64,000 nucleotides of DNA from Luteimonas granuli. GTDB taxonomy: Bacteria > Pseudomonadota > Gammaproteobacteria > Xanthomonadales > Xanthomonadaceae. The stretch's first letter is position 1, and every line of letters begins with the position of its first letter. Under the pieces are notes generated by a model. It was not told the origin of the DNA, did not search any database, and saw only the letters and a list, made by a program, of their open reading frames with translations. Shown here in pieces: positions 1 through 64,000 of this stretch. The translations under genes were made by a program, and so were the position numbers. Location of the stretch: assembly GCF_007795095.1 (NCBI RefSeq), contig NZ_CP042218.1, forward strand, positions 558,001-622,000, in the 5' to 3' direction.

Positions 1-305
1 TCGCCGGCGTCGCCGATCCGATAGAGATCCAGGTGCAGGGCCTCGCCGCCGGATGCCAGGGGGTAACGTTCGACCAGGGTGTAGGTCGGGCTGCGCACCG
101 GCCCCGTCACGCCCAGCGCGCGCAGCCAGGCCCGTGCCAGGGTCGATTTGCCGGCACCGAGATCACCGCGGAGATGGACCACGGCGCGCTCGGGCCGGGT
201 CGCAGCCAGCGCTTCGGCAAGGGCGGCGGTGGCGTCCGCGTCGGGGAGGAAGAGGCTGTGCTCGACCGCCGCGCCCGCGCCCCCCGGGCTCCGCTCCCGG
301 CTCAC
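1..305 (-). CDS. tsaE: TsaE, tRNA threonylcarbamoyladenosine ATPase (3' end cut by window)
   Basis: TsaE is the small P-loop ATPase that works with TsaB and TsaD to make the t6A37 modification on ANN-decoding tRNAs. The visible N-terminal 101 residues contain the Walker A motif GDLGAGKSTLARAW, followed by the family signature SPTYTLVERY and an HLDLYRIGD stretch, all standard for TsaE. The GTG start at 305-303 overlaps the TGA stop of nnr (304-302) in a GTGA junction, so the two genes are translationally coupled. The C-terminal third lies beyond the left edge. The assignment rests on the ordered motifs and on the usual nnr-tsaE gene pair. Confidence 0.93.
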   Translation of the reverse strand, partial: MSRERSPGGAGAAVEHSLFLPDADATAALAEALAATRPERAVVHLRGDLGAGKSTLARAWLRALGVTGPVRSPTYTLVERYPLASGGEALHLDLYRIGDAG

Positions 306-1804
306 CCGTCCTCTCCGGGCATGCGCAGGGCGGCGATCAGGTCGCTCGGCAGCAGGCCGCGGGCGCCGCCGGCCGCCGCGGCGCGGTCGCCGGCCACCGC
401 ATGCTGCAGCGCGCCTGCGGCGGCCGCCTCCGCCGCTGGCAGGCCCTGCGCGCGCAGCGCGGCGACGACGCCGGTGAGCGCATCGCCCATGCCTCCGACC
501 GCCATGCCGGGGTTGCCGGCATCGATGATCCAGACCCGGCCATCCGGCGCCGCCACGACCGTTCCCGCGCCTTTGAGCACCGTCACGCAGCCGTGGCGCG
601 CACACAGTGCGTGGGCCGCCGCGACGCGGTCACGCTCCACCTCGCGCACGGTACAAGCGAGCAAGCGTGCGGCTTCGCCGGGGTGTGGGGTCAGCACGGT
701 ATCGGCCGGCAGCACACGGGGAGCGGCGGCGAGCAGGTTCAGCGCATCCGCGTCCAGCACCAGCGCGCGGCCGCCGTCCACGGCCGCGGCCAACATGCCT
801 TCTCCCCAGCCGCCGCGTCCCAGGCCGGGACCGACCGCGCAGACGTCGGCCGCGGCGACCAGGGGCGCGACGTCCGCGGGATCGTCCACCGCGTGCGCCA
901 TGGCTTCGGGCGTGCGCGCCAGCAGCGCCGCCACATGTGCTCCGCGCGTGGCGACGCTGACCAGGCCGGCGCCCGCGCGCAGCGCCGCGGCGGCGGCCAG
1001 CAGGGCGGCGCCGCCGGTGCCGTGCTCGCCACCCGCCACCAGCACGTGGCCGGCGACACCCTTGTGCGCGGTGCGCGCGCGCCGCGGCAGCAGCCCGGCG
1101 AGCGCGGCCGCCGACAGGCGCCAGGCCACGGGTTGCACGCCTTCGGACGCCTGTTCCGGCACGTCCAGCGACGCCGTCTCCAGGCAGCCGACGTGATCGA
1201 GCGCAGCGCCCGTGGCCAGCCCGGCGTGGTCACCGAGGAACTGCAGCGTGCGCTCGGCGCGCACCGCGGTGCCGGGCACGTCGCCGCTGGAGGCGTCCAC
1301 GCCGGACGGCACGTCGAGCGCGAAGACCGCGTCCTCGCACGCTGCCACCGCCGCCAGCAGCGCACCGCCCGCACTTTCGGCACCACCGTCGAAGCCGATG
1401 CCGAACAGCGCATCGACGACCAGGTCGCAGGCGGGCAGCACGGGGTCGGCGTCGGCCACGAGGACCCTGCCGCCGGCGGCCACGAAGGCTTCCGACGCCC
1501 GCCGCGCCAGCACGCTGCGCGGCTCCTGGCCCGGCGCGTGCAGCACGTGCACCGCCCGCCCCGCCTCGTGCGCGTGCCGGGCCAGCACGTAGCCGTCGCC
1601 GCCATTGTTTCCCGGGCCGGCGGCCACCACGATGCGCCGCGCCTCGGGCCAATGTTCAAGCAGGAACCGCCAGGCGGCGGCACCCGCGCGCTGCATCAGG
1701 ATGAAACCGTCGCCGCCGAGCGCGGCGATCGCCTGCGCCTCCATCCGGCGGATCCCGGCGATGTCGTACAGCGGCGTGGCGGCGTCGGTTCGAGGGGCGT
1801 GCAT
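302..1804 (-). CDS. nnr: Bifunctional NAD(P)H-hydrate epimerase / ADP-dependent NAD(P)H-hydrate dehydratase
   Basis: This enzyme repairs hydrated NAD(P)H. The N-terminal YjeF_N domain (about residues 10-215) epimerises NAD(P)HX and shows the GNNGGDGYVLA motif. The C-terminal ribokinase-like domain (about 230-500) dehydrates S-NADHX using ADP and shows LTPHPGEAARLL and the anion-hole stretch GNPGMAVGGMGDALTG. The length is 500 residues, normal for the fused form. I chose the ATG at 1804 because the family similarity starts close to it; the open frame continues 26 codons upstream into the queG promoter and start, without family similarity. It is divergent from queG (26 bp apart) and is followed directly by tsaE. 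Confidence 0.93.
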   Translation of the reverse strand: MHAPRTDAATPLYDIAGIRRMEAQAIAALGGDGFILMQRAGAAAWRFLLEHWPEARRIVVAAGPGNNGGDGYVLARHAHEAGRAVHVLHAPGQEPRSVLARRASEAFVAAGGRVLVADADPVLPACDLVVDALFGIGFDGGAESAGGALLAAVAACEDAVFALDVPSGVDASSGDVPGTAVRAERTLQFLGDHAGLATGAALDHVGCLETASLDVPEQASEGVQPVAWRLSAAALAGLLPRRARTAHKGVAGHVLVAGGEHGTGGAALLAAAAALRAGAGLVSVATRGAHVAALLARTPEAMAHAVDDPADVAPLVAAADVCAVGPGLGRGGWGEGMLAAAVDGGRALVLDADALNLLAAAPRVLPADTVLTPHPGEAARLLACTVREVERDRVAAAHALCARHGCVTVLKGAGTVVAAPDGRVWIIDAGNPGMAVGGMGDALTGVVAALRAQGLPAAEAAAAGALQHAVAGDRAAAAGGARGLLPSDLIAALRMPGEDG

Positions 1805-1815
1805 CGGGCGGATTC

Positions 1816-1821
1816 TATACT
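1816..1821 (+). promoter_or_regulatory. Candidate -10 box for queG (near-leaderless)
   Basis: TATACT lies only nine bases before the queG ATG at 1831. A transcript starting about seven bases after the box would begin within a few bases of the start codon, and no Shine-Dalgarno sequence fits in the gap. I see no good -35 hexamer at 16-18 bp. A leaderless mRNA is inferred from position only. Confidence 0.45.
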
Positions 1822-1830
1822 TGCGGCGCC

Positions 1831-2941
1831 ATGTCCCAGCCTCCCTCAGCCGTCGCGCCCCTCTCCCGCGCCACGCCTCCACCCGACCCTGCGGCGCTGG
1901 CCGCGCGGATCCGCACCCTGGTGCGCGAGGCCGGCTTCCAGCGCTGTGGCATCACCGGCATCGATCTCGGCGAGGACGAAGGCCACCTGCGCGACTGGCT
2001 GGCGCGCGGCTTCCACGGATCGATGGACTGGATGGCGCGCCATGGCGACAAACGCTCGCGTCCGCAGGAACTGGTGCCCGGGACGGTCAGCGTGCTTTCG
2101 GTGGGCCTGGACTATGGCCGCCGGGACGATGTCGAGGCCTGGGAAACCCTGGCCGACGGCAAACGCGCCTATGTCGCCCGGTATGCGCTGGGCCGCGACT
2201 ACCACAAGCTGATGCGCAACCGGCTGCAGAAGCTGGCCGACCGCATCGCCGGCGAGGTGGGACCCTTCGGCCACCGCGTGTTCGTGGATTCCGCGCCGGT
2301 GCTGGAGCGGGCGCTGGCGCGCAACGCCGGGCTGGGCTGGATCGGCAAGCACACCTGCCTCATCGATCGCGACGGCGGCTCCTGGTTCTTCCTCGGTGAA
2401 CTCTATCTCGACATCGCCCTGCCGCCCGATCCCCCGGCCACGTCGCATTGCGGAAGCTGCACGCGCTGCATCGACGTCTGCCCGACGCAGGCGATCGTCG
2501 GCCCCAACCGGCTCGACGCGCGACGCTGCATCAGCTACCTCACCATCGAGCACGAAGGGTCGATCGACGAAGAGCTGCGGCCGCTCATGGGAAACCGCAT
2601 CTTCGGCTGCGACGACTGCCAGCTGGTCTGTCCCTGGAACAAGTTCGCGCGCCGCCACGACGAGCCGGACTTCCCGCGCCCGCAACGATCTCGACACCGC
2701 GAGCCTGGCCGACCTGTTCGCCTGGGAGGAGGACGAGTTCCTGCGCCGCACCGAAGGGACGGCCCTGCGCCGCAGCGGGCATGCGCGCTGGCTGCGCAAC
2801 ATCGCGGTCGCACTGGGGAACGCGCCGACGACGCCGGAAGTGTTGCAGGCGCTGGTTTCCCGCCGCGGGCACCCCGACCCGGTCATACGCGAACACGTGG
2901 CCTGGGCGCTGGCACGGCATGGTGCCCCTTCCGAGGCCTGA
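1831..2941 (+). CDS. queG: Epoxyqueuosine reductase QueG, with apparent +1 frameshift
   Basis: QueG is the cobalamin-dependent, iron-sulfur protein that reduces epoxyqueuosine to queuosine at tRNA position 34. The N-terminal catalytic part (VDSAPVLERALARNAGLGWIG region, residues 150-180) and both 4Fe-4S motifs are present: CGSCTRCIDVCPT near residue 207 and CDDCQLVCPWNK near 260. Just after FARRHDEPDF the reading frame changes. The continuation, LDTASLADLFAWEEDEF to the stop at 2941 (HEAT-like C-terminus), is in the next frame. One extra base, probably a C in a CCC run around 2677-2688, explains this. The corrected protein has 369 residues, normal for the family; uncorrected, it would run out of frame to 2988. 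This is either a sequencing error or a damaged gene. Confidence 0.88.
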
Positions 2942-2947
2942 GCCTGA

Positions 2948-4462
2948 TCAGCTGCGGGCGCGGATCTCGTCGATCAGCGTACGCGTGACCGGGTCGCCGG
3001 CCGCGCCCTCGCCCCGCAGCGACGGAAGCAGCTCGCCCGCGATGCGCTTGCCCAGCTCCACGCCCCACTGGTCGAAGGCGTTGATGCCCCACAGCACCGA
3101 CTGCGCGTAGACGCTGTGCTCGTACATCGCAAGCAAGGCGCCCAGCGAGTGCGGCGTGAGCGCGTCGAGCAGGAACAGTGTCGACGGACGGTTGCCGGGA
3201 TGGGCCTTCTGCGGATCTTCCGCGGCGTGGCCGTTGCCCAGCGCCTCGGCCTGCGCCAGCAGGTTGGCGAGCAGGGCGGCGTGGTTGCCGGCGTAGGCAT
3301 GCGCCGGCCGCACCACCCCGATGAAGTCCGCCGGCACCGTGTCCGTGCCCTGGTGCAGGGCCTGGAAGAAGCTGTGCTGCGCGCAGGTTCCCGCACCGCC
3401 CCAGACCACCGGCACCGTCGCCAGGTCCGGCGCGCGAGCGTCGCTGCGCACGGACTTGCCCAGGCTCTCCATCACCAGTTGCTGCAGATAGGCCGGCAGC
3501 TGCGCCAGGCGCTGATCGTAGGGCAGCACCGCCTGGGTGGGGAGGCCGAGCGCGTTGCGGTTCCATACCGCCACCAGCGCGTGGCGGACCGGCAGATTGG
3601 CCTCGAGCGGCGCCTCGACCGCGTGGACGTCCATCTCCGCCGCCCCGGCCAGCAGCGCCTCGAAGCCCTGCATGCCCACCGCCAGCGCGATCGCGAAGCC
3701 CACCGCGGACCAGAGCGAGTAGCGGCCACCGACCCAGTCCCACATCGGCAGCACCCGTTCCGGAGCGACGCCGAACGCCTCCGCCGCCGGCACGTTCGCG
3801 CTCACCGCGTACAGTCGCTCCCCGCCGCCCAGCCAGTCGCGTACCAGCGCGCCGTTGAGCAATGTCTCCCAGGTGCCGAAGCTCTTCGACACCAGGATCG
3901 CCGCCGTGCGCGCCGGATCCAGCCCGCGCAGCACGTGCTGCACCTCGCTGCCGTCGACGTTGCTGATGAAGTGCAGCCGGAACCGTCCGTCTCCGAAATC
4001 CTTCAGCGCATCCACCACCAGCCGCGGTCCCAGGTCGGAGCCGCCGATGCCGACGTTGACGATGTCGCTCACGCCCGATCCACGAAGCGACGCGACGAGC
4101 TCCGCCATCCGCGTCCGCGCCGCCAGCGCCTGCGCGTGCGCATCGCGCGCGGCCCTGCCGCGGCCGATGCCCGAGCGCAGCGCCGTATGCAGCGCCGGCC
4201 GCCGCTCGGAGCCATTGACGTCCGCGCCGTCCACCAGCGCGCGCAGCGCGGACGCCAGTCCCGCCCGCGCGGCGAGCCCCTCCAGCATGGCGAGCGCGGG
4301 AGGATCGATGCGCTGGCGGGCGAAGCTCGCGTAAACGGGCCCCACGCGCAGCGCCATCGCCTGCGCGCGGCCGGGGTCGGCCGCCACCAGGTCGGGGATC
4401 CGCGTGCCCGAAAGGCGCGTCGCGTGGTCGAGGAGCTGCCGGGCGAACGCTTCGCCGGCCAT
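2948..4462 (-). CDS. pgi: Glucose-6-phosphate isomerase
   Basis: It interconverts glucose-6-phosphate and fructose-6-phosphate in glycolysis and gluconeogenesis, and supplies hexose phosphates for the sugar-nucleotide pathways the exopolysaccharide genes need. The 504-residue protein has the phosphosugar-binding stretch [15 protein letters not shown], the [11 protein letters not shown] segment (usually SKTFTTQET), the [11 protein letters not shown] signature, and the C-terminal [13 protein letters not shown] signature. It is the last gene of the pcnB-folK-panBCD-pgi series, four bases after panD, and ends seven bases from the convergent queG. Confidence 0.97.
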
Positions 4463-4466
4463 GGCC

Positions 4467-4847
4467 TCAGGCCGCCTGGACCGGGATGGCGTCGTTGGTG
4501 TGCGTCATCCGGTTGTCCCGGTCCACGTACACCAGGGTCGGCTTGAACGTGGCCGCTTCGGCCTCGTCGCAGGCGCCGTAGGCGCAGATGATCACGAGGT
4601 CGCCGGGTTCGGCCTGGTGCGCGGCGGCGCCGTTCACCGAAATGATGCCGCTGCCCGCTTCGGCGCGGATCGCGTAGGTCGCGAAGCGCTTGCCGTTGTT
4701 GATGTTGTAGATCTCGATCCGCTCGTACTCGCGGATCCCCGAGAGATCGAGCAGGCGGCCGTCGATCGCGCAGGAGCCTTCGTAGTGCAGCTCGGCGTGG
4801 GTGACCGTGGCGCGGTGGATCTTGGCCTTGAGGAGGGTCAGGAGCAT
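4467..4847 (-). CDS. panD: Aspartate 1-decarboxylase
   Basis: This pyruvoyl-dependent enzyme converts aspartate to beta-alanine for pantothenate and coenzyme A. The proenzyme self-cleaves at Gly24-Ser25; here the site reads [14 protein letters not shown], with Ser25 in place, and the conserved [10 protein letters not shown] and NGAAAH stretches follow. The ATG at 4847 gives the typical [16 protein letters not shown] start and a normal 126-residue protein; 15 more upstream codons are open but have no family similarity. It lies 121 bp after panC and just before pgi. The coenzyme A pathway also feeds the carrier-protein cofactor required by the megasynthases at 39601-56692. Confidence 0.97.
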
Positions 4848-4968
4848 CGTGGGCTGATCGCGGCGGCCGCGGGCGCGGCCTGGGCCGCCCATTCTACAAG
4901 ACCCCGTGGGGCGGGCCCTCCACCGGCCCTGAACATCCGTCGGTGAGCTTCCGGACCCCGATCCCTGA

Positions 4969-5871
4969 TCAGGCGAACTCGAGGTTGTCGATCAGACGGG
5001 TAGCCCCCAGGCGGGCGGCGATCAGGGCGACGCGCCGGGCGTCGTCGGGGGCGGGGTCGGCACCGGTGCCGACGAGTCCCTGCGTGGCACCTGGCGTCGG
5101 GGCGGGTTCGACGAGGAGCGGCGTCCGGATGACCGCATAGTCGACCGCGAAGCCCGCGGTCTCCAGCCGCGCGACGGCGGCGGCCTCCGCCTGCCGCCGG
5201 TCGCCTCCGGCCTGCACCGCATCGCGCATCGACAGCAGGGTCCGGTGGATCTCGGGCGCCAGCGCGCGCTCGTCCCCCGACAGGTACTGGTTGCGGGAAC
5301 TGCGCGCCAGGCCATCGGCCTCGCGCACGATGTCCGCGCCCAGCACCTCGATCGGGAATGCCAGGTCGCGCACCATGTGCCGGATCACCGCCAGCTGCTG
5401 GTAGTCCTTGCGCCCGAACACGGCCACGTCCGGGCGTACCTGGTTGAACAGCCGCGCCACCACCGTGCACACGCCGTCGAAATGTCCGGGGCGGTGGGCA
5501 CCGTCCAGGACGTCGGTGATGCCCGGCACCTGCACCCTTACCGCGCGCGTCACGCCCAGCGGATACATGGTTTCAACCGAGGGCATCCAGGCCAGGTCGC
5601 AGCCGGCGGCATCGAGTCCGGCGGCGTCGGCTCCCGGCGTCCGCGGATAGCGGTCGAAATCCTCGTCCGGACCGAACTGGGTCGGGTTGACGAACACGCT
5701 CGCCACCACCCGGTCCGCGTTCTCGCGCGCCAGCCGCACCAGGCTGTAGTGGCCCTCGTGCAGGTTGCCCATGGTCGGCACGAAGCCCACGCGCAGGCCC
5801 GCACGTTTCCACGCGTCGATCCGCGCGCGCAGCGCGGCGAGCACGTGCGCGATCTCGATGCCTGCGCTCAT
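4969..5871 (-). CDS. panC: Pantothenate synthetase (pantoate--beta-alanine ligase)
   Basis: It joins pantoate and beta-alanine with ATP to give pantothenate. The HIGH-type motif is seen in [15 protein letters not shown] (about residues 30-44), the nucleotide-binding [12 protein letters not shown] next, then FGRKDYQQL and [13 protein letters not shown] with the KMSKS-like segment. The length of 300 residues is slightly longer than the usual 280 because of an insert ([20 protein letters not shown]) near the C-terminus. The ATG overlaps the panB stop by four bases (ATGA, 5868-5871), so the two are translationally coupled. Confidence 0.97.
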
Positions 5872-6683
5872 GCGTAGGAGTGTTCTTCACCCGGGAAGCT
5901 GCCGTCGCGCACCGCCTCGACGAAGGCGCGCGCCGCGCCCGCGACCGATCCGCCCTCGCCCAGGAAGTCCTTCACGAACTTCGGCCGCCGATGGCCCGAG
6001 TCCAGGCCCAGCATGTCGTGCATCACCAGCACCTGGCCGTCGCAGCCGGCGCCGGCGCCGATGCCGATGGTCGGCACCGCGCTGTCGCGGGTGATGGCGG
6101 CGGCGAGTGCTGCCGGCACGCCCTCGAGCACGATCAGGGCCGCTCCGGCCTCGGCGACCTCGCGGGCCTCGGCGCGCAGCCGCTCCGCGGCCGCCTGCTC
6201 GCGGCCCTGGACCTTGAAGCCGCCGAAGCGCAGCACCGACTGCGGCGTCAGGCCGAGATGCGCGCAGACCGGGATCTCGCGCTCGACCAGGAAACGGATC
6301 ACCTCCAGCTTCGGGCCGGCGCCCTCCAGCTTCACCATCTGCGCACCCGCCTGCAGGAAGCGCGTCGAGGCGTCGAGGGCGCGCCCGGGCGTGGCGTCGG
6401 CCTGGAACGGCAGATCGGCCACCAGCAGCGCACGGGACAGCGCGCGGGCCACGCAGGCCGTGTGATAGGCGATGTCGTCGATGGTGACGGGCAGCGTCGA
6501 TGAACGCCCCTGCACCACCATGCCCAGCGAGTCGCCGATCAGGATCAGATCGACGCCGGCGGCGTCGAACACGCGCGCGAAGCCGGCGTCGTAGGCGGTC
6601 AGCATGGCCAGCCTGCGCCCTTCGACGCGCGCTTCGGCCAGGCCGGGCACGGTCATCGGCCGGCGTTCCTGGTGCTTGCTCAT
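5868..6683 (-). CDS. panB: 3-methyl-2-oxobutanoate hydroxymethyltransferase
   Basis: This is the first committed enzyme of pantothenate synthesis; it transfers a hydroxymethyl group from methylene-tetrahydrofolate to alpha-ketoisovalerate. Its 271 residues include the signature [18 protein letters not shown], the Mg-binding [19 protein letters not shown], and VKLEGA and [10 protein letters not shown] later on. The sequence starts [15 protein letters not shown]; a start at the second Met is possible. It lies 63 bp downstream of folK, so a one-carbon/folate gene and the folate-using enzyme are adjacent. Confidence 0.97.
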
Positions 6684-6746
6684 GGGTGTCGCGTCCGTGG
6701 TGTGGGGTGGACGACTGCATCTTACGCCGCGCGGCGGCGAAGGGTC

Positions 6747-7241
6747 TCAGGCGGGGCGGACGCCGGACGCGTCGACTGCCGCGAGCAGCGCGTCCACGCG
6801 CCCCTGCCCCGGCACCTCCGCCTCCGGCGCGACCTCGGCCAGCGGCACCAGGACGAAGGCGCGCAGGTGCATCCGCGGGTGCGGCACGACCAGGCCGGGC
6901 TCGTCGATGCGGGCGTCGCCGTACAGCAGCAGGTCGAGGTCGAGCGTGCGCGGCCCCCAGCGGCCGTCGTCGTCGGCGCGCTCGCGGCCGTGCTCGCGCT
7001 CGATCCGCAGCAGCTCGCCGAGCAGCGCGCGCGGCGCCAGCGTGGTCTCGAGCACCGCGGCGGCGTTGACGAACTCGGGCTGGTCCTCGACCCCCCAGGC
7101 GGGCGTGCGATGGAAGCGCGAGGCGCGCAGGACGCGCGTGTCCGACACCGCGTCGAGCGCGGCGAGCGCGCTGCGCAGGGTCATGGCGACGTCGCCGATG
7201 TTGCCGCCGAGACCGATGCAGGCCCGGACCGGCGCGCTCAT
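6747..7241 (-). CDS. folK: 2-amino-4-hydroxy-6-hydroxymethyldihydropteridine diphosphokinase (HPPK)
   Basis: It pyrophosphorylates 6-hydroxymethyl-dihydropterin in folate biosynthesis. The protein has 164 residues with the N-terminal IGLGGNIGD motif, the loop FHRTPAWGVEDQPEFVNAA, and the signature RWGPRTLDLDLLLYGD, which carries the Mg-binding aspartates. The ATG overlaps the pcnB stop in a 4-bp ATGA (7238-7241), matching the common gammaproteobacterial pcnB-folK order. Confidence 0.97.
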   Translation of the reverse strand: MSAPVRACIGLGGNIGDVAMTLRSALAALDAVSDTRVLRASRFHRTPAWGVEDQPEFVNAAAVLETTLAPRALLGELLRIEREHGRERADDDGRWGPRTLDLDLLLYGDARIDEPGLVVPHPRMHLRAFVLVPLAEVAPEAEVPGQGRVDALLAAVDASGVRPA

Positions 7242-8554
7242 CCGGCCGCCGCGGGTCTGCGCCGGCGCCGGCGCCGCGGCGCGTGCGCCACGTCGTCGCC
7301 CTCGCCCGCCGGGCTGTGGGCGATGGCCAGGTCGGGGTCGAGCTGGGCTTCGCGCCAGAATGCGATGTCGTCGGCGTGCTCGTCCGAACCCGCCTGGCGC
7401 ACCTGCAGGAAGTCGAATGCGGCGCGGAAGCGCGGATGCGCGAGCATGCGCATCACCCGCTTGCGCTGGCGCAGGCCGAAGCGCGACTGCAACAGCCAGA
7501 TCTCCTGCATCGGCAGCGAGAACCGCCGTGGCACCGCGATGGTCGCGAGCTCGTGCACGGTGACGCGGTCGGCCGCACGGCGCTGGGCCTCGGCCGGCTG
7601 CATGTCCTGCGCCTGCAGCGCCATCAGCGTGCGACAGTACGCCGGCCAGAGCAGCAGCGCGAACAGGAAGGCCGGCGACACCGGTTCATCCGCGGCCACC
7701 CGCGCGTCGGTACCGCGCAGGCCTTCGACCACGACCGCGCGCAGCGCGCCGCTGCGGTTGGCCTTCATCGCCGCCGCGGCCTCGGGCAGCAGCACCGGCA
7801 ACAGTCCGTGGCGCTCCAGGCCCTCGAAGCTGGCCACGGCATGGCCGGAAAGGAACAGCTTCAGGGTTTCCTCGAACAGCCGCGCCGGCGCGGCTTCGGA
7901 CAGCAGCGGCGCCAGGGCGCGGATCGGCACCGCGGTGGCCGGCTCGATGTCGAAGCCGAGCTTGGCGGCCAGGCGGACCGCGCGCAGCATGCGCACGGGA
8001 TCCTCGCGGTAGCGGGTCTCCGGGTCGCCGATCAGCCGCAGGACCCGGTTCTGCACATCCTCGAAGCCGCCAACGTAATCGCGGACCGAGAAATCCTCGA
8101 TGGTGTAGTACAGCGCATTGGCGGTGAAGTCGCGGCGCACCGCATCGTCCTCCACCGTGCCGTAGACGTTGTCGCGCAGCAGGCGGCCGCCTTCGTGGGT
8201 CTCGCGGTCGCCGCTGCCGTCGTCGACGTTGGCGCGGAAGGTCGCGACTTCGATGATCTCGCGGCCGAAGACCACGTGCGCCAGGCGGAACCTGCGGCCG
8301 ATCAGCCGGCAGTTGCGGAACAGCGCCCTGACCTCCTCGGGGGTGGCGCTGGTCGCGACGTCGAAGTCCTTGGGGCTGCCGCCGACCAGCAGGTCGCGCA
8401 CCGCGCCTCCTACCAGGTAGCCCTCGTGCCCGCCTTCGCGCAGGCGATAGAGCACCCGCAGCGCATTGGCGCTGATGTCCTTGCGGGAAATGCTGTGCTG
8501 GTCGCGCGGGATCGTCCGCAGGGCCGGGATGGCGGATGGGGTGTCGTTGGGCAT
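7238..8554 (-). CDS. pcnB: Poly(A) polymerase I
   Basis: PcnB adds 3' poly(A) tails that promote RNA decay. It belongs to the class II nucleotidyltransferase (CCA-adding-like) family. The catalytic head shows YLVGGAVRDLLVGG and the DFDVATSA aspartate pair, then RRFRLAHVVFG and RRDFTANALYY, and it ends in a strongly basic arginine-rich tail (seven Arg in a row). I chose the ATG at 8554 (MPNDTPSAI), giving 438 residues. The open frame extends about 89 codons upstream through the tRNA-Glu gene, which is not coding. Its promoter region faces the tRNA-Glu promoter. Confidence 0.95.
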   Translation of the reverse strand: MPNDTPSAIPALRTIPRDQHSISRKDISANALRVLYRLREGGHEGYLVGGAVRDLLVGGSPKDFDVATSATPEEVRALFRNCRLIGRRFRLAHVVFGREIIEVATFRANVDDGSGDRETHEGGRLLRDNVYGTVEDDAVRRDFTANALYYTIEDFSVRDYVGGFEDVQNRVLRLIGDPETRYREDPVRMLRAVRLAAKLGFDIEPATAVPIRALAPLLSEAAPARLFEETLKLFLSGHAVASFEGLERHGLLPVLLPEAAAAMKANRSGALRAVVVEGLRGTDARVAADEPVSPAFLFALLLWPAYCRTLMALQAQDMQPAEAQRRAADRVTVHELATIAVPRRFSLPMQEIWLLQSRFGLRQRKRVMRMLAHPRFRAAFDFLQVRQAGSDEHADDIAFWREAQLDPDLAIAHSPAGEGDDVAHAPRRRRRRRPAAAG

Positions 8555-8577
8555 CGGGAAGAAAGTACCTGCTCTGG

Positions 8578-8608
8578 TTGCCCAGCGGCAGCCTGTGGTT
8601 GCTATACT
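8578..8608 (+). promoter_or_regulatory. Candidate promoter of tRNA-Glu
   Basis: TTGCCC at 8578-8583 and TATACT at 8603-8608 are separated by 19 bp, slightly wide for sigma-70. The tRNA begins 81 bp after the -10 box. On the opposite strand the same bases read TAGTAT, so the box might also serve pcnB. Confidence 0.45.
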
Positions 8609-8689
8609 AGCAAGCCGCATCGCCACCCAGGCGCCGCGGAGCCGGTCGTCCAGCCGGCGCCATCCCTGCGGGGTGGCAATGCACCACCT

Positions 8690-8765
8690 GCTCCCTTCGT
8701 CTAGAGGCCTAGGACGTGGCCCTCTCAAGGCTAAAACACGGGTTCGAATCCCGTAGGGAGCGCCA
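8690..8765 (+). tRNA. tRNA-Glu (CTC)
   Basis: A 76-base cloverleaf. The acceptor stem GCTCCCT pairs with AGGGAGC, the anticodon stem TGGCC pairs with GGCTA (one G-U), the loop CTCTCAA gives anticodon CTC, the T-arm has GGTTCGAATCC, and CCA is encoded. It is followed by its own terminator hairpin and then fdxA. Confidence 0.97.
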
Positions 8766-8770
8766 TTTCC

Positions 8771-8808
8771 AGGGCCCGCACCGGCAACGGCTGCGGGCCC
8801 TCTCCTTT
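8771..8808 (+). terminator. Rho-independent-type hairpin after tRNA-Glu
   Basis: A perfect 10-bp stem (AGGGCCCGCA at 8771-8780 with TGCGGGCCCT at 8792-8801) has an 11-base loop and is followed by a pyrimidine-rich TCTCCTTT tract. It begins six bases after the encoded CCA. Confidence 0.75.
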
Positions 8809-8882
8809 CCGGAGACGGCAACGGCCGCGAGCGGTCCGCCGGGCGCTACAATGGAGCGGTCCAACCGCCCGCATCGCCAGCC

Positions 8883-9206
8883 ATGCCCTTCGTCGTCACC
8901 GAGAACTGCATCAAGTGCAAGTACACCGACTGCGTCGAGGTGTGCCCGGTCGACTGTTTCCACGAGGGCCCGAACTTCCTGGTGATCGATCCGGACGAGT
9001 GCATCGACTGCACCCTGTGCGAACCGGAGTGCCCGATCGGCGCGATCTATGCCGAGGATGACGTCCCCGCCGGCCAGGAAGGCTTCGTGGCGCTCAACGC
9101 CGAGCTCTCGAAGGAGTGGCCGGTGATCACCACGCGCAAGGACCCGCCGGCCGACGCCGCCGAGTGGGAAGGCAAGCCGGACAAGCTCCCGCTGCTGGAG
9201 CGCTGA
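8883..9206 (+). CDS. fdxA: Seven-iron ferredoxin FdxA
   Basis: This is a small electron carrier with one 3Fe-4S and one 4Fe-4S cluster. Its 107 residues start with the standard [25 protein letters not shown] segment, seen here from residue 2, followed by the second motif [21 protein letters not shown] and a C-terminal extension typical of the 7Fe type ([16 protein letters not shown]). A TACAAT box lies at 8847-8852, about 30 bp before the ATG, without a clear -35 hexamer. The gene is monocistronic; the next gene is convergent. Confidence 0.96.
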
Positions 9207-9267
9207 GCGCACAACGCGGGTTTCGCGCCTGCGGATTCCTGGAGCCGCTTCGTTGTGGTCCGCGCGG

Positions 9268-9381
9268 CCCGTCCCGCGCACAGGGGGCGTGCTCCCCCGA
9301 CCGTCTCCGCGTCCTGCTCCCACGGCCGGCCGCCGGCCATCCATGGCCGGCTGTCCGCACACCCCCTGTGCGCGGAACGGG
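9268..9381. repeat. Large imperfect palindromic element in the fdxA-bamC gap
   Basis: The 351-bp space from 9207 to 9557 has no convincing gene. It holds a 25-bp inverted repeat (9268-9292 and 9357-9381) with only two mismatches; both become G-U pairs in RNA from the minus strand. Inside it, 9332-9351 forms a second, perfect 9-bp hairpin (GCCGGCCAT / ATGGCCGGC) with a 2-base loop. The left arm is preceded by a GC-rich stretch; to the right lies a GATCAAGATCAAGA direct repeat (9411-9424). The architecture suggests a multicopy REP/MITE-like palindromic repeat; copy number cannot be tested here. Confidence 0.7.
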
Positions 9382-9499
9382 CTCCGGCCTTCTGCGGCTT
9401 CGGGATGGAAGATCAAGATCAAGAGCGGCCCTTCCCGAAGCCGGTGAGGATCGGGCGTGAGGCGGCTGGCGGGGGGACTCCCCTGCGGCAACCCGCCAG

Positions 9500-9535
9500 A
9501 ACGATAAAGGCGCGACCCGTTGCCGGACCGCGCCT
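9500..9535 (-). terminator. Terminator of the dapA-bamC transcript
   Basis: Read on the minus strand, AGGCGCG (9535-9529) pairs with CGCGCCT (9514-9508), with extra pairing inside the loop around GCAA, followed by TTTATCGTT. It lies just past the bamC-like stop at 9558. Confidence 0.7.
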
Positions 9536-9557
9536 CCTGGAAACCGCCTGCGATCCG

Positions 9558-10079
9558 TTACTGCGACAGGCCCGCGCGCAGCGCCTCGATCACACGCACC
9601 GCGTCCGCGCCGGTGGCCGGCAGGCCGCGCGGGTCGACCGCCGAGACATGGGTGCCCGCGTCGACCCGGGTCACGCGGACCAGGAACTTGCTGTCGCCGG
9701 CATCGATGTCGTAGGTGCCCAGCAGCTGCGCCTTGCCGACCACGGTCACGCCTTCGGTCGCGGCCAGCAGCGCCTCGATGCGCTCGAAGACCTGGTCCCT
9801 GTCCGCGGCCACCGTGAAGCCGCTGCCGGCGCTCTGCTGCGCGGCCGGGGCTGCCATCCCGGAACGCGTCACGCTGGTGGCCCCGGACCGAGGCACCGCC
9901 ATCGCGGAGCTGGTGTCGGGCAGGTCGAGGTCGGGCGGGACTTCGAGCGGGCGGTCCTGCGGAGCCTGCGCATAGAGTGCGTTGTCCTTGCGGAACCAGC
10001 TGCAGCCGGACGTGGCGACCAGGGCCGCGGCGATGGCGACCGCGATGGCCGGGCGGAGCATGGATCGGGAAGGCTGCAT
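9558..10079 (-). CDS. bamC: BamC/NlpB-like outer-membrane lipoprotein
   Basis: The 173-residue product starts MQPSRSMLRPAIAVAIAAA and has a lipobox-like TSGC, so it should be a lipoprotein in the cell envelope. After the acylated Cys comes the motif WFRKDNALYAQAPQDRPLEVPPDLDLP, here quoted in parts: the LEVPPDLDLP core is the conserved unstructured BamC segment that contacts BamD. A C-terminal helix-grip-like domain follows (VFERIEALLAATEGV to RVIEALRAG). It is shorter than E. coli BamC (344 residues), apparently with only one globular domain. It lies 22 bp after dapA, the usual genetic neighbour of bamC. Confidence 0.8.
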   Translation of the reverse strand: MQPSRSMLRPAIAVAIAAALVATSGCSWFRKDNALYAQAPQDRPLEVPPDLDLPDTSSAMAVPRSGATSVTRSGMAAPAAQQSAGSGFTVAADRDQVFERIEALLAATEGVTVVGKAQLLGTYDIDAGDSKFLVRVTRVDAGTHVSAVDPRGLPATGADAVRVIEALRAGLSQ

Positions 10080-10101
10080 TGCTGTCTCCTGGGAAAACGG
10101 T

Positions 10102-11013
10102 TCAGGCCGCGAGCGCGTCGCGACAGGTCTGTTCAAGCGCTTCGAGGCCGGCGGCGATGCGGTCCGCGGCGCCGGCATGCACCGCCGACAGCGGCAGCAG
10201 CGGCAGGCGGATGCCCTCGGCATGGCCGAAGCCCAGCCGCGCCAGCAGCGCCTTGACCGGGATCGGATTCGGCTCGACGCCGCAGAAGTCGATCAGCGCC
10301 GCAAGCTGCGCGCCGAGCTCCGCGCAGCCCGGCGCATCACCGCGGCGGGCGAGGTCGCACAGGCGGCGGAAGGCCGCCGGCGCCACGTTCGACGCGACTG
10401 AAACCACGCCGTCGGCGCCGGCCAGCATCGCGCGCGCCGCGGTGCCGTCGTCTCCGCTCAGGACGGTGAAGCCGGGCCCGGCCAGCGGCAGCAGCGCGCG
10501 CATGCGCGCCTCGTCGGCCACCGCTTCCTTGATGCCGACGATGGCCTCGTGGCCGGCCAGTTCCGCCACCGTGTCCGGCTGCATGTCGCAACCGGTGCGC
10601 GGAGGCACGTTGTACAGGACCACCGGCAGCGCGCCGTCATCGGCCACCGCGCGGTAATGGGCGACCAGGCCGGCCGCGGTCGGGCGCACGTAGGGCGGCG
10701 CGACCACCAGCGCCGCGTCGGCGCCGCAGGCCGCGGCCAGGCGGGTGCGTTCGATCGTGTGCGCGGTGCCGGACTGTCCGGTGCCGGCAAGCACCGGCAC
10801 GCGCCCGGCCACGCGCCCGACGGCGGCGCGCAGCAAGGTTTCGTATTCGGCCACGGTGAGCGCGGCGGCCTCGCCGGTCGAGCCGGCGACCACGAGCGCG
10901 GCGGTGCCGCCCGCAAGCTGGGCGTCGACCAGGCGCAGCCAGGCGTCGGTATCGGGTTCGCCAGCGGCCGTGAACGGCGTCGCCAGCGCGGTGATGCTGC
11001 CGGAAAGATGCAA
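10102..11013 (-). CDS. dapA: 4-hydroxy-tetrahydrodipicolinate synthase
   Basis: It condenses pyruvate and aspartate semialdehyde in lysine and meso-diaminopimelate synthesis. The TIM-barrel enzyme shows the [10 protein letters not shown] nucleophile-side motif, the [13 protein letters not shown] stretch, [13 protein letters not shown] with the proton-relay Tyr, and the Schiff-base lysine in VGIKEAV. The end of the family similarity fits a TTG start at 11013 (product [14 protein letters not shown], 303 residues). The open frame continues upstream with no homology. The start codon is my least certain point. Confidence 0.94.
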
Positions 11014-11073
11014 GCTGGACCTGCGTGGGAAGCCGTGTGAGGGAGCCGCGCGACAGGGCGCGCAACGCCGTGA

Positions 11074-11102
11074 TCTTACTTGCGGCTTCGAAGCACGGGC
11101 AA
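11074..11102 (-). promoter_or_regulatory. Candidate dapA promoter
   Basis: On the minus strand TTGCCC (11102-11097), a 17-bp spacer and TAAGAT (11079-11074) form a good sigma-70 match about 60 bases before the dapA start. It overlaps the divergent promoter at 11080-11109. Confidence 0.6.
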
Positions 11103-11109
11103 GTATGCT
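11080..11109 (+). promoter_or_regulatory. Candidate promoter of the GcvR-like gene
   Basis: TTGCGG (11080-11085), an 18-bp spacer and TATGCT (11104-11109) precede the plus-strand gene, leaving a leader of roughly 90 bases. It interleaves with the dapA promoter, so the two could compete for polymerase. Confidence 0.5.
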
Positions 11110-11207
11110 GGCCGCGGCCTCAGGGCCGCCCGCAGCGCCCGCGTCCCGGGCCGCACGGCAGCCGGCCACCCGGCGCCCCCGCCACCGCACCCTCCGTGGA
11201 TCCTGCT

Positions 11208-11771
11208 TTGACCGACACCGAAACATCCCGGCCGACGCCGACCGAGAACCACCTGCTGATCAACGCCTATACGACGCATCCGCGTTCGCCCCTGCTGGCG
11301 GTGTCGCGGCGCATCGCCGACAGCGGCTGCAACCTCGTCGACACCCGCCTGTCCACGGTCGGCCGCGACGTCTCGGTCACCGCGCTCGCCACCGGCTCCT
11401 GGGACGCGGTCGCCAAGCTCGAGGCCATGCTGTCGCGCCTGGAACGCGAGGAAGGCCTGAAGCTGGTGTGGTACCGCACCGGGCCCAAGCCCGTGCAGTC
11501 CAACCTGCTGCCCTACATCGTCGAGGTGGTGGCGTCGGACAAGCCCGGCATCCTGTACCAGCTGGCGGACTTCTTCGATCGTCAGGGCATCACCATCGAG
11601 AGCCTGCACTGCTCGCGCTACCGCGCCATGCAGACCGGCGCCGACATGTTCTCGGCCCAGGTCACCATCGGCGTGCCGGCGGACATGCACATCGCCGCCC
11701 TGCGCGACGACTTCCTCGAGTTCTGCGACCACCTCAATCTCGACGCGATCATGGACCCGATGAAGTTCTGA
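11208..11771 (+). CDS. GcvR-like double-ACT regulatory protein
   Basis: A 187-residue cytoplasmic protein with two ACT domains (about residues 14-85 and 95-175). The first begins [17 protein letters not shown] and the second [21 protein letters not shown]. This matches the glycine cleavage system antiactivator (GcvR) family, which binds glycine and GcvA in E. coli; the target in this lineage is not shown by the sequence. I chose the TTG at 11208 ([14 protein letters not shown]); a GTG at 11196 is an alternative. It is divergent from dapA and 16 bp upstream of bcp, which probably shares its transcript. Confidence 0.85.
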
Positions 11772-11787
11772 GCGCGCAGGCGGACCG

Positions 11788-12267
11788 ATGAACGAAGGCG
11801 ACAGGCTCGACCGCGACACCCTCAGGCTCCCGCTGCAGCTCTCGGGCGGCGCGACCGCGAAGCTTTGCGATCATGCCGGCCGCTGGCTGGTGCTGTACTT
11901 CTATCCGAAGGACTCCACGCCCGGCTGCACCACCGAGGGCCTGGACTTCAATGCCCTGCTGCCGGAGTTCGCGGCGCTCGATGCCGACGTCCTCGGTGTT
12001 TCGCGCGACTCGGTGAAGTCGCACGACAATTTCTGCGCGAAGCAGGGCTTCGGCTTCCCCCTGGTCAGCGACGCGGACGAGGCCCTGTGCCGCGCCTTCG
12101 ACGTGATCAGGGAAAAGAACATGTACGGCCGCAAGGTGCTGGGCATCGAACGCAGCACCTTCCTGATCGCCCCCGACGGCCGGATCGCACGCGCCTGGCG
12201 CAAGGTGCGCGTGCCCGGCCACGCCGACGCCGTGCTCGAAGCGCTGAAGGAAGCCGGCACCCGGTGA
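11788..12267 (+). CDS. bcp: Thioredoxin-dependent peroxiredoxin, BCP/PrxQ type
   Basis: It reduces hydrogen peroxide and organic hydroperoxides. The 159-residue protein has the thioredoxin-like fold marks LVLYFYPKDSTPGCTTE, with the peroxidatic Cys in PGCTTE, then VLGVSRDS, FPLVSDAD and ERSTFLI. The resolving Cys that E. coli BCP has five residues after the peroxidatic one is absent (Leu in that place). Other Cys residues exist in NFCAKQ and ALCRAF, so it may act as a 1-Cys enzyme or use a distant Cys. It lies 16 bp after the GcvR-like gene. Confidence 0.93.
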   Translation: MNEGDRLDRDTLRLPLQLSGGATAKLCDHAGRWLVLYFYPKDSTPGCTTEGLDFNALLPEFAALDADVLGVSRDSVKSHDNFCAKQGFGFPLVSDADEALCRAFDVIREKNMYGRKVLGIERSTFLIAPDGRIARAWRKVRVPGHADAVLEALKEAGTR

Positions 12268-12388
12268 TCCACAGCCCCGCCCATGCCACGTGCCGCCCCG
12301 CCACGCGGGCCGCGGCGGCCGTCGCGTGCGCAACAGGACATCCCGCCACACCCCCACGCCACGCGGCCCCGGACGGATCGACACCTTG

Positions 12389-13795
12389 ATGAACCACGGC
12401 AAGCGGATCTACGTACTCGACACCAACGTGCTCATGCACGACCCCACGGCGCTGTTCAGGTTCGAGGAGCACGATGTCTACCTGCCGATGCAGGTGATCG
12501 AGGAGCTCGACAACGGCAAGAAGGGCACCTCTGAAGCGAGCCGCAACGCGCGCCAGGTCAGCCGCTTCATCAACGAGCTGATCGAGGCCCAGGGTGCGGA
12601 CCGCATCGCCTCGGGCCTGAAGCTCGAGCGCCCCGGCGGCCTGCAGCTGCGCGGCGCTTCGAGCTCCGGCGTGCTGCGCTTCCAGACCACGGTGCCGAAG
12701 GAGGACAAGACCTCGTTCGGCGCGGTGGCGCCGGACAACCGCATCCTCGGCGCCATCCTCGCCCTGCGCGCCGAAGCCGACGCCGACCTGCCGGTGGTGT
12801 TCGTCTCCAAGGACATCAATCTCCGCATCAAGGCCGCGATCGCCGGCATCCCGAGCGAGGACTACGAGAACGACCGTGCCCTCGACGACTTCAGCCTGCT
12901 CTACACCGGCGCCACCGCCCTGCCGGAAGACTTCTGGCAACGCCACGGCAAGGGTCTCAGGTCCTGGACCGACAAGGGCCGCACGTACTACGAACTGCGG
13001 CGCGGGGAGGACGACGACTGGCATCCCAACCAGTTCCTGTACCTGCCGGGCGACGAGGAGTCCGAGTTCCGCGTGGCCTCGGTGGAGGGCGAACGCGCCG
13101 TTCTGCAGATCGTCGACGACTACCGCAGCCACCAGCATGCGGTCTGGGGCATCACCGCGCGCAACCGCGAGCAGAACTTCGCGCTCAATGCGCTGATGGA
13201 CCCGGAGGTCGATTTCGTCACCCTGCTCGGCACCGCCGGCACAGGCAAGACCCTGCTGGCGCTGGCCGCGGGACTCGCGCAGACCATGGACGCGCAGCGC
13301 TACCGCGAGATCATCATGACCCGCGCCACCATCAGCGTCGGCGAGGACATCGGCTTCCTGCCCGGCACCGAGGAAGAGAAGATGACGCCCTGGATGGGCG
13401 CGCTGACCGACAACCTCGAGGTGCTGATGCCGAGCAACAAGGAAGGCGGCAGCTGGGGCCGGGCGGCCACCAACGACCTGCTGGCCTCACGCATCAAGAT
13501 CCGCTCGATGAACTTCATGCGCGGCCGGACGTTGCTCGACCGCTGGCTGATCCTGGACGAGGCACAGAACCTGACGCCCAAGCAGATGAAGACCCTGATC
13601 ACGCGCGCCGGCCCGGGCACCAAGATCGTCTGCCTGGGCAACGTCGAACAGATCGACACGCCCTACCTCACCGAGACCACCTCGGGCCTCACCTACGCCG
13701 TCGACCGCTTCAAGCACTGGGCCCACAGCGCGCACGTCACCCTGCGCCGCGGCGAGCGCTCGCGCCTTGCGGATTACGCGTCGGAGGTACTGTAG
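12389..13795 (+). CDS. PIN domain - PhoH-type ATPase fusion
   Basis: The 468-residue protein has an N-terminal PIN domain (YVLDTNVLMHDPTAL, about residues 5-150, with the expected acidic residues) and a C-terminal PhoH P-loop ATPase (about 240-460) with GTAGTGKTLLALAAGL, LILDEAQNLTPKQMKTL and CLGNVEQIDTPYL. PIN-PhoH (PhoH2-like/YlaK-type) proteins couple a ribonuclease fold to a helicase-like ATPase; an RNA-processing role is known for the family, not shown here. I took the ATG at 12389; 33 upstream codons are open but low in complexity. A 121-bp gap separates it from bcp. Confidence 0.92.
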   Translation: MNHGKRIYVLDTNVLMHDPTALFRFEEHDVYLPMQVIEELDNGKKGTSEASRNARQVSRFINELIEAQGADRIASGLKLERPGGLQLRGASSSGVLRFQTTVPKEDKTSFGAVAPDNRILGAILALRAEADADLPVVFVSKDINLRIKAAIAGIPSEDYENDRALDDFSLLYTGATALPEDFWQRHGKGLRSWTDKGRTYYELRRGEDDDWHPNQFLYLPGDEESEFRVASVEGERAVLQIVDDYRSHQHAVWGITARNREQNFALNALMDPEVDFVTLLGTAGTGKTLLALAAGLAQTMDAQRYREIIMTRATISVGEDIGFLPGTEEEKMTPWMGALTDNLEVLMPSNKEGGSWGRAATNDLLASRIKIRSMNFMRGRTLLDRWLILDEAQNLTPKQMKTLITRAGPGTKIVCLGNVEQIDTPYLTETTSGLTYAVDRFKHWAHSAHVTLRRGERSRLADYASEVL

Positions 13796-13825
13796 GGCCG
13801 GCGACCGTCGCGGCTGCAGCCACGC

Positions 13826-15493
13826 CTACGCCGAGGCGTCCTCGTCGGCGGTGCGCTTTGCCTCGATGTATCGCAGCGCTTCCGACAGGCTGGTGAAGTA
13901 GCTGCCCGGATCGTCGCGGCCGACGATGCCCGCGCGCGCCAGCTTGCGCAGCACCGCCATGTTGGCGCCGGTGAGCAGCAGATGCACCCCATGCTTCTTC
14001 AGGTGCGCGATCGTGGACTCCAGGCGCTTGAGGCCGGTGGCGTCGATGAACGGCACCCGTTCCAGGCGCAGCACGATGCGGCCCGGCGGTCCGCGCGACC
14101 AGGACAGCGCCCGCTCCAGGGAGTCGACCGAACCGAAGAAGAACGGCCCGTCGATCGAGTACACGAGCACGTCTCCGGGGAGCGACTCCAGGCCCGCCTC
14201 GGCCAGCTCCTGGCGCAGGCCGGACGGCGCCTGCTCGACCACCTCCACCGAAGCGCTCATCCGGCGCAGGAACTGCATCATCGCCAGGATCACGCCGATG
14301 TTCACCGCCACGACCAGGTCGGTGAGGATGGTGAGCGCGAAGGTGATCAGCAGGATCACCACGTCCGCCTTCGGTGCCTGCCGCACCATGCGCACGAAGC
14401 GCGGCGCCTCGCTCATGTTCCAGGCGACGACGAACAGGATCGCGGCCAGCGCCGCCAGCGGGACCTTGCCGGCCCAGGGCGCGATCACCAGCAGGATCAG
14501 GAGCAGCACCACCGCGTGCACCACGCCGGCGATCGGTGCATTGCCGCCGTTGCGGATGTTGGTCGCGGTGCGCGCGATCGCGCCGGTGGCCGCGATGCCG
14601 CCGAACAGCGGCGAGACGATGTTGGCGATGCCCTGCCCGATCAGTTCCTGGTTGGAGTCGTGCCTGGTGCCGGCCATGCCGTCGGCGACCACCGCCGAGA
14701 GCAGCGACTCGATCGCTCCCAGCATGGCGATGGTGAAGGCGGAGGGCAGCAGCAGCATTACCTCGTCGAAGCCGATCGACGGCACCGCGAACTCCGGCAG
14801 CGCGCGCGGGATCGCGCCGAAGGTCGATTCGATGGTCGCAACCCCGGGCAGGTCGAGGACCGCCACCACAACGGTGGCCGCGACCATCGCCATCAGCGGC
14901 CCGGGAACCTTGCCCAGGCCCCGGATGCGCGGGCCGTACAGCGCCAGCGCCAGGCTGCCCAGCCCGAGCAGCGCCGTGGGCCAGTGCATCCGCGGGAACG
15001 AACCCAGCAGGCGCCAGGTCTGGAGGTAGAACGGTCCGTCCCCGGTCTCCGGAAGACCGAAAAAATAGCGCCACTGTCCGACCCAGATGATCACCGCGAT
15101 GCCGGCCGTGAAACCGACGATCACCGGGTCCGGGATGAAGCGGATCACCGCGCCCATGCGCGCGACGCCCATGCCGACAAGGATCACGCCGGCCATCAGC
15201 GTCGCCACCAGCAGGCCGCCGACGCCGAACTGCGCCACCACGCCGGCGAGGATCACGATGAAGGCGCCGGTCGGCCCGGCGATCTGCACCCGCGAGCCGC
15301 CGAACAGCGACACCGCGATACCGGCGATGATCGCCGTGTACAGGCCCTGTTCGGGCTTCACGCCCGAAGCGATCGCGAAGGCCATCGCCAACGGAAGCGC
15401 GACCACGCCGACGATCACGCCGGCGGTGACGTTGCGCATCCAGTTGCCGCGCCGGTAGAGCCCCGCGCGCCCTGCCTCGACCAGGGCAATCAT
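13826..15493 (-). CDS. SulP-family anion transporter with STAS domain
   Basis: An inner-membrane transporter of 555 residues with about 10-12 hydrophobic segments from residue 20 to 415, and a cytoplasmic STAS domain (about 435-550, with [16 protein letters not shown] and [11 protein letters not shown]). The SulP core motifs [17 protein letters not shown] and [14 protein letters not shown] are present. Members carry sulfate, bicarbonate or dicarboxylates; the substrate here cannot be told from sequence. It is convergent with the PhoH gene (30 bp apart) and divergent from thiD. Confidence 0.93.
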
Positions 15494-15562
15494 GCCGACG
15501 CTCCCGCTGATGCACGAAAATCCACGATCCCGGTACAGTACTGCAATTTCGCAGGAATCCCC

Positions 15563-16366
15563 ATGGCCAGGCCCGTTTCAGCACTCACCATCGCCGGCTC
15601 GGATTCCGGCGGCGGCGCCGGCATCCAGGCCGATCTCAGGACCTTCGCGGCGCATGGCGTGCACGGGCTGTCGGCGATCACCGCGCTGACCGCGCAGAAC
15701 ACACGCGGCGTGACCGCCGTGCACGTGCCCCCGGTGGAGTTCCTGCGTGCCCAGATCGATGCCTGCTTCGACGACTTCGACATCGGCGCGGTCAAGCTCG
15801 GCATGCTGGCCTCGGCTCCGGTGATCCACGCCGTGGCCGACGCGCTCGAGGCGCACCGGCCGCGCTGGCTGGTCCTCGACCCGGTGATGGTCGCGACCTC
15901 GGGCGCGCGCCTGCTCGAGCCCGAGGCACTGGATGCGCTGCGCACGCGACTGCTGCCGATGGCCGACCTGCTCACTCCCAACATCCCCGAGGCCGAGCTC
16001 CTGCTCGGCGCATCCATCGCCGACGGTGCGGACGCGGATGCCGCGCTCGCCGCGCTGCGCGCGCTGGGTCCCGGCGCGGTGCTGCTCAAGGGGGGCCACC
16101 TCGCCGAGGGGGCCACCGTCACCGACCGCTACGCCGACGACGAGGCGACCCGCCGCTTCCGGCAGCCGCGGATGGCGGTCGACGGCCACGGCACCGGCTG
16201 CACCCTCGCCTCGGCGATCGCGGCCAATCTCTGTCTTGGGCGCCCCCTGGCCGAAGCCGTGCGCCTCGCCATCGGGTACGTGCATGCCGCACTGCGCAGT
16301 GGCACGCGCCCGGGGCGCAGCGAGGTGCTGGTGCTTGGCCATTTCGCGGCGCGGCCGACGGCATGA
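15563..16366 (+). CDS. thiD: Hydroxymethylpyrimidine / phosphomethylpyrimidine kinase
   Basis: ThiD phosphorylates HMP and HMP-P for thiamine synthesis. The 267-residue ribokinase-fold protein starts [22 protein letters not shown], quoted in part, and has [33 protein letters not shown], and the C-terminal [17 protein letters not shown] with the catalytic Asp/anion hole. Only 69 bp separate it from the divergent SulP gene, so there is no room for a TPP riboswitch. Its stop overlaps the next gene by four bases (ATGA). Confidence 0.96.
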
Positions 16367-17220
16367 CGTCGGGGGCGGCCTTCCCCGCGGGCCCGGGTCC
16401 ACGGACGGTCGCGGTCGAAGCCTCCGACGGCCACCGCTTCGAGCTGCTGGCCTGCATTCCGGAACGTCCGCGGCGCAGCCTGCTCTGGTTCCCCGCGCTG
16501 GGCGTGGCCGCACGCCACTACCTGTCCCTGGCCGAGGCCCTGGCGCGGCGTGACGTCGCCGTCTTCCTGCACGAATGGCGCGGCCACGGCAGCAGCAGCC
16601 TGCGCGCCGGCCGCGAACAGGACTGGGGCTACCGCGAGCTGCTCGCCATCGATCTTCCCGCCAGCGAAGCCGCGGTGGCCGCCGCCACACCCGGGCTGTC
16701 GCACGTGAGCGGCGGCCACAGCCTGGGCGGACAGCTCGCCGCCTGCCGCCTGGCGCTCGAGCCTTCGGCCAGCGCGGAACTGTGGCTCGCGGGTTCGGGC
16801 GCGCCCTGGTGGCGCGCGTACCCGCTTCGACACCGGCTGGCCCTGGTGGTCGCCGGCCGCGCCCTTCCCTGGCTGGCCGCACGCGCCGGCAGCCTGCCCG
16901 GGCGGCGGATCGGCTTCGGCGGCAACGAAGCGCGCGGCGTCATGCGCGACTGGGGCAGGACCGCCACCACCGGCCATTACGCGCCACCCGGGCTCGGAGA
17001 CCTGGAGCCGGGCATGGCCGCTGCCGCGGTGCGGATACGCGCCGCGGTGTTCGCGGACGATTGGCTGGCGCCGGAGTCATCCCTGCGGCACCTGCTCTCG
17101 AAGTTCCCACGGGCGCCGGTGGACGTCGGAACCTTCGACGCCGCCGCACTCGGCGTTCGCCCCGACCATTTCGCGTGGATGCGGGCGCCGGACGCGGTCG
17201 CCGGGTGGTTCAGCCGCTGA
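16363..17220 (+). CDS. Alpha/beta-hydrolase family protein
   Basis: A 285-residue protein coupled to thiD by an ATGA overlap. It shows the alpha/beta-hydrolase pattern: LLWFPALGVAARHY, then VFLHEWRGHGSSS, the nucleophile elbow SGGHSLGGQLA (Ser in GHSLGG), and a C-terminal RPDHFAWM segment that could hold the catalytic His. It resembles predicted serine hydrolases of the YheT/lysophospholipase-like group. The substrate is unknown, and the pairing with thiD may be only positional. Its last 11 bases overlap the convergent galE. Confidence 0.8.
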   Translation: MTSGAAFPAGPGPRTVAVEASDGHRFELLACIPERPRRSLLWFPALGVAARHYLSLAEALARRDVAVFLHEWRGHGSSSLRAGREQDWGYRELLAIDLPASEAAVAAATPGLSHVSGGHSLGGQLAACRLALEPSASAELWLAGSGAPWWRAYPLRHRLALVVAGRALPWLAARAGSLPGRRIGFGGNEARGVMRDWGRTATTGHYAPPGLGDLEPGMAAAAVRIRAAVFADDWLAPESSLRHLLSKFPRAPVDVGTFDAAALGVRPDHFAWMRAPDAVAGWFSR

Positions 17221-18235
17221 CGGCGTCGTCGTAGCCGCGGGGATTCCGCGACTGCCAGCGCCAGGCGTCGCGGCACATGGCGTCGATGTCGTGCTCCGCG
17301 CGCCAGCCCAGCAGCGCCTGCGCGAGCGAAGGGTCGGCATAGACCTCGGCCACGTCGCCGGCGCGGCGGGGAACGATGTCGTAGGGCACCGGCCGCCCCG
17401 ACGCGCGCTCGAACGCCCGCACCAGCTCGAGCACGCTGGTGCCGCGGCCGGTGCCGAGGTTGAGGGTCGCGCTGCGCCCCTCCCGGACGATGAAGTCGAG
17501 CGCGTCTGCGTGCGCGCGCGCCAGGTCGACGACGTGGATGTAATCGCGGACGCCGGTGCCATCCACCGTCGGCCAGTCGCCGCCGAAGACCGAGAGCCGT
17601 TCGCGCAGGCCCACGGCGACCTGGGAGACATAGGGCATCAGGTTGTTGGGCACGCCGCCCGGCGCCTCGCCGATCAGTCCGGAAGGGTGCGCGCCTGCCG
17701 GATTGAAGTAACGCAGATTGACCGCGTGGAATCCCGGATCGCTCGTGCACAGGTCGCCGATCAGCTGCTCCATGACCAGCTTGGTCCGTCCGTAGGGATT
17801 GGTGACCCGCAGCGGCGCGTCCTCGCGCACGGGCACCGCGTCCGGATCGCCGTACACGGTGGCCGACGAGCTGAACACCAGGTGGCGCACGCCGTGGGAC
17901 TGCATCGCCTGCAGCAGGTGGATGGTGCCGGCGATGTTGTTGTCGAAGTAGTCGAGCGGACGTTCGCAGGACTCGCCGACGGCCTTGAGCGCCGCGAAAT
18001 GGATCACCGCGTCGAAGCGCCGGTCGTCGAACAGCGCCGCGGTCGCTTCCCGGTCGCGGAGGTCCACGCGGTGGCAGGCGACCGGCGCGCCGGTGAGCCG
18101 GTGCAGCCGCTCCATCACCCGTGGCGAACTGTTGGCGAAGTTGTCGGCGACCATGATCTCGTGGCCGCGCGCAGCGAGCGCAACGCAGGCATGGCTGCCG
18201 ATATAGCCGGCTCCGCCGGTGACCAGGACGCGCAT
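17210..18235 (-). CDS. galE: UDP-glucose 4-epimerase
   Basis: GalE interconverts UDP-glucose and UDP-galactose through bound NAD. The 341-residue SDR protein starts MRVLVTGGAGYIGSHA (Rossmann motif), has the SSSATVYGDP loop, the catalytic YxxxK in NPYGRTKLVMEQL, RYFNPAGAHPSG and VRDYIHVVDLA. It sits divergently beside the EPS genes starting at 18335 and can supply UDP-galactose for them. Upstream codons without homology are not part of the gene. Confidence 0.96.
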   Translation of the reverse strand: MRVLVTGGAGYIGSHACVALAARGHEIMVADNFANSSPRVMERLHRLTGAPVACHRVDLRDREATAALFDDRRFDAVIHFAALKAVGESCERPLDYFDNNIAGTIHLLQAMQSHGVRHLVFSSSATVYGDPDAVPVREDAPLRVTNPYGRTKLVMEQLIGDLCTSDPGFHAVNLRYFNPAGAHPSGLIGEAPGGVPNNLMPYVSQVAVGLRERLSVFGGDWPTVDGTGVRDYIHVVDLARAHADALDFIVREGRSATLNLGTGRGTSVLELVRAFERASGRPVPYDIVPRRAGDVAEVYADPSLAQALLGWRAEHDIDAMCRDAWRWQSRNPRGYDDAVSG

Positions 18236-18334
18236 GGGGACCCCGTGTTCTTCTCCCGGCGAGCTTAACGTACCCGCCGTGGCCGGGCGGGCAGACCGGT
18301 TCCGTTCCATACAGGGAATCCGGAGGACCGCCCC

Positions 18335-18955
18335 ATGAATCTCCCCCTGCGTGCACTGCTCATCGTATCGCTGACCTTCCTCATGGCCGCCTGTGCCACG
18401 TCCGGAGGCGGGCATGCGGGACCACCACCGCTCGAATCGAACCTGGCCGAGGCCTACAGGCTCGGTGTGGACGACGTGGTCCAGGTGTCGGTCTGGGGGA
18501 ACCCGGATGCGGGAGTCACGGCCCCGGTCCGGCCGGATGGAATGATCTCCGTGCCGCTGCTGGGCGATGTCCCGGCCGGCGGCCGCACGCCGCCGGAGGT
18601 GGCCCAGGACATCCAGACGCGGCTGCAGGACTACGTGAAGGACGCGCGCGTGTCGGTGATCCTGACCGAGCTGCACAGCCACGAGTACCTCTCACGGATC
18701 CGCGTCACCGGAGCGGTGCGGCAGCCCGTCTCCATCCCCTACCGGCCCGGCATGACCGTGCTCGACGCGGTGCTGGCCGCCGGCGGCGTGACCGAGTTCG
18801 CAGCGCCCAACCGGTCCAGCCTGCACCGCAGGTCCGGCAACGGCACGGGCAGCTACCAGGTCCGGCTCGACAACGTGCTCACCGCCGGCGACCTGTCCAC
18901 GAACTACACGGTGGCGCCAGGCGACGTGATCACGGTGCCCGAGCGCCTGCTGTGA
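18335..18955 (+). CDS. Polysaccharide export lipoprotein (Wza/EpsE-type OPX)
   Basis: Outer-membrane polysaccharide export protein of 206 residues. It has a signal peptide with lipobox (LTFLMAACATSG, Cys about residue 21), a Poly_export/BON-like domain (YRLGVDDVVQVSVWGNPDAG to VSVILTELHSHEY), and one SLBB domain (IRVTGAVRQPVSIPYRPGMTV). Its small size and single SLBB domain match the exporters of exosortase-A-associated EPS loci, which need a separate outer-membrane barrel; one is encoded at 21266. A GGAGG ribosome site lies eight bases before the ATG. It is the first gene of the plus-strand EPS operon. Confidence 0.93.
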   Translation: MNLPLRALLIVSLTFLMAACATSGGGHAGPPPLESNLAEAYRLGVDDVVQVSVWGNPDAGVTAPVRPDGMISVPLLGDVPAGGRTPPEVAQDIQTRLQDYVKDARVSVILTELHSHEYLSRIRVTGAVRQPVSIPYRPGMTVLDAVLAAGGVTEFAAPNRSSLHRRSGNGTGSYQVRLDNVLTAGDLSTNYTVAPGDVITVPERLL

Positions 18956-20496
18956 GCGCCCCGATGAGCAGCCTCGTCGAGTGGAGGGCGCCGGACGGCC
19001 GCCCGACCATGTTCCAGCTCATGCCGGTCGCGGCCAGGGAGGCCCGCCGGCACCTCCTCCCGCTGGTGATCCTGTTCGCGGCGATCGCGATCATCGGCCT
19101 GGTCCTCGGGCTGCTCTCGCCGAAGACCTACACCTCCTCCACCACGCTGCTGGTCGAGGAGACCAACATCATCGAGCCCCTGCTGGAGGGCCGCACCGTT
19201 CCCACCGGCGTGGTCGACCGCGCCGCGGTGGCGCGCGAAGTGGCGTTCAGCCGCAGGGCCATGACCGGCATCCTGGAGGCAGGCGGCTGGCTCGAATCCA
19301 CGCCCGACCCCAGGCAGCAGGAGCAGCTCTTCGACCAGATCGTCGGGCGGACCGAGATCACCAACCCGCGCGACAATCCCCAGCTGATCCGCATCAGCTA
19401 CACCGACACCGATCCCCAGCGCGCGCAGGCGGTCACGGCGCGCTTCGGCGAGCTGATCATCCAGGAGAGCTTCCGGACCAAGGAGCGCGAAAGCCGCGCG
19501 GCCTTCGAGTTCATCGACTCGCAGGTGGACGGCTATCGACACAAGCTCAACGACGCCGAGGACAAGCTGGCCGCATACCGCAAGGAGCATCCCGAAGTCC
19601 TGCTCGGCGACCAGGAGAACGTCGCCCGGCGGATCAGCGAACTGCGGCTGGAGATCGACCGGTCGCTGATGGACCAGGCCGAGCAGCAGTCGCAGGCCGG
19701 CGCCTGGCAGTCCCACCTGTCGCGCGAACAGTCGATCGGCGTCGCGCAGACGCGGACCGGCCCGATCCAGCAGCGGCTCGCGGAACTGCAGGCCGAGCGG
19801 GTACGCCTCGCCGGAAGCTACACCGATCAGCATCCCGACATGGTCCGCATCCGGCGCCAGATCGGCGACCTGCAGGCGCAGCTGCAGCGCGGCGGCCTGC
19901 CCGCGATCGCGGGCGCGGCGGCCTTCGGCCCCGGCGCCAGCGCGGACCGTGGCAGGCTGACCGAAGCCCGGAGCCGCAGCATGGGATCGGCCTCGCGCAT
20001 CGCCGCCGGCAACAGCCTCCTGCAGCAGGAAATGGAGCGACTGAACCGCGTCGCCGGCCTGGGAAGCGAGCTGGCGAACCTGACCCGCGACTTCGAGGTG
20101 AACCGCGCGCTGTACCAGGATCTTCTCGAACGCCGCGAGAACGCGCGGCTGGCGATGAACCTGGACATCCAGCGCGGCGGACTCAACTTCCGGGTGCAGG
20201 AACCGGCGGCTGTTCCGCTGCGGTCCAGCAGCATGAGCCTGTCCCAGGTCGCGATCGGCGTGCTGATCCTGGCGATCGCCGTTCCCGCCCTGCTGATGCT
20301 CGGCTGGCTGCGGAACGATCCGCGGGTCCGCATACCGTCCCAGATCGAGACCGCCTCCAGGCTTCCGGTCGTGGGCGTGATCCCGTCGGCCACGGATCGC
20401 CGCACCCGCATGCGCAGCCGCAACCGCTTCGCTCTGGCCACGGCGCTGATCTTCGTCGTACCGATCGTCTACGCCGTCGCACTGACGCTGAACTAG
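18952..20496 (+). CDS. Polysaccharide chain-length determinant (Wzz/GumC-like, XrtA-type)
   Basis: An inner-membrane co-polymerase of 514 residues that sets polymer length and links polymerase to exporter. A membrane segment near residues 30-50 (LVILFAAIAIIGLVLGLL) is followed by a large periplasmic part with long Glu/Gln/Arg-rich helices (about 160-420), a second membrane segment near 425-445 (VAIGVLILAIAVPALLML) and a third at the C-terminus. There is no kinase domain, in line with the separate ATPase that follows. The GTG start at 18952 overlaps the previous stop (GTGA); an ATG at 18964 is an alternative. Confidence 0.92.
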   Translation: MSAPMSSLVEWRAPDGRPTMFQLMPVAAREARRHLLPLVILFAAIAIIGLVLGLLSPKTYTSSTTLLVEETNIIEPLLEGRTVPTGVVDRAAVAREVAFSRRAMTGILEAGGWLESTPDPRQQEQLFDQIVGRTEITNPRDNPQLIRISYTDTDPQRAQAVTARFGELIIQESFRTKERESRAAFEFIDSQVDGYRHKLNDAEDKLAAYRKEHPEVLLGDQENVARRISELRLEIDRSLMDQAEQQSQAGAWQSHLSREQSIGVAQTRTGPIQQRLAELQAERVRLAGSYTDQHPDMVRIRRQIGDLQAQLQRGGLPAIAGAAAFGPGASADRGRLTEARSRSMGSASRIAAGNSLLQQEMERLNRVAGLGSELANLTRDFEVNRALYQDLLERRENARLAMNLDIQRGGLNFRVQEPAAVPLRSSSMSLSQVAIGVLILAIAVPALLMLGWLRNDPRVRIPSQIETASRLPVVGVIPSATDRRTRMRSRNRFALATALIFVVPIVYAVALTLN

Positions 20497-20504
20497 GAAC
20501 GCAG

Positions 20505-21269
20505 ATGACCACCAATCCCGACGCGCTCGTTCGCGCCGACCAGCGCCTTGCACAGCGCCTGGTCGAATACCGGACCCGGGCCCCGGCCGCGGCCACGACC
20601 GCGTTCAGCCCCGCGCAGATGCAGGAACGATCGACCATCTCGCCGCTGGGGATCGGACAGCCGCTCGTCGATGCGTTTCGCGAACTGCGCACGCGCCTTC
20701 TGGCGGCGGCCGGCAACGAGGGCAACATCACCGTCCTGGTGGCGCCAGTCAGCCGTGGCAGCGGCGGAAGCTTCGTGGCCCGCAACCTGGCGGCGGCGTT
20801 CGCGTTCGACGAATCCACGCATGCCGTGCTGATCGACTGCGACCTTTTCCACGCGAGCCAGGACTCCACCCTGCGCATCGACCCGACCAACGGCGGCCTG
20901 GTGAACTATCTCGAGGATCCGGCGGCCCTGGTCGGCGACATGCTCTACGACACCGGCATCCCGCGGCTGCAGCTGCTGCCGGCGGGCACCGCCTCCGAAG
21001 GCAATGCCGAATACCTGTCGTCGTTCCGGATGCGGCTGCTGCTGGAAGTGCTGCACGGCCGCGCCCCTCCCCGCCACGTGTTCCTGGACAGCCCGCCGGT
21101 CCGGGGAGCGCCGGACGCTCGCATCCTGGCCGACCTCGCCGACGTCGTCGTGCTGGTCGCCGGCTACGGACGCGACAACCCGGAACAGATCGCCCGGGCG
21201 GCGGCCGGATTCGACCCGGCCAAGTTCGCCGGCGTCGTCTTCAACGAAGGGCCCTGGGAGCGGCCATGA
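20505..21269 (+). CDS. BY-kinase-like / CpsD-like ATPase with degenerate Walker A
   Basis: In EPS systems of this layout the gene after the chain-length protein encodes a tyrosine autokinase. The 254-residue product has that fold: Walker A' VLIDCDLF (residues 108-115) and Walker B VFLDSPPVRG (near 190). In the Walker A segment APVSRGSGGSF (80-90) the position of the invariant Lys is Gly88, although the surrounding frame is intact. It also lacks an obvious C-terminal tyrosine cluster. It is therefore likely to be catalytically impaired or to have a structural role. It follows the chain-length gene by eight bases and overlaps the next gene by ATGA. Confidence 0.85.
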   Translation: MTTNPDALVRADQRLAQRLVEYRTRAPAAATTAFSPAQMQERSTISPLGIGQPLVDAFRELRTRLLAAAGNEGNITVLVAPVSRGSGGSFVARNLAAAFAFDESTHAVLIDCDLFHASQDSTLRIDPTNGGLVNYLEDPAALVGDMLYDTGIPRLQLLPAGTASEGNAEYLSSFRMRLLLEVLHGRAPPRHVFLDSPPVRGAPDARILADLADVVVLVAGYGRDNPEQIARAAAGFDPAKFAGVVFNEGPWERP

Positions 21270-22600
21270 GCAGTGGACCGGGAGTCGCCCATCGCCTCCA
21301 CGGTCCCGGCGGGCGCCGGGCCATCCTCTGCATGGCGCTGCTGGTCGCGCTGCCCGGAAGCGCCGGCGCGTTCGATGTCGACTACGAGATCGGCGTCGCG
21401 GCCATCCACAGCGACAACATCGCCCTCGACGACGAAGCCGGGACCAGCGATACCGTGCTGGCCCCGCGCCTTCGCTTCGCGCTGGAGCGGCAGGGGTCGG
21501 CCGCCACCCTGCAGGCACGCGGCCAGGTCGAGTACAGGGACTACCTCGACGACACGTTCGCCAGCGAGTGGCGCGGTGAGCTGGCCGGACAGTTCGACTG
21601 GTCGATCATTCCGCAGCGCGTGAGCCTGGTGCTCGAGGACTACCTGAGCCAGCAGCCGGTCGACCTCGGCGTCGGTCTTTCCCCGGGCAATCTGCAGCGC
21701 GTGAACGTGTTCGTCGGCGGCCCGAGCTTCCATGCACGCCTGGGCGACGCGACCCGTGCCCGGCTCGACCTCCGCGCGGCGAACAGCCACGCCGAGGAGT
21801 CGGAGGACTTCAACGGTGACCGCTACAGCGCCGCGCTCCGTGTGCAGCGCGAGCTGAGCCCCACGCAGCAGGCATCGCTGAACGCGGTGGCGACCCGGGC
21901 CGAGTTCGACGAGGCCGGCGAGGCCGCCGACTATTCGCGCGTGGATGCCTTCGTCAGCTACCGGCACGAGTACGCACGCGGCTACGCCGAGCTCGACCTG
22001 GGACGCTCCAGGCTGAGTCCGGAGACTGACGGAAGCAGGGTCACGGCGACCCTCGCGCGCGCGGACCTCGTGTGGACGCCGAGCGCGCGCAGCCGGCTGC
22101 ATGCGAATGCCCGCTACCAGCTCGCCGACAGCACCCAGGACCTGATCCTCCGGCAGAGCGATCTGAGCGAGACCGGCATCCCCGAACTGGTTGCCTCGAC
22201 CCTGCCGGTGAACCCGGACGTGTATCGCCAGCGACGTTTCAACCTCGACTACCGGTACCGCGGCGACCGCTTCGAACTGCGGCTGCGGCCGCGCTACCGC
22301 AGCCACCGCTACCTGCGGACGGCGCTCGACGATCACGAGGACTACAGCGGCTACGCCGAGTTCGCCTACCGCGCGCGTCCGCGTCTCACACTCTCGCTGC
22401 AGGCGACCGCACTCAACCGCGAATTCCTGGTCACGCAGCGGAAGGACCGTGATCGCGTCTACGGAATCCAGGCCGACTGGCTCTGGACGCGGCACCTGAC
22501 TTCGCAGATCGGCTTCCACCGCAACACGCGCGACTCCACGGCACCGGGTGCCGACTATGCGGAGAACGCGATCAGCGTCGCGCTGATGTGGCGTCGGTGA
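21266..22600 (+). CDS. Outer-membrane beta-barrel protein of EPS export (TIGR03016-like)
   Basis: A 444-residue protein with an N-terminal signal peptide (ILCMALLVALPGSAGAFD) followed by many short amphipathic strands rich in aromatic residues (VEYRDYLDD, FVSYRHEYARGYAELDL, FNLDYRYRGDRFELRLRPRY). This pattern and position match the outer-membrane protein found in exosortase-A EPS loci, thought to give the pore that small Wza-type lipoproteins lack. The C-terminus (ADYAENAISVALMWRR) looks like a final barrel strand. Its start overlaps the ATPase stop by four bases. The role in export is inferred from context. Confidence 0.82.
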   Translation: MSSGPGVAHRLHGPGGRRAILCMALLVALPGSAGAFDVDYEIGVAAIHSDNIALDDEAGTSDTVLAPRLRFALERQGSAATLQARGQVEYRDYLDDTFASEWRGELAGQFDWSIIPQRVSLVLEDYLSQQPVDLGVGLSPGNLQRVNVFVGGPSFHARLGDATRARLDLRAANSHAEESEDFNGDRYSAALRVQRELSPTQQASLNAVATRAEFDEAGEAADYSRVDAFVSYRHEYARGYAELDLGRSRLSPETDGSRVTATLARADLVWTPSARSRLHANARYQLADSTQDLILRQSDLSETGIPELVASTLPVNPDVYRQRRFNLDYRYRGDRFELRLRPRYRSHRYLRTALDDHEDYSGYAEFAYRARPRLTLSLQATALNREFLVTQRKDRDRVYGIQADWLWTRHLTSQIGFHRNTRDSTAPGADYAENAISVALMWRR

Positions 22601-22660
22601 GACCTGTCGCGACGCGGCACGCGATGGCCGAAAGAGCCGTACGACTGCGTTGTTCCATGC

Positions 22661-23986
22661 ATGTCCGACGCCATCGTTCCCGACCCCGTCATCGAGGATT
22701 CTTCCGCGCATGGAGCGGAGGATCCGACCGGTTCCACCATGCATGCGGCAACGGCACACCTGCGCAGGCCGCGACGGGTGCTCTACGTGGTCTCGCTGTT
22801 CCCGAGCTGGTCGGAGACCTTCATCGTCCGCGAGATCAGGACCCTGGTGGAGAACGGCGTCGACGTGCGCATCGTTTCGCTCAGGCCGCCCGCCAGCGGC
22901 CCGGTGCATGCCGACGCCGCGTCGCTGATGCCCCGCGTCCACCAGCCGCGGCACCTGCCCGCCACCCTGTGGCACGCGGCGCGCGCACTGCTCATGCATC
23001 CGCGGCGGATCGCGTGCGACGCTGCGATCGTCGTCGCGGAGACCTGGCGCACGCCGACGGTGCTGCTCAAGTCCCTGCTGGCGATGGCCCGCGGGCTGGA
23101 GCACCTGCACTGGCTGCGCGGCTTCGACCCCGACTTCATCCACGCCCACTGGTCGACGTATCCGTCCACCGCCGCATGGGCGCTGTCGCGGGCGACCGGC
23201 CGGCCGTTCGGCTTCACCTGCCATGCCCACGACATCTTCGTGAACCGGCACATGCTGCCGCGCAAGATCGCCGATGCCGCGCTGGCGGTCACCATCTCGC
23301 GGCACAACGTCGACTGGCTCCAGGCGAACGTCTCGCCGCTCGCGCGACACAAGCTGAAGGTGGTTCACTGCGGCGTCGACCTGGAGCAGATCGCATGGTG
23401 GCCGGGGGACAGGAGCGGGTCGCGCATCCTGGGCGTGGGCCGCCTGGCCCCGGAGAAGGGGTTCGCCACCCTGGTCGACGCGCTGGCGCTGCTGCATCGG
23501 GAGGGCGTGGACTTCCACTGCACGCTGATCGGCGAGGGTCCGTTCCGAAGCGAGCTGCAGGCCCGGATCGACGGGCATGGACTCGGCGCGCGGATCGCCC
23601 TGCCCGGCGCACTGCCGCAGCACAGGGTGCAGGACGCGCTGCAGGAGGCCACGGTGTTCGCCCTCCCCTGCCAGATCGCGGCCAATGGCAGTCGCGACGG
23701 CATTCCGGTGGCGCTGATGGAAGCCATGGCTGCGGGCTGTGCCGTGGTCAGCTGTCCGGTGTCCGGCGTGCCCGAGCTGATCGGCAACGGCGTGCACGGG
23801 CTGCTGACACCGGCGGGCGACGCGCATGCGCTGGCTCATGCACTGAAACGCCTGCTGCAGGACCGGGATCTCCGCGATCGCCTGGCCTTCGCCGCGCGGC
23901 AGCGCGTCGAATCGGAGTTCGACGCGCGCAAGGAAGCGCTGAGACTGCACCGCCTGATGACGGAGGCCATCGCCGATGCCGCGTGA
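22661..23986 (+). CDS. Glycosyltransferase, GT4 family
   Basis: A 441-residue GT-B enzyme that probably adds a sugar to the lipid-linked EPS repeat unit in the cytoplasm. Marks are VLYVVSLFPSWSETFIVREI at the N-terminal Rossmann fold, HAHWSTYP, ILGVGRLAPEKGFATLVDAL, and the EX7E-like segment near PVALMEAMAAGCAVVS with PELIGNGVHGLL. Donor and linkage are unknown. The start is uncertain: the ATG at 22661 gives 26 non-conserved residues, and a start at 22739 (MHAATAHL) is possible. It overlaps the next gene by 11 bases. Confidence 0.9.
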   Translation: MSDAIVPDPVIEDSSAHGAEDPTGSTMHAATAHLRRPRRVLYVVSLFPSWSETFIVREIRTLVENGVDVRIVSLRPPASGPVHADAASLMPRVHQPRHLPATLWHAARALLMHPRRIACDAAIVVAETWRTPTVLLKSLLAMARGLEHLHWLRGFDPDFIHAHWSTYPSTAAWALSRATGRPFGFTCHAHDIFVNRHMLPRKIADAALAVTISRHNVDWLQANVSPLARHKLKVVHCGVDLEQIAWWPGDRSGSRILGVGRLAPEKGFATLVDALALLHREGVDFHCTLIGEGPFRSELQARIDGHGLGARIALPGALPQHRVQDALQEATVFALPCQIAANGSRDGIPVALMEAMAAGCAVVSCPVSGVPELIGNGVHGLLTPAGDAHALAHALKRLLQDRDLRDRLAFAARQRVESEFDARKEALRLHRLMTEAIADAA

Positions 23987-25151
23987 ACGCCTGCTGCTCG
24001 TGATCGACGGCATGGAGGTCGGCGGCAGCCAGCGCCAGATCCAGCACCTGCTGGCGGGCCTGGACCGCACGCGCTGGGAGCCCGAGCTGGCCTTTTTCCG
24101 CTGCGAGTCGTTCATGGTCGAGGACATCCGCCGCAGCGGCGTCCCCGTCCATTACCTGCCCAAGCGGCGCCGCGTCGACCTGCGGTTCCTGGTCGCCTTC
24201 GCCCGCCTGCTGCGTCGCCGGGACTATGCGCTGATCCATGCCTACTCCCTCACCGCGGAACTCTGGTCGATGCTGGGCCGCGGGCTGTCCGGCCGCGGGC
24301 CGCTGCTGGTCGCGTCGGAGCGCAGCTTCGACCTCGACTCACGGGCGTGGTACTGGCTGCTCAAGCGCATCGTCATCGCACACAGTGCGGCCGTCATCGC
24401 CAACTCCCGCGCGGGAGCGCACTCGACGACGCGCCGCGCACACGCACGCGCGGACACGGTGGCGATCGTGGGCAACGCGGTCGCAGTCCCCGCGCCCCTG
24501 TCCCCGGACCGGCGCGCCGCCCTGCGTCGCAGCCTGGGCGCGCCCGAAGGTCGCGTGATCGGGCTTTTCGTGGGCCGGCTGGTGGAGGCGAAGAACCTGC
24601 CGCTCCTGATCGCCGCGCTCGCGACGCTGGGGCCGGGGGAGCGCCCGTGGATCGCGTTCGCCGGCGACGGGCCGCTGCACGCATCGATCGAGGGGCTGGC
24701 CGCCAAGGCCGGCGTCTCCGGCAGCATCCGCCTGCTCGGGGAGCGCCGGGACGCGATTCGACTGATGCAGGCCGCCGACTTCCTCGTGCTGCCCTCCAAC
24801 TTCGAAGGACAGTCCAACGCCCTGCTCGAAGCGATGGCCGCGGGCTGCCCGGTCATCGCATCGGCAGCCGGCGGAACCCCCGAGCTGGTCGATGACGGTC
24901 GCACGGGGCTGCTCTTTCCCGTTGGCGACGCCTCCGCGCTCGCCGCCGGGATCAGGCGGCTGGTCGCGGATCCCGGGCTGCGTGATGGCCTCGGGCGCGC
25001 CGCCGCGGCGTGGGTGGCGCAACACCACAGCTCCGCGGCGCTCGCCGCCGCGACCTCCGCCGTCTACGAACGCTGTCTCGCCAGCCGCACCGGGCAGGAA
25101 ACGGCTCCGCGCCGCGGCCGCCTCGTCCATGCACCACAGCCACCGGAATAG
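23976..25151 (+). CDS. Glycosyltransferase, GT4 family
   Basis: A second GT-B glycosyltransferase of 391 residues. The N-terminal IDGMEVGGSQRQIQHLL motif is the usual GG-x-R/Q acceptor loop; the donor side shows GLFVGRLVEAKNLPLLI, FAGDGPLHASIE, and the EX7E region FEGQSNALLEAMAAGCPVI with GGTPELVDDGRTGLLF. It should add a sugar during repeat-unit assembly; the sugar is unknown. It starts inside the preceding gene and ends 11 bp before the polymerase-like gene. Confidence 0.9.
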   Translation: MPRERLLLVIDGMEVGGSQRQIQHLLAGLDRTRWEPELAFFRCESFMVEDIRRSGVPVHYLPKRRRVDLRFLVAFARLLRRRDYALIHAYSLTAELWSMLGRGLSGRGPLLVASERSFDLDSRAWYWLLKRIVIAHSAAVIANSRAGAHSTTRRAHARADTVAIVGNAVAVPAPLSPDRRAALRRSLGAPEGRVIGLFVGRLVEAKNLPLLIAALATLGPGERPWIAFAGDGPLHASIEGLAAKAGVSGSIRLLGERRDAIRLMQAADFLVLPSNFEGQSNALLEAMAAGCPVIASAAGGTPELVDDGRTGLLFPVGDASALAAGIRRLVADPGLRDGLGRAAAAWVAQHHSSAALAAATSAVYERCLASRTGQETAPRRGRLVHAPQPPE

Positions 25152-25162
25152 GGGTCGTTGCC

Positions 25163-26485
25163 ATGTTCTGGGCCTATGCGCTGCCGATCGTCCTGCTTCC
25201 GAATACCCTGCATCTGCCTGCGGACGTCGGCATGGCGACGTCCCTCGCGCTGCTCGCATGCGCGACCATCTTCGGGTCGCGCGACCCGCCCGGGTTCCCA
25301 CGCACCAGCTATCTGCTGCCGCCGCTGACCGGCCTGTTCCTGGCGCTGCTGCTCGGCTACGTCATCGCGCAGTGGCACGATGCGTCCACGGCCGGCGCGG
25401 ACCTGGTCCAGGCGAAGTACGCGATCATCTATCCCCTGCTCTACCTCGCCTATCGCCACTGCGGGCTGGATCCCGGGGCCACCCGCAACCTGATCGTGCT
25501 GGCGCTGGTGGTGGCCGCGGCCGCCGGGCTCGAGGCGGTTTTCCAGGGTCTGCAGTTCGATCTCCGCGAGTTCAGCGACCAGCAGCGGGCAACGGGACCG
25601 TTCGGCGAAGTCACCGCGGCCAACCGTGCCGGCGTGTTCTTCGCCATCTTCCTGCCGATGCTCGCCGCACTGGCGTTGCAGCCGGGGTGTCGCCGGACGG
25701 TGCGGCTGCTGGCGCTGTCCGGCAGCCTGATCCTGGTCGCGGCGATCCTGTTCACGTTCTCGCGCCAGTCGTACCTGATCGCCGTCCTCGGCATCCTGCT
25801 CCTGCTCATCCATCGCGGCGTGCCCAAGGCCGTGCTGGCGCTGGTGCTGATCGCCGGCGCGGGTGCGATCCTGCTGCCGGAGAGCGCGCTCCAGCGGATG
25901 GAGGAAACGCGACAGGTCGGCATGGGCGGTGCACAGGCGTTCGACGGCAGCACCGCGAGCCGCCTGGAACTGTGGAGGGGCTCGCTGGCCATGCTCGCCG
26001 ACCATCCGGCCGGCGTCGGTCTGGGGCGCTTCGGCGACCACATCGGCGAGTACACCGGCTTCCCCGGCAAGGATGCACACAACGGCTTCGTGCTCATGCT
26101 CGCCGAATGCGGGCCGTTCGGCCTCGCGATGATGCTCTGGCTGGTCTGGAGGCTCCTTGCATTGACCCACAGGCTGCGCGCGACCGCGCGGAGCCTGGCA
26201 TGGCCCGAGGCGCACGCCCTCGCGGTCGGCTCGACCGTGGCGGTGGTCTGCATGGCGGCCGGAAACCTGTTTGGCAGCCCGTTCTTCTCCGCTCTGGTGA
26301 TGAACAGCTTCTGGGTCCTGTGCGGCCTGGTCGAGCGCTACGGCACCGCCCTGGCCTGCGCGGCGAAGCCTCGGGCCCCCGATGCCCGGCCGGGGCACCT
26401 CACCGGAATCGAACCGAGATTCCCGCTCGCGGCACGTGCCTTGCCGGGATTCCGGGCCGCGCATCATGCGCGATCCCGCGAATGA
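25163..26485 (+). CDS. O-antigen ligase / EPS polymerase-like membrane protein
   Basis: A 440-residue inner-membrane protein with about ten hydrophobic segments, a large periplasmic loop, and the Wzy_C/WaaL signature region SRLELWRGSLAMLADHP, GVGLGRFGDH and DAHNGFVLMLAECGPFG. Such proteins join lipid-linked repeat units (polymerase) or transfer glycans to an acceptor (ligase); sequence alone cannot separate these. Here, between glycosyltransferases and beside a chain-length gene, polymerase is the better guess. I took the ATG at 25163, where the first membrane helix starts. Its stop overlaps the start of the next gene (ATGA at 26482-26485). Confidence 0.86.
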   Translation: MFWAYALPIVLLPNTLHLPADVGMATSLALLACATIFGSRDPPGFPRTSYLLPPLTGLFLALLLGYVIAQWHDASTAGADLVQAKYAIIYPLLYLAYRHCGLDPGATRNLIVLALVVAAAAGLEAVFQGLQFDLREFSDQQRATGPFGEVTAANRAGVFFAIFLPMLAALALQPGCRRTVRLLALSGSLILVAAILFTFSRQSYLIAVLGILLLLIHRGVPKAVLALVLIAGAGAILLPESALQRMEETRQVGMGGAQAFDGSTASRLELWRGSLAMLADHPAGVGLGRFGDHIGEYTGFPGKDAHNGFVLMLAECGPFGLAMMLWLVWRLLALTHRLRATARSLAWPEAHALAVGSTVAVVCMAAGNLFGSPFFSALVMNSFWVLCGLVERYGTALACAAKPRAPDARPGHLTGIEPRFPLAARALPGFRAAHHARSRE

Positions 26486-27960
26486 CCGGGTCATGCCCGC
26501 CGGGGAGGCTGGCGGCGGCCGGCGGTACGCTGGCCCTGCTCAGCCTGTGCGGGGCAGAGGCCGGGGTCTCTCCCGGCGCTACCTACTACGTCCGCACCGA
26601 CGGTGGCAGCGCCACCCAGTGCAACGGCCGCAGCGATACGCGCTACCCCGGCAGCGGCTCCGCGCAGAACTGCGCATGGAACAGCCCGCTCGTCGCCCTC
26701 CCCAACTCCGGCACCGCCCGCATCGCCGGCGGCGACACCCTGATCATCGGCAGCGGCACCTACCGCATCGGCAGCCAGATGCAGCCCGTGCCCAGCGGCA
26801 GTTCGTCGGCCCGCACCCGCATCCTCGGCAAGACCGGCGGCAGCCTGCCCAAGCTGGCCGGCGCCAATGGCATCCACCGCGTCCTCAACCTCGAGGGCAG
26901 CTCCCACGTCGAGATCGGCCACCTCGACGTCACCGACCTCAGCGACTGCGTCTTCAACCATTCCAACACCACCGCCAAGTGCGACAGCGGCGACGCCTGG
27001 GCGCGTGTCGGCGTCTATGCCAGCAACTCCCGCAACGTCTGGCTGCACGATCTCGACGTCCACGGCCTCGGCGCCCGCGGCTTCCAGGCCGGCGCCCTCA
27101 CCGACTGGACGCTGGAGCGCGTCAGGATCAACCGCAACGGCAGCGCCGGCTGGGACGGCAACGTCGGCACCAACGGCTCCAACGCCGGCAAGATCGTCAT
27201 GCGCGACATCGAGATCGGCTGGAACGGCTGCGGCGAGCGCGTCGCCACCGGCGAGCCCTGGGCCTGCTGGGGCCAGAAGAGCGGCGGCTACGGCGATGGC
27301 CTGGGCACCACCTCCACCGGCGGCCAGTGGCTGATCGAGGACGCCTACATCCACCACAACACCTCCGACGGCCTCGACCTGCTCTACATGAACGGCGCCG
27401 ACAGCACCAACGTCGCCCTGCGCCGGGTCCATGCCGTCGCCAACGCCGGCAACCAGGTCAAGGTCAGCGGCAACGCCCTGATCGAGAACTCCGTCATCGT
27501 CGGCCACTGCACCTTCTTCAAGGGCAAGTACTTCATGCAGGACGGCGACAGCTGCCGCGCCTACGGCGCCGCCCTGCTCCTGAACCTGACCGGCAACGAC
27601 ACCGTCACCGTGCGCCACAACACCATCGCGGGCGAGGGTGAAGCCCAGATCGTGCACAAGAACAGCCAGTCTTCCGATCGCGTCCACATCCTCAACAACG
27701 TGGCGGTCGGCTTCCCGTACTTTGTCGACGGCTCCAGGAGCGCGTTCAGCGCCGGCAAGGCCCCGGGCACCAGGACCGTTTCCGGCAACCTGGCCTGGAA
27801 CGTGTCGTCGTGCCCGGAGGGCGTCACCTGCGACAGCCACGACCTGCCCGAGCTGACGCTGGCCGCGTTCGACAGCATGTGGTGCGCGGACGATTCCGCC
27901 CGCAGCGAAGACGCGGGCGCGCCATGCCTCGACCGGGCCAGGCCGGGACAGAGCCCATGA
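26482..27960 (+). CDS. Secreted right-handed beta-helix protein (copy 1, short C-terminus)
   Basis: A 492-residue protein with a short signal-like segment (LAAAGGTLALLSLCGAEA) and then TYYVRTDGGSATQCNG, which opens a right-handed parallel beta-helix domain (repeated units such as VEIGHLDVTDLSDC, NVWLHDLDVHGLG, WTLERVRINRNG, IVMRDIEIGWNG, LIENSVIVGH). Such folds occur in polysaccharide lyases, epimerases and adhesins; no catalytic set is identifiable. It is nearly identical to the gene at 32776 over 1.06 kb but lacks that copy's DIGAYEYG module, PT-rich linker and basic tail, ending instead in an unrelated stretch. It is coupled by ATGA overlaps on both sides within the EPS operon. Confidence 0.85.
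   Translation: MTGSCPPGRLAAAGGTLALLSLCGAEAGVSPGATYYVRTDGGSATQCNGRSDTRYPGSGSAQNCAWNSPLVALPNSGTARIAGGDTLIIGSGTYRIGSQMQPVPSGSSSARTRILGKTGGSLPKLAGANGIHRVLNLEGSSHVEIGHLDVTDLSDCVFNHSNTTAKCDSGDAWARVGVYASNSRNVWLHDLDVHGLGARGFQAGALTDWTLERVRINRNGSAGWDGNVGTNGSNAGKIVMRDIEIGWNGCGERVATGEPWACWGQKSGGYGDGLGTTSTGGQWLIEDAYIHHNTSDGLDLLYMNGADSTNVALRRVHAVANAGNQVKVSGNALIENSVIVGHCTFFKGKYFMQDGDSCRAYGAALLLNLTGNDTVTVRHNTIAGEGEAQIVHKNSQSSDRVHILNNVAVGFPYFVDGSRSAFSAGKAPGTRTVSGNLAWNVSSCPEGVTCDSHDLPELTLAAFDSMWCADDSARSEDAGAPCLDRARPGQSP
26584..27642 (+). repeat. Direct repeat, copy A (1059 bp, about 98% identical to 32908-33966)
   Basis: The two stretches align without gaps at a constant offset of 6324 bases. By eye I count roughly 17 substitutions, many of them in a few clusters (for example around 26777-26804). 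Similarity drops sharply at both ends. Both copies are in the same orientation and the same reading frame. Confidence 0.95.
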
Positions 27961-28615
27961 ACATCCCCATCGATACCCCGCTTCCGGCCGGCGAACCGGC
28001 CGCCCCTCTTCCGGACGGCCAGCCGCCGGATTCCACCACTACAGGTTCCTGGTGCTTTCGGACCTGTACCGGATCACGGGCAAGGTCCGGATCTCCACCC
28101 TGGTGGGCAAGATCATCGCGGGCGATTCGTTCCGCTTCACCTTCTGGATGCGCACCTGCCACTATGCGAGATCGAAGCGGTGGCTGAGGTACACGCTGTT
28201 TCCGTTCGCCTGGGTCATGCACCACCATCTGACCTACCGGATGGGAATTTCCATTCCGCATTCGACGCGCATCGGCAGCGGGTTCTATATCGGGCACTTC
28301 GGCGGGATCGTCGTCAACCACCGTGCCGTCATCGGCAGGAACTGCAACATTTCCCAAGGCGTCACGATCGGGCAGGCCAACCGCGGCAGGAACAAGGGCT
28401 ATCCCACCCTGGGTGACAATGTCTACATCGGCCCAGGGGCGGTGATCGTCGGCAACGTCAGGGTCGGCAACAACGTCGCGATAGGCGCCAACAGCGTGGT
28501 CACGCGGGACGTGCCCGATGATTCCGTCGTCGCCGGTGTGCCGGCCCGGGTGCTCTCGCAGGAGGGGTCGGCCGGCTACGTCAACCGCACGGACTACGAC
28601 CACAGGATCCGCTAG
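27957..28615 (+). CDS. Hexapeptide-repeat acetyltransferase (SAT/EpsC-like), apparent -1 frameshift near start
   Basis: A left-handed beta-helix O-acetyltransferase that likely acetylates the polysaccharide or its precursor. The core LSDLYRITGKV, FTFWMRTCHYA, HSTRIGSGFYIGHFGGIVVN, GRNCNISQGVTIGQ and GPGAVIVGNVRVGNNVAIGA is typical of serine-acetyltransferase-like EPS enzymes. The frame with this core can start only at a GTG at 28052 (187 residues), inside the conserved FLVLSDLYR. An ATG at 27957 overlaps the previous stop (ATGA) and runs MNIPIDTPLPAG to PPD in another frame. Adding one base near 28031 (GATTC to GATTTC) joins them as PPDFHHYRFLVLSDLYR, 219 residues. I favour the joined form. 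Confidence 0.8.
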
Positions 28616-28639
28616 CCGCGGCGTGCGACCGGCGCGGAG

Positions 28640-30064
28640 TCATGGCGACGCGCCAGCCGCCGCCCGCCGATCGATCTCGCTGACGACCGCACGGAACTTG
28701 CCGTTCGCCGTCCGTGGAATCCCGTCGACCTCGATCACCTTCACCGCCATCGGACCGACGCGGTCCCTGAGGCGCGCCGCGATCGCCTCGGCGTCGGCGG
28801 GCGACCAGCCTGCGGCCGGCACCACGCGCACGTGGATCTCGTCCGGCGCCACCTGGGCGATCTGCGCCTCGACCAGGTGCATGCCTCCCTTGAAGACAGG
28901 ATCGAGGCGACCGACCTGGCGGCCGTCCGGGGTCACCAGCACGTCGTCCTGCCGCCCCTCGATGGCCGCGAGCGAAGGCGAGTGGCGGCCGCAGCTGCAG
29001 GGCGACTCGTCGGCGCGCAGGGCCCCGCGGTCCCCCATGCGATAGCGGATGAAGACCTGGTCGAAGTTCAGCAGGCCGGTGCATGCGAACTCGCCGACCT
29101 CCCCCGCGGGGCGCGGTCGACCGACGCGGTCGACCACCTCCACCGCGGCCACCTCCATGGACAGGTGCATGCGACGCGCCCCGCATTCGAAGGCGCCGAT
29201 GGACAGTTCACTGTTGCCGTAGGTGTCGCGGACCGTACATGAGAACGCGGCGGCGATCCGTTCGCGCTGGTGGTCGTAGAGCGGCTCGGCGTTGGACGTG
29301 GCCAGCCTGAGCCGCACGTCCATCCGGCCGGTCCTCAGGGCATACGCGGCCAGTGCGTCCATCGCCGAGGCATAGCCGTACATGTGGACCACCTTCCGGC
29401 GGCGGATCTCGTCCAGGCAGGCATCCATGAACTGCGGGGCCAGGTGGTATACCGACATGTAGAGCTGCCTGGAGGCCGCGTTCCAGGTCCAGAAAGGAGG
29501 CCGGTCCGTTTCCACCGGCACCACCAGCTGTCCGCCGAGCAGCACGTAGGGATCCTTCCTCGACACGCCTTCCCACTCGCGCGCGCGCCGCTCGAAGCAG
29601 GCGTACCAGCCGCGGATGGTTTCCGTGGAGCGGTACAGCCTCAGCGGTGTCCCCGTGGTGCCACTGGTGTGCAGGACGTGCAGCGAACGCGGGTCCGTGG
29701 CGAGGAAATCCTCGGGATTCCGGCGGATCGCGTCCTTGTCGAGCAGGGGCAGCTTCGGAAGATCCTCGACCGTCCTGACCTCCTCGACCGGATAGTCGCC
29801 CTGCCGGTGCAGGCGACGGTAGTACGGGACGTTCGCGACCGCGTGCCGCAACAGCGCCAGCAGCCGCGCCTCCTGCCATGCGGCCAGGCGGTCGCGGGAC
29901 CAGCCGTCGCGCTCGCGGTATCCGGCAAGCTGCCGCTGGAAGGAGCCACCGTAGCGCAGCCGGTCGTTTTTCAGGCCGTAGGCGCTCGCGAAGGCGTTCC
30001 TGACACCCGCGGGCGCCATGCCATAGATGCGGGCGAGCGGGCCTGCGGGAGAAAGAAGCGCCAT
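28640..30064 (-). CDS. CapK/PaaK-like adenylate-forming enzyme
   Basis: A 474-residue member of the phenylacetate-CoA-ligase/CapK (coenzyme F390 synthetase-like) group. It shows LLALLRHAVANVPYYRRL, the phosphate-binding loop LHTSGTTGTPLRLYRS, CTVRDTYGNSELS, and FIRYRMGDRGAL with the adenylate-binding Asp. A Cys pair occurs in SPCSCGRHSP. Homologues are common in polysaccharide loci, where their substrate is unknown; activation of an acyl group for decoration is plausible. It is encoded on the opposite strand to the surrounding EPS genes, convergent with the acetyltransferase (24 bp apart) and eight bases downstream of the GT2 gene. Confidence 0.87.
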   Translation of the reverse strand: MALLSPAGPLARIYGMAPAGVRNAFASAYGLKNDRLRYGGSFQRQLAGYRERDGWSRDRLAAWQEARLLALLRHAVANVPYYRRLHRQGDYPVEEVRTVEDLPKLPLLDKDAIRRNPEDFLATDPRSLHVLHTSGTTGTPLRLYRSTETIRGWYACFERRAREWEGVSRKDPYVLLGGQLVVPVETDRPPFWTWNAASRQLYMSVYHLAPQFMDACLDEIRRRKVVHMYGYASAMDALAAYALRTGRMDVRLRLATSNAEPLYDHQRERIAAAFSCTVRDTYGNSELSIGAFECGARRMHLSMEVAAVEVVDRVGRPRPAGEVGEFACTGLLNFDQVFIRYRMGDRGALRADESPCSCGRHSPSLAAIEGRQDDVLVTPDGRQVGRLDPVFKGGMHLVEAQIAQVAPDEIHVRVVPAAGWSPADAEAIAARLRDRVGPMAVKVIEVDGIPRTANGKFRAVVSEIDRRAAAGASP

Positions 30065-30072
30065 GCGTCAGC

Positions 30073-31209
30073 TCATCGCAGCGGAGTCCAGACCACCACC
30101 CGCTCGCCGCGGACGAAGCGGACGAGGCTGATCGCCGAGGAGAGGTTGGTCAGGAGGAAGTAGTACGGCTGGGCAAGCAGCCTGGAACCGGCCACCGCCT
30201 GCTTCGAGCGGAAACCGAGGGCCCCGACCGCGATGCCCGCGGCCTGGGCGAGCAACAGCGACACGTACTGTCCCTGGATGGCGAGGGCGATGTTGGCCAC
30301 GATCGCGACCAGCCAGAACACCGGCGACAGGTACCTGAGCAGCTTGTGCGATGCCAGCTGCCAGGCGAACGCGCCGTAGCGGAAGGGGTTCAGCAGGTGA
30401 CGGTTCCTTGCGAGCGCGAGCAGGCTGCGCAGCGTCACCCGGATCCGCATCGACAGCTCCCGGTCGGAGCGGTCCAGCGTCTCCTCGTAGCAGACCGCCT
30501 CGGGCTCGAGCACGGTGCGCAGGCCCTGCTCGCGCATGTCCATGGCGATGACGAAGTCGCTGATCAGGTCCGGGGCGATCGGCCGGTACGAATTCGCGCG
30601 CACGCCGTACAGCAGGCCGCTGACGCCGATGAGCGAGCCCAGGGAACTCTCGGCGATCCTCAGCGCACATTCGTATTTCCAATAGGAAATGCCGCCCCTT
30701 CCGGTGGCGTCACCCTGCCGCGAGGTGTACACGAGCCGGCCGGCCACGCAGCCCACGTCCGGGTCGTGGAAATTCCTGACGATCGCGCGCAGGGCGTGGT
30801 TCTCGACCGTCGTGGTGGCGTCGGCGAACACCAGGATCTCGCCGTCGGCGAGCGCGGCCGCGGCATTCTGGCACGCCGTCTTGCCCTGCCGCCCTTCGAC
30901 CCGGAGCAGCCGCACGCGCGGCTCGGCGCAGTCGAGGACGATGCGGTCGGTGCCGTCGTCGGACGCATCCGAGGCGACGATGATGTCCAGCTTCTCCTTC
31001 GGATAGTCGAGTGCCAGCGTGTTGCGGATCTTCGCGCCGATGCTCCTCTCCTCGTTGTATGCGGAGATGATCACGGTGACCGAGGGCTCGAAGTCGCCGC
31101 GCAGGACCGGGCGCGGAAACAGGCGGCCAAGTGCGATGGCCAACAGCGGATAGCCGGCGTAGATGTAGAAGAGCATCCCGATCGCGCCCCACAACAGGAT
31201 CTCGAGCAT
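30073..31209 (-). CDS. Membrane glycosyltransferase, GT2 family
   Basis: A 378-residue GT-A enzyme with an N-terminal membrane segment (LLWGAIGMLFYIYAGYPLL), the nucleotide-sugar fold VTVIISAYNEERSIGAKI, VASDASDDGTD, the metal-site region LVFADATTTVEN, and two to three C-terminal membrane segments from about residue 285. This is the layout of processive or lipid-linked GT2 enzymes such as IcaA-like proteins, but no QxxRW motif is evident. I took the ATG at 31209. It lies just upstream of the CapK-like gene, and the two form a minus-strand pair. Confidence 0.87.
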   Translation of the reverse strand: MLEILLWGAIGMLFYIYAGYPLLAIALGRLFPRPVLRGDFEPSVTVIISAYNEERSIGAKIRNTLALDYPKEKLDIIVASDASDDGTDRIVLDCAEPRVRLLRVEGRQGKTACQNAAAALADGEILVFADATTTVENHALRAIVRNFHDPDVGCVAGRLVYTSRQGDATGRGGISYWKYECALRIAESSLGSLIGVSGLLYGVRANSYRPIAPDLISDFVIAMDMREQGLRTVLEPEAVCYEETLDRSDRELSMRIRVTLRSLLALARNRHLLNPFRYGAFAWQLASHKLLRYLSPVFWLVAIVANIALAIQGQYVSLLLAQAAGIAVGALGFRSKQAVAGSRLLAQPYYFLLTNLSSAISLVRFVRGERVVVWTPLR

Positions 31210-31373
31210 CACCGGCGCTTCTCCACGGCAGCCACTGTCCAGGGGAATGGCACTCCCCGTGCACAGGAGCAACGGGCAAGCACCCATGCTCCGGCCATGC
31301 GGCCCCCGGTGTCCGCCTGCGCGACCGGCCTGCGTTCCCAGCGGTACCGCCGTCCACGCACCGGAGAGGGTCG

Positions 31374-32321
31374 ATGTATTCGGAGAACCCCGCACGAGAC
31401 GCGCTCCGCGTCACCAAGGCCGCACTGATGAACCAGGTGGCCCGGTTCACGCCTGGCCTCTACGTCGGGCTGACCGGGCAGACGGGACGGGGCAACGAAA
31501 AGGACCCACCGGCCCGGATCGCTGCCTACTTCAGGCGTTGCTTCAACGAATACATGGAACGGCTCGGCGTCGAGAGCGGGAAGGAGGCCCGGTTCCTCCG
31601 GGGCCGGTCGGTGCTTGAATACGGGCCCGGCGACGTGCTGGGTGTCGCGCTGCTGATGTATGCGCACGGCGCCAGCTCCGTGCAGTGCGTGGACCGCTTT
31701 CCGCTCAAGCGGGCCACGGACAACAACCTCCAGGCCTACCGGGAACTGATCGATACGCTCGGCCCGGAGCAACGTGAGCGGGCGTGCCGGGCCTTTGTGG
31801 AATACGGAGAGCCGGAGAGCGGCTTCGACCCGCGGGCCATCGCCTACGCCGTCACCCGCGACGGCCTCATCGGCAGGACGGCCGCCTACGATCTGATCAT
31901 TTCCCGTGCGGTGCTCGAACATGTCGACCGGCTGGACATGACGATGGACGACATGGCGTCCGCGCTGAGCCGGGACGGAATCGCCATCCACAAGGTGGAC
32001 CTGAAGAGCCACGGCATGGATCGCTACCACCCGTTCGATTTCCTCACCTGGCCGGAACCCGTCTACCGGCTGATGAACAGCCACAAGGGCAATCCGAACC
32101 GCTGGCGGGTGGACAAGTACAGGGAGCTCGTCGAGCGCAACCACCTGCGCTTCAAGGAGCTCGAACACACCGGAAGGCTGGAGCCGGAGCAGATCGAACG
32201 GATCCGGCCCAATCTCGCGGCCGGCTTCCGCGACATACCGACGGAAGAGCTCAGCTGGCTGGGCTTCTGGATGGTCCTCGAACACGCCCTTCCGGAGCCC
32301 GCTCCGGCGGTGCACGCCTGA
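31374..32321 (+). CDS. SAM-dependent methyltransferase-like protein
   Basis: A 315-residue protein with a class I methyltransferase core: motif I VLEYGPGDVLGVALLM, an acidic end to strand 2 (QCVDRFPLK), and YDLIISRAVLEHVDR for motif post-I/IV. The flanking parts (MYSENPARDALRV; the C-terminal SWLGFWMVLEHAL) are not familiar. It may methylate a sugar of the polysaccharide. A GAGAGGG ribosome site is close to the ATG at 31374. It is divergent from the GT2 gene across 164 bp that probably holds both promoters. Confidence 0.8.
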   Translation: MYSENPARDALRVTKAALMNQVARFTPGLYVGLTGQTGRGNEKDPPARIAAYFRRCFNEYMERLGVESGKEARFLRGRSVLEYGPGDVLGVALLMYAHGASSVQCVDRFPLKRATDNNLQAYRELIDTLGPEQRERACRAFVEYGEPESGFDPRAIAYAVTRDGLIGRTAAYDLIISRAVLEHVDRLDMTMDDMASALSRDGIAIHKVDLKSHGMDRYHPFDFLTWPEPVYRLMNSHKGNPNRWRVDKYRELVERNHLRFKELEHTGRLEPEQIERIRPNLAAGFRDIPTEELSWLGFWMVLEHALPEPAPAVHA

Positions 32322-32775
32322 CGCCGAACCGCGGGGTGACTCGCCCCCGCCCGCAACGATGATCCAGAAGCCGGGCGCCGGCGGGCGCCCGGCGTCGCGG
32401 TGTTCCCGTTCCTTCCGCCCGGCGTGACCGCCAGGCATCTTTCCGGGCCAGTCCGACGCGGCCGGTCCGGCGCGCGTTGTTCACGGCTGTGAAGAAGGCC
32501 GCTTTCCGCTGCCCTTCCGCGAGCCCGTTGCGCCCTGCCTCGCAGGTTTGCCGCCCAGTGTCGGCAGTCCGCCGCGCAGGGCCTTTCACCTCGCTGAACG
32601 ATAGCACCTTCCCCGGACGGTCCGATGCGCCGTTTCCGGAAGGCCGTCCGAAAAAGGTGGGACGCACTTCTCAGATCAGAAAAATCGCCGTTTCTCCAAG
32701 CCACTTCGATCCCTAGAGTCCGCTCCGGACCATGGATGGGCCTTCCCCCGAAACCCTTCCGGAGTTCCCATCAAA
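32322..32775. other. Intergenic region before beta-helix copy 2
   Basis: The 454 bp contain no convincing gene. A strong hairpin lies at 32370-32393. The last 150 bases are less GC-rich (for example AGATCAGAAAAATCGCCG near 32674) and probably hold the promoter of the beta-helix gene; a TAGAGT box is seen at 32715-32720, but no confident -35 element. The leader is therefore about 55 bases. This contrasts with copy 1, which has no promoter space. Confidence 0.5.
32370..32393 (+). terminator. Perfect GC-rich hairpin after the methyltransferase gene
   Basis: GCCGGGCGCC (32370-32379) pairs perfectly with GGCGCCCGGC (32384-32393) around a 4-base loop, 49 bases after the stop codon. There is no T-run, so it is a weak candidate for intrinsic termination or an mRNA 3'-end protecting structure. 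Confidence 0.5.
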
Positions 32776-34554
32776 GTGACTCGACTCAGCACGTTCCAGT
32801 CCCACCCGCCTTTAGTCGCGAGCACCTTCAAGTCCCGTCCCCTCGCGTCCCTCCTCCTCACCGCTTCACTTGGCCTCGGCGCCATCGGTTCCGCCCAGGC
32901 CGCCACGTACTACGTCCGCACCGACGGTGGCAGCGCCACCCAGTGCAACGGCCGCAGCGATGCGCGCTACCCCGGCAGCGGCTCCGCGCAGAACTGCGCA
33001 TGGAACAGCCCGCTCGTCGCCCTCCCCAACTCCGGCACCGCCCGCATCGCCGGCGGCGACACCCTGATCATCGGCAGCGGCACCTACCGCATCGGCAGCG
33101 TCATGCAGCCCGTCCCCAGCGGCAGCGCGTCGGCCCGCACCCGCATCCTCGGCAAGACCGGCGGCAGCCTGCCCAGGCTGGCCGGCGCCAATGGCATCCA
33201 CCGCGTCCTCAACCTCGAGGGCAGCTCCCACGTCGAGATCGGCCACCTCGACGTCACCGACCTCAGCGACTGCGTCTTCAACCATTCCAACACCACCGCC
33301 AAGTGCGACAGCGGCGACGCCTGGGCGCGTGTCGGCGTCTATGCCAGCAACTCCCGCAACGTCTGGCTGCACGATCTCGACGTCCACGGCCTCGGCGCCC
33401 GCGGCTTCCAGGCCGGCGCCCTCACCGACTGGACGCTGGAGCGCGTCAGGATCAACCGCAACGGCAGCGCCGGCTGGGACGGCAACGTCGGCACCAACGG
33501 CTCCAACGCCGGCAAGATCGTCATGCGCGACATCGAGATCGGCTGGAACGGCTGCGGCGAGCGCGTCGCCACGGGCGAGCCCTGGGCCTGCTGGGGCCAG
33601 AAGAGCGGCGGCTACGGCGATGGCCTGGGCACCACCTCCACCGGCGGCCAGTGGCTGATCGAGGACGCCTACATCCACCACAACACCTCCGACGGCCTCG
33701 ACCTGCTCTACATGAACGGCGCCGACAGCACCAACGTCACCCTGCGCCGGGTCTATGCCGTCGCCAACGCCGGCAACCAGGTCAAGGTCAGCGGCAACGC
33801 CCTGATCGAGAATTCCGTCATCGTCGGCCACTGCACCTTCTTCAAGGGCAAGTACTTCATGCAGGACGGCGACAACTGCCGCGCCTACGGGGCCGCCCTG
33901 CTGCTGTACCTGACCGGCAACGACACCGTCACCGTGCGCCACAACACCATCGCCGGCGAGGGTGAAACGCTGATCGGACACAGCGAGGGAAGCACCTCCG
34001 ACCGCATCCGGATCCTCAACAACGTCGGAGTCGGGTTCCCGTACTTCGCCAGTGGCTCGAAGGTTCCGTTCAACGCCGGCAGGGCCCCGGGTGCCAAGAC
34101 GCTTTCCGGCAACCTGGCCTGGAACGTGTCGTCGTGCCCCAGCGGCACCACCTGCGTGAACCCCAAGCTGGCCAACATGACGCTGGCGGGCTTCGACGCC
34201 GAGCCGCTCGCGGGCAGCCCCGTGATCGACACCGCGCCGCTGATCAGCGCGGTGACCACCGACTTCGTCCTCGGCAAGCGCCCGACGGGCAAGGCCAGCG
34301 ACATCGGTGCCTACGAGTATGGCGCGACGAGCGCGGAGCCGACTCCGGCACCCACGCCGGAACCGACTCCCGAGCCGACCCCGGAACCCACCCCGGAGCC
34401 GACCCCGGAGCCGGATCCGATCTTCACCGGCGGCAACTCGCCTGCCTACGAAATCGACCCGGTCGACACTGCCAACGGCCTTCCGTCGAGCAGCGAGGAG
34501 ACCGACAAGAAGACGAACAACGGCAAGGGCAAGGGCAAGGGCAGGATCAAATAA
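32776..34554 (+). CDS. Secreted right-handed beta-helix protein (copy 2, full length with PT linker and basic tail)
   Basis: A 592-residue secreted protein. The signal peptide ends LGLGAIGSAQAATYY (cleavage about residue 43). The beta-helix domain (about 45-515) is nearly identical to copy 1 through residue 397, then diverges and ends in the DIGAYEYG module common at the C-terminus of such proteins. A proline-threonine-glutamate linker (521-548) follows, then a short domain and a strongly basic tail (KKTNNGKGKGKGRIK). The tail could bind acidic polysaccharide. The start is a GTG at 32776. It appears to be a single-gene transcript with its own promoter region and a good terminator. Confidence 0.87.
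   Translation: MTRLSTFQSHPPLVASTFKSRPLASLLLTASLGLGAIGSAQAATYYVRTDGGSATQCNGRSDARYPGSGSAQNCAWNSPLVALPNSGTARIAGGDTLIIGSGTYRIGSVMQPVPSGSASARTRILGKTGGSLPRLAGANGIHRVLNLEGSSHVEIGHLDVTDLSDCVFNHSNTTAKCDSGDAWARVGVYASNSRNVWLHDLDVHGLGARGFQAGALTDWTLERVRINRNGSAGWDGNVGTNGSNAGKIVMRDIEIGWNGCGERVATGEPWACWGQKSGGYGDGLGTTSTGGQWLIEDAYIHHNTSDGLDLLYMNGADSTNVTLRRVYAVANAGNQVKVSGNALIENSVIVGHCTFFKGKYFMQDGDNCRAYGAALLLYLTGNDTVTVRHNTIAGEGETLIGHSEGSTSDRIRILNNVGVGFPYFASGSKVPFNAGRAPGAKTLSGNLAWNVSSCPSGTTCVNPKLANMTLAGFDAEPLAGSPVIDTAPLISAVTTDFVLGKRPTGKASDIGAYEYGATSAEPTPAPTPEPTPEPTPEPTPEPTPEPDPIFTGGNSPAYEIDPVDTANGLPSSSEETDKKTNNGKGKGKGRIK
32908..33966 (+). repeat. Direct repeat, copy B (partner of 26584-27642)
   Basis: Second copy of the 1059-bp repeat, in the same orientation. 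The 5.3 kb between the copies holds the acetyltransferase, CapK-like, GT2 and methyltransferase genes, so recombination between the copies would remove or duplicate exactly these decoration genes. Confidence 0.95.
34336..34419 (+). repeat. Imperfect 12-bp tandem repeat coding for a Pro-Thr-Glu linker
   Basis: About seven units of a 12-bp sequence resembling CCGGAGCCGACC encode TPEP repeats in the beta-helix protein. The unit varies at third positions. Such linkers are flexible and are common between secreted domains. Confidence 0.9.
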
Positions 34555-34592
34555 GTCCTCGGCGTTGAAGCCCGCAGTGCGGGAAATTGAGC

Positions 34593-34620
34593 GGGCGGGT
34601 CGAAAGACCCGCCCCTTTTT
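34593..34620 (+). terminator. Intrinsic terminator of beta-helix copy 2
   Basis: GGGCGGGTC and GACCCGCCC form a 9-bp stem closed by a GAAA tetraloop, followed by CTTTTT, about 40 bases after the TAA. It lies between convergent genes; on the minus strand the following bases are less T-rich, so it acts best on the plus strand. Confidence 0.9.
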
Positions 34621-34634
34621 CTTCGCCTGGCACT

Positions 34635-36152
34635 TCACTTCCGCGCCCGGAGCGTCGCCACGCCACGGCGGAGCTCGGGATCCAGCGCCAGGACGGGCAG
34701 AACGTAGAGGACCGCAAGCAGCAGCCCCGCCACCGCCAGCCGGGGCCATGCGCCCTGCAGGCCGAACAGCCCCGTGCCCTCGGCCACGCCCACCAGCACG
34801 ATCCCCCAGAACAGGGCGAGCGCCAGCGTGCGCGCGCCGGGCAGTTGCACCAGGCCTTTCGGACAGCCGATGAACTGCGCCGCGGCCATCGCCGCGTAGC
34901 TGATCGCCGCGGCCCATGCCGCGCCCATGTATCCGAGGCGCGGGATCAGGATGAAGTTCATCGCCACGTTCAACAACGTGGTCCCGACGGTGATCATCAG
35001 CACCAGCATCGTGCGCTTCTTCAACAGCATGCCGAAGCTGGAGATCCCGACCAGGGCCTGCAGCGAAACGGTGATGCCGAGGACCACGAACACTTCGCCC
35101 GACGCCGCCTTGCTTGCGCCGCTCAGCGCCACGATCAGGTCCTTTCCGGTGACCAGCACCATCGCGACGATCGCCACCACCGCATAGGTCATCGGGACCA
35201 GGATCCGCTTCTTCAGCGCCCGGACCCCCTCGCTGCCTCCGCTCTCGTACACCCGGTTGGCGACCGGAATGAAGGCTTCGGACAAGGTCGCGGAGATGAA
35301 CAGGTTCACCTGCATGGCCAGCGACCAGCCGATGGTGTAGATGCCGGCCATGGCGAAGTCGCCGGTGATCTGCTTGATCAGCACGCGATCGATGTTGGAC
35401 AGGACGGCATAGGTCAGTTCGTGGACCATCAGCGGCAGGCCGTAGATCAGCCCGGCGCGCAGCGCTCCGAAGTCGATCGCCTCGCGCGCGAAGCGGATGT
35501 TCCTGCGCAGCCAGTACATGAGCCAGACCAGCAGCAGGACGGCGGCGGCGATCTTTCCGCCATACACGGCCAGCGCACTCTGCTGCACCAGGATCACCGC
35601 GGCCAGCACCAGCGCCAGCTCCAGAAGGCGGCCCAGCATGCGCGACGCCATGACGATGTCCGACCGCTCGCTGGCGCGCATCACCGACTGCACGATCGCA
35701 CTGGCGGCCAGCATCGGCGTGAGCAGCACCGCGCACCAGAAGATCGGATCGAAGCCTTCGGCACGCTGCTGGCTCCACGCCGCGAGACCGATCGCACCGA
35801 GCATCCACAGCATCGCGGAGAGCATCAGCGGCAGCATCACGCTGTTGGTGCCGAACGCCCTGATCTCCTTCGCATCGCCCTCGTAGGGATAGAGGCGGAC
35901 GATCGCGTGGGGCGCCCCCAGCTTGATGATCGCAATCCCGAAGAGCATGAAGGATTCGTAGTATCTGAGGATGCCGAACTGGGTGTTGTCCAGGAGTCGG
36001 GTGAGGATCGGAAACGAGATGAAGCCGGCCAGCAGGGCCAGCGCGTTCGACGCCGAATAGCGCAGGTAATGCGTGGAAATGCTGGGGGGCTTGCGGGGCA
36101 CTGCCACTGGATGCCGATCGACTGCAGTTCCCGAGTCGGGCAGGCTGTTCAT
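34635..36152 (-). CDS. Wzx-type polysaccharide flippase (MOP superfamily)
   Basis: A 505-residue integral membrane protein with 12-14 hydrophobic segments. The N-terminal YLRYSASNALALLAGFISFPILTRLLD and the mid-protein YAVLSNIDRVLIKQITGDFAMAGIYTIGW region, quoted in parts, are typical of the polysaccharide-synthesis (Wzx/RfbX) family. It should flip a lipid-linked product across the inner membrane. It is the last gene of the minus-strand operon headed by the PPTase, and its ATG overlaps the end of the GINT1-like gene (ATGA, 36149-36152). It may serve the EPS made by the plus-strand genes, the product of the NRPS-PKS operon, or a conjugate of both. Confidence 0.9.
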   Translation of the reverse strand: MNSLPDSGTAVDRHPVAVPRKPPSISTHYLRYSASNALALLAGFISFPILTRLLDNTQFGILRYYESFMLFGIAIIKLGAPHAIVRLYPYEGDAKEIRAFGTNSVMLPLMLSAMLWMLGAIGLAAWSQQRAEGFDPIFWCAVLLTPMLAASAIVQSVMRASERSDIVMASRMLGRLLELALVLAAVILVQQSALAVYGGKIAAAVLLLVWLMYWLRRNIRFAREAIDFGALRAGLIYGLPLMVHELTYAVLSNIDRVLIKQITGDFAMAGIYTIGWSLAMQVNLFISATLSEAFIPVANRVYESGGSEGVRALKKRILVPMTYAVVAIVAMVLVTGKDLIVALSGASKAASGEVFVVLGITVSLQALVGISSFGMLLKKRTMLVLMITVGTTLLNVAMNFILIPRLGYMGAAWAAAISYAAMAAAQFIGCPKGLVQLPGARTLALALFWGIVLVGVAEGTGLFGLQGAWPRLAVAGLLLAVLYVLPVLALDPELRRGVATLRARK

Positions 36153-37911
36153 TCCGCCCGGCCGCTTGGCCCGGTCCCCACCAGCGACATCCCGGCGACG
36201 TCCGCCCCCGCGGCGGCGCCAGGTCCGTCCGCGAGGGCGGCGCTCCCGCCGCCGCCCTGGGGCGGTCGCCGTCGAACAGCTCGAGGAACACCGCATCCCG
36301 CGGCGCCCGCCCGAAGATGTCGAGGGCCTCGACGCCACCGTCGATGCTGTAGCTGTGGCAACCCTCGGGTGTGCGGGCGAAATCCGCCGCCAGCTTCGAC
36401 AGCACGCGCTCGCGGTAGACCCCGGGGCCAAGCTCGAGGATCTCGTTGAACACGACGGCGTTGCCATAGTTCGGACCGCAATCCTGGGAGGGCCGGATCA
36501 GGCGCCCCTGATGGCTGAAGATCCGGCCGGCCATCCGGGCGCGCCTCACATCGCACACGATGGGACTGGCCGGATGCGGGCGGAACGGACCCTCGGGGCC
36601 GTCGGCGATGAACAGGAACAGGTCGTCGCTGGTGCTGTTGCCGCTTTCGGCCACGTTGACGAACAGGTACCAGTCGCCCTGGTGACGGTGCAGCACAGGA
36701 TCCACGCAGGCCCAGCCCGCGACGAGGTCCCGGACGCGCCTCCACTCCAGCGGGAAGCCACGGGCACGGTACAGGCTGCTCCGGCGGGCGTAGCCGGATT
36801 CCACGGTCATGTACCACTCGTCCTCCCAGCGGAACACCTGCGGAAAGGACAGGTGCCCCCGCTCCCTGAGCGCCGTTCCCAGCCTGCGGGCCCCGCCCCG
36901 GGCCAGTTCCACGCAGGCGATGGAGGCCTTGCCGGTCGCCAGGTCCATCTCCTCGACGAAGAGCAGCACCTGCTGCCCGGTGGAGACCACGCAGGGATCG
37001 GCCCACCATCCCTCCGATGCCTTCAGGAGAGTGTGCCGCCCCATCTCCGGCGCCGCGGGGTCCAGCGGCGCCGGACCATCGCGTACGACCAGCATCCACC
37101 CGCGGTCCTTGAACCGCCCCCGCAATGACCGCGCCTGCGCCCTCAGGGTCGACAGCAGCAGGCGCACACCCGCGGCATGCCCCTGCAGCGACTGCGGCCG
37201 CAGCCGCAGTTCCGCTGCAGAACCGCCCAGCGGGGGTCCCTGCCCGGCCGCGACCCGCAGCAGCGCGCGCAGCAGCAGCGCCGGCAGCTTGCAGAAGGCA
37301 TCGTTGCGCGTCTTGAGGAAGGATGCGCGCGTCCGACCCCAGCTTCCCGCCACGAGCACGGGTTCCATGGTGGCCCCCTGCACCACCAGCTCCACATGTG
37401 TCGCCGGTTCACCACGCAGCATGAACGACAGCAGCGAAAGCCCCGCGTAGCGGGCGTCGACGAGGCTGGCGTCCAGGTGCCAGCAGCCCATGGCAACGCA
37501 GGGAGCCAACACGGAGGCCCATTCCTGCGGCCCGACCACGAGCGCGAGATCCGGACTCAGCGCTTCGACCTGCGCCAGCAGTGCGTCGGGCGTCGTGGCC
37601 CGGACGCCGGGGCCGGGCGGTGAAGCAAGCGCTTCCGGCGTCAGGCTTGTGTTGGCGCCGCGGTGGAGGAGCCGTTCCCAGGCGAGGAACAGGCGCACAC
37701 CGACGCCGGTGTCCAGGACCCTGGGAAGCGGCGCTTCGGGACCGGACACCAGGACCAGCTCGAGCCATTCATGGCGCAGCGCCAGATCCCTGAACACCCT
37801 GAGCCATGCGGGCACCTGCGGCGGCACCACGAGCACGACCCGCAAGGGCCTTTCAATGCCGGACGGCACCGGGTACAGCGCGCTGGTCCTGCCCGAGGCG
37901 TCGCGGTTCAT
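36149..37911 (-). CDS. Formyltransferase-like / GINT1-like beta-propeller protein, apparent -1 frameshift near the end
   Basis: The N-terminal third (about residues 10-210) resembles the formyltransferase fold (VVLVVPPQVPAWLRVF, LALVVGPQEWASVL). The C-terminal part (about 300-550) resembles the GH43-like N-terminal domain of glucosamine inositolphosphorylceramide transferase (ASEGWWADPCVVSTGQQVLLFVEE, HLSFPQVFRWEDEWYMTVE, IFSHQGRLIRPSQDCGPNYG). Function is unknown; such fused proteins occur in polysaccharide loci. After FLELFDGDRP the frame stays open for kilobases over other genes, while another frame ends at 36149 on the flippase ATG. One missing C in the CCCC run near 36255 reconciles this and gives 587 residues. 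Confidence 0.78.
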
Positions 37912-38750
37912 GGCTGTTCTCCAGCGGCCAGTCCGGTCATCCATTGCTCGACGGTCCCGATCAGTCGTTCGCGATGCACGCCTCCGAAATAGGTGTGATC
38001 GCAATCGGGCCAGTAGTACATCGTGACCCGCGGGTCGCGTGCGGCGGGACCGAACGTCCATCCGAACTGGCGTGGATGCAGGAAACGCTCCTCGTAGGCG
38101 CCGCTGAAGATGAAAAGCAGCCGAGCATCACGCTGCACCAGCCGGGCGAAGTCGCGCCGCGCCTGCGCGAGGTCCGGCCACGTGCGGAAGGCCGCGGAGT
38201 CGAGGCCGGTGCCGCCGCGGACGCGCGCCGGCAGCATGCGCGCGAAGCGTCGCCACTCCCGCGGCAGGCGGCGCAGCAGGCCAAGCACCCGTGCATAGTG
38301 GTACCAGGGCCCTGCGAAACAGATGCCGTCCGCCTGCAGGATCCCGACCACGCGCCGGTCGAGGCCCGCGACCTCCCACGCGGTGTCGGCCGCGCTGCAG
38401 ATGCCGCCGATGACGAAGCTCCGGCAGCCGTGCTCTTCCTCGAGACGATCCATCGCGGCAAGCGTTGCCCGGGCGGCATCGCAACCGCTCAGGCGGGGCG
38501 CCTCCCCGACGCCCGGGATGTCGTAGCGGAAGCTGCGGATCCCGCGGGCGGACAGCCGCCCCGCGAGCTCGACATGCAGCCGGAACGGGCCAGCGCGGGG
38601 TTGCAGGCCGGCACTGGGCAGCAGCAGCACGGGCCCCGTTCCATGGACGCCCCCCAGCACGCCCGTCAGTCGATCGCCCGGACCGAAGCGCACGAAGGCA
38701 TCGGGTCCCGCGTCGACCGCGGACGGAGCCGGGCGGCAGGCCAGGTTCAT
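37908..38750 (-). CDS. Exosortase-A-system-associated hydrolase 1-like protein
   Basis: A 280-residue alpha/beta hydrolase resembling the type 1 hydrolases of exosortase-A EPS loci. It shows VLLLPSAGLQPRAGPFRLHVELA, FRYDIPGVGEA and the nucleophile elbow FVIGGICSAADTAW, where Cys118 replaces Ser, and a candidate histidine in DCDHTYFG. The substrate is not known for the family. It follows the NRPS-PKS genes and the type 2 hydrolase in one operon with 4-bp overlaps at both ends (ATGA), and the assembly line has no thioesterase domain. A role in release or editing of the product is my inference. Confidence 0.8.
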   Translation of the reverse strand: MNLACRPAPSAVDAGPDAFVRFGPGDRLTGVLGGVHGTGPVLLLPSAGLQPRAGPFRLHVELAGRLSARGIRSFRYDIPGVGEAPRLSGCDAARATLAAMDRLEEEHGCRSFVIGGICSAADTAWEVAGLDRRVVGILQADGICFAGPWYHYARVLGLLRRLPREWRRFARMLPARVRGGTGLDSAAFRTWPDLAQARRDFARLVQRDARLLFIFSGAYEERFLHPRQFGWTFGPAARDPRVTMYYWPDCDHTYFGGVHRERLIGTVEQWMTGLAAGEQP

Positions 38751-39604
38751 GTCCACGCCCCCGCGCAAAGGGCCGCACCCAGCTCGCGCACGAACCCGCG
38801 CATGGGCGGAGTGAGGAACAGCGTGGCATCCATCGATACGCCCCCGGCGAACTTCGGCGCGGATTCGGGCAGGGACCAGCTCCGCGTCGCAGCGATCGGC
38901 GCGTCGCCGCCGTCCGGGCGCAGGATCGCCCACACCGGCACGTCGCCGCCCGCCAGGTCCGGATCCAGCCGCGCGCGCGCGAGCTGCATGCGCAGGCGTG
39001 GTGACGCCCTGTAGCCCATCAGCTGGCCGTCGTCGGGGCCGCCGGTGCGCGGCACGCCCGGGCGCGGCGGCGGCAGGACCTTCCTGGCTTCCACATCCGC
39101 GTCCACGAGTTCGCGCAGCCAGGCGGCGCCATCGCACACCGGCTCCCACAGCACGACCAGATCGGCCATGCCGCCGCACGAGCGCCATGCGCCCACGGCG
39201 AGCGCGGCTCCGCGCCAGGCCAGCAGCACCAGCCTCGCCACTCCGGTGCGCGCGCGCAGTTCCGCGACCGCGAGATCGAGGTCGGCGCGCATGGAATCGA
39301 AATCGAACTCGTCGCCGCGGCCGGACGAGTCGCCCGTACCGTGGAAGTCGAAGCGCAGCGAAGGCAGGCCCATGCCCGCCAGCTCGCCGGCGACTTCAGT
39401 GATGAAGCGGCGGCTGCGCGGCAGCTCGTCCAGCAGCGGAGGCACCAGCACCACGCCCGTCGAATGGATGCCTGGCGCCGGATGCAGGGCCGCGTACAGG
39501 GTGCGCGGGGGCGAGCCGAGCCAGAAGGGTTCCCAGTCGCCGATCCCGGCCGCGACCACTCCCGGACGGTCCGCAGCGCGGGCGGCAAGTACGGACGTCG
39601 TCAC
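38747..39604 (-). CDS. Exosortase-A-system-associated hydrolase 2-like protein
   Basis: A 285-residue alpha/beta-hydrolase-fold protein. Segments VLVPPLLDELPRSRRFITEV, LRFDFHGTGDSSG and LVLLAWRGAALAVGAW match the type 2 hydrolases of exosortase-A loci, where the nucleophile elbow is degenerate; here it reads AWRGA with no Ser or Cys. It is therefore probably not a classical serine hydrolase. Its ATG overlaps the stop of megasynthase 2 (ATGA, 39601-39604) and its stop overlaps the type 1 hydrolase start, so all three are translated in series. Confidence 0.78.
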   Translation of the reverse strand: MTTSVLAARAADRPGVVAAGIGDWEPFWLGSPPRTLYAALHPAPGIHSTGVVLVPPLLDELPRSRRFITEVAGELAGMGLPSLRFDFHGTGDSSGRGDEFDFDSMRADLDLAVAELRARTGVARLVLLAWRGAALAVGAWRSCGGMADLVVLWEPVCDGAAWLRELVDADVEARKVLPPPRPGVPRTGGPDDGQLMGYRASPRLRMQLARARLDPDLAGGDVPVWAILRPDGGDAPIAATRSWSLPESAPKFAGGVSMDATLFLTPPMRGFVRELGAALCAGAWT

Positions 39605-42600
39605 GACGTGGATCCTGCGGCGCGCCCGAGGAGACGCCGGAAGCGATCGCCGAGCCGCATGCCCAGACCGGCGACCGGCGCCTGTCCGGTCACGGGAACG
39701 GGCAGTGCTTCCGCGACCTGGGCCAGGGTCTCCGCGCCGAGGCGGATGAGCTTGATCCGCACGCCGGTGTCGCGCTCGACGCGGTTCGCCATCTGCACCG
39801 CCAGCATCGAGTGCCCTCCAAGATCGAAGAAGTTGTCGTCCGGCCCCGCGGGCAGTCCCAGCAGGTCCGACCAGACGGAGGAGAGGTAGCGCACGCGCGG
39901 GTCGGTCGCTTCCTCCGCCCCGCGCGGCAGCTGCACCGCGGCCGCGACCGGCACCGGAAGCGCGCTGCGGTCGACCTTCCCGTTCGGGAGCAGCGGCATG
40001 GCGTCGAGCACGACGAAATGCTGCGGCACCATGTACGCGGGAAGCTGGCCGCGCAGTTGGCCGCGCAGCGCATCCTCTTCGATCCGTGCACCCGTGCCCG
40101 CGACAAGGTACGCCACCAGCCGTTCGTCGCCCGGCCGGTCCTCGCGCACCATCACCAGCGCGCGGGCGACCTCGCCTCGCCCCACGAGCAGGGTCTCGAT
40201 CTCCCCCGGTTCGATCCGGTGCCCGCGCAGCTTGACCTGGAAGTCGAGCCGCCCTTCATGCCTGAGCACGCCGTCGTGGCGCCAGCGTCCGCGGTCGCCG
40301 GTGCGGTACAAACGTGCAGGAAGCGTGGATCCCTCGAAGCGCGCCACTCCCGGAAACGGGTCCGGAATGAACCGCTCGGCGGTGAGCTCCGGCCGGTCGT
40401 GGTAGCCCAGGCTCATGCCGGCGCCACCGATGTGGATCTCGCCGGGGACTCCGGGCGGACAGAGCTGCCGGCGCGCATCCAGCACCCACACCGTCGTGTT
40501 GTCGATCGGGCGCCCGATATGAATGTCCGGCGCCCCGCCATCCCCGGACGCGTGCACCCGGGCGCAGGTGGACCAGACCGTGGTTTCGGTCGGGCCGTAC
40601 ATGTTCCACAGCTCGATGCCCTGCGCGAGCAGCCGCCGCGCCAGGTCCACGGGCAAAGGCTCGCCGCCGCACAGGGCCTTGAAACCGGGGCGTGCCCGCC
40701 AGCCAGAATCCAGCAGCAGGCGCCAGACGGATGGCGTGGCCTGCAGGAGCGTGGCCTCGCTGGCGTGCAGCAGCCGCGCCAGCGCCGCGCCATCGAAGAC
40801 CTGTTCGCGCGAGGCGAGAACGATGGTCGCACCGGCAGCCAGCGGCAGGAACAGTTCCAGCACCGCGATGTCGAACGACGTGGTCGTCACCGCCAGCAGG
40901 CGGTCGGACGGCGAGATTCCCGGTTCGCGGCGCATGCTGCGCAGGAAATTCACCACCGCCCCGTGGGGCACGCGCACGCCCTTCGGCTTTCCGGTCGATC
41001 CGGAGGTGTAGATGACGTAAGCCGGCGCGTCCGGGCCGACGTCGGGAAATCCGGCGGGCGGGGGCATGGAATCGATCTGCGCACCATCGGCATCCAGCAG
41101 CAGCAGCTGGTGCCGCGGCCACTGCAGCGGCGCCGCCAGTCCGCCTTTGCTGACCACCAGCTTCAGGCCGGCGTCCTCGGCCATGAAACGCAGGCGGTCC
41201 GGGGGATAGGCGGGGTCCAGCGGCACATAGGCGGCGCCAGCCAGCAGCACGCCGATCATGCTTGCGACGAGGTCGGTATCGCGGTCCAGGCAGACGCCCA
41301 CCAGGTCGCCGCCGGCGACGCCCCGCGCGACCAGCGCGGACGCGATGCGTTCGCTGCGCGCCTGCAGCTGCGAACAGTTCGTCACCTGCCCGTCGAAATG
41401 GATCGCGGCGGCCGACGGCGTGGCCCGAAGCTGCGCCATGACCATCGCATGCACGCTGGCCGGCGCCTCGAGCGGCACGCTGGTGGCATTCCATTCCTGC
41501 AGCATCCTGCGATCCTCGGCACCCACGCAGTCGAGGTCGCCGACCGGAGTCCCGGGTGCCGTGTGCGCCGAAGCCAGCAGCGCCTCGAAACCCCGGCGCA
41601 TGCGCGCGGCGGACTCCGGGAGGATGATGTCGGCGTTGTAGTTCAGCGTGGCCGCCAGTCCGCGCGCATCGGCCTGGCACCACAGCGCCAGGTCGTTGGT
41701 CGCGGTGGTCTGCGGCAGGTCCACGGGCTCGCAGGCCACGGCTCCCCAGGCGGGAGTGGAGCCGGCCTCCTGGAACGAGAACACGGCCTGGTAGATCGGA
41801 TTGCGGCCGGGGTCGCGGCGCAGGCCCAGCGCCTGCACCAGGTCTTCCAGCGCGACATCGGGATGGGTGAAGCAGTCCAGCACCGCCCGGCGGACGCGCT
41901 CGACCAGCTGCAGGAACGAGAGGTCGGGATCCACCTGCACCCTGACCGGCAGGATGTTGACGAAGAATCCCAGGACGCGGTCCATCGCCTCGGAAAGGTG
42001 CTCGCGCACCGGGACTCCGACCACCAGGTCCTCCTGCCCGGTGATGCGGTGCAGCCAGGCGAAGTACGCCGCGAGCAGGGTCATGAACAGGCTGGCATCC
42101 ACGCCTGCGCCGACCTGGCGGAGCCGGGCCAGCGCCCTGTCATCGAGGCGCACGGACTCCGAGCCGCCGCGCCCCGTCGGCACCGGCGGCCGCGGGAGAT
42201 CCTCGGGAAGCTGCAGCGGTGCCAGATCGCCGGACAGGGACTCCGTCCAGTACGCCAGCTGCGTCCGCGCCTCCGGGCTGTCGGCCCGGGCCAGGTGCCA
42301 GTGGACGAAGTCCACGTAGCTGCGTTCGAGCTCCGCCGGTTCCGCGGACCGGCCTTCGCTGATGGCCGCGTACAGGGCCGCCAGTCCGGCGCAGAACCGG
42401 TCCTGCGAAACGCCGTCCCAGACGACGTGGTGCACCATGAAGAAGAAGACGTGGGTGTCCGCGGCAAGCCGGTACAGACAGGCGCGGAACAGGGGCGCCC
42501 TGTCCATCGCGATGGGCTGCGCGGACAGCTCGACCATCCGCCGCGTGGCCTCGGCGCCGGCGTCCTCCGGAGGCCGCATGGACAGGTCCTCCAGCGGCAG

Positions 42601-45600
42601 GGATACCGCGACGTGTCCGAGCACCCGCTGCACAGTCACATCGCCCCTCTGTCCCAGCTCCGTGCGCAGCGTCGGCTGGCGCCGCACGGCCTCGGCCAGC
42701 GCGGACTCCAGCGCCCGCACGTCCAGGGGGCCGGTCAGGCGGTAGGCGGAGGCGATGGTGTAGGCCGCTCCGCCCGGCTGGATCTGCTCCTGGATCCACA
42801 CCCGCCGCTGCATCCGCGACAATGGGGCCAGCGACTGGTCCGGGTGGTGTGGGATGTCGCCGCCGCCTGCCTGCTGTCCCTGGCGGGCGGCCGTCGCCAG
42901 TTCCGCCAGACGCTCGACGGTGGACGCCTCGAACAGCGCGCGCAGCGGCAGCTGCACCCCGAGCGCCCGTCCGATGCGGCCCATCAGCCTGGCACCCAGC
43001 AGCGAATGTCCGCCGAGCGCGAAGAAGTCGGCCTCGACGTCCACGGCGGGCAGTCCGAGCACCTCCGCCATGATCGCGGCGATACGCTCCTCGGCCTCGC
43101 TGCGCGGCCCGCGCGACGGCATCCCGCCTGCCAGGGGGGCGACGGCGCGGGCAGCGAGCCGCGGTCGATCTTTCCGTTGGGAAGCAGCGGCATTGCGTCC
43201 AGGGCGACCAGGTGCTGAGGCACCATGTAGTCCGGCAGCTGGCGTCGCAGGTGCGCCATGCAGGCCGCCTCGTCGACCACCTCACCGGACTGCGCCACCA
43301 CGTAAGCGACCAGCCGCACATCGCCCGGCCGATCCTCGCGCGCCACCGCCGTGACCCGGGCCACGCCCGGGCACTGCGCAAGGACGGCCTCCACTTCGCC
43401 CAGCTCGATCCGGTGGCCGCGGATCTTGACCTGGAAGTCGAGCCGGCCCTGGTGTTCCAGCCGCCCGTCGGCGCGCCAGCGACCCAGGTCTCCGGTGAGG
43501 TACAGCAGGGCCGGGCCGTCGCGCAGGTCGGTGCTGAACCGGTCGGGCAGGAAGCGCGCGGCGGTCAGCTCGGGGCGGTCCAGATAGCCCAGCGTCACCC
43601 CCTCGCCGCCGATGGCGATCTCGCCGGACACGCCGCAGGGGCAGAGTCCGCCGCGCGGGTCCAGGATCCAGACCCGCGTGTTCGCGATCGGGTGGCCGAT
43701 GCCGATGTCCGGCGTGCCCTCCTCCACCGCCGCGGGAACGATGCGCGCGACGGTCGACCACACCGTGGTTTCGGTCGGTCCGTAGAGGTTCCACAGTGCA
43801 TCGCAGCGGGGCAGCAGCTGCGCGGCGAGGTCGGGCGGCAGCGGCTCACCGCCGCACAGCGCCGTGAACCCCGGAACGCCGGTCCATCCTGCCTCCAGCA
43901 GCATCCGCCACGTGGAGGGCGTGCCCTGCATCACCGTCGCGCGGCTGTCGACGAGCAGCGCCGACAGCGCTGCACCGTCGGCCGCCGCCTCGCGGTCGGC
44001 AAGCACGACCATGGCGCCGACGCTCAGCGGCAGCAGCAGCTCCAGCACGGCGATGTCGAAGGACAGCGTGGTGACCGCGAGCAGGCGGTCGCCGGCACCG
44101 ATCCCCGGCTCGTGGCGCATGCCCGTCAGGAAATTGGACACCGCGCGGTGCGGCACTTGCACGCCCTTGGGGCGACCCGTGGATCCCGAGGTGTAGATCA
44201 CGTAGGCGACGCCTTCCGGCTCCGCGGCGCCCTCGTCGCGGCCGATGCGAGTGGAGGGCATGGCGGCGAGTCCGGCATCCAGCGCGTCCAGCGACAGCAC
44301 CGCCCGACCCTGCGGATCGAAGACGGCCGCATGCGCGCGCGTGGTCAGGAGTGCCGCGAGACCGGCGTCGGCGGCCATGTAGGCAAGCCGCTCGTGCGGA
44401 AAACCGGGATCCAGCGGCACGTAGCCGGCACCCGCCTTGAGAACGCCCAGCACCGACGCCAGCATGTCGAATCCGCGATCCAGGGCCAGGCCCACCAGCG
44501 CGCCGCGACGCACCCCGTGCCTGCGCAGCAGGTGCGCGATGCGGTTGGCCCGTTCCTCGAGTGCGGCATAGCTGTACATCGAGGCGCCGAAGCGCACCGC
44601 GACGCGATCGGGCGCGCGGTCGCACTGCCGCTCGAAGTATTCGTGCATCCGGCACTCGCGGTCGAAGGCCACCGGCACCGGCTGCAGCGACGCAAGCTCC
44701 GCCTGCGCGACCGGGTCGACCAGCGGCAGGCTGCCCAACTCCGCCGACGGTTCACCGACCGCGGCCCGCAGCAGGGTTTCGTAGGCGCGCAGCCAACGGC
44801 GCACGGTTCCCGCGTCGTACAGGTCGCGGTTGTACTGGCATTCCAGGCGCAGCTCGCCGTGGACCTGTGCTGCGTTCACGAACAGCTCGAAGGTTTCGAA
44901 GCTGCGCGGCGCGCTGCCGGCCTCCATGGCCAGGCCCGGGAATGCGGCCCCTTCATCATCGAAGCCGCGCTCGAGGTTGAACATGACGCTGACCAGCGGA
45001 ATGCGCGCCGGGTCACGCCCGATCCGCAGCCTCCTGAGCAGGGTGCCGAAGGTGCAGCCCTGGTGCTCCAGGGCATCGAGCAGGCTCGCCTGTGCGGCTT
45101 CGACCGCGTGCGCGAACGACTGCGAGGGATCGATCCCGAACCTCAGCGGCAGCGTGTTGACGCAGTGCCCGACCAGGTCGGCCTGCCCGACCGACGGCTG
45201 GCCGGCGGCGGGAATCCCCACCACCACGTCCGACTGTCGCGAAAGCCGCGAGAGCAGCGTCGAGAAAGCGGCCAGCAGGGTCGCGAACAGGCTGGCGCCC
45301 CGGCGGGCGCCCATGCTCCGCACGGCCGCCAGCAGCGCGGCGTCGAGCGTGTGATCCACGCGCGCCGACGCGAAGCTGCGCCGCTGCGGCCGCGGGCGAT
45401 CGACGGGCAGGTCCAGCACCGGCACTTCGCCCGGGAAGCACGACAGCCAGTACGCCACGTCCGCCTCGGTGGCCTCCGCGTCCCGCTCCGCTTCGGCCTT
45501 CGCGAAGTCCGAGAAGAGCGCCGGCTCGGACAAGGGCGCGTCGGATACCCCCATGTGCCGGCCGTACAACGCGGCCAGTTCGCGCACGATCACCCCCCAC

Positions 45601-48600
45601 GACCATCCGTCGCAGACGATGTGATGCGCGGTCATCAGCAAGAGGTGGTCGTTGTCCGACACGTGCAGCAGGCCGGCGCGGAACAGTGGTCCCGAAGCGA
45701 GGTCGAAGGGCGTTTCGACCGTATCGCGCAGATGTCCGTCGATCGCCAGCCTGCGGCCCTCGTCGTCCAGGCCCCTGAGGTCGTGGACCTGCAGGGGCAG
45801 CTCGCGATGCTCATGCACGTACAGCACCTGACCGTCCGGGCCCAGGTGGGAACGCAGCGCATCGTGCCTCGCGACCAGCTCCTGCAGCGCGGCGCGCAGC
45901 GCCTGCCTGTCCAGGGTGCCGCGCAGGCGCAGCGACACCGAAAGGTTGAAGGCCAGCGACGCTTCCCGGCCAAGCTGGTCGGCCAGCCAGATTTCCTGCT
46001 GCGATCCGGTGCTCGGTACGATCAGCGTCCCGCGTTCGCTTCCGGGGCGCTCGCCGGCCGCGGTCCCGGGCGACTCCGACGCTTCGGCCGGCAACTGCCG
46101 GTCGAGCCACCCTGCCAGCAGCTCCAGCGAGCCGCACTCGCCCATCAGCTGCCGGAACGTGATGCGGGCATCGAACCTGTCCTGCAGGATCCTCGCGGCC
46201 TGGGTCAGCATCAGACTGTCCAGGCCAAGCTCGACGAAACGGGTGGACACAGCATCGTCGGTGATCCCGATGCCGGTGAATTCGGTGAACAGGATCCCAA
46301 GCTGCGCCAGCAGGCGATCGTGCCGGCCGGGCCCGGTATCCGGCGACATGTCCGCTGCCGCCGCGTCCGCCGCGGCCGGCTCCGGATGGGGCTCCGTCGC
46401 CGACGCGTCCGCCGTGATCAGGGGTTCGGGAGCGGGCAGCCGCGTGGCAACCGTGTCGTCCACGGCGGGCGCCGCTTCCACCCAGTAGCGCTTGCGCTCG
46501 AACGGATAGGTCGGAAGTCGCACGCGCCTGCGCGTGCTGCGATGGTCGAAACCGGCCAGGTCGATCCCGGTTCCGCGCGACCACAGCTGGCCGGCGGCGA
46601 GGCGCAGCGCGGAGGCTTCGTTTCCGGGCGCATCGGCCAGCGACGCCACGGCGATCGTGTCATGCCGCTGCAGCGCCGGATGCTGGCGCGCCAGCGTCGC
46701 CAGCGTGGTGCGCGGTCCCACTTCGAGCAGCACGCGGGCCGGAGAATCGATCACTCGGCCGAGGGCCGCGGCGAAGCGCACGGGCTCGCGCAGATGACGG
46801 GCCCAGTACTGCGGCGACATCGCCTGCGCGACATCGAGCCAGTCGCCGGTCGCGGTCGAGACCAGGGGCAGCGTCGGGGCGGAACGTTCGACCGCCTCGA
46901 CCTCGGCCTGGAACGGCGCGACGACCGGATCCATCATTGCGGAGTGGAACGCGTGCGAAGTCAGCAACACGCGGCAGGCGACCCCGGATTCGTCCAACTG
47001 CAGCTTGAACGCGGCGATGGCGTCCACCGGGCCGGCGACGACGCAGGCGCCAGGAGCGTTCTCCGCCGCCAGCGCGAGGGTCGGCGGCAGGCGGTCGAGC
47101 AGTGGCTCGAGGGCCATGCGCACCGACAGCATTCCGCCGGCGGGCTGCGCCTGCATCAGGGCGCCGCGCCGCGCGACCAGGCGCAGTGCGTCGGGCAGCG
47201 TGAACACACCCGCCAGCGTCGCCGCCACGAACTCCCCGACGCTGTGCCCGATCATGGCCACCGGAACGACGCCTCGCGCCATCCACAGCCGTGCCAGTGC
47301 GTATTCGATCGCGAAGATCGCAGGCTGCATCACCGCCGTCGGCAGCAGCGCCGCGGGATCATCGCCGAAGGCAAGCCCGTGCAGGTCCATGCCAGCCGCC
47401 GCGTCGAGGATGTCCGCGCAGGCGTCGAACGCTTCGGCGAATTCCGGTTCGCCCTCGTGCAGCGCGCGACCCATGCCGGCATAGTGCGATCCCTGGCCCG
47501 GGAACATGAAGACCGTTTCGCAGTTGCGCACCGGGCGACCACGCCCGATGGCGGCGGCCAGCTCGGCGCTGCGCAGCCGGGTGATGGCCTCTTCGACCTG
47601 CCCGGCGACGATCGTGACGCGGTGCGCGAAGGGCTTGCGCCCGACCGCCAGCGTCCAGGCCACATCCGCGAGATTCGGCGGTGTGGCGTTGCCGCCTCCG
47701 CTCCGATCGCTTTCCCGCTCGAGGAAGTCCGCCAGCCGACCCGCGGCGCCGAGCAGCGCGGCCGGCGTGCGCGCCGACAGGGCCAGCAGCTGGCTGCCGG
47801 CGGCAGGCTGGGACACGGGCAACACGGGTGCCTCTTCGAGCACCACGTGCGCGTTGGTCCCGCCGACGCCGAACGAACTGACGCCGGCCCGCAGCGGCGG
47901 CTCCGCATGGCTCCAGTCGCCGAGGACGGCATTGACCACGAAGGGCGAGGCGGAGAAATCGATGGCGGGATTGGGCCGCTCGAAGTTCAGGCTGGGCGGG
48001 ATCTTCCGCTGTTCCAGCGCCAGCGCGGTCTTGATCACGCCCGCGGCGCCGGCCGCGATCACCAGGTGGCCGACGTTGCTCTTGACCGAACCGATCCGGC
48101 AGAAGCCGGAATCCGGCGTGCCCAGGCGGAACGCCTTCACCAGCCCCTCGATCTCGATCGGGTCGCCCATCGGGGTCGCGGTGCCATGCGCTTCCAGGTA
48201 GCCGATGCTGCGCGGGGACACTCCGGCCCTGGCCTGGGCCATCGCGATCACCGCCGCCTGGCCGTCGCTGCTGGGCGCGGTGAAGCTGGCCTTGGCGCCC
48301 CCGTCGTTGTTGACCGCGCCTCCACGGATCACCGCGTGCACGGGATTGCCGTCCCTGATCGCGTCCGGCAGCCGCTTCAGCAGCACGACCGCGGCGCCGT
48401 CGCTGAAGACGGTGCCATGGGCCGCGGCGTCGAAGGTGCGCGTGCGGCCGTCGGGGGAGAACATCGCCCCTTCCTGGTAGATGTGCCCGGTCCGCGGCGG
48501 ACAGACGATGGAGCTTCCGCCGGCCAGCGCCATGTCGCACGCTCCCGCGCGCAGGCTGTCCACCGCCTGGCAGATCGCCACCAGCGAGGTCGAGCACGCC

Positions 48601-51065
48601 GTGTACAGGCTGATCGCCGGCCCGGTCAGATCGAGCTTGTGCGCGATGCGCGTGGCGATGTAGTCCTTCTCGTTCGCCAGGGTGACCTGGTAGGCCCCGA
48701 CCTTGGCGACCAGGTCCGGGTGCGCCGCCACATGGCGCCGCAGGTAGGTGGAGTGGTAGGTGCCGGCGAACACCCCGACGGGGCCCGCGGTGGCACCCGG
48801 GACCTCGCCGCCGCGCTCCATGCACTCCCAGCACAGTTCGAGGAAGATCCGGTGCTGCGGGTCCATCAGCTCGGCTTCGCGCGGACTGATGCCGAAGAAG
48901 CCGGCATCGAACTCCTCCACGCCGTCGATCACGCCGCGCGCGGCCACGTAGCAGGGATGCATGCGGTCGGCGAGCGGGATGGACGGATCCAGCGTTTCGG
49001 GCGGGAACACGGTGATCGACTCGCGCCCGGCGCACAGGTTGTCCCAGAAGGCCTCGACATCGCCGGCGCCCGGGAAGCGGCCCGCCATCGCGATGATGGC
49101 CACGGGTTCGTGGGTGGGCGCCTGCCCGATCGATGCGCCGGAAGCGGCGGGGTGGCGGCTCGGGAAGCGCTGTCCTCCGATGGCCACGGCTTCACTCCGC
49201 GCGAGCCCCGCGGCCAGTGCGGCCGGCGTGGGAGCCGAGTAGACCAGGGTCGCGGGCAAGGGCCGCGCGCTGTCCTCCTGCAGTCGCGCCAGCAGCTGCA
49301 GGGCCAGCATCGAATTGCCGCCGAGGTCGAAGAAATTGTCGAGGCGTCCGACTCGTTCGATGCCGAGGATGCCTGCGAAGGCTTCGCACACGCGCGCCTC
49401 CCCGGCACTGGCCGGTCCGGCATAGGCGACGGCCAGGTCCGGGCGGCCGGTTCCCGGCGCCGGCAGCGCGGCGCGATCGATCTTGCCGTTCGCGGACAGG
49501 GGCAGACGGTCCAGCGGCAGGCAGAACGCCGGAACCATGTAGTCCGGCAGGCTGGCGGCGAGCCTGGCGCGCAGGTCGGGGGCCATGACCCCGCTTCCGT
49601 CGGGCACGTAGTAGGCCACCAGCCGCACGTCGCCGGGCCGGTCCTCGCGCGCCACCACCACCGCTTCGCGGACGCCCGGGCATTCGCGCAGCCGGGCCTC
49701 GATCTCGCCGGGTTCGATCCGGTTGCCCCGGATCTTCACCTGGAAGTCCTTCCTGCCGACGAAGCGGTAACTGCCATCGGGCAGCTGCTGGACAAGATCG
49801 CCGGTCCGGTAGACCAGGTCGCCGGGATCGGTGCCGCAGGGATTGGAGATGAAGGCCGCTGCGGTGAGCTCGGGGGCGTTGCAGTAGCCCAGCGTGCGAT
49901 AGGGCGTCCTGATGAACAGTTCGCCGATTTCGCCGGGCGCGCAGGGCGCCAGCCCGGCGTCGAGCAGGATCGCCTCGGAGCCCGGCATCGGCTTGCCGAT
50001 CGGCACGAAGTCGCCGCTCACCGCGGTGGCCGGCAGCCGGTGGAAGAACTTCGCCAACGTCGTCTCGGTCGGACCGTACAGGTTGACGAGCCGGGCGCGC
50101 GCGCCGAAGCGCCCGATCCACGCGTTGGCATCCGCCGGCGCCAGGCTCTCGCCCGCCAGCAGCACGAACCGGAGCGCGGGGAAACGGTCCGGAGCGGGAT
50201 CGCTCGCCAGCAGGAGCCGGAAGACCGAGGGAACGCAGTGCACCAGGGTGATCCGCGCCTGCTCGATCCAGTCGGCCAGCGCGGGCCCCGGGAGTCCCGC
50301 CGCCGGCGGGATGCATACGGTGCCGCCGCTGCACAGCGCTGCGAACACGTCACGCAGGTAGACGTCGAACGCCGGCCCGGTCAGCTGGCTGATGCGCGAC
50401 CCCGGCCCCAGGCCGAACTCGGCCATCTCCCACTGGATGAAATGGGCGAGCCCGCGGATCCGGCCGACGATGCCCTTGGGCCGGCCGGTCGAGCCGGAGG
50501 TGAAGTAGACGTAGCAGGGATCGTCGGGCAGCGTCGGCACGGACACCCTGTCCGTCCCGTATCCGGTCGCGTCGAGGACCTCCACCAACTGATCGGTGGA
50601 GCGATCGGCCAGAAGGGTCACTGCGCCCATCGAGACGACGGTGGCACCCTGGCGCCCTTGCAGCAGTACGGAGGCAAGGGTGGCGGTGGATGCATCCAGG
50701 ATCATCCAGCGCGCCGCGCAGGTGTCCAGCATGTGCTGCAACCGACCTGCCGGATGAGTCGCATCCAGGGCGGCGAAGACGCAGCCGGCCTTCAGGCATC
50801 CCAGGATGGCGACGATCCTGTCGAGCGGATCGCCGAGCAGGATCGCAACGATGGTGCCCCTCTCCGCGCCACCGCATACCAGCGCAGCGGCCACCTGGCT
50901 GGAGCGCTCGTCGAGCTCCCGATAGCTGGTGTCGGCCGCGCCCCGGGACACGGCGGTCGCGGAAGGCGCGGATTCGACCCGCTCGCGGAACAGATCCAGC
51001 ACGTCGACCGCGCGTTGCGGAACCTCCAGCCCGGTCGCGGCCAGGCCTCGCGGTCGATCATTCAC
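39601..51065 (-). CDS. Hybrid NRPS-PKS megasynthase 2 (A-T-KS-AT-T-C-A-T-C-A-T), apparent -1 frameshift
   Basis: After correction, about 3821 residues. Domain order (approximate residues): A 20-540; T with LGGNSML 583; KS 653-1080 with TACSTSLVA, EAHGTATP and SNVGHL; AT 1180-1500 with GHSVGEF and the malonyl-type HAFH; T with LGLDSLM 1615; C 1682-2110 with HHIVCDG; A 2138-2640; T with LGGHSLL 2685; C 2748-3170 with HHVVWDG; A 3200-3710; T with LGGHSML 3753. There is no thioesterase, reductase or ketoreductase. By eye the second and third A pockets read close to glycine codes (DILQLGLVW, DILQLGMVW); the first is unclear. The frame breaks in a six-G run (43133-43138, plus strand); one more base joins both halves. 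The GTG start overlaps the megasynthase 1 stop. Confidence 0.92.
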
Positions 51066-54000
51066 GACGTGCTCCTTGAAAGTGCGTGCGCCCCGCGGGC
51101 GTCGGCGGGCAGCTGCGCGTCGAGCATCGCGGCAAGCCTGCCAAGGCTGGCGCAGCTGCCCATCAGCTCGCGGAACGTGATCTGCACCCTGAACGCCTTC
51201 TGCACCTGGCGCACCACCTGGGTCAGCATCAGACTGTCCAGGCCGAGCTCCATGAAATTCGCGTCGGGATCCGCTCCGGACAGGTCGAGGCCGGCGACGT
51301 CCGCGAACAGCGCGCGCAGTTCGTCGACCAGCGTGAGCTTGCGTTGTGCCGCAACGCATTGCGGGTCCGCGGAAACGGCTCCGTCCTGGACGGACCGTGG
51401 CACCGGGAGCGGTTCCGGCTCCGGCGGCGTGGTGATGGCAGCCTGGTGCACGACATCGTCCGTCGAGGGGGGATCTACCCAGTAACGGCATCTCCGGAAC
51501 GGATAGGTCGGCAGGCACACGCGGCGGCGTATCCGCCGGTGGTCTAAGCCGGCCAGGTCGATGTCGGCGCCCAGGCTCCACAGCCGGCCCGCCGCTTCCA
51601 GCAGGCTGGCGGCTTCCGCCCCCGCGTCGGCGGCATCGGCCAGCGACATCACCGTCGCCAGCTGCGGCCGCCGCTGGGCCTCGGGATGCTGGCGCACGAA
51701 CTGGCACAGGCCGGCGCGCGGCCCGACCTCGAGCAGGACACGCGGAGCGTCGCCTGCCAGCTGTGCAACGGCCCGCGCGAAACGCACCGGCGCCCGCAGG
51801 TGCGCGGCCCAGTAGTCCGCGGAGCCGGCAGTCGCCGCATCCAGCCACTGCCCGGTCGCGGTCGATACCAGGGGAATCGACGGAGCTCCGCGCGGCGTGG
51901 CCTCCACGTCCGCCCGGAACGGCTCCACCACCGGCTCCATCATGGTGGAGTGGAATGCGTGCGAGGTGCAGAGCAGCCGGCAGGCGACGCCATCGGCATC
52001 GAGCCTCGCCTGGAATGCGGCGACCGCCTCGTGCGGACCGGCCACCACGCAGGCGCCCGGCGCGTTCTCGACGGCCAGCGACAGACCGGGAGGCAGGCGC
52101 TCGAGCAGCGCCTCCAGTCCGAGGCGGACCGCGAGCATCCCGCCGCCGGGCTGCACCTGCATCAGCGCGCCTCGACGCGCCACCAGGCGCAGCGCGTCGG
52201 GCAGTTCGAACACCCCCGCCAGCGTCGCCGCGACGAACTCGCCGACGCTGTGGCCCACCATCGCCACCGGCCGCAGGCCGAGCGCGAGCCAGGTCCTGGC
52301 GAGCGCGTATTCGATCGTGAACGTCGCCGGCTGCATGATGCCCGTCGGCCGCAGCGCTTCGATCTCGTCCCCGAAGATCCGCGCCCCCAGGTCCGGCAGC
52401 AGCGACCGCAGATGCTCCATGCACTCGTCGAACGCCGCCCGGAACGCCGGCTCCCGTGCGTACAGTCCGCGACCCATGCCGGCCTGGACCGCGCCCTGCC
52501 CCGGGAACATGAAGACGACATCGGCCTCGCGCGCAGGACGGCTGCCCGCGGCCATTTCCATGACCGCGGGGCTGCGCAGCCGCGCGACTGCGGCCCCTGT
52601 GTCCTCCGCCGCCACGGCGAGCCGGTGGGGAAAGGCCTTGCGACCCCGCGCCAGCGTCCATGCCACGTCGGCGAGGGAGGCGTCGGGGTGGCGTTCCAGA
52701 TGGTCGGCCAGGCGCAGGGTCGCCGCCGCCAGCGCATCGGGATCGCGCGCGGACAGCGCCAGCAGGTGCGGGGCCAGGCCCGGTTCGGAGGGCTCGTGCC
52801 GCGGCGCTTCCTCCAACACCACATGGGCATTGGTCCCGCCAACGCCGAAGCTGCTGACCCCTGCGCGCCGCGGCACGCCGGGAGGACTGTCCCAGGCAGA
52901 CAGGCGGTCCACGACGCGGAACGGCGTGTTCGCGAAATCGATCGTCGGATTGGGCGTGGCGAAATGCACCGTGGGCGGCAGCCGTCGCGCGGACAGCGCC
53001 AGCGCCGTCTTCACCACGCCGGCGACGCCGGCGGCGGCCACCAGGTGCCCGATGTTGCTCTTGACCGAGCCGATCAGGCAGTAGCCGATGTCGTCGGTGG
53101 CGCCGCGGAAGGCGCGGGTCAGGCCCTCGATCTCGATCGGGTCGCCAACCGGTGTCGCGGTGCCGTGGGTTTCGACATAGCTGATGCTGCGCGGGTCGAC
53201 GTCGGCGTCGGCCAGTGCCATCGCGATCACCGCGGCCTGGCCGGCGCTGCTGGGCGCCGTGAAGCTGGCCTTGTCGCCACCGTCGTTGTTGAGCCCGGCA
53301 CCGCGGATCACCGCATAGATCGGATCGCCGTCGGCCTGCGCATCCTCCAGGCGCTTGAGCAGGAGCACGGCCGCGCCATCGCTGAATACCGTTCCCCGCG
53401 CGTTCGCATCGAAGCTCCGCGTATGCCCGTCCGGTGAGAGCATCGCGCCTTCCTGGTAGAGGTGGCCGCTGCGCACGGGACTGGTGATCGACACGCCCCC
53501 TGCGAGCGCCATGTCGCAGCGCCCGAGGCGCAGGCTGTCGACCGCGGCGCAGATGGCGACCAGCGAGGTCGAGCATCCGGTCTGCACGCTCATCGCCGGG
53601 CCGGTCAGGTCGAGCCGGTTCGCCACGCGCGTGGCGATGTAGTCCTTCTCGTTGGCCAGCATCGCCTGGAAGGCTCCGATGCGCTCGACGAGGTCGGGAT
53701 TGGCCAGGACGTTGTTCCGGTAGTAGCTCGCGTTGTACGCGCCCGCGAACACGCCCACCGGCACGCCGACGGTTCCCGGCGCGTGTCCGCCCCGCTCCAG
53801 GCACTCCCAGCAGAGTTCCAGGAAGATGCGCTGCTGCGGATCCATCAGCTCCGCCTCGCGCGGGGCGATGCCGAAGAAGCCCGCGTCGAACAGCTCCACC
53901 CCGTCGATCACGCCGCGCGCGGGCACGTAGTCCGGATCGCTGCGCAGGCCGGCGGCCACGCTGCGGTCGAGCTCCTCGGGTGCGAAACGGGTGATGGAGT

Positions 54001-56692
54001 CGCGCCCCGCGCACAGGTTGTCCCAGAACGCCTCGATGTCGGCCGCCCCCGGGAAGCGTCCCGCCATGGCCACGATCGCGATCGCTTCATGCACGCCCGC
54101 GCTCCGGCGGGGCGTCGCCATCCGCCGCGCGTCGATGGCGCCGGCATCGGCGGTACCGCCGTCCAGCGTCCGCGCGAGTGCCGCCGGCGAAGGGTGTGCG
54201 AAGAGCGCGGTCACCGCGAGTTCCAGGCCCGCCTCGCGGCGCAGCCGTTCGACCATGCGTGCCGCGAGCAGCGAGCCGCCGCCCAGTTTGAAGAAGTCAT
54301 CGTGGCGTCCGACCTCCTCCAGGTCGAGCACATGCGCCATCGCCCCGCACAGCGCCGCTTCGATGTCTCCGCGCGGCGCCTCGTACGGACCGGCGCAACG
54401 GGGACGCCCGCGGCCCGGCGGCGGCAGGGCCGCGCGGTCGAGCTTGCCGTTCGGAGTGAGCGGCAGCGCGTCCAGCGGAACATAGGCGACCGGCACCATG
54501 TACTCGGGCAGGACCCCAGCCAGGTGCCGGCGCAGCGTCTCGGCGGCGACGGGCCGCAGCGGGTCGACGGGCGTGTAGTAGGCGACGATCCGCTTGAACC
54601 CCGGCGTGTCCTCCCGCACGACCACGCCGGCCTCGCGTACGCCAGGGCAGGCCATCGCCTGCACCTCGATCTCGCCCGGCTCGACGCGGAAGCCCCGGAC
54701 CTTGACCTGCAGGTCCCGCCGCCCGAGGTATTCCAGCGTGCCGTCGACGCACCAGCGCCCGAGGTCGCCGCTGCGGTACATGCGCGCGCCGGGCGTGGCC
54801 ACGAAGGGATCGGGCAGGAAGCGCTCGGCGGTCAGGTCGTCGTGCCCGACATAGCCGCGCGCCACCACCGGGCCGGCCAGGTGGAGCTCACCGACGACGC
54901 CCGGCGGGACCGGTTCCAGCAGGTCGTCCAGCACGTACACGCGCGCGTTCGCGATCGGCCGGCCGATGGACGGCAGCAGCGGCCACTGCGCGGGGTCCTC
55001 CGGCAGCGTGAGCGCCGTGACCACATGGGTTTCCGTCGGGCCGTAATGGTTGTGCAGCCGGCAGCCGCGCAGGCGCTCGAACAGGCGCCGGATCTTCGGC
55101 TCGATCCGCAGCTGCTCGCCGGCGGTGATCACTTCGCGCAGCGCGCAGTCGAGCGCCGCGTCCTCGGGCATTCCGTCCAGCGCGGCTTCCACGCCTTCGG
55201 CGAGCATCTGCAGCGCGAAGTACGGAAGAAAGGCCCGTTCGATCCGCTGCGTCCGGATGAAATCGAACAGGCGGTGCGCGCTGACGCGGGTGTCCTGCTC
55301 GACCATGCAGAGGCAGCCGCCGGTGCAGAGCGTCGCGAAGATTTCCTGGAAGGCGACATCGAAGCCGAGTGCCGCGAACTGCAGCGTGCGCCGAGGCAGG
55401 TCCGAACCGGGCTGGCGCACCTGCCAGTGCACGAGGTTCACCAGCGGCGCGTGCGGCATCGCGACGGCCTTGGGCCGGCCGGTGGAACCGGAGGTGTAGA
55501 GCACATACGCCAGGTGGCCGGCCTCGAGGCCGACCGCGCGCGGATCCGGGTCGGTATCGGGCATCCCGGTCCATGGCGGCGTCGCCGCGGTCAGATCGAA
55601 CAGCGGGACCGTGGGCACATGCTGCGCAAGCCCCGCTTCCCACGCCGACAACATGCGACCCTCGGTCAGCACCGCCGCGGGCCGGCTGTCGGCCAGCATG
55701 TAGCCGAGCCGTTCCAGCGGATACCTCGGGTCGAGCGGCACATAGGCCGCCCCGGCCTTCAGCACCGCCATCAGCGCGACCAGCAGGTCCACGCCACGGT
55801 CCATGTAGATCGCGACCCGGTCATCGGTTCCGACGCCGTGTGCACGCAGATGATGGGCAAGGCGGTTGGCTTCGGCGTTGAGGGCGGCATAGCCGAGCTG
55901 CCGGCGCGCGTCGACCGCTGCAATGGCCGAAGGTGTGCGCCGCACCTGGGCTTCGAACAGCGCGTGCACGCAGCTGTCGACGGGATGTCCGCTGGCGGCC
56001 GGATTGTGCGCCTCCAGCGCCTCCCGGCGCTGCCTGGTGTCCAGCATCGGCAATGCCGCGAGCGCGCAGGTTTCATCCTCGGCCATCGAACGCAGCAGCT
56101 GGCGGAGATATCCGAGGAAGCGCTCGATGCTCCGTGCGGTGTACAGGCCGGCGTCGTAGCCCAGCGCCAGTCGCCACCGGCCGGGCGTGCCCGACAGCCG
56201 GAGCGCGAGTTCGTACCCGTCGGTCACGGCGGAATCCGGTGCGTGGTCATCGTCGGAGGCATGGAACGCGATCTGTCGCGGGGATCCTCCGGCAACCGGG
56301 GGCCGGGCCGCGGGCAGCGCGGAGGCGACGGTCGCAAGCAGGCCGGACGTCGCAAGACCACCGAGGTCCAGTCGCAGCGCGACAGCGGGAACGATCGCCG
56401 GCCGGACGCCGCCGGTGCGGCCGTGCCGGACGGCGACATCGATCACGATCCCGTCCTGGCGGGACAGTCGCGACAGCAGCACGACCCAGGCCGCGAGCAG
56501 GACAGTATCGAACCGGACGCCGCACCGTTCCGCCAGCGCAGCGATCCGGTGCTCCAGCGGGGCGTCGATCATGCAGGCAACGCAGGCCGCTTCGCGGGCC
56601 GTCCCTCCCTCGCGGGAAAAATCGGTGGGCAAGTCCAACCGTGCCCCGCTGCTGCTTCCATTGCTTCCACTGCTTCCAGCCCACGCATCCAT
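51062..56692 (-). CDS. Hybrid NRPS-PKS megasynthase 1 (half C-A-T-KS-AT-T)
   Basis: 1876 residues. The first 215 match only the C-terminal lobe of a condensation domain: similarity starts at LDLPTDFSREGG and the HHxxxDG half is absent. Then: A domain 222-735 with YTSGSTGRPKAV, NHYGPTETHV and GDLGRW; T with LGGGSLLAA near 806; KS 868-1290 with QTGCSTSLVA, ETHGTATP and SNIGHL; AT 1389-1700 with GHSVGEF and the malonyl-type HAFH; T with LGLDSLM near 1816. The A pocket read by eye is DVQFIAHVV, the pattern associated with proline. No reductive domains are present. It follows the sugar-1-phosphate transferase by 107 bp, and its TGA overlaps the start of megasynthase 2 (GTGA). Confidence 0.92.
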   Translation of the reverse strand: MDAWAGSSGSNGSSSGARLDLPTDFSREGGTAREAACVACMIDAPLEHRIAALAERCGVRFDTVLLAAWVVLLSRLSRQDGIVIDVAVRHGRTGGVRPAIVPAVALRLDLGGLATSGLLATVASALPAARPPVAGGSPRQIAFHASDDDHAPDSAVTDGYELALRLSGTPGRWRLALGYDAGLYTARSIERFLGYLRQLLRSMAEDETCALAALPMLDTRQRREALEAHNPAASGHPVDSCVHALFEAQVRRTPSAIAAVDARRQLGYAALNAEANRLAHHLRAHGVGTDDRVAIYMDRGVDLLVALMAVLKAGAAYVPLDPRYPLERLGYMLADSRPAAVLTEGRMLSAWEAGLAQHVPTVPLFDLTAATPPWTGMPDTDPDPRAVGLEAGHLAYVLYTSGSTGRPKAVAMPHAPLVNLVHWQVRQPGSDLPRRTLQFAALGFDVAFQEIFATLCTGGCLCMVEQDTRVSAHRLFDFIRTQRIERAFLPYFALQMLAEGVEAALDGMPEDAALDCALREVITAGEQLRIEPKIRRLFERLRGCRLHNHYGPTETHVVTALTLPEDPAQWPLLPSIGRPIANARVYVLDDLLEPVPPGVVGELHLAGPVVARGYVGHDDLTAERFLPDPFVATPGARMYRSGDLGRWCVDGTLEYLGRRDLQVKVRGFRVEPGEIEVQAMACPGVREAGVVVREDTPGFKRIVAYYTPVDPLRPVAAETLRRHLAGVLPEYMVPVAYVPLDALPLTPNGKLDRAALPPPGRGRPRCAGPYEAPRGDIEAALCGAMAHVLDLEEVGRHDDFFKLGGGSLLAARMVERLRREAGLELAVTALFAHPSPAALARTLDGGTADAGAIDARRMATPRRSAGVHEAIAIVAMAGRFPGAADIEAFWDNLCAGRDSITRFAPEELDRSVAAGLRSDPDYVPARGVIDGVELFDAGFFGIAPREAELMDPQQRIFLELCWECLERGGHAPGTVGVPVGVFAGAYNASYYRNNVLANPDLVERIGAFQAMLANEKDYIATRVANRLDLTGPAMSVQTGCSTSLVAICAAVDSLRLGRCDMALAGGVSITSPVRSGHLYQEGAMLSPDGHTRSFDANARGTVFSDGAAVLLLKRLEDAQADGDPIYAVIRGAGLNNDGGDKASFTAPSSAGQAAVIAMALADADVDPRSISYVETHGTATPVGDPIEIEGLTRAFRGATDDIGYCLIGSVKSNIGHLVAAAGVAGVVKTALALSARRLPPTVHFATPNPTIDFANTPFRVVDRLSAWDSPPGVPRRAGVSSFGVGGTNAHVVLEEAPRHEPSEPGLAPHLLALSARDPDALAAATLRLADHLERHPDASLADVAWTLARGRKAFPHRLAVAAEDTGAAVARLRSPAVMEMAAGSRPAREADVVFMFPGQGAVQAGMGRGLYAREPAFRAAFDECMEHLRSLLPDLGARIFGDEIEALRPTGIMQPATFTIEYALARTWLALGLRPVAMVGHSVGEFVAATLAGVFELPDALRLVARRGALMQVQPGGGMLAVRLGLEALLERLPPGLSLAVENAPGACVVAGPHEAVAAFQARLDADGVACRLLCTSHAFHSTMMEPVVEPFRADVEATPRGAPSIPLVSTATGQWLDAATAGSADYWAAHLRAPVRFARAVAQLAGDAPRVLLEVGPRAGLCQFVRQHPEAQRRPQLATVMSLADAADAGAEAASLLEAAGRLWSLGADIDLAGLDHRRIRRRVCLPTYPFRRCRYWVDPPSTDDVVHQAAITTPPEPEPLPVPRSVQDGAVSADPQCVAAQRKLTLVDELRALFADVAGLDLSGADPDANFMELGLDSLMLTQVVRQVQKAFRVQITFRELMGSCASLGRLAAMLDAQLPADARGAHALSRSTS
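56651..56677 (-). repeat. Three 9-bp tandem repeats at the start of megasynthase 1
   Basis: On the coding strand, GGAAGCAGT, GGAAGCAAT and GGAAGCAGC follow each other and encode GSSGSNGSS at residues 6-14. The unit length is a multiple of three, so slippage would not change frame. Confidence 0.85.
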
Positions 56693-56799
56693 CTGTTGCC
56701 CTGCCGATACGCTCGGACCCCTGCTGTGGTGGAACGCCGATCGCCCGCTTCAGCGGCCAGTGACGTCCGTGGAAATGCGTGAATGCAGGCCGCGAGGCA

Positions 56800-58195
56800 T
56801 CACCGCGCACCGCGCCGGAACAGCACGACCTCGACCGTCTGCAGCAGGATCATCAGGTCGAAAACGATCCCCTGGTTCTTGACGTAATACAGGTCGAACG
56901 TCAGCTTCTCCTCGGCGTCGCGCACCGACGCGCCATAGGGATAGCGCAGCTGTGCCCAACCGGTCAGGCCCGGCTTCACGCAGTGGCGGACGCTGTAGTA
57001 GCGGATCTCGCGGCTGAGCATGTCGACGAACTGCGGGCGCTCCGGCCTCGGCCCGACGAAGCTCATGTCCCCCCGCAGCACGTTGAACAGCTGCGGCAGC
57101 TCGTCGAGCCGCGTGGCGCGGATGAAGCGGCCCACGCGCGTGCTGCGGTCGTCGTCCCGCGACGCCCACCGGGCGACTCCGTCGCTCTCCGCGTCCAGGC
57201 GCATGCTGCGGAACTTCACCAGCTCAAAGCAGCGTCCGTTCTCACCCACCCGCGTCTGCCGGTACAGCACCGGCCCCCCGGACTCCAGCCAGACGCACAG
57301 CGCCACCAGCAGCATGACCGGCCAAGCCACCAGCAGCAGGACGCAGGCTGCTGCGAGATCGAAGAACCGCTTGTTGAGCCGGCGCGGGGCGGACTGGTCG
57401 AAACCGTCGGAGAACACGAACCAGGACGGATCGGCCACGTTGACGGTGACCATCCCCGCCTCGCGCTCGAACAGCGTCGACAGGTCCGACACCGCGATGC
57501 CACGCTGCGTGCAGCCCAGCAGTTCGTTCATGGGCAGTCCGCCCCGGCGTTCGTCCGGGGCCACCACCACCTCGTCCACCCGCAGCAGGCGCGCCAGCTC
57601 CGCGACGCCCGACGTGGTGTGAATCTGGAGTTCGGGCGGCACCACCGCCGGCTGGCCCGCCACGGGCACGAACCCCACTACGATGAAGGGACCTCCGGTC
57701 CGACATGCGGCGCAATCTTCGATTGATGAGGTCGGCGTTCCAGCCCGCGCCGTACACCAGGATCCGGCGCTTGAACGCGTTGCCGCGGAAGCAGCGCCGG
57801 GCCAGCGAACGCAGCCCCAGCACGCCGACCAGACCCGGCGGGAGCGAGAGCGCCAGGATGCCCGGTCCGATATGGGTCGCCGGCACGAGGTGGTAGACCA
57901 CCAGCAGCGCCATCGCCGCGCAGGCGAAGGACAGCACCAGCCGCAGCACGAAGTCCATTCCGGTGTGCCTCGCATGCACCTGGTACAGCCCGAACGCCGA
58001 CATCGCGCCGGTCACGAACGCGGAAACAAGCAACTCCCTCAGCGGGACCTGGCCGAAGAGGGCCGGATGACTCCCGGACGGGTCGAAGGATCCGAACCTC
58101 GCTGCCAGCACGACCGCCGCGGCGATCAGAAGCGTTTCCGCCAGCCACTGCGCACGGAGCGCGCGTACCTTGCGACTTGCTGCCGTCGCATTCAT
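56800..58195 (-). CDS. Polyprenyl-phosphate sugar-1-phosphate transferase (WcaJ/EpsB-like), apparent +1 frameshift
   Basis: This enzyme type starts EPS repeat-unit assembly by moving a sugar-1-phosphate onto undecaprenyl phosphate. The N-terminal half (MNATAASRKVRALRAQW onward) has four to five membrane segments and a Rossmann-like part (RRILVYGAGWNADLIN). The C-terminal half has KRFFDLAAACVLLLV, SGGPVLYRQTRVGENG, KFRSM, RLDELPQLFNVLRGDMSFVGPRPERP and KPGLTGWAQL, quoted in short pieces, as in exosortase-A-type transferases. The two halves lie in different frames. One extra base around 57690-57705 (GACCGGAGG) explains it, and the corrected length of 464 residues fits the family. It is the only initiating transferase in the window. 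Confidence 0.87.
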
Positions 58196-58252
58196 GAACT
58201 GCTTCCTTCCTGGGGAGCGTGTGCGTCCGCTCCTCATCGCGGCGCATGCCAG

Positions 58253-59002
58253 TCAACGCACCGCCCTTGCAAACACGGACACCTCCGCAGGCGGACGCAG
58301 CCGGATGCACTCCACCGGCGCACCCGGCGGTGCGGCCACCGCACCCACCCAGTCGTCGCCGATGTCGAGCATCTGCAGCCAGGTCTTTTCCGCTCCGACC
58401 GGAGCGAGCGGCAGCGGTCTGCCCGCGGGCGCGGCGAACGTGCTCATCTCGCGGGCCATGCCCACGCCTGCGGCCTTCAGCAGCGCTTCCTTACGCACCC
58501 AGATCTCCAGCAGGCGGCGATTGATCCCGTCGCTGGAAGCACCTGCAAGCGCCGCCATCTCCGCGGGATGCGCCACGTGCCGGGCGATCTCGGACATCAC
58601 GCCGACACGGTCGGCGGGCTCGATGTCGACGCCCACCGGACCGGCTTCCGCCAGCGCCAGAGCCAGCGTGCCTGCCGAATGACTGAGACTGGTGGAAAGC
58701 GGCGTGCCGCGCAGCCTCGGGCAGCCAAGCGCATCGCGGACCAGCGGCACCGCGGCGGCATCGATGTCCATGCGTGCGGCGACCAGCAGCCGGTGCAGCG
58801 CGTAGGAGACGGTCAGCTCATCGCGATCACGGGCGTCTCGCCGTCGCCGCGCGCGCGCGCGATCGGCATCGTCCAGCAGCACCGACGCCTCGGCCAGCCA
58901 TGGAAGCCAATCGCACGTTGCCAACAGCACCACCCGGACCTGCGCCCGCGAATCCCCGGGCCAGCCGGGCAGCGACGAGCGGAATGCCGTGCGCAGGTCC
59001 AT
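58253..59002 (-). CDS. 4'-phosphopantetheinyl transferase, Sfp type
   Basis: It attaches the phosphopantetheine arm of coenzyme A to carrier proteins, and is the likely activator of the six T domains in the adjacent megasynthases. The 249-residue protein has SLSHSAGTLALAL, the Mg-binding GVDIEP and the WVRKEALLKAAG signature, plus LHRLLVAARMDIDA near the N-terminus. The ATG at 59002 (MDLRTAFRSS) fits; 14 more upstream codons are open. It is the first gene of the minus-strand operon, 57 bp before the sugar-1-phosphate transferase. Its location beside the synthases supports a dedicated role. Confidence 0.92.
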   Translation of the reverse strand: MDLRTAFRSSLPGWPGDSRAQVRVVLLATCDWLPWLAEASVLLDDADRARARRRRDARDRDELTVSYALHRLLVAARMDIDAAAVPLVRDALGCPRLRGTPLSTSLSHSAGTLALALAEAGPVGVDIEPADRVGVMSEIARHVAHPAEMAALAGASSDGINRRLLEIWVRKEALLKAAGVGMAREMSTFAAPAGRPLPLAPVGAEKTWLQMLDIGDDWVGAVAAPPGAPVECIRLRPPAEVSVFARAVR

Positions 59003-59162
59003 CACGCGCGGTGCTGGAGGTGAACGTCCTCGGCTCCCGTCCATCGGGATGGTCCATGTTCTTCGTCGACGTGGGGGTCATTGGAGGAACGTCGACCGTC
59101 GCGGGCGGCGGACAGTGGTGCGCGATCGGCGGCGGGCAGCGCATCGGGGCCCTGAAAGGCAG

Positions 59163-59194
59163 AAGGGCCAACGGACGCGAATCCGTTGACCCTT
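59163..59194 (-). terminator. Terminator of the csrA-tRNA cluster
   Basis: AAGGGTCAACGGA and TCCGTTGGCCCTT (minus strand, 59194-59182 and 59175-59163) form a 13-bp stem with one G-U pair and a 6-base loop, then CTGCCTTTC. It starts 13 bases after the 3' end of tRNA-Arg. Confidence 0.75.
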
Positions 59195-59207
59195 GTGCGG
59201 TATGCGA

Positions 59208-59284
59208 TGGCGCGCCCGGAAGGATTCGAACCTCCGACCCCCAAGTTCGTAGCCTGGTGCTCTATCCAGCTGAGCTACGGGCGC
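59208..59284 (-). tRNA. tRNA-Arg (ACG)
   Basis: A 77-base cloverleaf with acceptor stem GCGCCCG/CGGGCGC, anticodon loop CTACGAA (anticodon ACG), T-arm GGTTCGAATCC and encoded CCA. The A34 is expected to be edited to inosine to read CGN codons. It is downstream of tRNA-Ser in the same orientation. Confidence 0.97.
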
Positions 59285-59348
59285 GTTGCGCAGAAGCGGA
59301 ATTATGCAGAGGCTTGCGGCCCCGGTCAATCGGGTTCCGCCATGCAAC

Positions 59349-59441
59349 TGGCGGAGAGTGAGGGATTCGAACCCTCGATGGAGCTTTTGACCCCATACTC
59401 CCTTAGCAGGGGAGCCCCTTCGGCCTCTCGGGCAACTCTCC
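59349..59441 (-). tRNA. tRNA-Ser (GCT)
   Basis: A 93-base tRNA with a long variable arm, acceptor stem GGAGAGT/ACTCTCC, anticodon stem CTCCC/GGGAG, loop CTGCTAA (anticodon GCT) and encoded CCA. The csrA, tRNA-Ser, tRNA-Arg order is usual near recA in this family. Confidence 0.97.
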
Positions 59442-59513
59442 GGGTGACGCATCGCGCGGGCCGTGGGCCGACGCGGGGCGTAAGGATACCGGGTCGGCCT
59501 TCAGCCGGCAAAC

Positions 59514-59726
59514 CTAATCCGCGCCCTCCCCGTCATCCGGCGCAGCCGACGTAGCCGCCGGCTCGTTGCGCTGGATGCGCTGGTAGATCTCTTCGCGGTG
59601 GACGGAAACGTCCTTGGGCGCTGTGATGCCGACGCGCACCTGGTTGCCCTTGACGCCGAGCACGGTCACGGTGACCGAATCGCCGATCATGAGGGTCTCG
59701 CCCACACGCCTGGTCAGAATCAACAT
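59514..59726 (-). CDS. csrA: Carbon storage regulator CsrA
   Basis: A 70-residue post-transcriptional regulator that binds GGA motifs in mRNA leaders. It begins [16 protein letters not shown] and has [15 protein letters not shown] and the conserved [16 protein letters not shown], quoted in parts. The start at 59726 matches the family; 16 upstream codons are open. A TATCAT box at 59809-59804 (minus strand) could be its -10, with a poor -35. CsrA commonly controls EPS genes, but no target site is claimed here. Confidence 0.97.
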
Positions 59727-59861
59727 GTAGAACTCCATGGTCCGGGCTCCGCCCGACCTATCGTGGACGACCACGGTTCGCGGCCTTCCCTGATGCTTAC
59801 GACATGATAGCGGCCGTTCCGTCCGCCATGTGTATGAAAAAAGTAACGGCGCCCCGCCGGG

Positions 59862-62561
<2,700 letters not shown>

Positions 62562-62696
62562 CTGGGGGCGTGATGAAAAGTTGGGGGCGCGTGCCCGCGG
62601 CGCCCGCAACCAGCGCGGATGCCGGGCGCATGCGCTCGGGTCCCCGCTAGGTTAGCAGGCCGCGGCCGCGCTCCGCAGCGCGGCGCGGCCCGCCCT

Positions 62697-63257
62697 TCAC
62701 GCCTCGTCGAAGTCGAGCGCGGTGGCGGCGCGGACGGTGTCGCCCTCGAAGCCGCGCCGGAACAGGAAATCGGCGGCCTTGCGGCGCAGGGCCGGGTCCC
62801 CGGCGACCCCGGGGCCGTGCCGCCGCCGCACGAGGTCGAGGGCGCTGGCCAGCCAGTCGTCGTCCCCGGACTCGGCGAGGGCCTCGAAGGCGGCCCGGAT
62901 CGCGTCATCGCCAAGGCCGTGGGTGGAGAGCTCGGCGCGGATGCGGAGCGGCCCGTAACCGGACAGCGCCCGCTGCCGTGCAAGCCCGGTGGCGAAGCGC
63001 TCGTCGTCCTGCCAGCCGGCCTCGGCCAGGCGCTCGACGGTGGCCGCGGCTTCGTCGCCCTCCACGCCACGCGCCTCCAGCTTGCGCGCGAGCTCCTTGC
63101 GGGAGTGCTCGCGCCGGACCAGCAGGCCCATCGCGCGCTGCGCGGGCGTCGGCTCGGGACGACGGCGGCGCGGGGTCCCGGTGCCGGATTCCGCGGCCCC
63201 GTCGGCGGGACCGCGCGGACGACGCTCGCGGCCCCTCCCTGCCCGGCCCATCACCAT
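62697..63257 (-). CDS. recX: Regulatory protein RecX
   Basis: RecX binds RecA filaments and limits their extension. The 186-residue protein is mostly helical, with [16 protein letters not shown], the signature [17 protein letters not shown] and [15 protein letters not shown] near the middle. The N-terminal 38 residues are basic and low in complexity. The ATG lies two bases after the recA stop, so it is cotranscribed; a second ATG two codons later is possible. Confidence 0.95.
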
Positions 63258-63259
63258 CG

Positions 63260-64000
<741 letters not shown>

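Follow-up and report, generated by a model that had tools for sequence, protein, structure and literature searches.

A hybrid NRPS-PKS assembly line is interwoven with Wzx/Wzy-type exopolysaccharide genes in Luteimonas granuli and many relatives and may serve to modify the polysaccharide

Why does a hybrid NRPS-PKS assembly line share an operon with the genes that initiate and flip the repeat unit of an exopolysaccharide (EPS)? We address this question in a window of 64,000 nucleotides from Luteimonas granuli (contig NZ_CP042218.1, positions 558,001 to 622,000). The interweaving of peptide-polyketide genes with polysaccharide genes suggests that a small molecule is made for attachment to the polysaccharide or for release together with it. 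Decoration of the polysaccharide is our best hypothesis: the locus would work as a single unit that produces a modified exopolysaccharide, on which the hydrolase-like protein HydB would put an aminoacyl-polyketide-peptidyl group, a reading that we hold at a probability of about 0.5.

The gene content and order from PPTase to Wzx, beside an EPS locus, are as an earlier sequence-only reading had described them. The minus-strand operon (PPTase, TIGR03013 transferase, NRPS-PKS genes at 39601-56692, HydA, HydB, GINT1-like protein, Wzx) comprises:

58253..59002, minus: PPTase (4'-phosphopantetheinyl transferase; PF01648, 4.6e-13)
56800..58195, minus: initiating sugar-1-phosphate transferase, TIGR03013 EpsB_2 (453.8 bits, cut-off 393.35)
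51062..56692, minus: megasynthase A, half C - A1 (Pro-like code) - T - KS - AT - T
42984..51065, minus: megasynthase B, A2 - T - KS - AT - T - C - A3
39601..43122, minus: T - C - A4 - T reading frame, probably the C-terminal remainder of megasynthase B
38747..39604, minus: HydA, alpha/beta-hydrolase-like, remote from TIGR03101, with Arg in place of the elbow nucleophile
37908..38750, minus: HydB, alpha/beta-hydrolase-like, distant to TIGR03100, Cys elbow and DH motif, candidate acyltransferase
about 36250..37911, minus: GINT1_N protein (PF24793), N-terminal half weakly formyltransferase-like
34635..36152, minus: Wzx-type flippase, sole PF01943 match of the genome

Both the sole PF02397 transferase and the sole PF01943 flippase of the genome lie in this operon. 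Genes for tRNA-Ser and tRNA-Arg at 59208-59441 adjoin alaS, which also lies beside the locus in eight relatives (G036, L052, L053, L058, L069, L071, G335 and G051); the alaS-side loci of G335 and G051 have no NRPS beside them. Convergent with the NRPS operon is the Wza/Wzz/kinase/barrel/Wzy export operon, and the export half of the locus reads:

17210..18235, minus: GalE-like epimerase, named from sequence
18335..18955, plus: Wza-type export lipoprotein, sole PF02563 match of the genome
18952..20496, plus: chain-length determinant, TIGR03007-like (269.5 bits, cut-off 278.85)
20505..21269, plus: tyrosine autokinase, TIGR03018-like, below cut-off
21266..22600, plus: outer-membrane barrel (PF10082)
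22661..23986, plus: GT4 glycosyltransferase
23976..25151, plus: GT4 glycosyltransferase
25163..26485, plus: Wzy-type polymerase (PF04932)
26482..27960, plus: right-handed beta-helix protein 1, Pfam Beta_helix just under cut-off
28052..28615, plus: hexapeptide acyltransferase
28640..30064, minus: PaaK-like adenylate-forming enzyme, below all family cut-offs
30073..31209, minus: GT2 glycosyltransferase
31374..32321, plus: methyltransferase (PF13489)
32776..34554, plus: right-handed beta-helix protein 2, paralogue of beta-helix protein 1

The EPS locus had been called complete-looking, and its initiating transferase, flippase, polymerase, chain-length protein and outer-membrane exporter are all found. 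The division between strands, with the transferase in the NRPS operon and the export genes opposite, stands except for the PaaK-like and GT2 genes, which are minus-strand genes inside an otherwise plus-strand export half. The GalE-like epimerase has a homologue at the equivalent place in the relative G050.

Several reading frames in the window are broken. Both NRPS-PKS lines of the earlier description are present, but the second megasynthase is split by a frame break into two reading frames (42984-51065 and 39601-43122); tblastn with a same-genus relative shows it as one protein with a frame change near 43.1 kb. The transferase changes frame near 57.7 kb: its TIGR03013 match spans profile positions 149-443 of 443, an N-terminal piece in another frame covers positions 6-154, and a copy elsewhere (P0241) is intact, with 464 aa and 99% identity over 75% of the query. 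The frame of the GINT1-like gene stays open for 1681 codons, past the expected end, the relatives being mostly about 550-610 aa long. Because a gene outside the locus (10102-11768) is split as well, these breaks are probably assembly indels.

The A, T, C, KS and AT domains of the window lines have intact catalytic motifs, and the C domain that opens megasynthase A is a half domain. Pfam finds in these lines no TE, KR, DH or MT domain and no aminotransferase domain (PF00202), and on the latter ground aminotransferase chemistry is rejected for them. PF00202 is present in the relative G088, and an aminotransferase domain occurs in 32 of 45 loci (L052-L096, from the best 80 of 577 matches in a scan of genome contigs), several of the other 13 being short; the architecture A-T-KS-AT-T-AMT-C-A-T recurs in many relatives. 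The module order and the A-domain substrates are predictions: the amino-acid assignments are those that we take the codes to have, the code alignment is off by one at position 278 in many domains (P printed, S by eye), and A2, the first A domain of megasynthase B, fits no specificity code known to us.

The candidates for taking the chain from the line are the two hydrolase-like proteins. They had been described as exosortase-type hydrolases; both are alpha/beta-hydrolase-like, but they are distant kin only, HydB scoring 42.2 bits with TIGR03100 (cut-off 168.45) and HydA 72.3 bits with TIGR03101 (cut-off 202.75). Among aligned matches of at least 50 bits, Arg replaces the nucleophile of HydA in 35 of 35 rows (31 once doubly fetched proteins are removed), which disfavours HydA as a working hydrolase; HydB has Cys at the nucleophile elbow in all 26 rows that reach the column (24 after the same removal), and also a conserved His in a DH motif. 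Given these residues, HydB is the likely acyl-transfer enzyme of the pair. Comparison of sequences with solved structures yields weak matches: alpha/beta hydrolases for HydB (best E 8.3e-06), and a beta-xylanase (E 0.0008) and methionyl-tRNA formyltransferases (E 0.015 and 0.023) for the GINT1-like protein.

We propose the following pathway. The PPTase would activate the carrier domains; the line would then activate amino acids, beginning with one for which A1 has a proline-like code, extend the chain with malonyl units in the absence of a reducing domain, and add further amino acids. The chain would be left on the last carrier domain of a line that lacks a thioesterase. The HydA/HydB pair, in which HydB alone carries a nucleophile (Cys), would remove the chain in trans and attach it to the lipid-linked repeat unit, at one of the sugars that the TIGR03013 transferase and the glycosyltransferases put together; Wzx would flip the unit, Wzy polymerise it, and Wzz, the kinase and Wza export the product. 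Besides the module order and the substrates, the parts of this proposal that we infer are the acyl-transfer role of HydB, a sugar as acceptor and the covalent binding of the product.

The association extends across the order. In 299 genomes, drawn evenly from a larger group and not independent of one another, so that a Fisher test on them gives no true probability, the ketosynthase family (threshold 620 bits, chosen after the scores were seen; next lower score 598.6) is present in 53. Co-occurrence in relatives, a check proposed with the sequence-only reading, is borne out: the TIGR03013 transferase is found in 52 of these 53 genomes (the exception is G290) versus 20 of the 246 others, and the two genes share contig and strand in 49 genomes and lie within 25 kb in 48. 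Other ketosynthases of transferase-bearing genomes, taken as a control, are linked in 1 of 29 cases (29 listed ketosynthases with E <= 1e-120, from no more than 5 scored candidates in each genome; the family row of this comparison, 48 and 5, was counted by hand). Linkage is conserved over 22 genera and two families, likewise counted by hand. Luteimonas arsenica and Dyella jiangningensis SBZ 3-12 are cultivable environmental relatives that carry the full locus. In 19 of 30 genomes chosen for having the ketosynthase, Wza is encoded on the opposite strand no more than 60 kb away, and in five it is on another contig; G088 counts as a 20th linked case only on the assumption of a circular contig. 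The transferase is upstream, within the stretch read, in 19 of the 45 loci L052-L096; in the remainder the stretch is too short, the transferase is elsewhere or there is none.

Genes of the two halves have also been exchanged between operons. Among seven relatives read, HydA-HydB lie inside the export operon in four Rhodanobacteraceae (G158, G155, G153 and G275) and after the NRPS in G150 and G151, and the contig of G164 ended too early; in Variovorax G166 the order is NRPS-PPTase-hydA-hydB-wza-kinase-transferase, consecutively. A stand-alone ligase within 7 kb of the transferase in four EPS loci, two with the NRPS (G036, G361) and two without (G335, G117), offers a simpler module for acyl activation in this neighbourhood. 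The earlier suggestion that each half needs the other fails in its strict form, as each occurs alone: the NRPS-PPTase-hydrolase module of G051, G161, G163 and G165 has no recognised EPS export genes beside it, in a tblastn search with window and relative proteins that could therefore miss unlike EPS genes, and so can persist where no EPS locus is linked to it; 20 of the 72 transferase-bearing genomes have no ketosynthase; and some relatives carry a second transferase or flippase.

The same four genomes are what might be expected of a free secondary metabolite, co-regulated with the polysaccharide or held in its matrix, with HydA and HydB as trans-acting releasing thioesterases; the architecture, too, resembles that of ordinary NRPS-PKS lines, down to the aminotransferase domain of most of the 45 loci. 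We nevertheless consider such a product rather unlikely, given the linkage over 22 genera, the hydrolases within the export operon of the four Rhodanobacteraceae and the placement of the only transferase and flippase genes in the NRPS operon, among whose identified genes we noticed no dedicated small-molecule exporter.

An improbable alternative is that the peptide-polyketide serves as an anchor or primer, tethering polysaccharide or protein to the outer membrane and replacing the XrtA exosortase branch. The transferase is XrtA-type by NCBIfam, and the genome (G000, rated 89.98% complete) has no match to exosortase PF09721; such matches occur in 14 of the 20 transferase-bearing genomes without the ketosynthase versus 1 or 2 with both (G357, E 4e-7; G390, 1.5e-5; both weak). 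However, 11 of the 14 score weakly (E 1e-7 to 1e-10) and lie at a distance from the transferase or on a different contig, and are therefore doubtful exosortases, high-scoring matches being confined to G303, G354 and G372, about 9 kb from the transferase; moreover, as we read it, the line lacks a long fatty acyl group to anchor in the membrane. That the two gene sets are accidental neighbours, inserted at one tRNA hot spot and co-inherited, is very improbable: the tRNA-Ser and tRNA-Arg genes adjoining alaS and the alaS flank of the eight relatives fit it, but linkage holds where alaS is not seen in the stretch read (G050, G066, G056), spans two families with genes mixing between operons, and is not shared by the control ketosynthases, so that both the order-wide and the within-genome tests disfavour it.

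We therefore retain decoration of the polysaccharide as the preferred reading. In its broadest form, which we put forward tentatively, the NRPS-PKS line would be a regular, order-wide part of a Wzx/Wzy pathway, and a Cys hydrolase with a dead partner would install species-specific beta-keto or beta-amino peptides, making an undescribed class of polymer, the peptide-polyketide-polysaccharides. Assembly-line enzymes are known for antibiotics and siderophores; if the reading is correct, they also bring variety to surface polysaccharides, genome mining misses the pathway when it takes the halves for separate clusters, the products that one seeks in culture extracts would be matrix-bound, and a testable role emerges for hydrolase-like proteins that are distant relatives of those in exosortase loci. 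The differing A-domain codes suggest variation from species to species, as is known from O-antigens.

We found no description of peptide-polyketide decoration of a polysaccharide in the literature searched, and the known systems resemble the locus in part. The XrtA/PEP-CTERM EPS loci of Proteobacteria share with it the TIGR03013 transferase, over cut-off in the window; the chain-length protein and kinase are closest to TIGR03007 and TIGR03018, yet below cut-off, HydA and HydB are distant kin of hydr1 and hydr2, far under their cut-offs, and the NRPS-PKS line in the operon sets the window apart. An exosortase system proper is rejected, on the missing exosortase match and the low hydrolase scores; canonical hydr1 (TIGR03100) is over cut-off in none of eight comparison genomes, five of which have a high-scoring exosortase. 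With the Wzx/Wzy-dependent EPS pathway the window shares the initiating transferase (frame break aside), Wzx, Wzy, Wzz, kinase, Wza and glycosyltransferases, but here a megasynthase is encoded in the same operon as the genes for initiation and flipping. Lines of the iturin/mycosubtilin type are NRPS-PKS lines with an aminotransferase domain, and their likeness is to the A-T-KS-AT-T-AMT-C-A-T relatives; by contrast, no aminotransferase was found in the window lines, G066, L052 or L053, and the window lines start from an amino-acid-type A domain rather than a fatty acyl ligase, lack a thioesterase and are linked to EPS genes. In the DltA/DltC D-alanylation of teichoic acids, an A domain and a carrier protein activate an acyl group for a cell-surface polymer; the present locus differs in its multi-module line with ketosynthases, its transferase and its polymer.

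We searched 299 genomes of the order with an alignment of the ketosynthase family of the window's NRPS-PKS lines and, likewise, with TIGR03013, the sugar-1-phosphate transferase that starts exopolysaccharide (EPS) synthesis. At a score of at least 620 bits, the ketosynthase is carried by 53 genomes of 22 genera (14 of them from the family of the window, the other 39 from a second one, f12, which includes Dyella); the transferase occurs in 72 genomes, and both genes in 52. The two share a contig in 49 genomes and a strand in all 49, the transferase lying upstream in 46 and downstream in three (G364, G100 and G002, the last from the window's probable genus). The distance is at most 25 kb in 48 of the 53 carriers, as against 1 of 29 other, lower-scoring ketosynthases of transferase-bearing genomes; the exceptions are three pairs split over contigs, the G100 pair (42 kb apart) and G290, a carrier in which no TIGR03013 transferase was found. 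Fisher's exact value for co-occurrence is 2.5e-40, a guide only, as the genomes are kin. Of 30 ketosynthase-bearing genomes, 25 have the transferase on the same strand no more than 25 kb away, and 19 have Wza on the opposite strand at a distance of up to 60 kb. The sequence-only reading rightly placed NRPS-PKS and EPS genes in one locus: their association is real and no accident, and it recurs widely across the order, though it is not obligatory.

Features of the locus in the window
Minus strand: PPTase, TIGR03013 sugar-phosphate transferase, megasynthases A and B, HydA, HydB, GINT1_N protein, Wzx
Minus strand: megasynthase A, half C - A - T - KS - AT - T
Minus strand: megasynthase B, A - T - KS - AT - T - C - A, then T - C - A - T in another frame
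38747..39604, minus strand: HydA, alpha/beta-hydrolase-like
37908..38750, minus strand: HydB, alpha/beta-hydrolase-like
36250..37911, minus strand: GINT1-like protein
Plus strand, export part: Wza, chain-length protein, tyrosine kinase, barrel, Wzy
Plus strand, other: two GT4 transferases, two beta-helix proteins, hexapeptide acyltransferase, methyltransferase
Minus strand, interspersed among the plus-strand genes: PaaK-like enzyme and GT2

The strongest sign of a single pathway is that genes are swapped between the operons while the gene set stays constant. In four records of Dyella, Luteibacter and Rhodanobacter (G158, G155, G153, G275), genera that we take to belong to Rhodanobacteraceae, the export operon consists, in order, of wza, chain-length, kinase, barrel, HydA and HydB genes, followed in three of the four by a galE-like gene; the other strand carries the transferase, NRPS-PKS, GT2, Wzy, PaaK-like and GT genes. 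HydA and HydB lie downstream of the NRPS in the window and in G050, G088, G066, G056, G150 and G151, and the order in Variovorax G166 is NRPS, PPTase, HydA, HydB, wza, kinase, transferase. In three more distant loci (L082, L084, L115), chain-length, kinase or wza homologues (28-34% identity) are upstream of the NRPS-PKS; in L115, from Desulfobacteraceae, a related A-T-KS-AT-T line is preceded by homologues of the kinase, wza, transferase and PPTase.

The further proposal that both halves need each other is not supported in its strict form. Searches with three families gave one PF02397, one PF02563 and one PF01943 gene in the window's genome, and the sole PF02397 and PF01943 genes are both within the NRPS operon; on this evidence from family counts, the polysaccharide half therefore depends on genes of that operon. 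The dependence is not obligatory across relatives, and NRPS-PKS genes without recognised EPS genes alongside, which that reading had said would make the association accidental, do occur. The module (PPTase, NRPS-PKS, HydA, HydB) lies 850 kb from the EPS transferase in G051 and 90 kb from it in G165, and in Variovorax G161 and G163 no EPS gene was recognised within about 17 kb downstream or 7 kb upstream of it. Conversely, 20 of the 72 transferase-bearing genomes lack the ketosynthase. A stand-alone ligase is found within 7 kb of the transferase in G335 and G117 (without ketosynthase) and in G036 and G361 (with NRPS); it scores well against TIGR03098, under the cut-off, as the top match in G036 and G361 and the second in G335 and G117, and small carrier proteins lie beside it in G036 and G335, the two scanned.

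Exosortase matches (PF09721), mostly weak, occur in 94 of the 299 genomes: in 14 of the 20 transferase-bearing genomes without ketosynthase, in 2 of the 53 with it (G357 and G390, both weak), and not in the window's genome. In G303, G354 and G372, which have no ketosynthase, an exosortase gene with a high score is found some 9 kb away from the transferase.

In the window's lines the motifs of the KS, AT, C, A and carrier domains are intact, and both AT domains have the HAFHS motif, presumably of malonyl type. Pfam scans found no reducing, methylating, aminotransferase or thioesterase domains in them. Of 45 loci among the best 80 of 577 matches (L052-L096), 32 have an aminotransferase domain after the PKS carrier; none was found in G066, L052 or L053. 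The A domain before the ketosynthase in line A has a Pro-like code; among 56 such domains of relatives (some genomes counted twice), DAL/DAF...GGTF occurs in 36, DVQY.AHVV, as in line A, in 5 or 6, and DFW..GMVH in 4, which we take to be Val-, Pro- and Thr-like, respectively. The condensation domain that opens megasynthase A (stretch 55973-56692) is incomplete, consisting of its C-terminal half only (Pfam match to residues 17-94), and by eye the G050 and G036 lines open with a similar stretch.

At the nucleophile elbow, HydA has Arg in all 35 rows reaching the column (36 aligned) and HydB has Cys in 26 of 26 (27 aligned), with a DH motif in all 23 rows reaching it; hits below 50 bits were excluded, and four of the HydA rows and two of the HydB rows repeat a protein already in the set. 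Cys118, Asp251 and His252 of HydB are invariant in a separate set of 20 sequences. A putatively dead partner beside a Cys enzyme, behind a line without thioesterase, suggests that the pair may act in product off-loading or transfer in trans. The GINT1-like homologues P0220, P0222, P0223 and P0240 (about 890 aa) include a glycosyltransferase domain of the GT2 family, which hints that this protein acts together with a glycosyltransferase.

The two beta-helix genes (26577-27874 and 32901-34198) are about 94% identical in DNA over 1.3 kb (1220 identities, 74 mismatches, 6 gaps); G050, G066 and G056 also have two copies. Genes for tRNA-Arg and tRNA-Ser (59208-59441) directly adjoin the PPTase gene beside alaS, which flanks the locus in several relatives too.

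Against proteins of G050, a genome of probably the same genus, frames shift near 57.7 kb (transferase) and 43.1 kb (megasynthase B). The GINT1-like frame extends beyond its expected end. The alternative to assembly error is real inactivation in this strain; a gene outside the locus (10102-11768) is likewise split near 11.1 kb relative to its G050 homologue, and the transferase, a 292-aa fragment in the window's own record, is 464 aa elsewhere (99% identity over 75% of the query). We read the breaks as assembly indels; the source genome is a single 2.9-Mb contig rated 89.98% complete (window, bases 558001-622000; G+C 70.8%). The hexapeptide acyltransferase has its body (28052-28615) in one frame and its likely N-terminus (27957-28187) in another.

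Of several readings, we favour covalent decoration of the polysaccharide, at about even odds. In titles and abstract openings, with few subscription journals and preprints covered and hence as weak evidence, we found no description of an NRPS-PKS line within an EPS locus. The consulted parts of the accounts of exosortase and EPS genes in Dechloromonas (PMC2907700) and of epsB2 and PEP-CTERM in floc formation (PMC9850573) contain neither "nonribosomal" nor "polyketide", and in the part seen of a paper on Clostridium polyketides (PMC5686105) the searched terms occur in the references only. A Sphingomonas EPS is described as requiring an acyltransferase (PMC11340318).
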